64,000 bases of DNA, taken from NCBI GenBank assembly GCA_017506865.1, contig JAFCMP010000007.1:434001-498000 (forward strand), written 5' to 3'. Position numbers and translations under genes: made by a program. A model generated the notes under the pieces. The model did no database searches and was not told the DNA's origin. It worked only from the letters and a program-made list of their open reading frames with translations. Positions 1-64,000 of the stretch are shown one piece after another. The stretch is from Tribonema minus (taxonomy: Eukaryota > Sar > Xanthophyceae > Tribonematales > Tribonemataceae). How positions within the stretch are numbered: the first letter of the stretch is position 1; the number at the start of each line of letters is the position of its first letter.

Positions 1-268
1 CTTCTTGGAGCACTTGGAGCACCAGACCAGGCAGCTGTCGGCCGTGTAGCGTGCGCGTTGCGTGCTGCAAGACGACGCAGACATGCCTGCTTGCCTGAGC
101 GCCGAAGCATCACACCCAGCAAACCTTCTTGAAGTGACGCCCCAGCACACCTTCTTCAAGTGACACCCCAGTTGAGATTTAAAACTAACGCTCCAGCTTC
201 CCTTATTCACACAGACCCCATACTCATCGCACCGATCTCCCTTCCACTTTCGCAACTCGTCACGACAG

Positions 269-3200
269 CGGCGGCGGCGTACCGGACGTGTACCGCCTGG
301 TGCGGCGCCTGCGTGCGCTGCAGAGGACGGCGGCGCAGCTCGAGGAACAGTCCCAAAAGGAACGCGCGCGCTCCGAGGCGTGCGCCGCGGAACTTTCCGC
401 GCTGCTGCTGAGCAGCGCTGACGGCATGGCAAAGGCGTACGCGCGGCTCGGCTGCGAGGTGGACGGGGAGTGGGCGGCGGCGGCGGACGCGGTGCGGATG
501 CAGCTGCAGCAGCAGCAGCTGAGCGATGGTGACGGCGGCGGTGTTGATGACGCTCAGCAGCGAGGGGTGGACGCGTCTGCAGTTGTGAGTGTATACTGTG
601 GGGCATGTAGTCTGCGTGCGTAGCTGAAAACTGAGATTGTTGTCTCAGTGTCGGCGGTGGCTCGCGGTAAACGACGAGATCTCCGCTGTGGCGCACCACG
701 GCCGCCAGTGGCAACAAGGCACTGCATGCGCACCAGATTACGCGCATATGACTCCCCCGCCTTCAACTCGACCCGGAGTCATTGTGAACCACGGGTCTCA
801 GCAGTGCTCATCGCTGCTTGGGTCTCTCAGACACATCTTTGGCCCTCTAGCGGAGCTCCTCTTTTCTTTCTTGCACAAGCGGCACACAGTCCCAATGATG
901 CGCCCAACGGCAAACCCCAATCCTAGCACAATGCGGAAAGCCAGGGGTGAACACGCTACTCTCAGGGTGCGGCAAAATGTGACTCGTTTGCAGGTCCACC
1001 GCTGTCCCCTCGTGCGTTGCGGAATAGCTTCAACTTTATTTCAACTTCAACTGCCAAAGAAGGAAGCATGACAAAGCATGTAGAACTGCATCATCATTTC
1101 TTGGCGGCGGAAAGTTCCAGACCTGCCTCACCGTGTGCTCTGGCAGTGGCGCTGGTCCACGACACAGGATTCGTGATCTGCCGACAGCAGGCTGCAGGGT
1201 GTGCGCTTCAAAAATGACCTTATTAGTCAATTGTGTGCATCAAGGGCATGGCTCAGCTCTGTGCAGCAGCTCTTGTACAGCATGCGTGGTGTGCCCTGTG
1301 GCATGTTCAGACTCTGTGCTGTCTGACCCCCCCCCTACTCCCCCCCCCCCCCCCCCCCCCGCCTCTTCTGTGCATGTCGTGCGTGCCATTGCTGCAGGCA
1401 GCAGAAGGCGCATACGCGGAGGTTGGTGAGTGGTTTGTTCTTTGCCACAGTGCATGGTGTTTTGTCAGGGTTCTGCCACGGGGTATGATGAAGTCTCCTT
1501 CATTCACTGCAGCGCTTGTGGCTTTGGACAACCACTCGTAATTATGTTTGGCGCACGCTTTGTTGGGGTAGAACTTCAAGTACTTGAGAAGTTTTTCAAG
1601 AACGCAGGACGACGACGATGGCCTTGACAGCGCCTGCAGCAGGGGGCCACTAATACTGCATCAATCCCCCCATGTTTTGAATTGCATGGTCATATCAGTC
1701 ACTAGGTCGCAAATGTCAACGTGCATGCGTGCGCTGCGTCTGCACAGCACCAGCGGTGACGCACATTACAGCCGCAACGACAGTGCTAGCGCCGGCATTG
1801 CATGTTCCCAGTCAGCGCAGCAGAAAGAAACCCAAGCGCATTGTGCTGAGCATCCGCTGTGCCGCGCGTTCCGCAGGCGCCAGCCGCGAGAACGACTGCC
1901 GCCGCAACGGCAGCGGCGGCGGCGGCGTGGCGCAGGCGCAGTTTCTGGCGCTGCCGACGTCTATACGCGGCCGCTGCAGGCTCGACGACGTGCAGCACGC
2001 GTACAGCTGGCTGCTGCAGCACTGCTCAGCGAAGCCCAGGTATGTATGTAGGTATTTGAAGGGCCGGTGCACGATGCTCGTGTCATCTGCGGTGCAAGTG
2101 GCTTGTCCTGTTGGAAATGGCTGTGCAGTAGCGCAATCAGCACGCGCTGTGTGTGCCGCAGCATGCCAGTCCCTGATGCACAAGCCTGACCCCGCCTGGC
2201 CCTGAGGTTCTTGGTTCAACATTGTAGTTGGATATATCTACAACGGTGCAACCAGCAGCTGGAACACAATCGTAACTTGCGGGGAGCCCTAGACCTAATC
2301 AGCCCATAACTTATGGACTTCCAAAGTACACAGGCCTTCTGCAATGCGCCTCCACCGCAATCGGTCACAGTGAGGCCCTCACCATGTGACTTTGACTCAT
2401 CTAACTCGGAGTCGTCATCTGTCTCTTCAGCTGTACGTCCTGGGGGCTACCATAAACAGTACAAAACTGTACGGGAACGTAGCCTAGCGATAATCCTAAG
2501 TTGGTGCCTTCTGCAGCACGGCTCTGACAGCAACAGTACGGCTACACAGGTGTCTGGGCTGCACCGTGTCATGGCTGGGGTTCGGGTTAAAGACTAGGGC
2601 TAGGGCAGCGGGTCTGTAGACTCCTTTCTTGCTGATTCGCTGACCGCAGTGATGGGCGCCACCTCATGGGCCTCAGATGTCTGCGCTAGGGATTGGCAGC
2701 CGCCGTTCGTTGTCGAGGCACTTGCCGTAGGGTTAGGGTTAGCCTTGAGCACCATATGGCTCAGCTGGCAGCACAGCTGTGCAACTTGAAGTTGCCCCCC
2801 ACGTGCAGTAGCGATTCTCATTCACGCACACCGACATTCATGCGTGTTACGCAGATGACCAGTGCAGAGATGAGGTTAAGATCAGGGCGAGATGATTAGG
2901 GTTAGGTTTAGGGTTAGGGGTAGGGTTAGCGTCAACCATCGCAGACCACAGTCAAATCGCGATCTTGTTCCTGTGCATGTACACAGCTAAAAGCATCGCT
3001 GGCCACTCAGCTGTGAGGGTCAAATGGCCGCGCCGCCAATGGTTAAAGGCTGTACCAACAATATTTGTTCTGCACTCAGCCTCTGGAGTGCAGATTGTCC
3101 CCGCGACCGGTGCAGGAACGGCGCATTGGCGCACCTGTGACAATGTGATGCAGTGTTGCTGAACGCGCTGACCGACTCCTCTAACCAAAGCTTCATGGAA

Positions 3201-3961
3201 ATGATTGCTGCTTTCGACCCTAACCCTAGTAAACAACAGGTGCACGCCGGGCGCCGCCATGCTGACGATCAAGTGCAATTGCCTGTTTGGTGATGTGCAT
3301 ATATGGGATACTGGAGGTGCCCGTTGACATGGACACAATAAACGGCTCCTGCTAGAGCACAGTTGCAGCTTCCATGCTGCCAAGCGGGTTATGCCAGTTT
3401 TGGAGTCCTGCAGTGCACTTCTCAGTGCATGCTATACACCATCGGTCGCTCACGTGCCGCAGGCATCATGCACAGTTTGCCCCCACCATATGCACCGACC
3501 GCGGCAGCAGCAGCGCTGCAAGGCCACGCAGCCGCGGGCACTCCTTCTTTGCTGGCGTCGGCGTCGGCAACAACAACCCTAAACCCAACCCTAACCCTAA
3601 CTGTAGCCCGAATGCAGCACCCGCGGCGCTGGCAGCAGCAGCGGTTGTTTCATGAGTGATGCATTAGCGGCTGGCCTTGCGGCGCTTTCTTGATGCCCTA
3701 ACCCTAACCCTAAGCAGGGGGCAGCAGAAGGCCTCGAATGCCAACGCGCAGGGGTTCGTGCGGCAATTATTCCATGAGTGATGCATCAGCGGCTGACGCC
3801 TTGCGGCATTCTCTTGATGACGCAGCAGGGGGCAGCAGAAGACTGCGAATGCTAGCGCGCAGGGGTTCACGCGGCAAGAGCTCGCCGGCCACGGCTGCAA
3901 GGTGGCGGGGCACACGGGCGAGTGCGTGTTGAAGACGCTCAAGCAGCTCAAGCTCATTCAG
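269..3961 (+). CDS. Ska1-like kinetochore protein, 3 exons seen, 5' end outside window and last exon not found
   Basis: Three exons join in phase: 269-584 (donor gtgagt), 1816-2039 (donor gtatgt) and 3829-3961 (donor gtacat). Phases are 0 at the first junction and 2 at the second. The first exon encodes a charged helical stretch rich in Arg, Glu and Gln that could be coiled coil. The second holds FLALPTSIRGRCRLDDVQ, which resembles the start of the Ska1 microtubule-binding domain (a Phe, then Pro, then GR followed by a helix). The third continues with GFTRQELAGHGCK and then TGECVLKTLKQLKLIQ, resembling the Ska1 winged helix. Ska1 proteins couple kinetochores to spindle microtubules. The match is by motif order only. 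Upstream exons lie left of the window and the short last exon could not be placed. Both edges of the third exon have been duplicated into the introns. Ska1-like is likely but not proven. Confidence 0.55.
3651..3875 (+). repeat. 122-bp direct repeat carrying the start of the last seen Ska1-like exon
   Basis: The stretch 3651-3772 is repeated at 3773-3875 and beyond. Both copies begin catgagtgatgca and end in the agcagggggcagcagaag acceptor and exon start. The upstream, intronic copy contains an inserted CCCTAA triplet array. The copy used in the gene model is the downstream one, because only it stays open and in phase. Confidence 0.8.
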
Positions 3962-4100
3962 GTACATGCTAGCAATGTTGTTCAGATGTGATGGTTGAAG
4001 ACGCTCAAGCAGCTCAAGCTCATTCAGGTACACGGTAGCAATGTCGTTTAGATGTGATCATTGAACACGCTCAAGCAGCTCAAGCTCATTCATGTACATA
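3928..4100 (+). repeat. 66-bp tandem repeat of exon end plus splice donor
   Basis: The exon end (gaagacgctcaagcagctca followed by the donor gtaca) recurs with an exact 66-bp period; the unit starts at 3931, 3997 and 4063. Further degenerate copies can be traced near 4155-4195, 4255-4300, 4648-4680 and 4752-4790. All lie downstream of the exon, inside the intron. Confidence 0.9.
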
Positions 4101-4799
4101 CCCAACTGTTCCAACATACTACTTCGTGCAGGCAATGTCGTTTAGGCCGTCGATGCGCGTTGAGACACTCAGTCTTTAGAGTTGGCTCATTCAGGTACCT
4201 ATATACTAGCAGGCAATGTCGTTGAGAGGTGACCGTGCATGCGCTGCGCTTTGAGACACTTTGGCACAAGATGGTCAAGCTTGTTCAGGTACCTACATAC
4301 TATCAGGCAATGTTGCTTAGAAGTGACCCTCAACGCGTGTCGGGACACTACACAAGTCTTTATAGTCGCCAAAAAGTACATGTAGGTTCTGGTGGCAAGC
4401 TTGACGTCAATCATCTGGGCTGTTTCTTGCCCTCAGCAAGGGTTGATGTAAATGAACAATTAGCAATATTTGAATAATCCAAGACCCAGCATGAATGCTA
4501 TGCGCGTGCAGTGTTGATTTCCTGAGAGATTATTGGCTCTCCTGCTTGACATGCAGTGGTGAGGAGGTGTGTTCTTGCAGGGCAAAAAAAGCCAGGCTCG
4601 TTCCGGTACCTACTTGTCACAGAAGGATATTCATGCCGTTAATGAAATTGCAGAGTTGAGACGCTCGAGCAGCCGAAGCTTGTTCTAGCACTTGTTACTC
4701 ATCAAGTACACTGTGTTTTCGCAGTGTATTCACCATATGTCAAGGTAGTGTGTCCTCAAGACACTGAAGCAGCTCAAGCTCATTTGGGCGCATGGTGTT

Positions 4800-6327
4800 T
4801 TTGACATCGTGACTGTGCGCCGCACCCGGATTTGCGGAGGGACTTGTAAGTATCTGCCTCAGTCATTACAGCGCTGACATGCCCCAACAGCATACGCCTG
4901 TACACGGGAAGTGCACAGTATGTATTTGTACACCTCTATGAGGGTCCTAACTTGTGCAGGGTTAGGGTTAGGCTTAGGGTTAGGGTTAGGGTTAGACCTG
5001 TAAGGCGCTGCTGTAGTACCACTTGATGGCGCTGCACCATGCAATGCGGAAGACACAGCGTTTAGTTTTTATACCCAATAATGCCTCCTGTGGTTATTAT
5101 GGGGGGCCTTCGTCTCTGCTATGTTTGACACGGTCACCAGGCAGTTTGTCTAGCATCTGTGCTGAGCTGCATTCCGTGCAGCGCTGGCTTTCACTGCACG
5201 CATGTTTGGACCACTGATTGAGCAGTGTGCAAGAGCAAACCTGCATGCATGCCAACTGATCATGCTTCACTCTTCCTCTGTGGCCATTGCAGGAGCAAAA
5301 AGGGATGTTCTCTCTTGCATCTTAAGGATTGCTGCCAGCAAGCTGCTCGCGCTCAAGGCACCACCAGATGTATGTACAAACTGCGCTCAGCAACAGGCAG
5401 AGTTGACAACAGGGCACACGGCACGGTGTGCTCCAGCTGCAATATGCTGGGTAATGCAGAAACTTGTGTGCCCACGTCCACGAGCTCTCCATCTGGGCAC
5501 ATTTTTCAATGCCGATTTCAAATTAATTGTCTATGGCACGCATTCCTCCGCTGCAAAACGTCCCTGAGCTATGAGTGGGCACGTTCGCTTTATGGCATGG
5601 TGGCAAGCCGCAAATGTGCACTTCTCTTTCATGACTGCAGCAACCGCGACTATTTTTTGACGCATCGAAATAAGCCATCCCGCGAGCGATGCAGGAGCTG
5701 GTGTCAGTTAAAGACATAGCGGTGCCGGATATATTGTTCGAGAACCCTTTTGATAGCGCTCGGCGTGAAGGCATGAGCGGCGTAGCCGTTTGGATGTACC
5801 AATCGGCCGTCAGGGGCAGCTGATGTCTGAAGCGAGCGAACGCGGTCGAGCACCGGTGGAGTTGGGGATCTTGCCGGAGCACTTGAACTTGAAATTAGAC
5901 GACCCTTTTTTTTGTGTGCGGCCAGGGCTGCCAGAAACAAGGGACGAATAAATCGCAGCAGCGACAGGCGTTAGCCACTTGCCATACCAAAGTGCTATAC
6001 TATCTCTTTCGCTATCACAGCACCGTGGCAATCAATCAATCACAACGTGGCGAAGGGTCACTGGAGCTCAGATTTCAGCAAAACGATTTTAGCGTGCGTC
6101 AAAACAAGCCTACACACACAGCCTTGACCACACCACAATATACGCTAAGGCGATCAGGCCAGTGATACGACGCACGAGCCGACCAACGCAACAAGTCTGG
6201 ACGCAACAGACCGTGTAAAGCAACAAATAAAACTCCGGCCGCCCGTTTTCACCAAGCAGAGAGAGCGTACCCACGACGAGCACGCACTTACAGCAGCGGC
6301 AGAGATCGACGACAGCAGGCAGTATCG
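4800..6327. other. Spacer with telomere-like motifs, no gene supported
   Basis: A run of TTAGGG-type hexamers lies at about 4960-4995. Minus-strand open frames at 5.5-6.0 kb show no recognisable domain and no good splice context. The Ska1-like last exon and the promoter of the gene at 6.3 kb may lie here, but neither could be pinned down. Confidence 0.4.
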
Positions 6328-7764
6328 ATGTGCCAAATGTGCAAGCCCGCGCACGCGCCGCTGCGGCCAGCTTTCAGGCTTGCTGCTGGTGGCACCTATG
6401 AGGTCTCATTCGCAAACTCCGAGCAGTGGAGTTTGCCACCCACCGGCGAAGCAGAGCAGGAGCAGTGGTGGCAGGAGCAGCGGGAGAGAGAGCCAGACTA
6501 CGGCGGCGACATAGCGGCGGCGGTGGCGGATGCGACGCAGCACAGGTCGCAAAATGCCCAAAAGAAGCAGGAGGCGCTGGAGGCATTCTCCAGGGTTGTT
6601 GCAGCAGAGGGCATCAAAGTGCTGAAGCACCACAGCCGGGGTGGTGCGGCTGTCCGCATGCTGCACTACGACCCGTCCCACAGTGCGCTGGCCTGGGACA
6701 GCCACAGGCTGTTTTTCTTCACCATGAAGAGGAGCGTCCCTCTCAGCGACGTGCTTGATGTCGAGCGGGAAGGCTCGATTGTTTGGGTGAAGACGTTGCA
6801 CATGGGGGAGTTCGGGCTCGAAATGCCACTGCAGGTGAGGTCTGATGCGCATACACAGCGATGGACCGCAATGCGCTGAGATGCATCGAATTCCAGTATG
6901 TTCCCATCCGCCGGAGATGTAGGTGCGGTGCTTCATTGGACCCTCCGCGTACGTTGTTGGTCATGCAAAGATTGATTTCAGGTCAGCCTTGTCCCAATGC
7001 ACATTCCTGCATGACGCAATGCGCAGATGGGCAAGTGTGTAATTGCCCGCTGCGCGGACAAAAACGGTTCTGTCTCACGTTGAAGTTTCAATTGTTTTTG
7101 TGCAGCATAGGGCTAGCATAGCATAAGCATAGCATTTTGGCATGCGAAGATATTGACTTCGTGGTGGCATGCCTTTGCAGTTGGCGCTGATAATCGAGCC
7201 TGCCTGATAGGTAGCTTAAATTGCAACGCATGCCACGCGCCTTGGACTGAGCTCAAAAGTGGCCTCCATCGCTGTTTGCACACAGTATCCCCCATGGTCA
7301 CCCACCTACTGTGCTTGCGAACAGCCCATTGTGAGACTGCACACACAGCTTGCACCAATGTCGCATCAGAACAGTGTGTCATATGGCACACGAGAAACAA
7401 CATATTTCGGATTGGGCTACATGGATGCCCCTCCTGCTGACAGAACTCAGCTTTGACCAGCTCAAGCGGTTCTTCACACTTACATTGCGCGACAATCGCA
7501 TGTTTGATATTGGGCTACCTACATGGACGCCCCGCTAGCTGACAGCACCCAGCTTTGACCAGCTCACACAGCAGTTCTTCACACTTACACCGCACGACTA
7601 TCACAGTGCGTGTAGCTCACTCAGTACTTGGCCTACGTATCTTGCGTCACGCACAGGAGGACGCGGAGTTGGTCTACCTTGCAATGGACGCGCTGCTGGA
7701 TGAACGCACCGGACCCTGCGTGGGCCCCTCCAACAAGGCCCTCAGGCTGCCGATATTTGCGTGA
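6328..7764 (+). CDS. PH-like domain protein, two exons
   Basis: Exon 1 runs 6328-6834 from the ATG that opens MCQMCKPAH; exon 2 runs 7660-7764, with donor gtgagg, acceptor cacgcacag and phase 0. After an acidic, Gln-rich N-terminal half, the sequence GIKVLKHHSRGG, RMLHYDPSHSALAWDS, SVPLSDVLDVE and EDAELVYLAMDALLD follows the pattern of a pleckstrin-homology-type fold: a Gly and Lys strand, a strand with a conserved Trp, a strand with a V-L-V pattern, then a C-terminal helix. Such domains usually bind phosphoinositides or proteins at membranes. The downstream end is uncertain: the TGA at 7762 sits in a 55-bp duplication, and gtgaaa there could instead be a donor to a further exon. The function beyond PH-like is not known. 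Confidence 0.55.
7411..7606 (+). repeat. 98-bp tandem duplication inside the PH-like gene intron
   Basis: The sequence beginning attgggctac at 7411 is repeated from 7509 with about 80 percent identity by eye, through ttcacacttacac. It lies wholly within the intron just upstream of exon 2. Confidence 0.8.
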
Positions 7765-7841
7765 AACAGTCATTGGAACTTCCGCGGACGAGGACCTCAG
7801 GCTGCTGACATTCGCATGAAACGGTCATTGAAACTTCCGCG
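7741..7841 (+). repeat. 55-bp tandem duplication over the end of the PH-like CDS
   Basis: The unit ctcaggctgccgatatttgc through tccgcg (from 7741) recurs from 7796. The duplication covers the proposed stop codon, so it may mark a splice donor rather than a true gene end, as at other exon edges in the window. Confidence 0.8.
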
Positions 7842-7849
7842 CGGTATGT

Positions 7850-10105
7850 ACGTATGCCTACCCATCCCCAGATGCTGGGGGGCTCTTTGCGCCTTCCGTA
7901 GGGGAGACAAGGGAGTGGCGGCATGAGTTTGAGGCAAGGCATCAAATCGATTTCATCACTCACAGAAAGAGGACGCAGGGAAGGGAAGCGCATGTGCACC
8001 GGCGGCGCTCGTTAAGGTGCAGTGGACTGCGACACCTTTCTCCTGCGCCAATGCTCATTGTAGGTGGGGTTAATGGGGGCAGCAGCAGGGCACAGTAGGG
8101 TTCGTCCATCACACGTAGCACCAGGGTTTTCTCTAGCCCGCTCACTGTGATTCCGGTTTTTTGGTTGCTCTACCCCCCCCCCCCCCCCCAACCACATACC
8201 TGCCGCCCTAGCTATACTGAGCGCTGCTGCTATATGCCACAGGCTCTGCCTGGCGCGCAAGACTGGTTGATGCGTCGCTGTGCGTGCTCCCGCTTGCGCT
8301 AGCGCGCTTTCATTTCTTCCCCTTTTGCGGGGCACTACATAACCACTATAGTGGAGCGTGTCGTATGTGTGTTTCAGAGAGAGTGTGAGCGTCGCTTGCT
8401 CTACATATAGAGACGGAGCCCACGGTTATGGATCAACTAGTCGTCGGGCGCCATGTATCGTACGGATAGGGGTGCGCGAAGGACTGTGGCTTGGGACATG
8501 AAGAAGCACACGTGATAATGACAAAATTATCTCGTCATGGTCTGTGAGTTGTGAGTCAGAGTCACAGTCGCTGCTTTCTGTTGTGTGGTGTTTGTGCCGC
8601 TGCTCGTGCCGCGACTCTTTGTTTCATTGACACCTTGGCGGCGCACTGACTGTGTTGCATATCAGTCGCATGCAAACCCTTGCGTGCTTGGTCAAGCGAA
8701 CCCATTTGTGCGAGTGTTCACGTGACAATGCGCCAGGTCACACACACAATTGTTGTGTAACTGTTGCCAGGTCAGCAACGGATTCAGGGCTCACATGCAT
8801 TGCGCAACCGTGTGTACATATATTCTGTCCTGATTTTTTTGTCGTGCCCCCCATGCAAACATTGCCAGTTCCTTGCATGTGAGAGGTGGCTTAAAGACAC
8901 ACAGGTGCATGCCATGTCACCGAAGAATGCACTTGCGCGCGAGCAGCTTCCTAGTGACACTTGACACATTGCAATGGCTGTACTGCACAGTGTAGACTGC
9001 CAGTGTTGACGAGTAGACACATGTGCTGTGGCCATCAGGCAGCTCAAGACTCTGACACTAAGCATTCCAAAGCCGCATGTAAGTACCTTCGGGTCAATTC
9101 AAGTCCGCAGCACAAGCAGCATTACAAGCGGAGATGGTGTGCAGTAGCTTTGCAGTGTGGATTCGAACATCAAATGCAGCACCATGACCACCGGTGACTG
9201 AGCATTGCCACCATCGCCCCAGCTGCAACCTTTGGGGCTGCACAGGTGCCGCATTCTCATTCTTGTACCACCTCGGAAATAAAGTGAATGTTGTAACGGG
9301 TCATAACTTGAAGCTGTTGTGTGTACACGTGGATAAAGAATCAGGCCCTTGTCCGGTCCTGAATTCCCCCACCACCCTCCCCTGCCCCCTGTACAAGAGT
9401 AGCTAAAATCCCCTCGAAATGCAGCCCAGCTGCCAATGCTCTGCTCTGTCCCTTGCACCGCGCAATGTCAAGTATCGCGTGTGTGACACCAGTACAGCTG
9501 CCAGATAATGAACGTCTGCGCCGTGCTGTGGCATGCGTCAGCGACACAGGCGACTACACCGCATTGTACCGCGCGCAATGCTCTGATAGTACAGTACCCC
9601 CTTAAACCCCTTGTCTGTGATCTTCCACGCTAGACCACAACAAACGAATGTTTGTACATGTGCAGGACCCTGGCTGCGTCGCCATCAAATCTGCACCTGC
9701 CGCTGCCTTTCGGCTGCTATGCGCAGCTTTGCCAGCCGCTGCCGTTGCAGCCCAGTGCCACCATCACCGCGCACTGCCGCGATCGCTGGTGCCAGTGCGG
9801 CAATTCAGCAGCGCCGCACACAAGCTCTGCAGTCATCAGCTGTCAGCGGTGCATTGAGCACTGCATCTGTGAAGTGATTGCAGAGGTCGCTGCAGTGCTG
9901 CCAACGACGCCGCCACCGCGCCACTGCCGCCGCCCTAGCCGTCACCGCCGCCAGCTGCCGCCGCCACTTCAGCCGCTCAAAGATGGCCATGTGAAGAGAT
10001 TGCAGATGTCGCAGCCATGCTGCAAACGCCGCCGTCGCCGCGCCGCCGGCGGCCATCACTGCTGGCTGCTGCCGCCATTGAGGCGGTACTGGCCATGATG
10101 GCCTT
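7850..10105. other. Spacer, no gene supported
   Basis: It holds a 17-base poly-C tract (8173-8189) and many short open frames in all phases without domains. A (CCG/CTG)-rich stretch at 9.65-10.1 kb gives long but low-complexity frames on both strands. Confidence 0.35.
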
Positions 10106-10110
10106 GCAGC

Positions 10111-12531
10111 TCAGCAGCTCTCAGCAGTTACGTACAGTTGCGTGAGGCGCTGGAGCTGTGGGTGGTTCCAGTAGTTCCGGAAGGCCAGGTCGCGCGACGG
10201 GTCCGGCGTTTGCGTCTGCAAGCGCATACATAGGTACACACATTCATCACTGTGAGTTGCTACAAAGGCGTTGTCGATGTTGCTTGTGTAACGTGCACGC
10301 GCAAGCGTTGGCGCGGGAGGTGCTCGCCTTGCCAGTACTGATGTTGCACTTTTGGAATGTGCTGCGTGCGCGCACACTCAAAGACGGTGCAGTGGCAAGC
10401 ATTGATGACGGCGCACATCTGTGCGCCAATTGCATGCATGCGCGCAAAAAAAACACCGCGTCTGCGCCGCCACTACGACAGCAGCCATCGCGCTGCCTGC
10501 AGGGCAAGCCTCGCTGAGCATCACCTATCGCATGCACGCCGATATATATATACTTCAGTTGCTGCTATAGATATAAATATACTTGAAGTATATTTATATC
10601 TATAGCAGCAACTGTTCCGCTAAAGCAGCAGCCATCGCGCGCTGCCACCAACGCACCTGCGCGCGCCGCGGCAGCTGCGCCTGCAGGCTGAGCGCTGCCT
10701 CCAGTTCCTGCAGCGCGCTAACCGCGTCGCCGAGCTCCGCGTGCGCGCACGCCACGGCATAGCGCGCCGCCGGCGAGCGCGGCGCCTCGTCGCGTGCTGC
10801 GCTGAACACGCAGAGAGCGCACTCTGCGTCGCCTGCATCGGCAGCACACGGTGGAGCAGCGGGGGGTTATTACATGTTCTGAGCGTGGTGTTGCTGTAGG
10901 GGTAGGTAGGTACTGTGCGTGCCTCGACGCGCGCGGCGCTGAACACAGAGGGCGCGCTCCGCGTCGCCTGCAGCGCCACGCATATGGAGTGGAGGGAGGT
11001 AGTGGTGGCGGCTCGTGGTTGTTGTATGACCCCTCTCAGTGGGATGGTTATTGCTGCGGCAGGGGGGGCGGGGGGGGGGGGGGGGGGAGGGGATGTGGCG
11101 CTGAACACGCCCTCCGCATCGCCTGCAGCGGTTAGGTGGGGGGAGTAAAAGGAGGCGTTCATGTGTTGTTGTCGGTGATCCGTGGTCGGCGTATGGTGTG
11201 GCGGGGCTGAAGTGGGCTAGGTGTTGCTGAGGGGCAGCATACCCAGCCTATACGGCATCTTTGATGCAGCATCGTGAGATCATAGGTCCATAGCATACCT
11301 TGTCTGAGATATGTGCGCGCGGGGATGAGCACTGCTGCCGTCAACCTGTGTCCTCACCTGAGCTGGACAGGAGAGCGCCGTAGCCATGCACGAGCTGCGC
11401 CCACTCGCCAGCGCTCAGCGTACGGCACTCACGGCTCAGCGGCACTTCTGCCGCGTAGGCAGCCGCAAAGTGCTGCAGCGCGCGCGAGAGCGTGGCCGCT
11501 GCTCTGTTTCCCTCCAGTTGCTCCTCCTGCTGCTGCTGCTGCTGCGCCGGCTGCTGCTGCTGCTGTGGCGGCGGCGGCAGCGCTAGCAGCTGCGCGCGGT
11601 GATCGTGCTGCTGCTGTAACAGTACCGATGCGCCAGCGTACTGCTGCTGCTGCTGCGGCGGTGGCTCCTGCTGCTGCTCTTGCTGCTGGAGGCACTGCTT
11701 CATGTACAGAGCGCCCAGCAAGAAGTGGTCACGGGCAGTGGGGGTGTGATCGGTAACGACGTTGATGGCACCCAGAACTGCCGACAACACTGCCTCATCG
11801 CCCGCGCGGGCTTCAGGCTTGCAGAGGTGGATGTCCACGTGGACACCATCCACGTCGAGGTACACGCGCATGTGCTTGTCGACGCGGATGGGCGCACGCT
11901 CCACTGACGCCGACGTCGCCGAGCTGCCACTGCTGCCGCCGCGCAACCCACTGCAAGAAAGCAGCTCGGGCCTTAGTTGCGCTCCGTAGTAGCTGTTCGC
12001 GTCGGCAGCTGTTTTCGCTGCTGCTGGAGTACCAGCAGACGCAACAGGCCTCGTTCGTGGCGCTGTGCGCTCAATAGAGTATTCCACGACCTTCGCTGAA
12101 TGCAAGGCCTCGCCAGCTCCGGAAATGAGCTTCACACCCGATGCGCCGCCCTCTGCCAAGCGACGCGCAGCTCGATCTCTGCGCTGGGCAGCTGTGGTGG
12201 CTGCGGAGCCGCCATCGGCCGCCGCCACGGAGTGCCTTAGAGTTATGTGCATGGTGACATTCGACTCTGTGTCCACTGCCTTGACGTGCGTCATGGGCTC
12301 CAGAACGACATGCCTCTCTAGGATGCGAGCACTCTGCGAGTGTAGCTTGACCGCCGCTCCAAGTTCAGGCAGGTAAGCTAGCAGTAGAGGCTGAGGCCGC
12401 CTCTGCTGACAGCATTCCACCTCCTCTCTTGCTTTGGAATGTGTGCATGTCGTGGAGGCAGCAGCGGCAGCGGCGGCGGCGATCAATGAGGCCCCGCCGC
12501 GGCTCAGTGTCTGCAAGCGCGCCAGCAGCAT
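10111..12531 (-). CDS. Gln-rich protein with TPR-like C-terminal part, three exons, unknown function
   Basis: Exons on the minus strand are 12531-11358, 10832-10657 and 10215-10111, with donors gtgagg and gtgcgt and acceptors ending in tgcag; phases (1, then 0) agree, giving about 484 residues. The start chosen is the Met of MLLARLQTLSRGG; the frame is open to 12738, so an earlier Met is possible. The first part holds LEPMTHVKAVDTESNVTMHI and MRVYLDVDGVHVDIHLCK, both beta-rich in look, then poly-Gln runs. The second exon (ARYAVACAHAELGDAVSALQELEAAL) has the A-G-A spacing of tetratricopeptide helices. The last exon ends RNYWNHPQLQRLTQLY. The N-terminus could be a targeting peptide. No family was recognised; the exon structure is well supported, the function is not. 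Confidence 0.6.
10556..10614. repeat. Near-perfect palindrome, 28-bp arms with 3-base loop
   Basis: The left arm 10556-10583 starts cagttgctgctatag; the right arm 10587-10614 is its exact reverse complement, and the loop is tga. The arms are AT-rich towards the centre. It sits in the second intron of the Gln-rich gene. Confidence 0.95.
10800..11127 (-). repeat. Three copies of an exon start with acceptor in the Gln-rich gene
   Basis: The start of exon 2 with its acceptor (plus-strand form cgctgaacac ... cgcctgca) occurs at 10800-10836 (used), 10938-10973 and 11099-11127. The two extra copies lie in the intron upstream of the exon in gene orientation. Between the second and third copies lies an 18-base poly-G tract (11070-11087). 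Confidence 0.8.
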
Positions 12532-12739
12532 GGCAGCGTGTGGCTCTCGCGCCGCTGTACACGTTTCTTTCACAAAAAACTTGTGTGTTCCTGCGTTTCG
12601 TGACGTCACAAGAGCAGCAGCGCCGGAGTCCTGGGTCGTAGACCAGACCCAACCCGGGACTGTGTGCGGCTGAGCATGCGCAACGCGCTGCGCTTGACTT
12701 TGAGGCGCGTATGTGAGAAAGTGTGTCATGCAGAGCATA

Positions 12740-14697
12740 CATATGCATGCAATATAGACACAACAACATTAGCGACGGCTCCCAGAGCAGCTAGGGCACA
12801 GGGTGTGCCTAAGCGCATCCCATTCGCATTCCCACCCAACTACAGCTACCACTATGACGACCGAGATATTTGGGCCAGGCTGGCCCAAATATGGGGTTCG
12901 CATAGTTCGCTATGCCGACTGCATACCCTCCCCTTGCAGTTGCGGAAGTCCCAGCAACTGCTGCACTGTAATCACGCTCCAGCACACATGTCCGCCCTCA
13001 GCTCGCGGGCGACACTTCGGCGCCATTGTGGTTGCAGCAAGCCCCACAAAATGGTGCCGTCACAGTTAGGTCCGGCAAAGCTGCTGCTGCCGCTGCTGCT
13101 GGCAAGCGCGCAGGCTTAACGCACTCCAGGCCCCCCTTTGCATCCTGATTCGGGCAACACTCCGAAGGAGTGGTTGTAGCAATCATGGGCGCCATTAATG
13201 TATAGGCCCCAAGAAAGAGCCCAGCATGCAGGCTCGCGCCGCGAGTCGAGCGTTTCACGCCAGCGCAGGCATGATGACCGCGATCCGACACGCCAACTAG
13301 TGACCTTCGAGGCACAGGTGGCGTCGCGGGCAGAGAAGACTGCAGCAGACAAAAGCGTTGCTCTTGCGACCAAGAGGCCGCCAAATGCGGGCCCACTTTT
13401 ACTTACAAAATATCCCCAAAAAAACAATTCCCATATGCGAGGGGGGGGTGATTCATGTTGGAGAGATACGTATGGAACAGCCTGAGACAGAAAGAAGCAT
13501 AACAAAAGGGATACATGATGGAAGTCACACATAATGTCATGCATAGATTACTGCTGTGGTGACCCTAGCCAGCCTATGTAGACACCCCAGGGTGTGGGTG
13601 GGGGGATGCTCTCAGTCTTGCTTTCCAGCCAGCCAGACAAGTGCATCTCAGTGACTAGAAGCTCGGACACTGCGCCTCGCTGGCTTTTGATGTGGCTGTG
13701 CTTCGGTTCAGGTTTCCGTTTCGAAGTTCACATGGAGTACACAGTCAACCCGGCGCACTCTCGCTCGCGGACAAAAACAACAAAATCTGATAGAGCCAAG
13801 GGCATTCATCCTTTGCGCGCGCTGCAATGCATGTGCACACGCAGTTTCCGGTGGTGGCCCTGCTCGGCGAAAAAGAGCAGAGGAGCCTGTGTGCTTCTGC
13901 TAACATTCCGATCAACGGAACAGCCAGAAGCGAAGAGCTGCATGGTCTGCTCTACATGCACACATCAGGATTCATTGTGACAGCGCCGGCAGCAGCCATG
14001 CATCAGCCACGCTGCAGGTGCACGTGCACCTGCAAGATAAGTTGAAGTTTGTGAATTATTGTATTGAAGTTGGCGGTTTGCACTCTGACAGCGGCCCAGT
14101 AAGGTACAGATCACCACAGGTTTTCACCGTGCTGACAAAGGTGCAGCGCAGTGCTGATCTGCCGTCTATCGCGCTACCCTGTGCGATCGTGACGAAATAG
14201 GTGTGTACACATAAAGCGAATACGTGCAGTTGAAGTACACCACCAATGTTTTGCTCACTGAACCCGCGGATCGATCTCTCAGTTGCTTTGCCCAAGCCAT
14301 CGGAGGGCGCCGGTGCGCGTGCAAAGCACTGCCACCCGCATTCGCAGTTCCTCCACCGACAGTAATCAGATGCCTGTAGGGCAGGCGCCTGCGGGTACGT
14401 ATGTACGCGCCTGTACACATACCCCTATACCCCCCACGCCCATACGCATGTGCACTTCTGCGCTCACGCGCACGAAAGCATAGCGCCAGTTCACGCAGGC
14501 ACCTGTAAGCGGTGCCCGCGCGTTCACCAGTAGGCGCAACAAGCGCCATGGCCGGACATACTCTGGGTATGGTGTCGTCTGACCGTCTCTACCGTACGGC
14601 ACGCCAACAAGCGGAAGATAGCAGGCTACAGGAAATTCCTAGCCGCGATCCCGCTGCGCGCGCGCGGCGCTGCTGCTGGGACGCGCTGCGAGAACGG
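12740..14697. other. Spacer between two convergent-side gene ends, no gene supported
   Basis: A 12-bp-arm inverted repeat (atatttgggcca, spacer ggc) lies at 12866-12892. Open frames at 13.1-13.5 kb are not matched to any domain. Nothing else could be supported. Confidence 0.35.
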
Positions 14698-17600
14698 TCA
14701 CGGCAGCTGCAGCCTTCGCCGCTGCGCGGACGCCAGCTTCCCTCCCCCGTCACCACTACCCCCGCCGCCGCCGCCACCGCCGCCGCTGCCGCCGCCGCCT
14801 CGACCACCGCCGCCGCCGCCGCCGCCATAATCACGCACGCCGCGGCCGCCCCCGCTGCCGCCTCCGCCGCCGCCATCAATGCTGCCATTGTCGCCACCAT
14901 CGACTTCGCTGCGCAAGCCGCGGCGGCGGCGGCGGTGCGTGCGGTAGTACGTGCAGCTGAGGCCGTACGCGGGCCCGTTGGCGGCGCAGAACTCGCGCAG
15001 CGGCGCATCGAGCGGCGCGCGCGCCTCCTGAGCGTTGACCATGAGGTTGGTGTTCGCGTGATCGCCGTACGCGCCGTAGGACACCGCGTCGGGGTCGTAG
15101 ATGCGCTGCCAGTAGGTCAGCTCTGACCTGCGCGGCGGCGGCGGCTGGCGGTTGGCGGTTGGTGGTTTCGTGCGCGCATGGCGAGTCAACCGATTGCAGT
15201 GCGTATAGCATTCATGGTGTGTACTTCTATATAGTTGCGTGGTCGCCGTACGCGCCGTAGGACACTGTGTCGGGGTCGTAAATGCGCTGCCAGTAGGTCA
15301 GCTCCGACCTGGGGTGGGGGGGTTAGGGAAGGGTCAGGGTAGGGTTAGGATTAGCGGCGGCGGGGGACAGGTCGGCGTTAGGCAGCAGTTGGTGTGTGAG
15401 CACGCGGCGTTTCGGCCGGCCGACTGCAGTGTGCATATGGCATGCGTGTTATATAGCTCCGACTCGCGCAACCGCGGTTGGCGGTTGGTGATTTGCGCGC
15501 GCCTGTTGCCGTGGTGGGGTACTTGTTCTTGCATGATTTCGCTTGAGGCGCGAAAAATTTTCACATGGTTTCACACCGTAACGGAAGAAGGACCGATGTT
15601 CGGTCATATGATGACGCCCTTCGAAAGCGTGTGCTCAAATGCAGGGATGGGGAGGCGGAGAGCCATCTCTCAAAAGATTGGGGGAGGGGGGGGGGAAGGG
15701 GCCGATGAGGGCTACTGCTGCTATAAATGACGCGTGTTTTCAGTCGCAGCGCTACCAGCCCACCCCAATGAGCAAAACCAGAATCAGTTGTGCACTTCCC
15801 CAAATCAACCTGTGGCGCCGTCAACCCAATGCAATGGTGTCCGCTGCACGAAAGGTTTGCTTGGTAACACCGCCAATTGACGATGCATAGCACCACAAGC
15901 TGAAATGACCACTTGACGTCCACGCAGGTGCAGCAACTTGAAGTTGAAGTGTTGCACTCACCATCCGCTGTGGTTGTTACCAATGAAGATGTCAGCGTGC
16001 TTGCAGACGTCCTGGTCCAGCAACGCGCCCTGTACATTGTGTAACTGCCGTAACTGTGCACCCATGTCTGTGTCTGGCGCCAGCAGCAATTCCTTGGTGA
16101 AGACCTGCAGCCATGACAGACGCATCAGTGTCATGATGTGAATGATCTGATGTATAATGTTACACAACACTACTTGTTGATATTATATAGAGCACCCATG
16201 TCTGTGTCAGGCGCCAGCAGCACTTCCTTGGTGAAGACCTGCGGCGTTGACATACACATGAGTGATATTGTTACACCATCTTGTATGGAAGTACATTGCC
16301 GGCGTTGCAGTCTGTGGCATTGACACTGCCGATATGCGCGTCAAGCGATAGCAGCACTTCCTTGCTGAAGGCCTACAGGCAGGGCAAAATGAATGCGTTG
16401 AACTAATCAAGTACGCCAGATGTATGATCTTGCTGTATATGCTGGACGTAAGGTTACTTCTAGAATGATCTGCCTGTATGTTCAACTTGAGGTTCATTCA
16501 GCACATGCTGTGAAGCGCACCCCTGGAGTACACATTACATGATAGCACTATCAGAAGGGACGCCTGCAGATCAATAGTGCAAGGATGCGCGTGCCGTACC
16601 TACCTACTCAAGTACAGTAGAAACACGTGAAGTTACACATCATACTCCAAAGTAGCCGTTTTTAGCCATGCATATAGCTATGCGCCGTGACAGTGGATGC
16701 ATTGACTTTTGATTTTTTGGTCAATTTTTGAAAAAAAGGCAGAAATGCGCATGAATTTGGTGACTTGCGATAGCGCAAATGAAAGCAGACACTAAAAGCT
16801 TTCGAATGATGCCACCAGCAAAGTGCGCAGCTGTAGTGGTCAGTAGTTCACTTAGGAGGGACCCTCGCCGAGCGCCGTGCTCAGCAGCGCTAACGCGCTG
16901 CTAGCTCGCGCCTATGATGGGAGCGCACTTTTCTGAGGCCAGTTTCGGCACAATAAGAACTTTCTGGAACTTTTTCATTATGTGAGTCACCCAAAATTCA
17001 TGCGCATTTCGGATCAAACTTTGAAAACAAGCCGATCAGTCAAAAACCCTATAGTTAACGCCAAATTTGTAAGGGAACCTCTTTGAGCGCCTCTGTAGCT
17101 ACGCACACGCACCCAGAGGCCGTGGCGCAGGTCTGCATGTCCCCCTATGCTATAGTGCCGCCTGCTTGCCAGCTCACCGCTGCCACAAGGCTCACTGGCG
17201 CGTGCCCAACCCACCGCCACATTTCAATATATTCGCATACATAAAACCCGTTATTTCGGGAGGGGAGCGGCACCCCCCGAGGGGTCTGAACAGCGTGGCA
17301 CAACAACACCACGCCACAGCGACGCCGGGCGAGGACAGTGCCTACAGCAATAAGATAGAACGTTAAGTGTTCAGGCCATAGCACCTCAGCGCGGTATGCA
17401 CGGTGGGGACAAGTAGAAACTGCGATCAATCAAATTCAATCCTCGAAGTCACTGCATCCACTGTAGGCATTTAATTTGTTGCTGAACACCTCTACAATTG
17501 CAGCAACCGAGTTCCGCTTTCTCAGTGCAAAGCGGAAGGCACGTCACCTGAGTGAAGTGCGCCGACAGCACGGCGACTGTGTCCGACAGTTCTGTCGCGT

Positions 17601-18630
17601 GGCTGCCGGCGATGTAGAGCGTCTCCACCTTAGACAGCGCATGGCCATCTGCAATCGTCGCGCCGATCTTGCTGGCTATTTGCTCCAGGGTGTAGAAGCC
17701 GGGAGGCCTGCACGCCAGCGCGAGCGGCAGTCAACAACAGTGTGGTGTGGGGCGTCACCTGATGAGGTTCAAGTGCTGATTTGTGGGAACTGCGCCGCAC
17801 TCGCTCGTGATTATGCGCTCTCTGCCTATCGGCTTCACAGAAAAAACGCTCTTGCTCATAATGACACCTATGTAACGTTAAGGGTAGGTACATACTGCTG
17901 CTCATATGCCTGAGCACAACCAACGGACCCCGCATGCGGTGAACCATCAGATTTGTCTCCCGGACTTGATACATGCACGGTCACTGACTCACTCACTCAT
18001 TCACTCATACACTCCCAACTCATCCACTCACCCGCCAAAGGGCCGCTGGAAGGCTGCCTCCATGCATGCATGCAGGCACGGGTACGGCCCACCCGCCGCC
18101 AGCACCGCGCGCAACAACTGCACGAAGTCCATCACTCACTCACTCACTAACTCACTCACTGACTCACCCGACGAAGTGCCGCTGGAAGTCTGCCTCCGCA
18201 CGCACGTGCACGCACGCGTACGGCCCGCGTGCCGCCAGCACCATACAACAGACTCACTCACTTACTTACTCACTCACTCTACAAAGTGCCGCTGGAAGTC
18301 CGACTCCGTGCGCAGGTGCAGGCACGCGTACGCCCCCCCCCCCGCCGCCGCCAGCGCGCTGCGCATGCGCCGCACCATCGCGGCGAGCGGCGCCGCCGGC
18401 CGCATCGCGTGCAGCGCCTCCGCCAAAAAGTGCTGCCCCGCATGGAACCTCATGGTCGCAGGCGGCGGACCGATCAGCTCCACGAGGGTATTCGGCGCGG
18501 CGCGCGCGCAGGCGAGCGCTGCCGTCGACTCGGACTGAGACTCTACGCCTGCGGGGACGCCGTCGGGGCGCGCGAGGCGCAGGCCGCCGTGCTTCTGCAG
18601 GAAGGCGTCGAAGCTCTGCCAGCTGAACAC
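14698..18630 (-). CDS. O-fucosyltransferase-like protein, four 3' exons, 5' exons not found
   Basis: Minus-strand exons are 18630-18278, 17707-17548, 16104-15962 and 15127-14698, with phases 2, 0 and 2 and GT-AG ends. Hallmarks of the GDP-fucose O-fucosyltransferase fold appear in order: FSWQSFDAFLQKHGG; a catalytic-type HLRTESDF (the His-x-Arg-x-Glu-x-Asp motif); YTLEQIASKIG; ETLYIAGSH, a nucleotide-binding-type strand; FTKELLLAPD; and HADIFIGNNHSGW, which is typical of the C-terminal part. The protein then ends in a long Gly-rich tail from about 14.9 kb. Such enzymes transfer fucose to protein or glycan acceptors in the secretory pathway. The first exon seen starts in mid-domain behind an acceptor, so the N-terminal signal-anchor region must lie above 18.65 kb; it was not recognised there. 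Three of the junctions have duplicated copies in the introns. Confidence 0.75.
15238..15308 (-). repeat. Intronic copy of the last-exon start, O-fucosyltransferase-like gene
   Basis: This repeats 15062-15127 at an offset of about 181 bp: the same acceptor, then the codons for ELTYWQRIYDPD with a few substitutions. It lies upstream of the used exon in gene orientation. Confidence 0.9.
16192..16373 (-). repeat. Two intronic copies of the third-exon start, O-fucosyltransferase-like gene
   Basis: The block gcacccatgtctgtgtc ... gaagacctgc, which contains the acceptor and the codons for FTKELLLAPDTDMGA, is found at 16058-16106 (used) and again at 16192-16245 (close copy) and 16330-16373 (diverged copy). 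Confidence 0.85.
18034..18241 (-). repeat. Two intronic copies of the HLRTESDF exon end plus CACT satellite
   Basis: Copies at about 18034-18118 and 18171-18241 repeat the exon end (plus-strand aagtgccgctggaagtc) found at 18278-18360. Each is joined to a run of the tetramer cact, which contains repeated gtgagt donor-like sequence on the minus strand. Confidence 0.85.
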
Positions 18631-18649
18631 CTGCGACGCCCGCGAATGC

Positions 18650-20540
18650 AAAACAAGAAGATGGAAGGGGGCATGTCGGCAGAGAGTGCGTACTGTGCGC
18701 TGCGAAGTGGATGGTGCCGCGGTGCAGGGGGTGGAGTGGTGATGGCGACTCTGAGTCAGACTCGCCGATAGCAGGGATGGTGACTCAGAGTCAGACTTGG
18801 CATCTGCTGGCAGTGCTGCTGTGGCTTGGCGGGTGAATTTACGAGCTGACTACCTGTCAAAGGTGCGTTGTGGGTGCTGCCCACGACTGACATTCATACA
18901 CTTGTTACAGGTGGCAGATGCGAGGAGGTGAGCAGACAGTGACTCACTGACTCAGACTTTGACTCAAACTTGAGCCCAGCTGAGGCGCAGGATGTTTCTG
19001 CTAGTAGTAGCGTGTCGTGCTTTGGCCTGAAGAGATCAGCTGCATATCTGCGAATGTCTCAGCCTGATTCGACCCAGAAATTGCACGTGCGTGCACTGCG
19101 ATCAGATTACTCAGTCACAGCGACAACATGGTTGAAGGTTTGTGAAAGCCATGGGCGCAACGGACCCCATGCAGCTGGCAAGCGATTGCTACTGCGAAGC
19201 TCTGAACACCCGCTAGTGATTGTATCGCTGATGTCATGATGTTGAACTTGGTAGTGTGTGGTCTGTCACCCTACAAGGCTGCAAGCCTTAGCTACTTGCT
19301 CATTGCATTCGGCTATTCATAGCCTGTACTGTAGTACGACTGGCCATGTCGTGAAGAAGTGATCAGCAATGCGCATGGAGCCACTTTCAAGGTGTTCACA
19401 TAGACACATGCCAATTCTGGTTGCAAGCTGGGTTTCCAACATCTGGGTGTTTCGCGCCCTGACCGAGAGTTAATAGTAAGTACGACAGGCAAGCAGCAAT
19501 CAACATCTGTCGAAGATGCCCCCATTTCACCCACCTCCTGGAAGTGCAGCTGGGTGTTAACGCCCACTTGCGACCACAGAGTCGGGGCCACAATGTTCCT
19601 GTTCTGGCAGATGCCATAGTCCACAAATTGGAGGAACTTCTCTCTGAAGATGTTCAGCCCATCCTCGTGCTGATGCAAGGACCTGTGGCTGATGAAGGAA
19701 TTCGAAGCTGCGATCCAACCCAGGCCCGGACACAAGCAGGCACGGAGAGAGGCACGACGTTACTTGATGCTGCTGGTGGTTCCATGTCCTTGGAAGAGAA
19801 GGTCGGCATACAAGCTGACATCCTGTGACATGCAATGCGCCGAAGGATCCGGCAATGAGGAGGCACCTCCGTTTTCTCATGAAACCCTAAATTGGTGTCT
19901 CACCTTCGCTGTCCCAACTGCTACACACGCATCCAATGGCATCGCCTGTTACTGCGGCACCCTCCAGTGAAGTCGTTGTGGCACCCTCCAATGACAACCA
20001 GCTGCCCATAGCACTGACTAGCAGCACTGACAACCAGCGGCTGACCGGCATCAATTGTCCCTGCTGACCCAGGTGACTTTACAACGGGTTGGCCTCAGAG
20101 CAATAGCTGGCTAGCAGGAGCATCCGATACTCTCTCGCAGGCCTTCAGACGCCCTCACTCCCAATACCCCCAGGGAACTGTAACCGTCAGTTCCACATGG
20201 TGAACTTCAACAGTTGACTGCAGGACGTGACCACAAACTTTTTGATGAATCATGACCACATGGACCTGCGTGGAATGATGGCCTGCGTAGCATGATGGAC
20301 CTGCATGGCATGATGGACTTGCATGACATCATCAGCGCATGTTGCCGCGGTACGAACATGGGCAATCTTCTCAACTTTGCTTGCTGAGCATGGCACTTGC
20401 CCAAGATGCACACCAATATGAATTGATGCAACTTTTCGCATGGCGGGACGGTCCATCCGAGATGTCGACGTATATGCCGTCATTTGCAATGCTCCACAAG
20501 TATGTGACTATTTCAAACTTGGACGTTTCTTCTTCAACAG
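18650..20540. other. Spacer; missing 5' exons of the fucosyltransferase-like gene should lie here
   Basis: Short open frames on both strands at 19.3-19.9 kb look protein-like but match no family known to me and lack clear splice frames. A 45-base motif beginning atctgggtgtttcgcgccct (19441-19484) recurs elsewhere in the window. Confidence 0.3.
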
Positions 20541-20919
20541 AGTCAGACGACGAAGGTTGTACTGCGCTTGTACCGAGGCCGCCAAGACTACCCACTATTC
20601 TGGTCATTATGATCAGAATTGCTACAAACTTGCCACTTTGGCAATAGGGTCATTTGGCAGCATCGGGGAGCAGGGGCGGAAGCTGCTGGAGGCTGTGGCG
20701 ACGGAGTATGCCAGCAGGATGTCAGTGCCCGGAGGAGCGCGCCCTAAAGCTCTCAAGGGCATCGCCCTGGCGCGCTTACGCTCGGCACTGTCGGCAGCGC
20801 TCCACATGGCGTACTCTGGCCGTGTCATGACACACATGGCAGAATCCAGGGGGGGGGGGCACATGGAGGAGGACGTAGGGGAGGACCCCGAGATGCCATT
20901 TGGCGGCGGCGGCGTTTGA
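20540..20919 (+). pseudogene. C-terminal fragment of a reverse-transcriptase-type retroelement ORF
   Basis: The open stretch ending at 20919 reads KTTHYSGHYD, KLATLAIGSFGSIGEQGRKL, LEAVATEYASR and then LARLRSALSAALHMAYSGRV. This is the tail that follows the reverse transcriptase in many algal and oomycete non-LTR-type elements: a G-x-x-G turn followed by paired helices with Arg and Leu. The same tail architecture appears on the minus strand at 46.3-46.6 kb. No RT core lies upstream, so this is a 5'-truncated copy. The family assignment is by pattern and moderate. Confidence 0.4.
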
Positions 20920-22047
20920 GTGGTTGTCGTTGCGACACTTTCAGACTGTCATACGACATGTAGATTCCTTACAGCTAGATGCCAATCATCTGGGCTTTTT
21001 CGCGCCCTGAGCGAGAATTAATAAAAAGTACCGCGCACTCATACACAAACCTCAACCGCATACTACCTGTTGCATTTGACATTACACAGCGCCGCTGCCC
21101 TACGATATGCTTCGTTGAGCAATGCCATGAAGCCTGCCTGCATGCATGCAGCCACAAAGCGATACGGCCGCTCAGGCTTCACCACATTGCACATGACGTT
21201 TTCAAGGCAATCTGCGGGGATCCAAAGCTACTTGGCCAGCCCAGCTTCTGTCTGCCTCTCTGCCATTCAGTTTTACCCAGGCCATCTGACCGCCACATAG
21301 GGTAATGACAGCAGATTGCAACATCAAGAAAGCCAGCAGTGGTTCACACGTGGTGAAGAGCTATGTCATTATGTGGGAAGTAGAACTGAGCTATGTTGAC
21401 GCTGGCGTGCTAGCGGCACAAGCGCCGCAGCCGCGCAGCAGCACGTGTCATCGCGCGCAGGAAAAAGACACACAAGACACCAAACGGAAACTGTGTGACA
21501 CACTGTGTGTCTGTACAACAAGTCGCACGCGCAAGTGTCGGGGGGCGCAACTGGGGCTCCCTCTGTTGCATGGTGAGACCAGGCCCGGAAGTAGGTCTTG
21601 GCATCTGTGTGTGCGTGGGACTTGCGCAGAGGGGAGGGGTGGAGGGGGGAGTTGGCGGCAAACAGCACCGCATACACTTCCAGGGCATCGTTGCAGCTGT
21701 GCTCATACTTGCCGTATCCCCCTCGCGCTGGCATTTCAGCAGCATCTGCCTATCGCCTGCTCAGCGATCTGCGGAAGGCAGTGCCAGAAGCCCTGAGTGG
21801 TGCGTCTCATCACAGAGAGGCTGTGTTAACAAGAACACACGTTTGGCCGCAAGCAGGGCGTCAGTGGCACAGCCCTACTCCCACCCCTTCCAACCCCCGC
21901 AACATACTTCATCACCACAACGCACAGAGAGGGCGTTGCGAAAGCGCGCCAGGGGCAGGCGCGCACACGCCGTGCCCGCCATGGCTGGTGGCTGGCGGGC
22001 ATCACTGCTCAGCAGCAGCAGCAGCGCTCAATCGCTCACGCGCTGCG
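20920..22047. other. Spacer 3' of the aspartyl protease gene
   Basis: It contains another copy of the 45-base dispersed motif (20988-21033). A diverged echo of the protease last exon lies near 21700-21735 (catacttgccgtatcccc). No gene is supported. Confidence 0.35.
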
Positions 22048-25000
22048 TCACAACACGGCCGACATCTTGCCGTACCCGCCGCCGCCGCCGTTTCTGCTCC
22101 CCTCCTCAATGTGGCTGATGTGATGCGGCAGCTCAAACTCATCCTCCCCCCCCGCGAGCTCCTCCCCATCGGGGCCCACCACCTGGTACCCCCGGGTCCC
22201 CCCCCACGTCCCCCTCGCGCGCCCCCCCGCCGCAGCGCGCGCGCGCCGCCGCCGCCGCCACACCGCCGCCGCCGCCACCACCCCCAGCGCCGCCACCACC
22301 GCGATCGCGACCGGTGCTGCGCGCTTTGCGCTGCCGCCGCCGCTGCCGCCCTCCGCTGCGCCCGTGGCGTGTTCCCCGGCCACAAGATATGCGGAACGGT
22401 CCTCGGCGAGAAGAACGGAGACGTCCTCCGCGGGGGTTTCAACGCGCGAAACGGCGCCGGCAGGGACTGCGCTATCGGCGTCGGCGGACAGACGCGACTG
22501 AACGCCGGCGCCGAAGGCCGGGTCCCGCAGCTGTTTCATGAGGGCCACTGCAGATGCCTGCGGGCGAGCGGTTGCAACAGGAGGGGAGGAGCGAGGGGAG
22601 AAGGGCGGTGTTGTTGGCGACGCGCATAGTCTAGTGGGAGTGGCGGAGTGGTGGTGCAGAGTGTGGGGAACATCACTTGCGTGTATGTTTGTGTATGACA
22701 GCAGGGGGGGGACGGGGGGGGGGGGGGGGGAGCAACATTGCCCACCACGAATGGCTCTCGCGAGGCTCAGTGGGACTCTGCAGACATCCAGTTCTTTGAG
22801 TTGGGTCAGTCACTGAGCTCATTTCACATACGAAGCCGTTTGCAGAGGTGCCTGCACACATGACAGGTGCTTGGAAATGATCGCTGGACTGCTTACTGCT
22901 GCTGCTGCCTTGGCATGCGGCATCACTGCGGACATGGAGGGCATGTGATATATATGGCAGAGAGCGCTGCTGCGGGCGCATGAGGTCAGGGTTGAGGTTT
23001 GAAGTACGACAACGCTCCGACACAGACGGCCCCTTGTTGCATCAGCAACTGTCCCCAGACATCCCCACACGATGACGGTGCGCGTGAGTACATGACATTT
23101 GCTGTCAAACAACATCACTGCAAGCTCTGAATGATGCTAGCATCGCTTGACCGCTTCAGCAGGTGAAGATTGCACTCAGCGTGAGAGTCACCAACAGTGA
23201 GTTTCTCGCAGATCGTACCTCGTCCACTGTCGGGTAGACGTGCACCGCAAACGGCGCCTCAAACAGCACCCCGCCCTCCCCGTGCCCCCCCTCGTGGTCC
23301 CCGTGCAGCGCGCGCCCCCCGCGCTCGATGACCTCATAAACTTCAACATCACCCGGTTGAACTTGCGCGCCATCCGCCAAGCGCAGCGGCGCCGCAATCG
23401 CCGCCGCCAGCGCGTCGCTCATGCGCGCGTCCCACGCGCTGCCGCCGCCGCCGCTGCCGCCCGCAGCAGCAGCGGCGATGCGCACGCGCGCCGCCCCCGT
23501 CACCAGCAGCCCCATGAGCGCCACCGCGCACTGCGCGCCCGTGTGGCAGTCTCGCGCCTGCGGCACGCACGCTGCCGCTTCCGCCCCCGCCGCCCCCGCC
23601 GCCGCCTCCCCCCGCTCCGGCGCGCGCCATTGCCGCCGCTGCCGGCACTTGTTGTCGCACGGCGACCACGCCGTGGGCGCGCAGGTGTCGCCCCCCTTGT
23701 CCCCCTCCCCCGCAGGCGTAGAGGGGGGCTGTGAAGGGGGGGGGTGCGGCGCCCCCGCTGAGCACTGTTTCGTGCAGGGCCGCGTCTCCGTCGCGAGGTC
23801 GGGGCAGTTGGCGTCGGCTTCGCCGCTGCCGAGGGAGAACTTCTGCGACCAGACTTCGACACCGGACTGCTCGGAAGGGGACTCCGCGCCCAGGGGGCAC
23901 TTGGCATTGCAGGGCTGCAGCGGGGACAGGAGGGGGGGGGGGGGGGGAGGTGAAAGTGTGAGGGGCCGGCACGAGCAGCATATCGGTGTGTGTAAGGGGG
24001 GGAGTACTTTATGATCCACTCAAGTGCACGGCACTTGCTTTGCTCTCCTGCAATGGCAACATGCGGGGACAGGCTAGGTGGTGGCATCAAGGGGGGGGGG
24101 GGAAGCATTGGGGATGGTTGCACAGCGATGATTGATACTTGTTTGTGCCAATCTTGGCGGGTGGAGGCAGGCTAAAGTAGTGCTCTCACCACTGAACAAG
24201 GGCGTCACAACCGGCATGTTGCAAGCCTGCTTCAAGAAACTTCAACTCTGAAACTTCACGAGCTCCCTGACCAGGCCAAGACTCGTGTGGTAACACACGT
24301 CGCCTTGCACGGCAATGCAACCCTTGACTCTCATGTACGCACTCTCCATAATTTTTGTGCTTCTGCTGCACAGCGCTTGATCCTGGCTTGCGGAATATGG
24401 CACTTGTGCCAAACCTAACCCTATCCCTCTCAACGGTCGCACATCACAACAGCGACCGAGGTTTGCAACATGACACACCGTCCTGAAAGCAGGCGACGAC
24501 AACCAGCGCTGTCGCATGTTGAGATGCATAATCGATGAGCACTGCCATACACACGAGCGTCGCGTCACCACACACGCGCACGACGCGTTACGAAAACAGC
24601 AACCGTCGTCAGCCACCCCCCGTGCACAATGGCCAGCGCACCTGCCTCCGTCTGCCTAATTGCAGCCACGCCAGCTTCCATATGTGCACACACGTCCCAG
24701 CAAAAGGCGGTGATGCACGCCATTACACGTGGTCCATGAGCACTGCCAAACGCGCAAACAATGCACCATCAGTACTACCATCATCTTCAATAACCATCCG
24801 CCCATGCAGTCACCTTAACAAGCGCATCCGCCTCCGTCTCGCACAGCCCCGGCGCCGGCGTCTCCTGCGCCTCCGGTATCGCCTCAGGCGTAACTTCAAC
24901 AGTCGGCTCCGGGGTGCCCGTCGCCCCCCCCCCCTCCCCCCCCCCCGCAGCAGGCTCCTCAGTGCTCGCCGCATCCGCCCCCCCCTTCTGTGGCTCCGCA

Positions 25001-28000
25001 GTCGCCGCAGCTTCCGTCGCCTGAGGCTCCTGCGTCGCCGCCGGCGTTGCAGGGACCCCCTGTGCACCGGCCGGCAGTTTCGTCGGCGACGCGGTCTCCG
25101 CCGGGGCGGGGTCAGAGGGGGGCTCGGTGTCCATCGTTGCGGGCGGCGGACGCTCTGACGGCGCCGGGGGTTCGGGCTCGGGCTGGGCGGTGGCGGCAGC
25201 GGCGGCGGCGGCGGCAGCGGCGTCGGCGGCGGCGGTCTTGGCGGCCTGCAGCGCGCTCCAGTCGCAGTTCGCAGGCGCGAAGCCGACCCTGCAGGCGCGC
25301 AGCGCAGATGAAGATGCATGTGACGTGCCTTAGTGACAACTTCGAGTTGAAGTCTTCGCGTCGCAGCTTGTCGGCGCAAAGCCGACCATGCAGTCGCGCA
25401 GCACGGAGGCTGATTTGCTTGATGTGCGTCGTGAGGTGGGGTTACAGCTTCGAGTTTCAAACTTCGCTGAGGGGGGCATGGCGTGCGGGCGCCATATTTT
25501 GCGCACCAAGCAACTCTTGTACGTGTGTGACGACTGCGTTCCTGTCAGTGCTTGCATGGTGTAGACCCCATGTCTGTCGTCACGCAATGACGAGCACTGT
25601 CCTAGCGCGCGTTGCATGCGCGTGGCTTGTGGCAGAGCTTCCACGCCCGTCTCTGTGGCCAAACTTCAACATCCAAAACTGTTCCGTCCACACCTCTTGT
25701 TGGCGCGGTCAAAAAGCACGCCGTGGCCCCTCATAAAGTTGGCGCCGCAAATGCATACTTCAAAACAGCAAACTTCAAGTTCGCATAGACTACACCTCTT
25801 GTTGGCGTGATCAATCACTACATCCTGGCCCCTCATTGAGTTCACGACGAACACTGCCCCGTCACGTTATACTTCAAAGTAGTACAATTCAAGTACTTCT
25901 AAAGTATACATATGTACATCCACATCACGCACCTCTTGTTAGCGTGCTCAAACATCACGTCATGGTCCCTCATGAAGTTGGCGCCGAGCACTGCTCCGTC
26001 ACGCTCTACTCCAAAGCAGCACAATTCAAGGATATGTTACTTCAAGTCCGCATGTCTATTTCAAACGCACCTCTTATTGGCGTGGTCAAAGACCACGTCA
26101 TGATCCCTCATGAAGTTGGCGCCGAGCACTGCCCCATCACGCTCGTCCAGGTACATGCGCGGCGTGTACCCCGCGCCGTCATGATCCGCTGCAACGTCCA
26201 TGTATGCCTCCGGCTTGACGTCCACGCGCACGCCGCCAGCAAACACGAATGTGAACGTCGGCAGCGCCGCAAACTGCGCAGAGAGAGGGGGCACAGGGGG
26301 AGGTCAACATTTGAAGTTTGAGTTGAGCATGTGCAGCGCTCTCAAGGTCAACATTGGCAAACATAGCAAAACAACCGGCTTGACGTCCATGCGCACGCCG
26401 CCGTCGAACACAGATGTGAGCGTCGGCAGCGCCGCAAACTGCGAGAGAGAGGGGGGTGCACGCGCACAGGGCAGGCCAACACTTGAGCTTCAACTTGAAC
26501 GTGTGCAGTACTCTGTATGATCGCATTGACAAGATAGAGGTATGTATGTACAGCAGAAGAATGGCGCACAAAGTCCAACAGTGCACGTGCAAACTCTGTT
26601 GCGCACCTCTCTTGGGAACGAACGAAAGTCACCGCCGTCAGCATGCACAGCAGCGGCACACAGAAGGCACGGCAACGGTAGCATTGCCATGGTGCCCACT
26701 GCAAGTCTGGCGGACAACACACCCACAGCTCCGGCAACAAAAGACGGGAACTGCAAAATTGAACAATACCTGATGCATCAGGCATACACAAATAGACCTG
26801 AATGCAACAGAAGGATATCTGCAAAAAAGAACACTAACCGATACCAGGCACACAGGAGCGCGCCTACGTGCATACTACCTGTGCCTTGCTGAGCTTCATG
26901 GGCTTGTCGTCGTAGACCTGGCTACAACAGAAGGATGTTTGCGAGAAAGAACAATAACCGATACCACACATACCTGTGCCTTGCTGAGCTTCATGGGCTT
27001 GTTGTCGTACGCCATGCCCGTGAGCGCCTGCCACTGCGCGCGGAAGCCGTCTGCGCACGCGGAGGGCAGGTAGGTATCCGTGGTCCCCGAGTCCACAATG
27101 ACCCCCTTGCCCCTGTTGTACTGCGCCGGGTCCACGTTGATGGACTCGCCGCCGATGAGGATGTCCTGAAATGCAATGAAGAGTATTTGAAGTTGAAGTA
27201 GAGGTGTGAGGCTTGGCGGAGTGTGCACGTGCAGCTTTGAACGACGGCGGTGCGCTACGACCGAAGACCAGGATACCTGCCACAGCATTGTTGCTCTACA
27301 AGAGTACAAGCATCGAGCACATGCAAATCCACCGTGACCCAGCAACTCAGATTTTTCACAGCAATACACCTACAAACACCTGGAGGCTACTGTGAACCAG
27401 CCTTCACACCAGTAAAAGTTGAAAGTCCAGCAAGTCCCTGCACCAGCCCTCGTTGTGAAGGTTCGGCATGTACTGCATGGGCGCCGTGCGCAGCGGCCCC
27501 ACTACCTCCACAACAATAGCTTTGAAGTGCTGCACATGCATCCCTGCTTTGACTCAGCCCTCGTCATGCAAGTCGCAGTGCAAGTTGAAGTACCTGCAAG
27601 TCCACCGTGAACCAGCCCTCGTCGTGCAGGTTCGGCGTGTACTGCATGGGCGCCGTGCGCAGCAGCGGCTCCACCCCCCCCAGCACCATCACCCCGCCCC
27701 CGTAGTCAAAGCACAGGCTGAACTTCTCCTGCGCGAGCAGCCCCTTCTGGTGTAACTGCCAGACTAGCGTGAACTCGCTGACGCTCATCCCCATGATGCC
27801 GTCCGCGAGCTGCGTGTTGAAGAGGCCCGTCTGGGAGTTGATGCAGCCAAACATGAAGTCGATGCTGAGCGCCGCGTCGTCGGGGGGGGTGTCCTGGAGC
27901 GTGGTGAGCCCCGTGTAGAGCTTGTCTATGACCTGCGGTTAGGGTTAGGGTTAGAATTAGGGTTATGCGGCGGGGAGGTGCAGCAGGGTCAATCACAGAA

Positions 28001-29451
28001 AATGATTCTTTGTGTAGAGCTTGTCTATGACCTGCGGTTAGGATTAGAGTTGGGGTAAGGGTAAGGCGGCTGGGAGTTGCAGCGAGGTCAACGACCACAG
28101 AGAGTTCCGCTTTGACCGAACGTTGTGTGGAGCTTGTCTTTGACCTGCAATGTGCGGCAGGGAGGTGCAGCGAGGTCACCCTCTGAGAGCTCTTGTTTCA
28201 CCTTGTAAGTTGAGAGCTTGTTGATGCGTCCTGCAAAGCGGCGTTTGCAGCAAGGTGAACCCGTACGTGTTCATCTTAGCAGACATTGTCTTTCCACAAC
28301 TGGTCAGCCCTGGGGCGATGACTATGTAGAGCTCCTCTATTACGTGAAAAGCGCAGCACACAGAGAAACAGCAGGGTGGACCTCTCTGAGGACACGATTG
28401 ACACAATTTCTCCTCTGAATAACGACTGGCCTTACATGAGCATCACCAAGTGTCAAACTTACATTCAATGCTGCATGTACTACCGTTGTACTGCTTGTCA
28501 GTCCCAATTGAGCTTTGACCTCGTCAGCACTTGAAGTCGATGACAGACGTTGTGTATATCAAAAGGTCAGCCTCACGGCGACTTGCAAATTTCAGCCATC
28601 AACGCAACCCATTCGATGTCGGGTGCCACACGGGTGTCAAACGACACATTGTGTAAAATACCAGTTCGACGGATACCCCATTAGTATGTTTGTTGCCAAG
28701 CTTATCAGTAGCTGTTTTACGTACGCAATGGGCACGCAGTCGTTAAGCGGCTGGAACACGAGCTGTTTTATATGCTTTTTCGAAAATCTTCACGACAGCA
28801 CAAGAGCGTTCAAATTACCTGGAAAGCACTCCAGCTGCTGCCCTCGCTGTAGCTCTGGCTGAACACACAGCGCTGGTTGGCTCCGCAGTTGAAGTTCCCA
28901 TGGCAGTCAGGGCACTTGGTCAGCGTCGCCGTGCTGCTGAGGTCAAAGTCCCAGTAGGAGTCCGTGTGGTCCCCGCACGCCTTGCAGCCCTTGCAGGGGA
29001 AGGCTGTGAAGTGGCTGCCGGTGTCCAAAATGACGCTGACCCTCTGAGGAGGCGTGCCCACGTAAACATAGGCAATGTGAGTTCCGTAGCCGGGAATCAG
29101 GGGGACTTCCTCCACCACCATCGCCAGCCGACCATCAGCCAATCGCCTGGTGCGCCCGCTGCCACGGCCCACAGGAGCGACGAAAACTGCGCCCCCGCTC
29201 GCCTGCTCAATGACCTCGTGCACCTCCAGACCTGCAATGCTCTGTCCCGCACCTGCGCTGGAGCTGAAGCGGTACGACGATCGCTGCGAGCCTCCACCAG
29301 TGTTTCCGCTGCGATAGGCTACCGGCAGTGCGTGGGTGTGCGCTGAGCTGCCGTCAATGCCCCGTGTCGCTGGCAACTGCAGCAGGCAAAGGACAGAGGC
29401 CAGGGAGGCCAACGCTGCTGCAGCGCGCCTCATGACGCTGGCACCGGCCAC
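22048..29451 (-). CDS. Membrane-anchored pepsin-type aspartyl protease with Cys-rich TSP1-like region, seven exons
   Basis: Exons on the minus strand are 29451-28819, 27932-27594, 27165-26974, 26273-26071, 25288-24814, 23914-23219 and 22557-22048. All are bounded by GT-AG and in phase (0,0,0,2,0,0), giving about 1,015 residues. In order: a hydrophobic signal peptide; the first catalytic motif VILDTGSHFTAFPC; a Cys-rich insert (CKGCKACGD, CPDCHGNFNCG); FNTQLADGIMGM; the second catalytic motif VIVDSGTTDTYLP; GANFMRDHDVVFDHANKRVG and FAPANCDW, the usual end of the A1 family; an Ala/Pro/Glu-rich linker; a Cys-rich region (PCNAKCPLG, ETRPCTKQC, WSPCDNKCRQRRQW) like thrombospondin type 1 repeats; and a membrane helix (APVAIAVVAALGVVAAAAVW) with a basic, then acidic, tail. 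The layout resembles algal and apicomplexan membrane-bound pepsins. It probably cleaves secretory-pathway or surface proteins. Confidence 0.88.
25360..25405 (-). repeat. Intronic copy of protease exon 5 start
   Basis: The block gtcgcag ... gccgacc ... gcag at 25360-25405 repeats the start of exon 5 (25255-25300). It lies in the intron before that exon in gene orientation. Confidence 0.75.
25691..26000 (-). repeat. Three extra copies of protease exon 4 end in one intron
   Basis: The used exon end and donor (26071-26130, plus-strand cctcttattggcgtggtcaa) is repeated from 25931, 25795 and 25691. Each copy retains cctcttgtt(a)gcgtg, catggtccctca or its close variant, and gttggcgccg in two cases. 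The copies degrade with distance. All lie downstream of the exon in gene orientation. Confidence 0.92.
26376..26441 (-). repeat. Intronic copy of protease exon 4 start
   Basis: This repeats 26211-26276 at an offset of 165 bp (cggcttgacgtccatgcgca ... gcgccgcaaactgcg), including the acceptor. A second copy of the flanking intron sequence (gcacagggggaggtcaacat-like) follows each. Confidence 0.92.
26877..26915 (-). repeat. Intronic copy of protease exon 3 end with donor
   Basis: The block acctgtgccttgctgagctt ... gtcgtcgta at 26877-26915 repeats 26972-27010 with a 95-bp offset and near identity. Flanking intron words such as caacagaaggat also recur. Confidence 0.92.
27321..27499 (-). repeat. 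Intronic copies of protease exon 2 end
   Basis: A close copy at 27430-27499 (caccagccctcgttgtgaag, tactgcatgggcgccgtgcg) repeats the used exon end at 27594-27668. Two weaker echoes (ccaccgtgacccagc near 27330 and tgtgaaccagccttcac near 27390) lie deeper in the intron. Confidence 0.88.
28013..28149 (-). repeat. Intronic copies of protease exon 2 start with telomere-like flank
   Basis: The acceptor-side words gagcttgtctatgacctgcg recur at 28013-28036 and, as gagcttgtctttgacctgc, at 28124-28149. In the used copy (27915-27965) and the first repeat the acceptor is preceded by CCCTAA-type hexamers in gene orientation. Confidence 0.85.
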
Positions 29452-30898
29452 CGAAGCGCCGTCAGTCCTCCCGTACTCTGCAGCTCGTGGGCAGCAGACA
29501 GCGATCGAGAAGAAAAAACGGTGGTGAATTTTTTCTCAAATCTCAAGACTTCCACTTGCAGTTCGAACTCGCTAAACCGTTGACATGTACATCGTGGCAC
29601 TCGCTGGACCATGGTGAGCACTTGCGCAATGACGGATGTCCATGGGGTCACGATTCCCTCGTCTGACCCGCTGCTCAGGCTCAGGACACCTTGGCATTCG
29701 GTTGCTTCGGTGAGTGTGTAGACCTTCAGCTAACTGGCGCCGGTGAGGACCGCAATTTAGAGGATGGCGAGTCTGTGCCATCAGCACAGCGGCTTGGGAG
29801 AGACCTGGCAGCAATTTTGAATAAACTGATGGTGATAGCTTGCAGTTGATGTGCCCCACCGATGAGCTAGCTGCGACCATCGAGGATCACAGCAGCACTT
29901 CAGATACTGCGAACTGGGCCCCTGCAGGTGCGAATGCATCCAAGGCGGTGTGCAGCTGCCGCACGCTCTGCGAAGACTCACTATGCTGTGAAGCGCTGAC
30001 ATGCGTATCCCAGCCGCAGTGAACTCTCATGATTCAGCGTGATGGGGACTACCGCCATCCGAGTTGGATTCAAAGCTCACCTCTTGATTCAAGTCGATTG
30101 CTGCAGCTGGCGTACCTCAAAGTGTGCGCCCAGGTATCGAGTGTCGTACAGGTACTGAAATGCGTTGTATCGACAACACCTGGGCGCACCAAGGTGTCCT
30201 GACAGTCCAATAGTCAAACTCTGAATGATTGCCATACAGTAGGTCTCCCTCCTGATGGGCTGCACGCACCCCTGGAATGAATGACTCAGATACTGGCAGA
30301 GAGTCCAGCACCTCTGGTCACAGCGACGCAGCGCTCTCCAGTGCTGCACATGTGACGGCGCGCTGCCGCAGGTCTCTCCGCTCACTCAGGTGTCTGCACA
30401 GCCTTGATTATAGCCTGCGCATTGGCTAATTGCTGTGCGTGGACAAGAAGGAGGTGGAGCCAGGCATCATGAAACACTCATTCCACAGCTCAACTGCAGT
30501 CCAGGTTGTCCTTTACTGTGGGCGACACGCTGATTGCAGCTTGCAAGAGCTGAGCGCTGCACAGTGAAAGCAAAACCTTCCACTCGCATGCAGAAGCACC
30601 AACTCAGCAACACCTTCCACTTCATATGTGCCAGTTGCAGAAGCACCAACTCAGACACATCTTAGCTGTACCGTAAACACGTACAATTATCTGCACGTCG
30701 ATTATTCATCAGTAAGCGCAAGCCCTTGAGCTGCTTCAAGAAGCCACCTTGTACACCGATGTGTGTGGCCTCGTGAGCTAATTGTTGGACATCTGCATAC
30801 CATTCACACTTGGACCGGGGGAGGAGGGTCGTACATATGTGCACTGCTGAGCATGGCATGTGACCAATATATATATGGCTGCCGTCACCGTTGGTCTC
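29452..30898. other. Spacer upstream of the protease and downstream of the NADAR gene
   Basis: It should contain the protease promoter. Short frames on both strands show no domain, and no clear core promoter element was recognised. Confidence 0.35.
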
Positions 30899-33144
30899 TC
30901 AGCCCCCGCACTGCAGCAGCGCCTTCTCTGGCGGCGGCGAGGGCTCCCGCCCCTCCACTATCAGCTGCCGCACCACCATGAGCGCCTGACCCAGCTTATT
31001 AGTCCCCCGCCACCGCCGCTCGTCGAGAGCCTTTGGGTCGTTGGCGGCGAGCCCTATGCCCCAAACCCTATCATGAGGGCTAGCCTCCACCAATAGCCTG
31101 CTGCCCGTGTCCACCAGCTCCCGCCGCAGCGCCGCGTTCTGCGTGAACTTGGCATAGTTGCCGTGGATGACCACCTGCAGGGAGTGACGCTCCCACAGTT
31201 CACTGTTGAAGTTGGGGACCGCGCGCCCGAGCCGCTTGTGCTGCTCCGGATCCGCCGTCGCCAGGATCTGCGCCAGAACGTCGCGGGCGTTGAACAGGCG
31301 CGCCTTGCAGGCCATCATCCACTGCTCCGCGCAGCTGTACGCGACGCCGGCAATCTGCAGGCCCGCGTGCGGGGGCGGGCGAGGCACAGGAGCAGGCAGC
31401 GTGAGGCGTTGTTTTGCAGCCGCGGCACGACAGCATGTTTCAACCTTGTACTTGCAGATATGGGAGTTAGGGCGCAGAGCATATGAGATTGAAAACAAAG
31501 GTGTGCGGTTGAGGTTGAGGCAGTAAACATAGTGCATGGCTTCATGCAGCTGTGTGCTATTGCTTGCATTCTGGCGTGTGAAGCCACATGCATTGCAGCT
31601 TGAGCCAGACACACCTGTTCAGCGCTGTTGACACTGGCTGCGACCTACGATTGGCGGGCGTGGCCTTAGTGACAAACCGTATCAAGGGGAATGCAAGATG
31701 GCAAACTGGCTGCGCGTTAGCACAGCGGCTTTGTCAGAGCAGTCTGTGTTGTAACTTCTGATGCAAGTCTTGTATTGCAAGCACCAAGATGGCCTCATTG
31801 GTGAATACCAAGGGCTCCTTTCAGTCTTTGGACCTGCTGCTCAGCAGCATGCACTTGCGGTGCCTCAACAACGCAGTTCTAATCAAGGTATTGGGGCTCG
31901 ATCCTGTCAGCAAACTTGCAGCACATGCCGATGCTGGTAGGCCGCCATGAAGTTCACTCGAAAAGGTGTTGTAAGCGCTGTGTATGATACCATAAATCGA
32001 TCCTGACTTGGCGAACGGGGCCACTGCATCCGGCCTTAGTCTAGGTCGTCGGAGCTGTCGCGTGCAAGTTCTGAATGGCTGCATTGACTCAGCATGGAAC
32101 TGCCGCCGTGGAGCAATGGCACATGTGTCCGTGAGCACCGCCAAAGGTTACTTGAGCTTGCAGAGCGCATATAACTTGTCACCTAGAGCTCTACGATCTT
32201 TTGATTCGTTTTCATATAATGCATGCGTGCAAGCTACTAAAAGTTTGCCTCAGCAATAAAGAGGCTTGAAAGCTGTGGTGTTGACTCGGTCACGCTCCAG
32301 AGTCCTATGGCGCAAGGAACGGTCATAAGCATGAATGGCACATCAGCCCAACGCTGAGATGTGCTGAAGAGTTGTCGCCGAGGCCAGGCTGAGTGCCAGT
32401 ACCTAAGCTGTGTTCTTCCTACATGGCGTAAACATATATATGACTCGTGTTGAAGTGTTGATGGGTATGGGACGAGCCGTATCGACCAATCCGCTGCGTC
32501 TGATGAGCATGCTGGAAAAATTGATGGCACACTATGCTCATGGCATATATCTGTCTTCAACCTACCTTGACCATCAAAACCTATTAGCTGGTGTATTTTG
32601 TTCCAATAAGCGATTAGCACTCCAGTACTGATGCTCTAACTAATGTTTCGACAGTATAACTGATGGGGACAATATTTCACAGTGCGCACCACAAATGGCG
32701 AAGGTGTCCACTGCGACAAAGCGAGCCGTGTGAAGCTTGTTTCACTTCTGTACTGGTTGCGCTAGCTAGCGATTTGCTAGATGTAACTGATATGTAGAGG
32801 GGTTTTCATACGCGCACCTGAAAAGGCGAAGGTGTCCACTGCACCAGAAATCCTGGCGGCTGCCAGAACAAGACCATGTCGCCTTTGATATGCACCGCGC
32901 TGTGGTCGAATGGCGGCTCCGTTTCCGAATCTGCTGCCACCTTTCGCTCTCCAACTTTCCTGGGTCGCCTCTTTTCCTCACATCGCTCCTGCAACTGCGT
33001 CATCTTGCGCAAGCTCTGGGCCCGGGCCAAACTGGGAGCAAACTTCAAAACTGGATCCGCTTGAAGATCCATCTTCAGCGTGGTGTAAGGAGGCCAGGCG
33101 GCAAAGAGCGCGAGAGCTGGTGCGCACCCATGGTGGCTCTGCAT
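30899..33144 (-). CDS. NADAR-domain N-glycosidase (YbiA/RibX-like), two exons
   Basis: Exon 1 is 33144-32818 and exon 2 is 31354-30899, phase 0, donor gtgcgc, acceptor ctgcag, about 260 residues. The junction joins GDMVLFWQPPGFLVQWTPSP to IAGVAYSCAEQWMMACKA, exactly as the NADAR fold continues. Further family motifs are LGRAVPNFNSELWE, VIHGNYAKFTQN, LLVEASPHDRVWGIGLAAND and WRGTNKLGQALMVVR. Family members cleave N-glycosidic bonds, in reactive riboflavin-pathway intermediates (a damage pre-emption role) or in ADP-ribosylated guanosine. An N-terminal Lys/Arg-rich extension of about 85 residues is unusual. It may start at the internal Met at 33072 instead, or carry a targeting signal. The domain call is firm; the substrate is not determined. 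Confidence 0.88.
32693..32720 (-). repeat. Intronic copy of NADAR exon 1 end
   Basis: The block atggcgaaggtgtccactgc repeats the exon end at 32823-32842 (aggcgaaggtgtccactgca), about 130 bp into the intron. The adjoining gtgcgc-type donor is also echoed just below it. Confidence 0.85.
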
Positions 33145-33907
33145 TGCTTTCGGCGAGCCCGATGGCAGGACTGATGCGAGGTGCGTGAACGAATCGCTGA
33201 AAAACCAGTTTTGGCAGCGGCGCGCGGTTGAAGTGCACGAGTAAGCAATCTTTTGACGTAGTCGTCACTCCTATTTACGTTCAAGGGAATTGAATAAGTA
33301 AGCTGTTGATATGGGTCAACCTTCCAAAAAAGTCCATGTGCGCTCTGTGTTAGCGATCCTGTGCGAAATCGCTGAAAACTTCGCTGTTGAAGTGCAGTGG
33401 CTGTGTCACTTGCTGCCATCAAATGTGCAAGGTGTGCGTCACTGCTTCCAGTCGTTCATAATGGGAGGTCTCCCATGGTGGTACCGTCTTAATGGGGATT
33501 ATGGTTGTGACCGAGGTTACAATGGTATTGCATCCAACTAGCAAATGTGCACTGTACTTGGTGCTGTCAAGTTGGTGCGTACTACTTCGAGTATCAGGGA
33601 GTGCCATTCATTAGTGGTGGTGAACATCTCCCTGCAGCAGCTTTCACTTCCTCTGTCGTGCTGGGAGTACTCTATCATGTCCGTGTTTGCGGCAACTTGA
33701 CAATCTCTGCTGCTGTGCACCGACGTCATTTTAGCACGGACCAGCAGCAGCTGGCACACCTGGCCAGCTCACACATCTTTAGTTAATCTGCACTGCTATT
33801 CCTTGTTGAAAGCGACACTTGACAACGTCTCCATCCATGCACTAATGCTGCTTTGGCAGGAACAAGCAGCAGCTGTAGGAGATGAAGTTCGGTGCCAGTG
33901 ACGTGAC
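33145..33907. other. Divergent spacer between NADAR and the first glycosyltransferase-like gene
   Basis: The two genes are transcribed away from each other, so both promoters should lie within these roughly 760 bases. No TATA-like element stands out. A minus-strand open frame at 33.1-33.4 kb could be an extra upstream NADAR exon but lacks support. Confidence 0.4.
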
Positions 33908-36900
33908 ATGCTCAGCTTCAAGGCCCTGCGGACCCGGCTGGTATGGCTTCTGGGCCTGTGTGCTGCAGCCGGCATAGCCGCAAACTACAAGTTCAACTAT
34001 GGCCCGCGCTTAAGCGCTGCCTCCAGCCCACACGGCTCAGAAGCACCCCCACACTCCGCCACACCGCAAGAGAAGCAGCCATCGCCAGAGGCACAGACAG
34101 CGCCAGAGAAGCAGCCTTCGTTAGAGACGCAGCCTGCGGCAGTGCCGGCGGCGGTGGCAGCGGCCGCTGCGGCGGTAACCGCGGCAGCGGCGGCGCTGGT
34201 TCCGTGCGATGGCGACGGCTGCGGCGCCGCGCTGCAGGACATGCGCTCGGCGAACGCGCAGCTGCACGCCGCGCTGCGGGGCGTCGGCGCGACCGACGAA
34301 AAGAATTATGCACGCGAGTCTGTTGGACTGCGCGGCGGCGCTGTGAAAGCAAAAGTTGAAGTTGAGGAGGCGCCGGCGCCTGCGGCAGCGGAGGACGTGG
34401 GTGTTGCGGCAGCGGCAGGGAGGGAGTGGAGTGCGGCAGCGGCAGGGAAGGAGTGGAGTGTGCCGCCGGCGCAAGTGGAGGGGCCAGCGGATACTGCTGG
34501 TGAGGCGCGGGGGGGGCGGTCGGCTCGGCTGCCAACGCTCATCATCTATGCTGCGGTGCGTATGTACTTCTATACATGTATGTATGTATGTGTGTGTACA
34601 GCAGTGCTCAGCACATGGTGGTGACTTGCGCGTTATGAGCGTTGCCTGCGTGGGGCTGGCACTTCAGAAGTGCGCGCTGCAGAGATCAAGCCTCAAAGGC
34701 CCGCTGAGCAGTGTGCGCTGCAAAAATTCAGCCTCCAACGCCCGTTCGTTTGTGCGGCAGCCGTGCTGAGCACTGCTTTGTACCACACATGCATCGCTGG
34801 TCGCTGCCATCTCAGCAGCTACATGCTTGCGTCATGCTATCCGGCGCTGGAGTACTCATTGCTGAAGCGCTTTGCTCAGCAGCATCTGTTGGAGGAAGTG
34901 ATGCCATGGGGGCACGGTTGAAGTTGACCTGAACAGAAAATTCTTCAGTACGTACTACTGTCCGACATTGCCAGGACCTGACGCGACGGTGAAGTTGCAC
35001 GCGCCCTGGAGCAGTGCGCTCTGAGCACTGCTGTGAGCGTCGCCCCTCTGTCACGCGCCTGCGTATCACCGCGCCTGTGCACGTCAATGATTCAGCCCCC
35101 CCCACAAGATTTTTGTTATAATGAACTCTTCGTGAAACACCTTATCCCAACCGCAACATCGCTTTCAATGCTGACTCTGGCCCTGCTCTCATCCTGACCC
35201 CAGCATCGGTGAAGTGTGACGACTCGTATGAATATGGCTTTACGGACGGTCGGCCATGACAGCATTGGCTTCTTCTTGTTCCTGTACAACGCTCTACTGG
35301 CACAGCAGTACCCGCAATACACGGCAGTTGTTACCCCCAACACATTAATCACCAATTGAGGGGTTGGTTTATGGTAGCTTTGCGCTCAACCCTGACTATG
35401 ACGGTGACTCTGACCCTGTCCCAGAATCTGAGTGACCTGCAGGCTAGGCTCGACCTCAAACCCTGACCCTGACTCTGACAGTGACTGTGACTCTGACCCT
35501 GACCCTGAGTCATCCGCAGGTCGACGATGGCGAGGAAGGTTCCTGGGACCGGCGCGACAACCTGCGCTTCTTCCTGCGGCACGCGCTCCTGGACCATTCC
35601 GAGTACCAGTTCCTCATCGTCATCAACGGGTGCCACCGCATGGACGTGGCGAAATATGTGATGGCGCGCAACGTGCACGTTCTGGTGCGCGAGAACGTGT
35701 GCTTTGACGCGGGGGCGTGGCTGGCGGGGCTGGACTACATGGCGGAGGTTCAAGAGAGGGTACGTATTGGTGTCTGCAGCGTGTACCTACCCCGCCAACA
35801 GCGCATTGCATCATGAAGGTGGTGACTGTTTATTGTCAACGGGTAGCCCTCTTGCTTTGACGTGGGGCGTGGCTGGCGGGGCTGAACTTCAAGAGAGGGT
35901 ATGTATCAGTGTCTGCAGTGCGTACCTACCTCGCCAACAGCGCATTGCAACACGAAGGTGGTTACTGTATAAAACCAACGCGTGCCCCTCTGGATTCTCC
36001 ACAATCTGTACAGTAGTGCTGCTGAAGCGGTTACAGAACTGGTTTCAGTGAGGTGAGCGGCGCGTCACACCGGTCACAGCAGAACGTGTTAGCACCACTT
36101 CAACCTGCTGTAACTTCAACTTTAACTGCTACACCAGGCGGGACGGCCGCCCTTCAAGCGATACGTCTTCTTCAACAACTCGGTGCGCGGCCCGTTCCTG
36201 CCGCCGTGGCTCCGTGGCGACAGCAGCGGCGGCGGCGGCGGCGGCGGTGGCAAGGTCAAAGGCAACAGTGTTGCCGGCAGCAGGCGCCTCCATGGCGACA
36301 CCCCTGGCGGTGGCAGCGGCGGCGGCAGCAGCAGCAGCGGCGGCAGTGGCCTTGCTGCGCACGGCGGCGGCGGCGGCGGCACCACCAGACACCTCCAGAG
36401 CGGCAGCGGTAGTGAGGTCGATACAGTTAGTGGCGGCGTCAATGCTGTGGCCGACATTGCTGGTCGCGGCGAAGGCGGTGACAGCGGTGGCGACGGCGGT
36501 GGCGGCAGCAGCTACGGCACTACAGGCAGTGGCAGCGGCGGCGCCGGTGACGACGACAGCATGACGGGCGGCGGCGGCAGCGGCGGCGGCAGCGGCGGCG
36601 GCAACGGCGGCAGCGTCGGCAGCGGCGGCGGCGGCGGCAGCAGCGCCCCGCGCTTCGACTGGGTGGCGGCGTTCACGTCGCCGCTGAACAAGCGCGTGAA
36701 GCTCGTGGGCACGAGCGTCAACTGCAATGGGCTGGGCAGCGACGACGGCGGCGGCGGCGGCGGCGGCGAGGGCGAGGACGCAGCGCCGCCGTCGCTGCGC
36801 ACGCTGCACCTGCAGTCCATGGCGCTGGCGACTGACGACGAGGGGATGGCGTGCTGCTTCCGCCCGACGCTGGAGTCGCCCCAGTGCACCGCGGAGTGGG

Positions 36901-38097
36901 GTATCGGGGAGGTGATCTGGTACCGCGAGGTTGAGTTTACGGCGCGTATGCTGGCGGCGGGGCACGCTGTCGCGGCGCTGCTGGCGATGTGGCGCGGCGT
37001 CGAGATCAGCGTCGCCAACAGGTACGGTGGTAGTGCAGTGATGCCCGAGGCGGTGACCGTGTTTGCAAATGGTACTTGAAGTGTCATACTTCATGAATAA
37101 ATCTAACATCAATAAACGTGCTGCGTGTGCTGGCGGCATGACGCAGCGTGGAGACCAGCGTCGCCAACAGGTGCGGTGATGCGGCAGTTCACTGTTCGTC
37201 CAAGTGGTACTGAGATTTCAAGTTCAGGTACTACGTAGTCGCGTACTTCTGGTGAAATACTTCAGATGCAAGTGACACATGTTTGCCCTTGATACCAGTG
37301 TTGCCAGTAGGTAGAGCAACAGTGATTTCAAGTGACACCGAAAGTAAGCGTGCAGTACTGGAGGTGTCGTGCTACATGCGCAGGCTGCATGGCGCTGTAT
37401 CGAGATCAGCGTCACCAACAGTTGCGTCACAGGTTTCAGCCGCAACGCTGAGAAACGCAGCTCTGCGTGGTACTTTCAGGGTCCTTGTCTCAAAACTCAC
37501 TGGTATATTTGCACCGCGGTGGCGCCACAATGCGACTGGACGACAGCAGCACCGCCTACAGATGATCGAGAAAACAGACTGAAAACCCTGAAACTCTGTG
37601 CCACTAGCGTACCCGTACTGCGAATATACTCGCATACCTGCATACACTGCTGTCACTCTGAAACCGTGTGTTCACTGCAGTAGCGTACACTGCAAATATG
37701 CTCCCATACCTACATACATAACCTGCTGCCGTTCGCGCTCAGCCCTCAGCGCACGTCCGTCGCCGCTTTCCGTCGCTCCCGTGCGCGCAGGGAGGAGGTC
37801 CTGCAACGCTGCGCGCGCGCACACACGCAGGAGAATGTCTTTGACGTCTTCTACGCCGGCAACTACGGCCCTGGCATAGATGTGCACCCGTTTGAAGTCA
37901 TGTACTTCAAGACCAACCGTGGCGTGCAAGAGCTGCAGCTGCAGGCCTACACAGAGTGGCAGGACCCTGGATTCTTCACGCAGGAGGCGCGGCACGCGTT
38001 TGTCGCGCAGCGCCGCGTGTGCCCTCCGCCTTCGCAGCCGCCGAAGCGGAGGTTGCGGCTACGTGGCCTGCAGCACGATGATGCTCATCTCTTCTGA
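33908..38097 (+). CDS. Type II membrane glycosyltransferase-like protein, copy A, four exons
   Basis: Exons are 33908-34555, 35520-35759, 36138-37021 and 37791-38097 (phases 0, 0, 2), about 692 residues. The N-terminus has a signal anchor (LVWLLGLCAAAGIAANY) followed by a low-complexity Ala/Pro/Glu stem, the layout of a Golgi type II protein. The lumenal part carries RLPTLIIYAA, RRDNLRFFLRHALL, YQFLIVINGCHR, FDAGAWLAGLDYM, RYVFFNNSVRGPF, FDWVAAFTSPL, KLVGTSVNCNG, LHLQSMALATDD and EVMYFKTNRGVQ. The order (an N-G turn, then an N-S-x-R-G-P motif, a V-G-x-x-x-N-C motif and H-x-Q-S-M) fits a widespread algal, plant and fungal family related to rhamnan-synthesis-type glycosyltransferases. The acceptor is unknown. 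Gly-rich inserts of about 120 residues interrupt the domain. Copy B downstream is a paralogue. Confidence 0.8.
35398..35519 (+). repeat. CTGACC-type satellite before the acceptor of exon 2, copy A
   Basis: The intron end holds many ctgaccctgactctgac words in tandem, a variant of the CCCTAA-like filler seen in other introns, and runs up to the ccgcag acceptor. Confidence 0.7.
35854..35967 (+). repeat. Intronic copy of exon 2 end and donor, copy A
   Basis: The exon end (gctttgacg ... ggcgtggctggcggggctg ... caagagaggg) with its donor and about 65 bases of following intron (gtgtctgcag ... gccaacagcgcattgca) is present at 35700-35828 and again at 35854-35967 with an internal shortening. The unit therefore spans both sides of the splice site. 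Confidence 0.92.
37128..37425 (+). repeat. Two intronic copies of exon 3 end, copy A
   Basis: The used end (cgtcgagatcagcgtcgcca acag, donor gtacgg, 37009-37027) is echoed near 37150-37176 (agcgtcgccaacaggtgcgg) and near 37396-37425 (cgagatcagcgtcaccaac). Confidence 0.88.
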
Positions 38098-40516
38098 CGC
38101 CAGCGTCAAGCACTGGTGATCATCAGGGGCAGGGTTTGGCCAAAACTCATGTAGCTGCATGGTCATGTTTGCCGCTGCTGTCGAGGCGCGCGCAGCGGCC
38201 GCGTGCAGCCTTTGCAATGCTGCAGAAAATGGAAACCTGCATAGAGCTGGGTGGACGTAAGCACGGCAGTAGGCGCGCGTGCTTCATCAAAGCGCCGCAT
38301 CATGTTGTCGTCTCTCTTGCCGCAAGGGGAAGTGAACATCGGTGCCACTTCATTGGAGTGCACCCATATGTATATTGTATCACAACACAAATTGTTACAC
38401 ACCGTGACATACACGTCCATTACCCCTTCTGCACTCATCCCTTCCCTTTGTTCACTGCATTCTACTGTTCGGGGTACTTCATGAAGTTGTCTTTTGCTGT
38501 AGTAATCTTTGTGCTGCCTGTGAAGCAATTGCTTGAGCCGCTGACAGCCCCTCCGATCAGTGCCTCTCGTCAGGAATCTGAACCTCTTGTATGCCATGTC
38601 ATCTTATATGACACTGAACCATTTGCATGTTTGCTAGTGGGGGATAGCTTTTTTCCCCCCAACTCTGTCTTCATGTAACTGTCAACTTCCAGGAGAAGGA
38701 GACAGTAGCGTGCACGTCAGCTCGTTGCCTGAGGGCATGGTCGCGTGGGCGCTACTGCCAATGTAATGTGAGCAATCTTTACTGGATCTCGGGAAAGGGG
38801 TGCACGCAACGAGTGCAAGAGTGTCAGTGTCACCAAAGGTGAGAAGCAAGGCGAACGTCTGAGAGTTCAAATTGGGCAGAGTGCGCATTCACATGCATGC
38901 AGGAATTACTTATACCAATAATCCGTAAGGCAGCAGCTGCACAATCATGGTGCCCGCCGAACCGACATACGGGCTCTACGCCGTAGTACGATCTTTTGAT
39001 TCATCTCCATACAAGTTATCGCCAAAAACCACCTGGCCCATCAATTCGGCAACTTGTCCTTCAACAGTCAACTTACCCTCACATAACATGAGCAACGCTC
39101 AGCTTACCAGAGTGTACGAGCACGGCGCCTCGCACTTGACGCAATAGTGCAAGGGTTTTTTTACACTTCGCGCAGATTTTTACTCCTTGAGACCCCAGCA
39201 TGTCTAGTTGCCTGGCTAATGTAGATGTCAAGATGATGCTCTTTTCACTGTTTTCCAGCGAGCATCATGCGACACTACTGGCAAAGTACGAAATACCCTG
39301 AAATTGTACAGACTGAGTGCATGTGTAGACGACACCATTCAGGAACTTTAACTTGAAGTAGCTTTTTCTCACAGCAGGAAGAATTCTCATTGAGAAAGCC
39401 GATTCAAGAACGATACACCGTAGAGGCGTGTCACACAATACTGTGTCTTAGAGAAGGAGCAACGACAAATGTGAAAATTAGCTCGCAGGTTCTGCAGCGC
39501 TTGCTCGAACAACAACTGTTTATGACACAATGCTACAGCTGAGCGTGTTGTCCGGCAACGGTGATGCTACATTGAGCTATGCGCTGTGTTTGAGAACATG
39601 ATTCGCGGCTGGATGCTCTCAGGCTGGCATTCATATAAACCAATGAGAAAGCCATCATTCAGGAGTTCGCTCATGTCTTCCATTGCCAACAAGGGTTGTA
39701 GCTGCATTGACCTCCACAGCAAGCATTTACACGCAGGCTTCCTGGTTTTTGGGGCGACAGATGGCGTTGAACCTGAGCCATTGTCACAGCCACATGCCAA
39801 TTGTCTTTCATTGTGCTGTATGTTCGGTTGCAGCCTGAGCAACATGTATTAAAATTGCTCGTCGCAGAGTGGTCATCACCAGCAGGCAATCACGCGTACA
39901 TGTACTTCAAAGTACTTCTCAAGTATACCGCTTGAAGCAGTCACTGTGGAAAACATGGTTTTGTCAAACAACACAACGAACAGTAATGACGCGCATCTTT
40001 ATGGACCTTAAGTTGATACGCATCTTCATTGACATTAAGTTGGGGTTGACATAAAGTCACATCAGTGTCAGAGTTAGGGTAAGCATGAGGGGTAGAGTTA
40101 GGGTTAGGCTTAGTGTGACAGTGGATAGGCGCATCACAACACAAGGAGACGGAGAAGAAGTAGCTGACAAAAGTAACTGACATCAATTGCCCTCGGGACT
40201 GGACGAACATCCGCAATCAAGAGACGTTTGTGCCCATATCTAGCAGCGTAGTCACTTTCTGCACCTCGTACCTGAAGTGCCTGCACAAAAGGTGCGGCAT
40301 TGCTCAGCAGTATGGATGAGAGCCATACTGCAAGGTCCCTCTGTGCGCACGCTAGCACAGCGACGGCGCGCCACAATCGCATGACAAGCGCTGCTGCATT
40401 GTCCTGCTGTCAGGCCCGCCAGCACCTACATACTTACCCTACGCCACGCGGACGCAGCAGCAGCAGCATCAGCAGCAGCAGCAGCAGCGGCAGCAGCAGC
40501 GGCAGCAGCAGCGCCC
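38098..40516. other. Spacer between the two glycosyltransferase-like paralogues
   Basis: Open frames at 38.1-38.7 and 39.6-39.9 kb match nothing. A TTAGGG-type run sits near 40070-40110 and a CAG/CAGCAG-rich run precedes the copy B start codon (40455-40512). Confidence 0.4.
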
Positions 40517-42749
40517 ATGCAGCTGACACCCGACCGGCGCATGGCATGGGCGATATGGGGCACGGCGCTGTGCGTTATCGGCAGTCTCGCCGCCATCACG
40601 TGGTCCCCGCCGCTGCTGCTGCACGCCGCGCCGCCGCCTGCCGCCGCCGCCGCTGACGACACAATAAGTGCTGGCGCAGTCGCTGCAGCAGCGGTGGCGC
40701 GCGCTGCCGCGCCTGCCTCGACTGCTCGAGGAAAGGCCGCAGCGGTGGCGGCGGCGGCAGCGACGGCGGCGCTGCGCAGCACTGGCGGCGGCGGCGGCAC
40801 CGCACGAGCGCGCTTAGTAGGTGAAGGTGGCCGACAGAGTGAGGTTGAAGCTCTGAGTGTTGCGGCAGCGGCTGCGGGCGACGTGCAACCTGCGCCTGTG
40901 CTGAGCAGTGCGCTAAACTACAGCGACAGCGACAGCGGCAGGTTGTCCACGCTCATCATAATGGCTACGGTGAGTTCTTGATGCAGTGCTGTGCATGTGT
41001 TCGGTGTGGAGCAGTGTGAGTCACTGTACGACAGCTCATTGTGACCATGTCAAATATTTGCGAGGACTGATTGGCCATTATTGTCGGGTGGTGTGCGGCA
41101 CAAACAGCAGCACCAAGTCAAGTGGCGCTGATTGCGCACTCTGCGGTGTGTCTCGCACAACAACCACTGCAAATGCATCTATGCCTGTAACAGTGGAAAG
41201 ACAACTGTGCTGCACAGCATGGGAACATAAGCTTTCTCTCAGGTCAACAATCAGGATGGCCCTCACCAGTGGCCCACTGTTGATTCGTCTTGAAGTGATT
41301 GTTAACTATTAAGGTCAATGGACACATGCGCCATGAGCGCGGTGCACAAGCTGCATGTGAGCACAGTGTTAGCCTGAGCTCTTTGTGAGCATGCGGGAAT
41401 GAGGCGCATGTGCGCTAGCAAGCTTCAAACCGCCCTACCCCTACCCCTAACCCAACCCCCCACTACCCCCAGTAAGGTGAGCAGTAGGCCGCCTGCTACC
41501 ATAACATGCACCACCAGCGTGACATGAACAGCGCCATGGCTCTTTCAAACGTTTCCCTGCCATGCTATGTAGCTGACGCTTGCGATGCCAGACATTGCAA
41601 AGACTTGCAGTTTGTCACCTCGAGTATTACTAAGCACACTGTTCACCGTTGAGCAGTGTGGAGTTAGGAGCTCACTGACGATCGGAATGCCGCCTCTGAG
41701 CCACAGCAGCGCTGATGAGCAGGTATGTGTGCAGCATTTAGTAGAAGCAGTGCTCAACACTGCTGAATGCCGACTTTGTCGCGCACCGCTGGGCGTGCAT
41801 ATGTTCATGCACTTTGTACTTGACAAAACATGCTCTGATTCCTTGTGCGCTTTGTCTGGTCCCTGGGTTGTCCACGTCTTGCACGCTCATCCACTCAATA
41901 AGAGAGGAACATCCTCAGCAACAAACAACGCAAACAGGCATTTTCTGGTCCAATGATCAAACCTGAGCGCTGATGAACTGCTCACTGCTGCACCCTGCAG
42001 GTGGACTCAGAAGAGCCCGGCGGAGCGTTCCGGCGCGAGAACCTGCGATTCTTTCTGCGGAACGGTCTCCTGCACCACCCCGAGTACCAGTTCCTGATTG
42101 TCGTGAACGGGTGTCACCGGCTGCGGCTGCGGCACTTCAAGCGCAAGTTCAACAATCTGCGCGTGCTGCAGCGCGCCAACACATGCTTTGACGCGGGGGC
42201 ATGGCTGGCAGGTAGGTATTCGCTGTTCGTGACCGCCGATGCAGTGCGAGCAACTGCGGTTTGGCAGCAGTCTGAGCGTTGACTCGCAAGGGCTTGCACA
42301 TTACCCTTGTTTGAGCCAGTGGCAATGCGTTGGGTGCATTTTAAACGGTCTGTGCACATCAAGCAAATGGAACGTTCACGCCTGCACCTTGCAGAGCACT
42401 CCACGTGTGCTCCTGCAGCGTGTGCGCACTATGCTTGCAACTCTGCCGTGCACGTGCCAAGCGCCTAAGAACGCAAGTTGAGTACTCTGTGGACCAGAGT
42501 GCGGTGATGCCGGTGCCCTCCTTAGCATGGCTAGGTCATGCAACGGCGCCCCTGCACTTCAATACATACATGCCCTACTAACACCATCAACTGCATGCAC
42601 GGCGCCATCCCGCAGGCCTCCAGCACATGGAGAAAGTCCAAGAAAAGGCGGGCCTCCCCCCCTTCCGCCGCTACATCCTGCTCAACTCCTCCGTGCGCGG
42701 CCCCTTCGCCCCCTCGTGGGCCGACCACGGCAACAGCGGCAGCGGCGGC

Positions 42750-42782
<33 letters not shown>

Positions 42783-44583
42783 GGCGGCGGCAGCAGCGGC
42801 AGCTCCACCGGCAGCGCCAGCGAGTCCAAGCTCTCAGCAGCGGGCAACGGCGGTCCCAGCCTGATCAGCGCCCTGCGCGGCAGCGGCGGCGGCGGCGGCG
42901 GCGGCAGCGGCAGCGGCAGCAGCAGCGCGCAGCCCTTTGACTGGGTGGCGGCGTTCACGTCGCCGCTCAGCAACACGCTGAAGCTGGTGGGCACGAGCAT
43001 CAACTGCATGGGCGCGGGCGGCAGCGGCGGCGCGGGCAACCTCGGCGAGCTGCACGTGCAGTCCATGGCGCTGGCGACGGACGACGTGGGGATGGCGCGC
43101 TGCGTGCGGCCGACGATGGAGGCGCCGGCGTGCGACGCGACGTGGACCAAGGACGCCGTCATCAGGTGAGGGGGGGGGGGGGGGGAGGGGGGGACAAATT
43201 GTTGAAGTTGAAGTTGGGATTGAAGTTTAAGGCGGGCGTGATTTGTGTCTGCCGGTCTGACCCCAACCTTGAAGCTGGCCCTTAACCCTAGTGTGATGCA
43301 GTGCGCGGCTTGGCGCACAGCACGTAGTGAATGCCTTGAAGGGTTACAGTCGGGGTTAGAGCTGGGACCAGCGCTTGTTGGTGGTGTGGTGTGACAGTAT
43401 GGGGGCAAGGCTGTGCTCCGGTCCGTTTTGTGGTAAGCTGTTCAAGAAGGACGAGTCTCAAGATTAGGTAAGGTAGATAGACCTGCAACGCTGGCCGACA
43501 TCGAAGAACTGCGCGAGCTGCAGTGCGCAACCAAAGCGATAGCACAGCAACTTGCACTGTTGACAGTGTGTTAATAATGGTGCCGCCTCAAGCCTCCCTA
43601 TCCCCCCCCCCCCCCCCTGTGTAGTGTAATTGGATTCAACAGCACCTAATTCATACTAGGAAACTCGCCGCAAGGTACCCAGTGGCGGCGCTCGCCAACG
43701 GCTCGGGCTGAATGTGGTGCTGGTGATGATGCCCAGTCGACATCGCAAAGCTCATTACCTGCGCAGATGCATTGCCAATCTGTCAGATAAACCAGAGGAT
43801 ATGTGCGCAAGAAAAAGCAAGCTGCCGCATACGGTGATATTGAAGGCATGCACGCACCAGACGTCCCTCCCGCCTCTCTTAGGCCTACTATAGACACAAG
43901 CCCATGAACACCCCTACATGGTAATGGTATACCATTTCACACATAATCATACACATAATCACCTCGAAGTACGTTTGTAGAAAAGCAACGATTGAATGCT
44001 GCCCCCCCCGCCTCCCCCGCCATCCGCACAGGAACCGCAATCCAGTTCACGCAATGTATGCGCAATCAACACATTATCATCTCTCGTGCATGTGGTATCA
44101 AACACAGTGCTAGTCTGAAGCCCTGGGGGGTCTACGATAGCCAATTCAGTTGCACCAAGCTGGACCGGCCTAACCCTAACCCTACCACCCCCCCCCCCCA
44201 CCCCCACTTACACACACAGGAACCGTGAGATCCAGTTCACCACCAGGATCCTCGCCGCGGGTTACTCCGTGGCAGCGCTTATCCTCGGCTTCCGCGGCGT
44301 TGACATCAGCCTCGCCAATGGCGCCGCCGTCGCTGAGCGCTGCCGCAGCACCGCGCGCGGCGCCATCAGCGACGTGTACCTCCCCAACAACTACGGCCCG
44401 CGCGCGGACGTGAGCCCGCTTGAAGTCATGTACTTCAAGACCAACCGCGGCGTGCAGGACGCGCTGCTGGAGGCATACACGCGCTGGGTGGACCCGCACT
44501 TCTATGAGGAACGCGCCCGAAGCGCGTTCCTCGCGCGTTCCCGGCGGTGCGACGGCGGTGCCGGTGCTGCGCGCAATGTGTGA
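40517..44583 (+). CDS. Type II membrane glycosyltransferase-like protein, copy B, four exons
   Basis: Exons are 40517-40969, 42001-42211, 42616-43165 and 44220-44583 (phases 0, 1, 2), about 525 residues. The start Met opens MQLTPDRRMAWAIWGTALCV, a signal anchor, followed by an Ala-rich stem. Domain motifs parallel copy A: RLSTLIIMAT, FRRENLRFFLRNGLL, YQFLIVVNGCHR, FDAGAWLAGLQHM, RYILLNSSVRGPF, FDWVAAFTSPL, LKLVGTSINCMG, LHVQSMALATDD, AAGYSVAALILGFRGVDISL and EVMYFKTNRGVQ. A Gly/Ser-rich insert interrupts the domain at the same place as in copy A but is shorter. Only the first intron position is shared with copy A; the other two differ in place and phase. It is likely a Golgi glycosyltransferase; the reaction is unknown. 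Confidence 0.8.
43660..44060 (+). repeat. Intronic copies of exon 4 start, copy B
   Basis: The used start (acacacaggaaccgtgagatccagttcacc, 44213 on) is echoed at about 44028-44055 (cgcacaggaaccgcaatcca gttcac). The following exon words (ctcgccgcgggttactccgt) are echoed near 43665-43700 (ctcgccgcaaggtacccagt). Poly-C tracts separate the copies. Confidence 0.85.
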
Positions 44584-45517
44584 GGGCAACGCACGCTTGA
44601 TCATTGATTCTGGCGTACTATCACGTGTCTGGTAGCCGGTTCTGCGGCGTGGCGATGCGGCAGCGTGCAGTGCGGTGTGGGTCGCTGCGGTGTCGCATTG
44701 CGTCAAGCTACGACTTGAAGGTTGTGCTGTTGTTGAGCCGTAAGAGCTGCCGCCTTGCACGACTACAGGCCTCAGTTGTTACTGTCTCACCGTAAGTTGC
44801 CTTTGCCACCTTGTAGTATCTTTGTCCTTGGTAAGCTGCCCTGTTGGCAAACTTGCTGGCCCAAACAGCGGGTGTATCAGTTGTCTACCTCCCTAAACCC
44901 CTGTTGTCAGTGCTTCATTGTTCGTGAGCGGCCCCCCCCCTCCCCCCATATTACCACACCTATGGGTGCAAAGCTGCAGTGCTACCCCCAATCTCCACTC
45001 CCTCTCCCGGTTGCGTTCCGATACTACAGGCACCAGGTGCTTGCCGTTTGTCATGCGCATATTCAAATCGTGAAGCCTGTCGAACGCATCATGGCCTGCC
45101 CTACAGCACACAGTGGAATGTCAACAAAGGTCGTGATGCCCTTGGGCTCTCAGCACATCGCAATCCGCAATGTTACAGTATGCTCCTGCCAACGCTCCTG
45201 CATACTCACCAAGCCTTGACATGCCATCTCATCCCACAAGTAACCTTTCAATAAAACCCCGTTGTTGGCACCAGCATAGTATGCTTTGTGGCTCGGATCT
45301 TCTTTTTGCGCACCTGCATGTTTGCTCTGGCCTCTGTGTGAACATCCTTGATGGCTGTACCGTCAATCACTCACGAAGTTGTCAATGATGCGAGCCCTAA
45401 GAGAGAGAGGCCGGGTGCGTGGTGCATTCCTGGATCTCACATCCTTTTAAGGCTTGTTATGAAGTGTGAACTGGTAGGTATATACCTACCAGTTCATGCT
45501 ACCGTGTCATGTCACCA
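44584..45517. other. Spacer containing a 30-bp perfect palindrome
   Basis: The palindrome is at 45467-45496 (tgaactggtaggta, ta, tacctaccagttca). No gene is supported between the end of copy B and the mobile-element island. Confidence 0.5.
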
Positions 45518-45655
45518 GCTCATACTTGGCAGTCATACTTGTGGGTCATATTTGGGGGTCATACTTAGGGGGTCATACTTGGTGGTCATAGTATTACTTA
45601 GGCGGCTGTACTTGGGGGTCGTTCTTAGGGGTCGCACTTAGGGGTTATACCCGCC
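45518..45655. repeat. Minisatellite of tcatacttggggg-type units
   Basis: About eight degenerate units of 13-20 bases (gggtcatacttaggggg and variants) lie between the palindrome and the RT-element relic. They sit where the 3' tail of that minus-strand element would be expected. Confidence 0.75.
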
Positions 45656-47030
45656 GGCGGGGTCACACTCATCGTGTGAGGGGTTGTATGTTCAAGTTGG
45701 GTGACTATTTTGTCTCTCTTTCTTATACTTCCAAAGCATGCATATGATGTCCTCATATGCAGTTCATCATCAGGAAAAAGGGGTGGTCTCATTTCCTTGT
45801 GAGACGCCACGTTTTGCCGGCAAACCATCCGCTGTTGCCGTCGCCCGTCGGTTTGCCGGCGATTTGCCAGAATGTTCTGCGGCAAGTGTGCGGCGAGCGT
45901 AGTGAAAGCCGCTTGAGCCGGTGAATGCTGGCTGACTGCCGAGGTGTCGCCATTTGCATTTGCCGGCTGACGGGTATGAGAAATTGCCAGATCATTGCTA
46001 ATAAAGGGCTGACGGATGTTGAGCACCTGACAGCTGTGACTTGAGCTGAATGGTACACACAGCAAGAGTGCGCCTGGGCTGGAGCGATGCAGTGTTGCTG
46101 GCGTATGTGGCCTTGAGCTTTCCAAAGTGCTGCATGCATGCAGTCCGCCAATTGCTGGACTCCACAGCTGAAGCTCTCCAACGGCCAGTCGATTGCCACC
46201 TTCTAGGGTACGTATGGACTTGTATTTATGAAGGCCCAAGGGAGGCCGGGTTGCCTATGCAATCAAAAAGCTTGCGTCAACGCAGTAGCCTAGTCTGCGC
46301 TGTGTCCTAAGAGCTTGGATACCGGCGCTGCAACACAGCCCAGCATTCGCGCTCCACGTGTGTACGCCATGACGCGCTCCGCCAACTCCCGCGCCAGCGA
46401 CATGCTCAGCTCAATGAGGATCTGACGCTTAGCTAACCCGGCCTTGCGTAACACATCTGCCTTCCCCCCCCCTGAGCACAGTGCTGAATGCATTGCCAAC
46501 TCCTTGACAAAAAGTCTTGTCTGCTTGCCCAGCCGTCCGTACGACTCCTGCACAAATGGCACAAAGCCCAAGATGACGTCAAGGTGCCGGTGTGGTGCTT
46601 GACCTTCGCGTCCTCCCCCACCCCAGCAGCATAGCCGTCCGTGTTCGAGGCATTTGTTTTGCCTGTCAGGTACGAGCTCGCTGTGGGCGCGCGCACGCTT
46701 GTGTCTAGCACTATTCCCTTGTTACGGTATGCACTGCTAAAGTGCAGACACCCTGGGTCAATGACTGTGTCCGCCCGATACCCCGGTACCTTGAAGACGC
46801 TAGCATCCTCATTGCGGACAATAGAGACATGGTGCTGTCTCAAGATGCGCTGCAGGCACCGTTTTTGCATTGTGTGTCGCGTTGTGCCCCCGTATGTGCT
46901 GGCTGGGGCAGCTGATCGCATGCATGGAGGTGGGGCTCACGTCACTGCACCGCCATGGGCACACCTCGCCCTGTATGCCCCACCCGATTATGAAGATCGC
47001 AACCAAAATCATCGTGGCTGCTGCCATACT

Positions 47031-48326
47031 TAGGGTTACCCCACAGCGTATAACTTTTCCAATTATATGCCCGTATAATTATATGCGTATAATTATATGC
47101 GTATAACGGCGTATAAAGCGTATAACAGCATATAACACTGGCAGGCCAAACCTGCACAAGGTGATCTTACATCGATGGTATGTAACTGACAGACTGTTGT
47201 AATACTATTTGCCCCAGCACAGCTACTGCATGTCCACAACAAGCTTTCTGTCTTGCAGTGGATGTTATGCGATCCTACCTGTACACCACAGGCATTACCC
47301 GCAGCAAGCTACCACCAGTCCTATTGTGATACCACACTACTCCGATTCGCAGTCAGGAACAAGCTCGTTGGTCGCCGGTCGCAAGCTGAATCCAAACAGC
47401 CAGAGCCAGCTGTTCAAGGTGGCCACTCGACGCTGTCGTACCCGCGCTGGAGCAGCGAACCAAACACCTGGCGCAGGCTGGGTGGCCTCGCTCCCACAAC
47501 AGCCAGCGCCTTCTTGAGAGCAGGGTGCCGGGCCAAGTGCAGACGGACCCCTGCCTTGTAGAGGAGGAGCGCAAACTCTTGCTGGAAGTCGAGCTGCTGT
47601 GGGGCGGTCACAACACGAGCTAACATGCCCTGCGCAGCTATTCCAGTGCGCACGGCCCGCTGCACAGCCGTTGCTGCTCCTTTGGCTAATGCTGCTGCTG
47701 CTGCTGCTGCTGCTGATGTTGCATGCTCCAAATCGTTGGTTGTGTTAAGTATCAATGCTGCTGCTGCTATCTCCTTGAGTCCAGCGCAGCCGGTGTCCGA
47801 CAGGTGCGACTTCGCTCGCTGACTTGGGTTGGAAGCGGACAAGAGCTTCTTGCACAAGGTGCACTCGATTAAGCACTCGTCAACCCCTTGCACCTCACGC
47901 AGCACGGGCTGAAATGAAGCCGACCAGGCTGCTGCTCCCCGCCTGTCGCGCATGTGCTTGAGCTGCTGATACCATTGCACGGGCGTGTAGCTTTGGCTGC
48001 TATACAAGTAGATTTTGCCAGCAGCTGAGCCGCCGCCGCCGTCCTCGCCCGCCATCGTAGTGTGTGCAAGAGAAGCCCCATTAAATCTCCAGCCCATTGA
48101 AATCAAAGCAACGCGCAAGACAGAACGACAGGAGGCTGCTGCGGTCGTGCATGACCACAGCTAAAGCAACAGGGGCCACAGCTGAAGCAGCACGGAGCTT
48201 CGCAGCGCATCAGGAGCCCACAACTGTCATTATACGCTCGCTGTAGAAGTCCTGCCAGTTATACGCCGTAGAAGCGTATTTATATGTATACGTAGTACCG
48301 CGATTATACGGAGTGGGGTAACCCTA
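47031..48326 (-). mobile_element. hAT-type DNA transposon, 1,296 bp, with TIRs and 8-bp target site duplication
   Basis: The ends are inverted repeats: tagggttaccccac ... cgtataa at the left and its reverse complement at the right (ttatacg ga gtggggtaaccct a). They are flanked by a perfect direct repeat gccatact at 47023-47030 and 48327-48334, the 8-bp duplication typical of hAT elements. Subterminal regions are rich in gtataa words on both sides. The element lies inside the RT relic, so it arrived later. It codes only for an N-terminal transposase piece and must be non-autonomous. Confidence 0.92.
47414..48118 (-). pseudogene. BED zinc finger plus N-terminal part of a hAT transposase
   Basis: About 234 residues. 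It has a BED-type zinc finger (ECTLCKKLLSASNPSQRAKS followed by HLSDTGC), then an Ala-rich helix, then FALLLYKAGVRLHLARHPAL, the segment that precedes the RNase H-like catalytic domain in hAT transposases. The catalytic domain and dimerisation region are missing; the element ends first. The true start may be the Met of MAGEDGGGG at about 48052. It could still bind the element's ends. Confidence 0.7.
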
Positions 48327-49469
48327 GCCATACTGGACATGGGCGCCGCACCCGGACGGTCATTGGCAGCGGGTGGCACGCTCATCCACGCCATTGCCCC
48401 GGACGCACGCTGGCTGCGCAGCTGCGCCAGGACCCGCGCGCTAGCCTGTTGGCGGCGGCGGCTGGTGTCGCGCGAGCCACCGATAGGTGCAGCCTGCGTC
48501 AGCTTGCCCTCGGCACCAGCCGAGGCAGCCTCTAGGTCCTTCACCAGGCAATCCTTGTATTAGCGTCGAAGAACATTTGAAAGGCCGGCCTGTAGTCCGT
48601 GTGTGAAGTGACCGCGCCGGCGGCGGGGCACTACCTTCCTGCAGATCTCGTCAGCATAGGCCTCCCAGTCGTCAGAGTCGTCGTCGTCCTCCTGCCCGCC
48701 GCTGCAGTTGCTTTCTTCCGCGCTAGTTTGTGTTTTAGCGGGCGTGGAAGAGGCAGCCGCGGCAGGCCAGGTACGGTCGCCATCGCAGTGGTCGCCTCGG
48801 CGCCAGGCGCAATGCCGTGGGTGTGTGGGGCTGGCTCAGTGGTCACCGTCTCCGTGACGGCAGTTGCGGCGTAAATCGCTTGCACCGCAGTTGGGAGCGT
48901 CGACGGCCGTCGTATCTGCTGCCCACCGTAGCAACGATGCTGGGAGCTGCTCGGCCACAGCTGTGCGTGATTTTTCGCCGCCATCAGCTGTCAGCGCTCG
49001 CGTAGAGCGTCGCACGGCCTCGATGATTGGCTGTAGCCCCTGGTCCTCGCGGATTGCGCATGAGTGCTGCGCAAACCAGGTGACTGCGCCGTGTTCGTCA
49101 GTACCGAGCCTCAGGGCCCCTGCTGCCACAGTTGCATGAATTATTGCTGGCCGCAGTGTTGTGCATGCCTGGGCCGTGTATGCAGCTGGTGCCAGTAGCC
49201 CCAAAAGCGGCATGCCCAGACCGCCTCGTCGCTCCGGCAACCGTGATGCCCGCAGCGGCACTGCGATGTCCGTGAGTTCTGGCGGGCCCAAGCGCGGCAA
49301 TACCAGCACGCTGCCACTGCTGGCTTCCTCGCTGTCACCAGCAGTGCAGGCGGCCAGCAGGTGTGACTTCATGGCTGCCGCGGTAGCGCAGCCGTGTAGG
49401 TGCAGCATGCGTTCGAGCGTTCATGCACAGAACCCGTCAAATGCGTGCAGCCATGTCTAACTCAAAGCC

Positions 49470-50434
49470 GTGTCAACGCTCCAGATATCCCCGCCGCCAT
49501 TCGCATCGATCTCGCTTCGGGGATGGGCAGCGTGCTTGATGGATGTCATACGCCTCGTGAATCCTGAGATACCCTCAAACCAGGCGTCTTCCACCTTCAA
49601 GAGGCTGGCAACAGAGTTGCCAGACGTGGCGTCGTCCTGCTGCCAACTCCGAATCAACGGCAGTGGCAAACTCACTCCGTGCGCTGACGCACGAACGCTG
49701 GTGGAAATTGTTTGGTCGCTGCCTGGCAAGCCAGCCCGCGCATTTCGGCGTACTTCGGCGACGACTGTGTGCCGCGTTCTTGGCGGGGATGTCAGCTTGG
49801 TCGATGAGGTTGAGGGGCGGTGCCGTGCGCTGCAGGCGACAGAAGTGGGTCGCGCCGCGCAAGACTTCCTGATCGGTGACGGAAGCGTCGGCTACAGTTG
49901 GCCACTCCCGAGCAGCGGACCTTGTTTGTTGCGAGCTGGATGCATGAGCGCAGACTGGCGCTGATCGACCGTGAGAAGACTCAGCAGCTGGCTTTGATCA
50001 ACAATGGTTTTGACCTCCTCGGCAGTTTCGGTGTCGCTGACGCGCGTGACAGGATCGCCTTCGGAGACCTGGTGCGCCGCGTTGTACAGCCCCCTGCACA
50101 TGACGACGGCGCACTCATTGTCGCACGGCCGATGTGCGAGGATGACCCGAGCGTGGCGACGCCCTTGGCGCAGGTTGCACACCGAGGCCCCGAAATAAGC
50201 ATGCACTCGGTCGCAGCCGAGATGGGTGTCCGCATCAAGGCAGGCTCCGAGTGTTTGATCGGGAAGAAGGTGAAGGCTTTGTACGCCATCAAGTACGGCA
50301 CAGCGGCGGCGGCGGCGATCCCGAAGCGAAATGTTCCTTTTCGGGGCAAGGTATTCGCTGAGAACACATACTGGAAGCGCGATCAGGACCTCATGGAGGA
50401 GGCGATCCGCACGGTAACCATGCTGAACCGCTGA
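49470..50434 (+). pseudogene. Virus-type DNA-binding protein gene relic (KilA-N/BRO/MSV199-like)
   Basis: An intronless stretch encodes a protein resembling the DNA-binding genes common in large DNA viruses, polinton-like viruses and their integrated copies in algae. Recognisable parts are LMDVIRLVNPEIPSN and RTLVEIVWSLPGKPARAFRR at the front (a BRO or MSV199-like domain), LIDREKTQQLALIN (helix), and ECLIGKKVKALYAIKYG, IPKRNVPFRGKVFAENTY and ERDADLI-like residues at the end. It is a fossil with about one break. It is likely a remnant of a virus-like insertion shared with the recombinase-like ORF downstream. The family call is by pattern. Confidence 0.45.
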
Positions 50435-52156
50435 GACACAACAAGTGCCAATCGTCGACTCTGTCAGGTTGCCTGTGCAGTGCGGGTCCGAGTCGTCCTG
50501 GTGCGCCGCTGCCGCTGCTGCTTCTGCTGCAGCAGCAGCTGCTGCTGCTTGACACAAGCATGATGTGTCCATTCGGGCTGGCACTCGCACTGTGACAGTC
50601 ACTATGTTCGTGCTGTTGCTTGCGCATACGGATGCCACTGGCCCGTCGGCGCTCAGCCCATCACCGGGTACAGCAAAGCCATGATGTCAAGTGTGGCAAT
50701 AAAAGCAGTACGTCTGACTTATTTTGTGTATTGGTGTAAACATTCTTCATTACTTTCTGCTTTGTAATGAGGCACCCTAGGTGGAGCAGTAGTTGAAGCA
50801 GGGTTTGAAGTGTGAATGCCTTTTGTGCTATAAATGACATCTGACACCATGACCTCCTGTCAGTGACTGGACTTCCTTCCACTGCCTTGGCTGCTGGCAT
50901 TGCCTCCATTCTATACGGGCTTGCACACGGTACACGGGCGTGCGGAACTGAAGTCTCAGGAGTACACGTGGTGAGGTGTGTAGTTTTGTAGCTGCAGTAG
51001 CTCAAATACACAGCAGTGAGGCAACTCATGCTTCATATGACAACGCATTGACCACCTGGGCGCACAGCTTCTTGCGCAGTGCAGGCCTGTGAGGTGGTCA
51101 CTCTTGTGGGACGCCACATGATTTGCACATCAACGGTCATACTATTGCTGTTATGTTGCTTGCCTTGTCTCTAACCACACACTGTCACTCAGGCTGTTTG
51201 CGCGCCGCCGAGTGCCGAACAGTGGACGACTACTTTAGCTGTTTGCATGAGGATGAGTGTGTTTGATGAGCTGATGGTCTTGTATTTTTTAGCGACCAGG
51301 GTGGGCCCGGTTTGCGGGACGTCTTCAACGAACTGGTGATACAGAACAATGTGCAGGCTCCATAATGATGCATAGGGCACCACGCTTCCCTGGGCGCCTT
51401 CACAAATGCAAGTCAATCAGTATGTGCACCATCGGGAAGTTCGAGCGGACTAGATACACTGCCAGTGTGTGACAGTTGTGCCTGATGTGTAACGGACACA
51501 GAGACTGCTGAGCTCAGCATGGTCGCAGGTCAGCGCACATCTCACAATGCTGCTGCTGATTATGATGCTGCACCGAGTGCTGCACATGCGCTGCTCCTGG
51601 CGGGCCACTGTGGAGCGCTGCAGCTGGCACGGTCTCAGCGGGTGCGCTCTCCAGGGCTTTTTGCGCCCTGGTCGCTGACAAGATGGTGCTTTTGGTGCTT
51701 CTCATCTGGCGCCCCTTCTTCCCGGCAGGGGGATGGCCCAGGCTGATCAGTGCCGCACTGCTTGGCATGCATAGTTTTCGCTCTCAAAAGGCGACTTACG
51801 CCCCACTGCTGGTAGCCGCATCTTCTCGCCCATCCGGTGCTGATGCCCAACGCAGAGCCCGCTAACGCCCAACAGCAGCAGTAGCAGTCTTATTGCAGGA
51901 CCGTGCACAAGCCACCTCACTCAGTCTCAGACTGGCAGGTGAACATGGGAACATGATGGTGAAACACTGTCGACTTCGTTGATGCCCTCACAGGCCCCGT
52001 TGTACCGCTGCGGCACCAGGTCTTTCAGCAGGCCACTGCGCCTGTGCGGTGCAGAGCAAGAAGCACACAAGTGCTGCAGCCCACCGGGCCAGTGGTGCGA
52101 TCGGCACTTCCATCCGTAAAAAAATGTTGCTATGCAATCATTGATCACCACGGCAC
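50435..52156. other. Stretch inside the mobile/virus-like island, no gene supported
   Basis: It contains a CTG/CAG triplet run (about 50505-50550) partly arranged as an inverted repeat, and short frames without domains. Confidence 0.35.
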
Positions 52157-53395
52157 ATGACTTCACTAGCGCTCGCCGAGTTGCTGCGGAAGGATAGTCT
52201 AAGGGACTCCAAGGGTCCCGGAGTAACCGATTGCCTGCAGCAGCACCACCCCGACATCTGTCACGATGACACGCTGTGCGTGAGGCGCACATGGCGCAAG
52301 ACCTGTGGCGATGACATGGTCAAGAACAGCAGCACGTACAGGGCGGGACTGAACAAGGTCGTCGAGCGCGCAGAGCAGATGGCGCGCAGCGCCACAGGCC
52401 GTGAGGAGAGAGCATGGGCAGGGCGGGTCAAGGAGCGCGTCATCGCCTTCGACGAGCTAAGCATCTGCAATCAACGCAACCTCAAGGCGAGCGGGCGCCT
52501 TGAGCAGACCGCGGCAAGGTCTTACACCGGCAGCGTCGTCATGGACCGCATGTTGGCGGACCTCGTGCGGGTGCCTGAGTCGGCAGAGCTGCCTGGTCCG
52601 ACAGCAGGCACCGCGGCGGTAGCATCAGGTTCAGCGTCAGCAGGTGGTGACCCGGCCACGGCACAGCAGCTTCACACGCAGGGTAATGGTTGTGCCGCCG
52701 ACAGATTGAGTGCCGCGGCGCGAGCTCTGATGGACGACATGCTGGCAACGGTAGACTACTCTCGCCCCAAGGTGTTTGAGCTGGTGTGCGCGTTGGCGTT
52801 TATGTGCGGCCGCAGCCTGGCCGAATTGATGGCAACGGGCCAGTTCAGCGCTGCGGAGAGGGAGCGGGAGCGCGCGCCATACCCGTGGGTGCTGTTCAAG
52901 GCGAGCCCAAGCAGCAAGACGGAAGTGATTCTACTGCTGTGCGGATCCCACAGCTTCCTCAACGGGCTGAAACGGCTACGGAGCATGAAACAGGTGGCGT
53001 CAGCGGCGTCGTGCAAGAACATCAACTCACGCTTCTGCAAGAGCGCAAACACTGCGGCCAAGACTGTGTTGGGGGTGGCCTCCAGTGCCTTCTCTGACGT
53101 CAGGGCTCTCTATGTGGGGCTCACCCTCGCTCTGTACGGCAGCGCCAAGACCACCAGCAAGCAGATGAGTGAGTGGACGCGGCGCTGCGTACCCAACTCA
53201 AACCTTCCCTTTACAGCAAAGTTCCTGGCCGCGTGCAACGTCGCTTACGCAGATGCGCTCCCCCGGACGCCGGCGCCGTTGCCAGTTCAACCAGACACAG
53301 CAGATGTCACTGCGGCGGAGAGCGAGGAGAATGAGATCGAGGACGTCAAAGCGCGTGCAGGCGGCAGCTGCGCTGTGCACGCAGACACCATATGA
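52157..53395 (+). CDS. Intronless 412-residue ORF, possibly tyrosine recombinase / telomere resolvase-like, virus-like element
   Basis: The longest plus-strand single-exon ORF in the window looks whole. The N-terminal half is Lys/Arg-rich and helical. From about residue 205, VCALAFMCGRSLAELMATGQ (R219 in a G-R-x-x-x-E-L motif) followed by PYPWVLFKA, LCGSHSFLNGLKRLR and FSDVRALYVGLTLALYG is reminiscent of the catalytic core of tyrosine recombinases. The G-R-x-x-E-[LI] ... F and F-x-D-x-R-x-x-Y patterns are seen in protelomerases (telomere resolvases). Assigning the other catalytic positions by eye is not reliable. Such enzymes in algal genomes usually belong to integrated virus-like or Crypton-like elements. 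The intronless form contrasts with the host genes around it. It should be treated as part of a virus-like insertion; the function is inferred only. Confidence 0.45.
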   Translation: MTSLALAELLRKDSLRDSKGPGVTDCLQQHHPDICHDDTLCVRRTWRKTCGDDMVKNSSTYRAGLNKVVERAEQMARSATGREERAWAGRVKERVIAFDELSICNQRNLKASGRLEQTAARSYTGSVVMDRMLADLVRVPESAELPGPTAGTAAVASGSASAGGDPATAQQLHTQGNGCAADRLSAAARALMDDMLATVDYSRPKVFELVCALAFMCGRSLAELMATGQFSAAERERERAPYPWVLFKASPSSKTEVILLLCGSHSFLNGLKRLRSMKQVASAASCKNINSRFCKSANTAAKTVLGVASSAFSDVRALYVGLTLALYGSAKTTSKQMSEWTRRCVPNSNLPFTAKFLAACNVAYADALPRTPAPLPVQPDTADVTAAESEENEIEDVKARAGGSCAVHADTI

Positions 53396-56300
53396 CGCGA
53401 CCGCACCATTGAATACTTTGAGGCGCGCACGTGTGCACAGAAGCCGGTAGGCATGCGTGAAGTTGAGAGTTTTGCATGACATGCGTCATCATGACGTGGA
53501 TGCTTGCTGCACGACGGCTTCATTTCCAGAGCTCTACGTCTCTTGAGGAAATGCACTTTCGCAGTGCTGGCCCGTGTACACAGCAATATCACCGTCTGCG
53601 AGGCGCAGCACTAGGCAGCGCTGTGCTGCGCAGCGCGTACAAGTCTTGCTAGTCTGCTCGATCGCAACGACGATAAGCTGGAACATGCGATACGTTGTGC
53701 ACACTGTGAAAGTGGTTCAGGCATGATACCGTGGTTGCAGTAGGGCATGTGCACAATCGTAGCCACAACTGGCACCTGCTGCAGCGCCAATGCCATTGTG
53801 TGCGCAGCAGCCATGAGCGCATTCATCACGCACCCGTTCATTCATCGAGGTTTATGGGCACACGCACCAGCGGCTGTGCTCAGCGGCTGTGCTGCTCTCT
53901 CTTCCCAGTTCCACTGCGATCCCAGCGAATAGAGAATGCACTGCAACGGTTTCACAATAATATCAAAACATCAGCAATACCACTTCTCAGCGATGATACT
54001 CATTGACGCCAAATGATGCAATGCACATATGAAACTGCGGACTGAACCCCATTTCTTCTCCGCTGTCTCCCTGCTCGTCCCCCTCTGCACCGTCTACATC
54101 CGGGTCCTGTTCCGCATCACCAGCCAGATGCTTCAAGGAGGCTATGGGGAGGGGGCCAACGGCACGCGCTACGCACACACGCGAGCGAGTGGTCATGCGG
54201 ATGGCGCTAGCAGCGTCGGGATGGCGGTGACACAATGTTGTACTTCTGAAGTAGTTGTTGTTGAAGTTGCAGGAGGCATCGCTTGGTGTGTCCTGGGGGC
54301 GCCGCGCGGCACTCTCAGCCTGCACAGTGGCACACGATTTTGTGGTATTGAGTCAGGCGCTGGATGTGTTTGCGGCGCATTTGCGGTAAAGAAACGCAGT
54401 GTATTTGAGGTCAGAGCTGCCAATCTGCTTTGCAGAGGTGACCAATCACGTTGTGTCATTTGCTCAAGCGCCTTTCAAGTGCATGGGGGACAGAGATCCG
54501 GTCAGACACGCAACTCTGAGATCCCGAGGGCGGCACTGCTAAGCAAAGAGCTTGGACACACTGTCCTTGCAACTTGACAAAACTGGATCGATTGGACATG
54601 CCCTCAAAGCTACAATGTGAACGACAAAGTCATGCACTCAAGCAGTCACTTGAACGAATGACGCTCATAAGCCACTACTCACATCTGCAAGGCGCATTTG
54701 ACCACTGGGCCTGCGATGGCCATCGCAATGTTGACCGCATTGCCAGTGACCTGCACAAGGATGTAGCAGTCTGAGAGGGCCTGACGCTCACCAGCTGTCT
54801 GCCAGACTCATTCGACAGTATTGACTAGCCTCCGCAAGTCGCATCGTCAGGGTAGCGTTGTGCAAGCAGCAGTTGCGCCGCTGAGTCTGAAGCCGTCACG
54901 CACTCTCGCGGATGAGTCTGCTCACCGACATGAAGAGGTTGTAGTACTGTGACTGTTGGTACTTGAGGATCACGCTGCCATTCAGGTCACTATACCAAGG
55001 ATAAGCGAGAGCTCATTTAGTCCCGGTGAGTTATCAGTGCCGAGTCTAATGTGCGCTGTTGCCCGCGGGTCATGAGGTGTGGTTGTGGTTGAGTCTGTTG
55101 ATGGTGGTTTGTATCAGATGGCACTTGTGCACACTGCGGCTGCTGTTTGTGCTTTCTCAGTGATGAGAGGTGTCGTCGGTCGCAACATTGCACACATGGA
55201 TGCATGGAGCAGGTGAGAGTTCTATCGCTGGATGTGCGTGGTGCTTGGCTTGACTGCAATTTGTTCTGATGCAAACCAAGGGGAGTTTTACAATACGGGC
55301 ACTGGGCATTTCACATGAACAGCACTTCATGCGGTATCTGCAATTGCATCCATGCATCCATTGTTCCATGGACTTACCACATTAGGACAATGAAACATCT
55401 CGATGTGCAGCAGCGGGGCTCCCGCGTGTGGTCCGCGGTGCCGCACGCAGTGCGGATTTTGTGCTGATCTATGCACCGTGACGGTTCGGCTGCGCAGCTG
55501 CACCGTGCACGACTACAGTCGGGTTTGTGCGCATACAACACAAGAGTCGAGGGCAGGGCAGCGCAGCAGGCAAAACACACACACATGAGCCCGATCGATG
55601 TGCAGAGAGCATGCAACAACAAGACGTCCGGTATTGGTGTCGCTATTGAGCGTGGCGCAGCGGCCTCACCAAAGCACCTTGCGAATGCGCTGCTGGAACT
55701 GCAACGCCAATACTTTGGATGTTCACGCAGCAGTGCAGCATACGAATCTTGCAGTGGTTGCAGGAGTGGAGCAATCATGTCCATGAAAGGATATGAAGTG
55801 CAGGTACTGAGTCCACGGACTTCAGCGCAGTGCGCATCGACCTTGTCTCATTTTGAGTTACATGCTTGCTGTCTTGTGCTGTGTTGTCACATGTGTGTCT
55901 GAGGCCTGATGATTCTGTTGCTACCACTGTTGTACACCTGAGAGTTGCTGGCACCAATCACACTGCATAAGCTGCTGGCACCCTTTGCAGACTTGCTTTG
56001 ATATTGCTGACACTTCTTTGCCTAATTTCAAGCACCGTGATACAGGTGCTCGTTTGCTGGCACGTGTGCACGCACTTTTATATTGCCATTGTCATTTGTC
56101 ATCACTTGGCTCCGTGGACGCTGGCCTCCTAGTGGCATGGGGAATGGATGGGGAATGTAGAACGCACCTATGTACAACTGCATGTGTGTGGATGTGTGTG
56201 CGGGAGCGGGGGGGGGGGGGGGGGGGGGGGGGGAATGACAGTTTGAGAAGATCGTGGCTAGTGGGTAATTCATGCATGACCATCACCTTCATGATCAATC

Positions 56301-57981
56301 AGTTGCGAGACTGAGCGCCTCAAGCCTGTGTACCAGAGGCCAGACAAGCTGTGCACAAGGTCAAAACATAGCGCCTTTGCTGAACGCATTTCCTCATCTA
56401 CCAGTGGTGAAGCCTGAACCGAGAGCTTGACACGGTGTACCTGAAGAATATGACATGGCAGGCTGGTTCTGTGCCGCAGTGCGTATGTGGCAGAGGAACA
56501 GCTGTTAGACTGTGGCGTGCTATAGCGCCCGGACACGTGCTTGGGCGTCCTGACGCGTAGTGTTTTCGCGGTGCTTCGCAGCATAGTCTGTATCCGCATA
56601 AATGGGTTGGGGATTACTGATGTTGGCGAGCGTCACTCTGGCTGAGTTGGATCAACTCTGCATGCCGCCGCTGTGCTCCCTGTCTGTGCGCATAGATCAG
56701 TCAAGCGTTGAGCGACTGCTTTATGTGTACGTGATCAGTCATGCGTGCCGCTGGCGCAGAGCAGTGCTGTGCCAACCGGTGAAGTACGAGCGCTGGGTCT
56801 GACTGGAATTCATTTCAAAGCACGCAGCATGGCAACGCTGATCTGTGACAAATCAGAGCGATGCGCACCTGGCTGGCTGCCTTCTGTTTCCACATCAGGT
56901 CGGACGTGCGCGCTGATGGCGCAGCGACGGTCTTGGCGCCTACCTACAGCTCTCGGACTCCTTTCCAAGGCTAGCGCTGCGCCCGGCGCCATGATTAAGG
57001 CGGATGACTGAGTGCCCTTGATCACTTGTGTGCATGCAGTCCCTTCACTGCAACAAAGAAAGGGTCACTTGATGACCTCGCTGCAACTTGAAGTCCAGAC
57101 TGTATTGGTCCTTCTGGCACTAAGAAATCCATGTACTTCGAAGTTTACATGCATGACAGGTGATGTGTTCAACTGTGGCACTGCCAGGCTGCACCTGGAC
57201 TCAGCCTGGTGAGACATAAATCCGCATTATGATCGCACGCGGAGACTCTTAATGCGTTGCTAACTGATGACGCGCAAGTTGAAGGTGTGCAATCGTGTTG
57301 CAGCGTACCTCAAGTGGTATGCCCTGGGACCGTCCCCTTAATACACACAGCATGTGCGAAGTCGCTTTTACCAGGCAGCTACCATGCCACAATGTACATG
57401 ATGGCCATGATATTTCTATACTACTGAACTGAAGGTACTCAGCAGTGTTGCTTTGTAGCCACTGCGCACAGTCCAAGCGCATGGCCTCGTAAAAGAAACA
57501 CTTGGATGTAATCAGCAGTAATTGTAGATAGTACTTGAACTTGACGTTCAGTGGTATTGTTTGCTTCAAATATGCGCTGCTGATGGTCGCGCAGCACCAT
57601 GTGCAAGCATTGCATCAGATGCGGACTTCCAAGTATTGGCTTTGAGGACTTGTGGCACTTCGAGGCACGCGTCTGATGTGGCACAGCAGTGGCAGTGCTC
57701 ATGAGCATTGCACCTCATCAATATGTGGTTTTCGTCACTCTGTGTGACTGTTGCGCAGTTGTCATTTCGCTCATGTTCAGCATTGACCCATGACCGGTTT
57801 GCACGACAAAGGAGGAAAAGGCGTTGCCAGACCAAGCGTTGCTGCTTGACGAAGCTGGACCATTCATGGCGTTCCTCAAGAAAAAGGGGCCTCAATGGTG
57901 CAATGTACACATTCGTCTCTGACTACAAGAGTGATGCTGCACGCATGTTCGGCTGCACGCTTGTTCGGCCGCATGCCTCAG
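53396..57981. other. Long spacer, no gene firmly supported
   Basis: A possible exon with a hydrophobic stretch (FFSAVSLLVPLCTVYIRVLF, near 54050-54145, plus strand) was seen, without convincing splice partners. A 26-base poly-G tract lies at 56208-56233. Otherwise only short frames. Confidence 0.35.
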
Positions 57982-58095
57982 GACCTGGTGCACCAGTTCA
58001 GGGTGGGGCTCGTCGAACGGCTGGTGGAGGGCACCATTGTTGCCATAGCATTGTACACAAGCACGGCGGCCGTGACGCTTACGCGGTTCCGCACA
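57982..58095 (+). CDS. Possible isolated exon, unrecognised
   Basis: 38 codons are bounded by an acceptor (gcctcag) and a donor (gtgact) and read DLVHQFRVGLVERLVEGTIV followed by AIALYTSTAAVTLTRFRT. The residue pattern is that of an amphipathic helix and then a hydrophobic one. It may belong to the same gene as the exons at 59.5-59.8 kb, but no linking exons were found. Confidence 0.35.
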
Positions 58096-59455
58096 GTGAC
58101 TTGTGATGCATCACTAACCAAGCAGTGCACCAACGTATGCTTGGCATTCAGTGCACAAAGGGCGTGATGTCCTTGAACGAGATTACTTCAAAGTTTGCGA
58201 ATCTATTACGCAGCCTATGACGCTCGCCTGCACTTGGTAACAGGTAGGGTCAGGACTAGGGCTGAGGGCTAGCAGTGCACCTTTAAATTGATACACGCGA
58301 CGAGACTTGCTGAGCGCACTTGCAAGGAAGATGATGCCAGGCCATGCAAGGTGGAATGAGCTGTATATGCTTATCATCTGTCGCTGGGCTTTCAAAGCAC
58401 GTCTTGTGGTACTAAGAACCGCAGTGTAAGACACTGGGTTTGTACCGCCAATCTCCAAAGACCACTGACAAGCCCATGATTGCTATGAAACACATCTCAC
58501 CTGATGCTGGTAGGGCCATCAATCACACTGGTCCTGAAAGCTGCACTGTCCTTGATCCGATCAGTAGACGATGCCATTAAGATCCTTGCACACCATTGGT
58601 GGCATTGGCACTGCAAGATCATCAGCCATGATTCTGCGGCACCTGCAATTACCATTGACCACAACAAAACATCAGGTAGGGATACCGCTTCCTGCACCAT
58701 ACAAGGTGGGAGTATACTAATCTCGGAGGTTACATTGATCACATAGGTACAGGTACCGGCACATTAAGGTTTTGTGTGCGGGCACCTCTGAGGATGCACA
58801 GAGGACGCAAGTGCAGAAGCTGGCCAAAAACACAAACTGCAAGGGCAGCTGCATCGGACAGTTGATGCATGCTGAGAATTGGCGCACTAAGTCTTGTGCA
58901 GCCAGTCCATTACTAGGGGTCGAGCACAACAAGTCCGTGGCGGAGGTAGTGCAGGGAAGCACCCGGCGCCCCGCGTACATAGCATGAGCCCGCACTTGCG
59001 TAGGATCATGACAACTTTACATGAGACTTGAGAATGAAGTGTCAGGAGCGCTTATGCTCACATCTGGGCCGAATCGAAATTAATTACGTGCCTGCAAGAG
59101 GCGTTGAAAGGGATTGTGTCACAACGTGCTTTTATTCAGACGCCACCACCGCCGCGTGCAACCCTTATGTGCAGCTTGCGAATCCTAGTGTAAGCCTGTA
59201 CAGGAGCCAAACGGTGCTGCATGGCTACACTCACGCCTGGCATTCAGTGATGGTAACTTTCTACATACTTCAAGTATCATGCTCAAATCCATTCATGAGA
59301 TGAAGTACACTGATGAGCGCCTTTGCCTTATCAGAAGTCGCTAATTGTGACAAGTCTCGGTTTATGGAACCTACCACAACGTATACATCTGCTGCTGTTC
59401 CGCTTTGGTGCAGTGCAGGACGTGCCAAATATAATGACATAACGCACCACTCTAG

Positions 59456-59838
59456 AACTGTGCGTCTCATGGCGGAGAACAAACAGATCTTGAAGGACAT
59501 CATTGGCGTTGACGGGCCCTTTCAGGTAGATCTCAGCGTGGTGCGCGTCCATACATAGCTCATCGTCAAGGCTGGCGTAGGCACAACACTGATAAACACT
59601 GATGTGAGGGCGCGCCATTGAACCGTGGCGGTACAACCACAGCACCACAGGTCGATAACGTCAGGGGACAATACTACACAGAGCGGTTTAACAGCAGACC
59701 ACGACAGGAGCAGCTACCGGCATATGCATTGCATCTGATGACCTGCCCTCAGCATGCAGGTGCAGATCATCGATGTGGAAGCCATTGAGGAGAGGGCACG
59801 AGTTGTGCCTTACTTTCAGATGCCAAACTGGGACGCAG
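59456..59838 (+). CDS. Two joined exons of an unrecognised gene
   Basis: Exons 59456-59525 and 59760-59838 join in phase 0 with clean acceptors (actctag, catgcag) and donors (gtagat, gtgaca). They encode VRLMAENKQILKDIIGVDGP, then FQ joined to VQIIDVEAIEERARVVPYFQ and MPNWDA. The composition is typical of a conserved soluble protein rather than chance. Upstream and downstream exons must exist but are not identified, and I do not recognise the family. Confidence 0.5.
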
Positions 59839-60258
59839 GTGACACCCCTGACAGGCGTTTCTGTTTCAAAGTACATGAACCCCCACGCTCATCTCTGCTT
59901 GTACATACTGCACAGACCGTCTCAATGTCGATGTCAATGCATGTGTGATCAAGTCAGCCAGTGGCAGCCACTTGCTACTGCTTGACTACCCTTCAGCATT
60001 GACTGCTTGCATTCTTGTAGACTGGGTTTGAGCACTCACTGCCTCCATTGAGCTGTTGGTCATTTCGTCCCTCTTTGTCTAATCATGAATGCGCACTCAC
60101 AGAATCTCGCCGCTGCTCGTTACACTGTAACTGCTTGGCTCGGCCCACGCATCTCAGGGTGTGTTTACTACTTGAAGGTGCTTGCCTTTCTATCATAGCA
60201 GCAAGCTCGCTGGTGTGTCAAGTTGGTCACTCCAGTCATGACTGCGCCATCCATCGCC

Positions 60259-60640
60259 AGCAGTAGCTGAGCGGTTCCTAGCGGCTTCTGGTCATGAAAA
60301 CGAAGGCGGGAGAGGTGCGTGCTGAGCTGCACACGAACGATTGGCGTGTAACCGCACGAATTCACTGCTCTATAGGCAATGCGCGGAGGGCAGGGCGAGC
60401 GGCGGAAAGCGAAGTGCAGTCAGTGCAGCTGCAGACACTATGGTACAGCGACATGTATCGAGTTATATGCATGTGAGTGGCAACTGATCTTGAAGTTTCC
60501 AGCAGTAGTTGTGCGCTTCCTAGCAGCTTCCTGTCCTGAGAAAGGTGGGAGACATGAATGATAAGCTGCAGCCAAGACGAGTTCACTGCTCATTGGGCAG
60601 TGTGCGGAGCGCATCAAGCTGTGGCAATCATGTCCAGGCA
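60259..60640 (+). repeat. 242-bp tandem duplication
   Basis: The block from agcagtagctgagcggttcc at 60259 recurs from 60501 as agcagtagttgtgcgcttcc. Shared words continue through gaattcactgctc/gagttcactgctc and a gcagtgtgcggag-like end. No coding role is clear; by analogy with the other genes it could be a duplicated splice junction of the gene at 59.5 kb. Confidence 0.75.
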
Positions 60641-60959
60641 GAGGTAATACGTCAGTCAGATGCGCAGGAGATCAGCAGGCACCCAAGTTGTACTGAATTA
60701 CCCGAGCCTTCAAGTTGGTATATGCAGTGCGGGCCGAGCGGCGGAAAGGCAACTGATCTTGAAGGTGCGCAGAGAGCACAACGGGCGGACTGCTACTTTC
60801 TCGTCTAAGTGACATGCAACCTCACTGCCGCATTTTTGCGACGTACCTCACTGGTTTTGGTGGTGCACGTGCCTCAGGCTGTCGTGTCATTTTTCAAAAG
60901 CCACTGGTGCGTCGCAGTGCAACGCACAGGGCGCATCAGCTGCCTTTCTGCACTATCGC

Positions 60960-62171
60960 CGCGCCGCCACCCCCCCCGGCACCCCCCCTGAACCGTTCAA
61001 GCAGACCCAGTGCACAAAACGTGCAGGGGAAGCATCGGGGCAGTGGTGTCGCAGAGGGTGGCAAGAGTGGAAAAGCGAACGCAGCACGCGGCGGCAGCCG
61101 CACGCAGGATGCAGGATGCTGCAGCGCGAGCGGCATCGGAGGCGATGCAGTGTGGGCCCCTCAAATAACACGCGCCAGCGTGCCACTCAGCATAGGCGGG
61201 CCGACCATCAACATGGCAAGCGCCAGCGCCGCAGGTGCTCACCTCTGTGCCTCCGTAAACATGTCATTTGCTGGCGGCGTTGGCGGCCGCGCAGGTGCAA
61301 AGCCGCCTCCAGCGTGCGGCGGCGAATCGCGGCAGTGGCGGCGGGCGGCGGCGGTGACGGAGCTGCTTTCTGCAGGGGTTCAGATGGCTGCGGAGCTGCT
61401 CGCAAATGCCGAGCAGGGACAGCGCGTCGAGGCCAGCAGGGCCATGACGGACGAGATACAGCAGACGCTGGGGCCCTCGCGCAAGCTGCTCCTGCGCCGC
61501 GACATGGCAGAGCAGCGCATGCGCCATGAGGCGGCAATGCTCAGGCGGTGGATGCTGTCAAGCGCGAGCTGGACACTAGCAAGGCTCAGACATTTCAGCA
61601 GGAGAGCGCTGCAGGCGCCGCCGCAGCTGCTGTGAATATGGATGACAAGGTCGACCGCGCGAGCAACCGGTCAAGGTGCAAGGCCTGGCCCACCAGCAAG
61701 CGACACGCATGATGAGCCTCGCCCAGCAGCAGGGGGTGCAGTGACAGCCGATGCAGATGCAAGTGCAAAGCGGCATGCAGAGGCTGCTCGGCGATGTGCG
61801 TCGTGAGATAATCCGCCTCAGCTCACGCTTTGACGCAGCAGCAACGGCAACTGCCAGCTGCAGTAGGCACGCTGGTGCCTGACGCCGAGACAGCTGTACG
61901 CTTTGACGGTGATCAAATGGCAGTACAAGTCGCCAGTGACCAGGCCGCGATTGCGCAGAGGGCACGGCGCGAACAGCGCCTGGCATACACCATCAAAGAT
62001 GCTCAGTCCGCGATCCGACCCAACGCTCAGCACGGAGTGCTGGACGAAGTACCGGTGCAGCGCTTGGTCGTCGCGCAGAACACGCCCAAGGATATGTTGA
62101 CTTGCATTAGAAATGTAGAGAGGGTCAAGAAACTCTATGCAATGTACAGCAAGAGACCGAAGCTGCTATGA
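60960..62171 (+). pseudogene. Decayed intronless coiled-coil coding region, origin unknown
   Basis: Protein-like segments in more than one frame follow each other: an Ala/Gln-rich part (AAVTELLSAGVQMAAELLAN), a coiled-coil stretch (MAEQRMRHEAAMLRR), and a terminal piece (VQRLVVAQNTPKDMLTCIRN, then KKLYAMYSKRPKLL). Together they look like one broken gene with a few breaks. The style (intronless, many Met and Gln) resembles the virus-like island at 49-53 kb, but no family was recognised. Confidence 0.35.
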
Positions 62172-62872
62172 TAGGACCGCGATATGCGCAGATGACGGAC
62201 GCCAACACGCGCAAGTGCGCGGCCGCAGTCGGATGCACACATTCGTACAAACACTGAAGAGCCAGCCGGACTGGACTCGTTCAAACGACAGCAGCTGACC
62301 ACAATGTGTGCCATGCAGGACTCCGAGCATGTAGACGTTCTCTTGAATAACTGTTGGTGATTTCTCTATGCCAAAGTAGACTTCCACATTCAGAATCAAT
62401 GTACTCTCCACATGTATGCACATTGTCCATGTGACACTTTGGGGTTGCACGGGGCGAGACATTCTGGACAGGCTATTCCCACTGGTTGGTGTCATGAAAG
62501 ATTTCACTCAACCTCGTTGATGAGTTCCCCAAGTACTCTTAACCGACGTTCTGGGACAAGGGGACAACAGATTCTACTTGAATACAGAAATGACACAACA
62601 AAGTCAAACACCAATTGTCTCACGAAGAAAGGCAACAGGGCTGACCCACTGTCCCAAAACGTGAAACTTGCACGTCGGACCTCGGCAAGACAAGGGCAAG
62701 TAGGCAATTACCGATTGTTTACGGTCAGACCAAGCTTGTCCCAGCCGTGTCCCGCGGCCTCGCTGCTGGCTAGGTCCTCGCCACCCGCCAGCCGTCACCC
62801 TCCATCCGCAGAGAAAAGAAACCGCAGCGCAGTGTTATGTTGAAGTTCGCAACTTTGCCGTCGTTCAACTGC
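62172..62872. other. Spacer, no gene supported
   Basis: Only short frames without domains. Confidence 0.35.
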
Positions 62873-63336
62873 CTAATCGCAAATCGCAAATCGCAAACGA
62901 CTGCAGTGCTGTACCGTTGAAATAGACATTGCATATACGAATGTCTTACAGCACATCGACGAGGTTTAGTGCTTTACTGTCCTCGCGCAGTTCTGCAAGG
63001 ACTGAGGTCTAATCGCAAATCGCAAACCGCAAACGACGTATACGGTTGTGCTGTTCAAGTACAGGGTGCAGTACTTGGAAGCTTGACCGCAAATCGCAAA
63101 TCGCAAACGACGTATACTGCTATGCGGTCTACCGCAGGTTGCAGGACTGGAGGTTTTCTCGCAGAATCGCAAACCGCAAACCGCAAATGCCGTACAGTAC
63201 TTTGCTGTCCTCACACAGGTCTGCAACGACAGAGGTCTAGTCGCAAATCGCAAACCGCAGACGACGTATCGTGCCTTGTTATTCAGATACAGGTCGCAGT
63301 GCGGAGGCCTTCGGCAAACCGCAAAACGTGCCGCAT
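62873..63336. repeat. Tandem array with cgcaaatcgcaaaccgcaaa core
   Basis: Five to six degenerate units, about 72-80 bases each apart from a longer first one, share the core (c/t)cgcaaa repeated three times. It is followed by cgacgtata, a variable middle and gcaggactgaggtc-like ends. Unit cores lie near 62878, 63012, 63088, 63165, 63241 and 63315. The minus strand is open over most of the array and gives a repetitive peptide (VCGLRFA words), most likely not a gene. Confidence 0.85.
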
Positions 63337-63440
63337 GAAAACCTTCGCCTAAGCGCAGCAAAGAACATGCACCGATGTTCTTGGGGTTCTCGGATGTTCT
63401 ACCGTCTTTTGTGCTGATTTTCAAGCCTCACACACCAGGC

Positions 63441-64000
63441 ATGGCGGCTGCACAGCGTGTTAGCGAAGCGGCCTTTGTAGAGCAGCAGCGGTATGCCGCG
63501 GCGGTCCAACAACTTAGAGGAGCAGGCCTGATCAGCGGCACTCAAACCGACAGTAGCCAGTTCAAGAAGTGCGCCCTGACCTGTGCTTGGAATGTGTGGC
63601 TGGACGGAGACAGCTTTGACGGCGGCGCAGAGGTTATCCGGAGCGCTCTGCAGCAGCACCAAGATGACCACGGCAACGGCACCTTCTCATCCGCGAGTGT
63701 TTGGTCTCAGCTGATCGAGAGAGATGCAGCTCAGCTCAGCACTACCATGCCCTGCGATCGCTTCAGCAAAGTGTGGGTTCGTGCTTCAGCGGAGGATAAA
63801 GGTGTCATCTGGCGCACGCTCATCAAGGTTCTGCAGCGGACTCCTTTTCTGGTCGGCTACAGGTTCCTGCGACTGCTGCCCGGCGACAAGCCGCCCGATA
63901 CAGCTACCGCCTCAGGCTTCACACCTTGGAGGAAGGAGAGGGGCCAGACTGTGGACGTACCACCACCACCACCACCACCAGGCCCGTTCGACAGACTCGT
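63441..64000 (+). CDS. Partial ORF running off the right edge, unrecognised
   Basis: From the ATG at 63441 the frame is open for 186 codons to the window end. It begins MAAAQRVSEAAFVEQQRYAA and continues with CALTCAWNVWLDGDSFDGGA, FSSASVWSQLIERDAAQL, VWVRASAEDKGVIWRTLIKV and LVGYRFLRLLPGD. It ends in a run of seven prolines. The balanced composition and spaced Trp residues suggest a real globular protein. No family was recognised. It starts about 100 bases after the tandem array, so its promoter may overlap it. Confidence 0.55.
   Translation, partial: MAAAQRVSEAAFVEQQRYAAAVQQLRGAGLISGTQTDSSQFKKCALTCAWNVWLDGDSFDGGAEVIRSALQQHQDDHGNGTFSSASVWSQLIERDAAQLSTTMPCDRFSKVWVRASAEDKGVIWRTLIKVLQRTPFLVGYRFLRLLPGDKPPDTATASGFTPWRKERGQTVDVPPPPPPPGPFDRL

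Follow-up and report, generated by a model that had tools for sequence, protein, structure and literature searches.

Copies of exon edges in the analyzed window

The window, meaning the whole 64,000-nucleotide stretch that was analyzed, comprises positions 434001 to 498000 of contig 7 of the 158-Mb assembly of Tribonema minus. It contains an O-fucosyltransferase gene (PF10250) and an aspartyl protease gene (PF00026), whose models were backed by Pfam across their junctions, a pair of glycosyltransferase-like paralogs, an exon at 30912-31352 identified by Pfam as a NADAR domain (PF08719), and predicted genes at 0.3-4 kb and 6.3-7.8 kb. Pfam gave no match for paralog 1 or for the last two genes. 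The splice sites of these two genes and of both paralogs, as well as the edges at 10832 and 15127, were taken from open frames, from paralogy, and from ab initio scores. GGC and TTAGGG-like repeats are abundant in the genome. The alga is photosynthetic; its light-harvesting genes gave 92 exon matches in the genome, and the best matches of one such exon among solved structures (PDB) were fucoxanthin-type proteins, which suggests a plastid of red origin. A query with the beta-carotene ketolase of Haematococcus lacustris, a species that the TTAGGG motifs had brought to mind, gave no match in the genome.

A preliminary description of this DNA had listed 16 exon edges as bearing direct copies on their intronic side. 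Each edge was probed with 40 nt of exon plus 15 nt of intron, which was aligned locally against 1,000 nt of the intron side and compared with 150 dinucleotide shuffles; the same 55-nt probe was run against the exon side and the reverse complement as controls. An intron-side direct copy was significant at all 16 edges (scores, 33 to 88; p, 2.9e-5 to <1e-12), which bears out the list at p = 3e-5 or better, and the best-scoring copy lay 66 to 188 nt from the used edge. At p < 0.01, none of the 16 edges had a copy on the exon side (lowest p, 0.014) or an inverted copy (lowest p, 0.033). GT or AG was retained in the copy at 14 of the 16 edges, the exceptions being 27594 and 25288. At 16 other window positions, two of which (6835 and 29433) were not splice sites as probed, no intron-side copy reached p < 1e-3 (the lowest p was 1.1e-3); one of these positions had a match on the exon side (22076, p = 0.003) and one had an inverted match (43165, p = 0.003). 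Copies were thus present at 16 of the 32 probed edges. Self-comparison of the window showed local repeats that were mostly direct, with few inverted.

On the plus strand, the donor edge at 3961 (3928-4099) had 2.6 copies of a 66-bp unit consisting of 34 nt of exon end, the donor, and about 32 nt of intron; the array was detected by TRF, self-BLAST, and the probe test (score, 88) and occurred at one place in the genome. The acceptor edge at 3829, with an exon part extending to 3877, had an intronic copy at 3645-3766 (span, 3645-3877; self-BLAST and probe test, with a probe score of 65 and p = 2.6e-11). In paralog 1, also on the plus strand, the donor edge at 35759 showed a head-to-tail 153-bp unit (35700-35852 and 35853-35991; span, 35700-35991), and the donor edge at 37021 had copies at 37128-37178 and about 37368-37426 (span, 36979-37426), both supported by self-BLAST and the probe test. 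The acceptor edge at 44220 in paralog 2 (44030-44260, plus strand) had a weak copy 188 bp upstream, the weakest of the 16 in the probe test (p = 3e-5).

The other edges lay on the minus strand. In predicted gene models, self-BLAST identified a copy of the acceptor edge at 10832 (10784-10843) at 10921-10978 (span, 10784-10978; probe test, p = 4e-9) and a copy of the acceptor edge at 15127 (15056-15130), with 93% identity, at 15237-15311 (span, 15056-15311; probe test, p = 2e-15). Two edges of the O-fucosyltransferase gene were copied: the acceptor edge at 16104 (16058-16130), with a copy at 16192-16264 (span, 16058-16264; self-BLAST, probe test, and Pfam) and a third, weaker one seen by eye near 16330-16371, and the donor edge at 18278 (exon part, 18278-18359), with copy edges near 18168 and 18031 (span, 18025-18359; TRF, self-BLAST, probe test, and Pfam). 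Six copied edges, all supported by self-BLAST and the probe test, belonged to the aspartyl protease gene: the acceptor edge at 25288 (25261-25402; also Pfam), whose copy at 25360-25402 lacked the splice AG; the donor edge at 26071 (26068-26144; span, 25691-26144; also Pfam and a genome-wide search), with serial copies at 25930-26006, 25793-25866, and 25691-25747; the acceptor edge at 26273 (26210-26342; span, 26210-26514; also a genome-wide search), with a copy at 26375-26514; the donor edge at 26974 (span, 26793-27009), with a copy about 95 to 120 bp downstream; the donor edge at 27594 (27576-27666; span, 27410-27666), whose copy at 27410-27497 lacked the donor GT; and the acceptor edge at 27932 (span, 27913-28148; also TRF), with copies of a 99-bp unit from 28012. 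Together, the aspartyl protease and O-fucosyltransferase genes had copies at 8 of 14 junctions. The predicted donor edge at 32818 (32812-32842), 5' of the NADAR exon and without its Pfam support, had a copy at 32684-32714 (span, 32684-32842; self-BLAST and probe test).

Copies in independent conserved genes

Conserved proteins were located in the genome, and 18 loci, referred to here as verified loci, were modeled by splice-aware protein alignment, with splice sites predicted from protein homology. Doubtful short segments occurred in the models of PP2A (L025), Ran (L027), GAPDH (L034), and CK2 (L036); most models were clean. Copies were counted at scores of at least 34, after exclusion of introns with an aligned neighboring exon of <40 nt, such as the last Ran intron in L027; that intron, outside the counts, holds further copies. 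Low-complexity probes were excluded from the one-sided tests described below, and a satellite at the start of L021 was excluded from the isolated pairs and clean units.

In 17 of these loci, intron-side copies were found at 25 of 116 junctions, inverted copies at none, and an exon-side copy at one, next to a doubtful 43-nt exon. The addition of one HSP70 locus brought the count to 25 of 130 junctions in 18 loci; paralogs were counted separately, and about 20 of the 25 would be left if they were collapsed. Serial direct duplication of exon edges together with their splice sites, as proposed in the preliminary description, is thus real and recurs in unrelated genes, including those for Ran, 14-3-3, PP2A, PCNA, and GAPDH, with copies that were locus specific. 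The per-locus counts ranged from 0/14 (two HSP70 loci), 0/6 (alpha-tubulin), and 0/4 (RACK1) to 6/8 (PP2A, L025), and seven loci had no copy at all (two HSP70, alpha-tubulin, RACK1, one PCNA, one GAPDH, and one CK2). More than one copy was present at 12 of 23 junctions examined, as at a Ran donor in L026, with copies at 183, 362, and 564 nt. The nearest lags were 90 to 216 nt, with a median lag of 157, and, with those of the window included, copies lay about 66 to 680 nt inside the intron. The supposed decay of copies with distance proved to be a tendency only, the nearest copy being the most similar at 7 of the 12 multicopy junctions.

The copied units spanned existing splice junctions and lay within existing introns. 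Introns with a copied edge had a median length of 938 bp (n = 21) versus 459 bp for those without (n = 44; p = 2e-5), a comparison in which longer introns also offer more room to search, and 22.9% of the intron sequence of the verified loci consisted of recognizable local duplications; both figures agree with the earlier proposal of intron lengthening. The exon part of the copies, taken mostly from the nearest lag, was 7 to 104 nt (median, 52) and mostly 20 to 85 nt. Exon windows at offsets of 0, 20, and 40 nt from the edge were copied in 24/113, 16/102, and 11/99 cases, followed by 2/93 at 60 nt, 1/80 at 80 nt, and 0/179 at 100 to 160 nt (0/75, 0/60, and 0/44). The ratio of exon part to lag was below 0.56 at all 25 junctions; units with breakpoints placed at random would, at the median lag of 157, contain much more exon.

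Distribution of local duplications in the genome

To sample the genome, a 10-kb piece at one fixed position was taken from each of 20 further contigs (200 kb in all). These contained 134 direct versus 8 inverted pairs within 1 kb, overlapping pairs in arrays being counted each, and direct pairs were present in 18 of the 20 pieces; local direct duplications thus occur genome-wide. When the window was included, lags of 60 to 200 bp accounted for 81 of 156 direct pairs of at least 30 nt, and larger lags were partly multiples. A first ab initio gene model was discarded because its exons were over-split, and a second supplied the ab initio genes and served to train the splice-site scores of the aligner. 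With these ab initio genes, direct-duplication coverage was 0.14 to 0.15 within 30 nt of junctions and 0.07 to 0.14 in introns; inside exons, it was about 0.06 at 60 to 150 nt and 0.10 at 150 to 200 nt. One-sided probes detected copies at 19/147 junctions, 28/493 intron interiors, and 11/303 exon interiors. The earlier observation of no clear copy on the exonic side is upheld by the verified genes apart from the one doubtful exon; in the ab initio genes, 9 of 147 junctions had exon-side copies versus 19 of 147 with intron-side copies. As the second model calls some intronic copies exons, the verified loci carry the argument.

One explanation is that exon-intron junctions are the target of duplication, for example, through breaks arising from co-transcriptional splicing or R-loops. 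In favor of targeting, one-sided tests in verified loci detected copies of 24/113 exon windows at the edge (21%) versus 313/2891 intron interiors (11%) and 1.7% of 541 tests in the flanks of the same genes, and the exon part is confined to the short range given above. However, copies were still found in introns of verified genes in windows 200 to 300 nt from junctions (4/88, 9/80, and 7/78), and unannotated sequence of the 20 pieces and the window gave 151/1598 in the one-sided test, against the 19/147 near ab initio junctions. In a decay simulation, moreover, copies of a conserved exon remained detectable up to a divergence about 1.5-fold the limit for intron-intron copies. Since the exon partner is conserved, copies of it are recognizable for longer, and slower decay alone predicts an edge excess of about 1.5-fold; most of the approximately 2-fold excess observed is therefore expected, although the observed excess exceeds the prediction. 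Splice junctions do not appear to be the target of the process, and the part of the preliminary description that made it specific to them is not sustained, as duplications occur throughout introns and elsewhere; a modest real preference for edges is possible. The lower frequency of duplications in gene flanks than in introns runs counter to a uniform process, which would not predict it. On balance, we regard targeting as unlikely.

Coding constraint and possible turnover of the copies

A second explanation is that the copies are functional, as alternative or poison exons or as selected decoys. Retention of splice dinucleotides in 14 of the 16 copies in the window is in its favor, as are several Ran and 14-3-3 copies with 95 to 99% identity in the exon part and none such in the flanks, and the copying of both paralogs at the same exons. 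In 43 copies at 23 junctions, exon and copy differed at 104 synonymous and 110 nonsynonymous positions. The synonymous fraction, 0.486, lies between the 0.375 expected of a neutral copy and the 0.75 expected of a constrained one; it is closer to the neutral value but exceeds it at p = 0.001 if sites are treated as independent under a simple model without transition bias. These counts are nonetheless far from the 58 synonymous and 7 nonsynonymous differences between the paralog exons, and the copies are partial exons. Function as a general explanation thus appears improbable. Judged by their substitutions, the copies seem to evolve nearly, but not wholly, neutrally; most are apparently not maintained as coding sequence, although some could be coding now or have been so in the past. 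Duplicated alternative exons would comprise a whole exon under coding constraint; here, the exon part is at most 104 nt and nonsynonymous changes are common. In NAGNAG-type tandem alternative splice sites, the second site lies a few nucleotides from the first, and no such spacing was found, the lags being 66 to 188 nt in the window and at least 90 nt (nearest lags) in the verified genes. The idea that copies flanked by AG and GT, noticed in Ran, are mini-exons was dropped, as their excess over chance appeared slight and the rows were nonindependent.

Ran and 14-3-3 are each encoded by two genes with 93 to 94% identical coding sequences, and both members of each pair are copied at the same exons. 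At sites distinguishing the paralogs, copies matched the exon of their own paralog in 44 cases, that of the other in 17, and neither in 9. In intron sliding, transcripts show that used splice positions have moved between homologs; here, at three of four Ran/14-3-3 junctions, the best match was between an intron tail in use in one paralog and one not in use in the other. This suggests that edges may be replaced and that the arrays may predate the gene duplications and keep exchanging exon parts, but the arrays aligned in several registers, which makes it no more than a lead. Several copies had 95 to 99% identity over the exon part next to intron sequence that could not be aligned, a combination that counts against plain duplication with drift and would call for exchange or renewed copying as well.

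Discussion

The copies might also be brought into introns by mobile introner-like or transposon-borne elements carrying exon pieces. Nothing beyond the repeated pattern speaks for this; four units searched genome-wide, with scoring of the best candidates only, matched their own locus, the other matches, with C39:204404 and C68:840848 as possible exceptions, fit homologous genes, and inverted copies occurred at 0 of 116 junctions, so that we consider such elements very improbable. Equally improbable is low-complexity background or an assembly artifact, for although the genome is repeat rich, the dinucleotide-shuffle and reverse-complement controls were low and the copies have diverged and are found again in paralogs.

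The best explanation, and in our judgment a likely one, is that small tandem duplications arise frequently and without targeting, are tolerated in introns, and leave exon edges as frozen markers. The nuclear genome would undergo frequent duplications with lags mostly of about 60 to 220 bp, larger ones being partly multiples, that most likely stem from end-joining repair of staggered breaks and arise largely irrespective of splice sites. Duplications within coding sequence would be purged by selection, and those within an intron would persist and lengthen it. A unit lying across an exon edge would take mostly 20 to 85 nt of exon and the splice site into the copy; the site supported by homology is the one that keeps the protein, namely, the upstream-most donor or the downstream-most acceptor, and the other copy would decay nearly neutrally. 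Because the exon original stays constant, edge copies would outlast intron-intron copies, and edges would seem to be a focus. Repeated events, probably with exchange between exon parts, would yield serial arrays that turn over.

The structure of the duplications is consistent with this mechanism. Among 49 isolated pairs, the repeat length was 0.90 to 1.15 of the lag in 15, the signature of head-to-tail duplication, and it was longer in 3 and, as a point against the mechanism, shorter in 31; the shorter pairs are not intact full units and may reflect decay, indels, or spaced copying. Five clean units of 61, 63, 78, 118, and 562 bp, albeit few cases, had join overlaps of 0, 0, 5, 3, and 5 bp, respectively, that is, the little or no microhomology of tandem duplication by break repair. 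The copies of the 562-bp unit, within a PP2A intron (L022), are 99% identical, which indicates that the process is recent.

A unit that spans a junction supplies two equivalent sites, and since the protein-keeping one is used, the other copy is intron by definition; in the verified cases, protein alignment placed the used site at that position. The restriction of copies to introns would then follow largely from selection on the protein, with no directional mechanism implied. Copies do not extend beyond about 100 nt of exon, probably because those with a full exonic context would compete too well in splicing and be lost; a mutational cause of this limit is possible. More tentatively, exon edges could be anchors of unstable arrays in continuous turnover, in which intron ends and used sites are replaced with the protein unchanged and copies are limited to less than about 100 nt of exonic context; we rate this as possible but doubtful.

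The event is of a known kind, and its scale is unusual. In the available text on the potato RdRp gene, a local tandem duplication across an intron-exon boundary leads to intron gain (PMC4974935). There as here, the duplication involves coding sequence and the surplus copy is spliced out; in potato, however, a new intron arises, whereas in the alga it is introns already present that contain copies of their own edges, in series and across many unrelated genes. Small tandem duplications produced by fill-in of staggered breaks by CST/Pol alpha-primase, as far as the accessible part of that report describes them (PMC8355091), share the head-to-tail unit, the near-blunt joins, and genome expansion, but the insertions mentioned there for the human genome are <100 bp, whereas the lags in the alga are mostly 60 to 220 bp and are known from sequence alone. 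For Drosophila, the portion available describes novel intron positions that arose by sliding or tandem duplication, with position pairs <32 nt apart (PMC2891723; intron sliding is also treated in PMC7730772). In both systems, duplicated or nearby sites permit a change of splice position without a change of protein; in the alga, unlike Drosophila, splice positions seem to stay and copies pile up about 66 to 680 nt into the intron. No account of existing exon edges being serially duplicated on such a scale was found among the titles and abstract openings listed from the open-access literature on intron gain, sliding, and algal genomes (including PMC7617258, PMC10400597, PMC6330051, and PMC11347835), which does not prove its absence.

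Introner elements, which form dispersed families, also change intron content on a mass scale, whereas the copies in the alga are locus specific. Next to the real splice sites, the latter leave numerous similar ones that are apparently not used. About one-fifth of the sampled conserved-gene junctions (25/130) have similar splice sites within a few hundred bases, in copies that share as much as about 100 nt of exon with the original, and the protein shows which site is used. This constitutes a natural experiment with many replicates, in which the choice of the spliceosome among nearly equal sites, and the length of exon that it reads, become directly testable. The duplications also provide a concrete mutational route by which introns can grow and their ends be replaced while the coding sequence stays the same.

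Tandem arrays, palindromes and dispersed repeats

A 562-bp tandem duplication occupied positions 4327-5454 of L022, a locus elsewhere in the genome, where it lay within an intron of a PP2A gene; its units shared 99% identity, and the duplication is likely to be very recent in origin and perhaps polymorphic. A satellite-like array in another such locus, L021 (1-3744), had direct copies with 94-96% identity at lags of 270, 506, 743, and 980 bp, in increments of ~236. In the window, a degenerate tandem array at 62873-63328 contained 7-bp repeats inside a unit of ~74 bp. Self-comparison of the window also revealed palindromes at 10556-10614, 12851-12906, and 45467-45496 (98%, 81%, and 100% self-complementarity, respectively), which could fold into hairpins. 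Interstitial telomere-like repeats of the TTAGGG type were present at 2896-2929, 3575-3601, 4958-4995, and 27937-27965, all four within noncoding stretches. A short dispersed sequence, possibly a mobile element end, occurred three times (4398-4440, 19436-19483, and 20973-21031), with 81-86% similarity among occurrences.

Noncanonical donors and intron position

GC-AG introns were found in L032 at 1955 and 3138 (coding-strand coordinates). Among the 58 introns verified by spliced alignment to conserved proteins, 3 started with GC, and one of these had a copy in which the GC donor was retained. In the gene models of the two glycosyltransferase-like paralogs, the corresponding intron (within the stretches 35520-36138 in paralog 1 and 42001-42616 in paralog 2) was offset by 29 nt in the coding sequence and differed in phase. 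As modeled, these two introns make a near-intron pair, with sliding or loss-and-gain as candidate origins.
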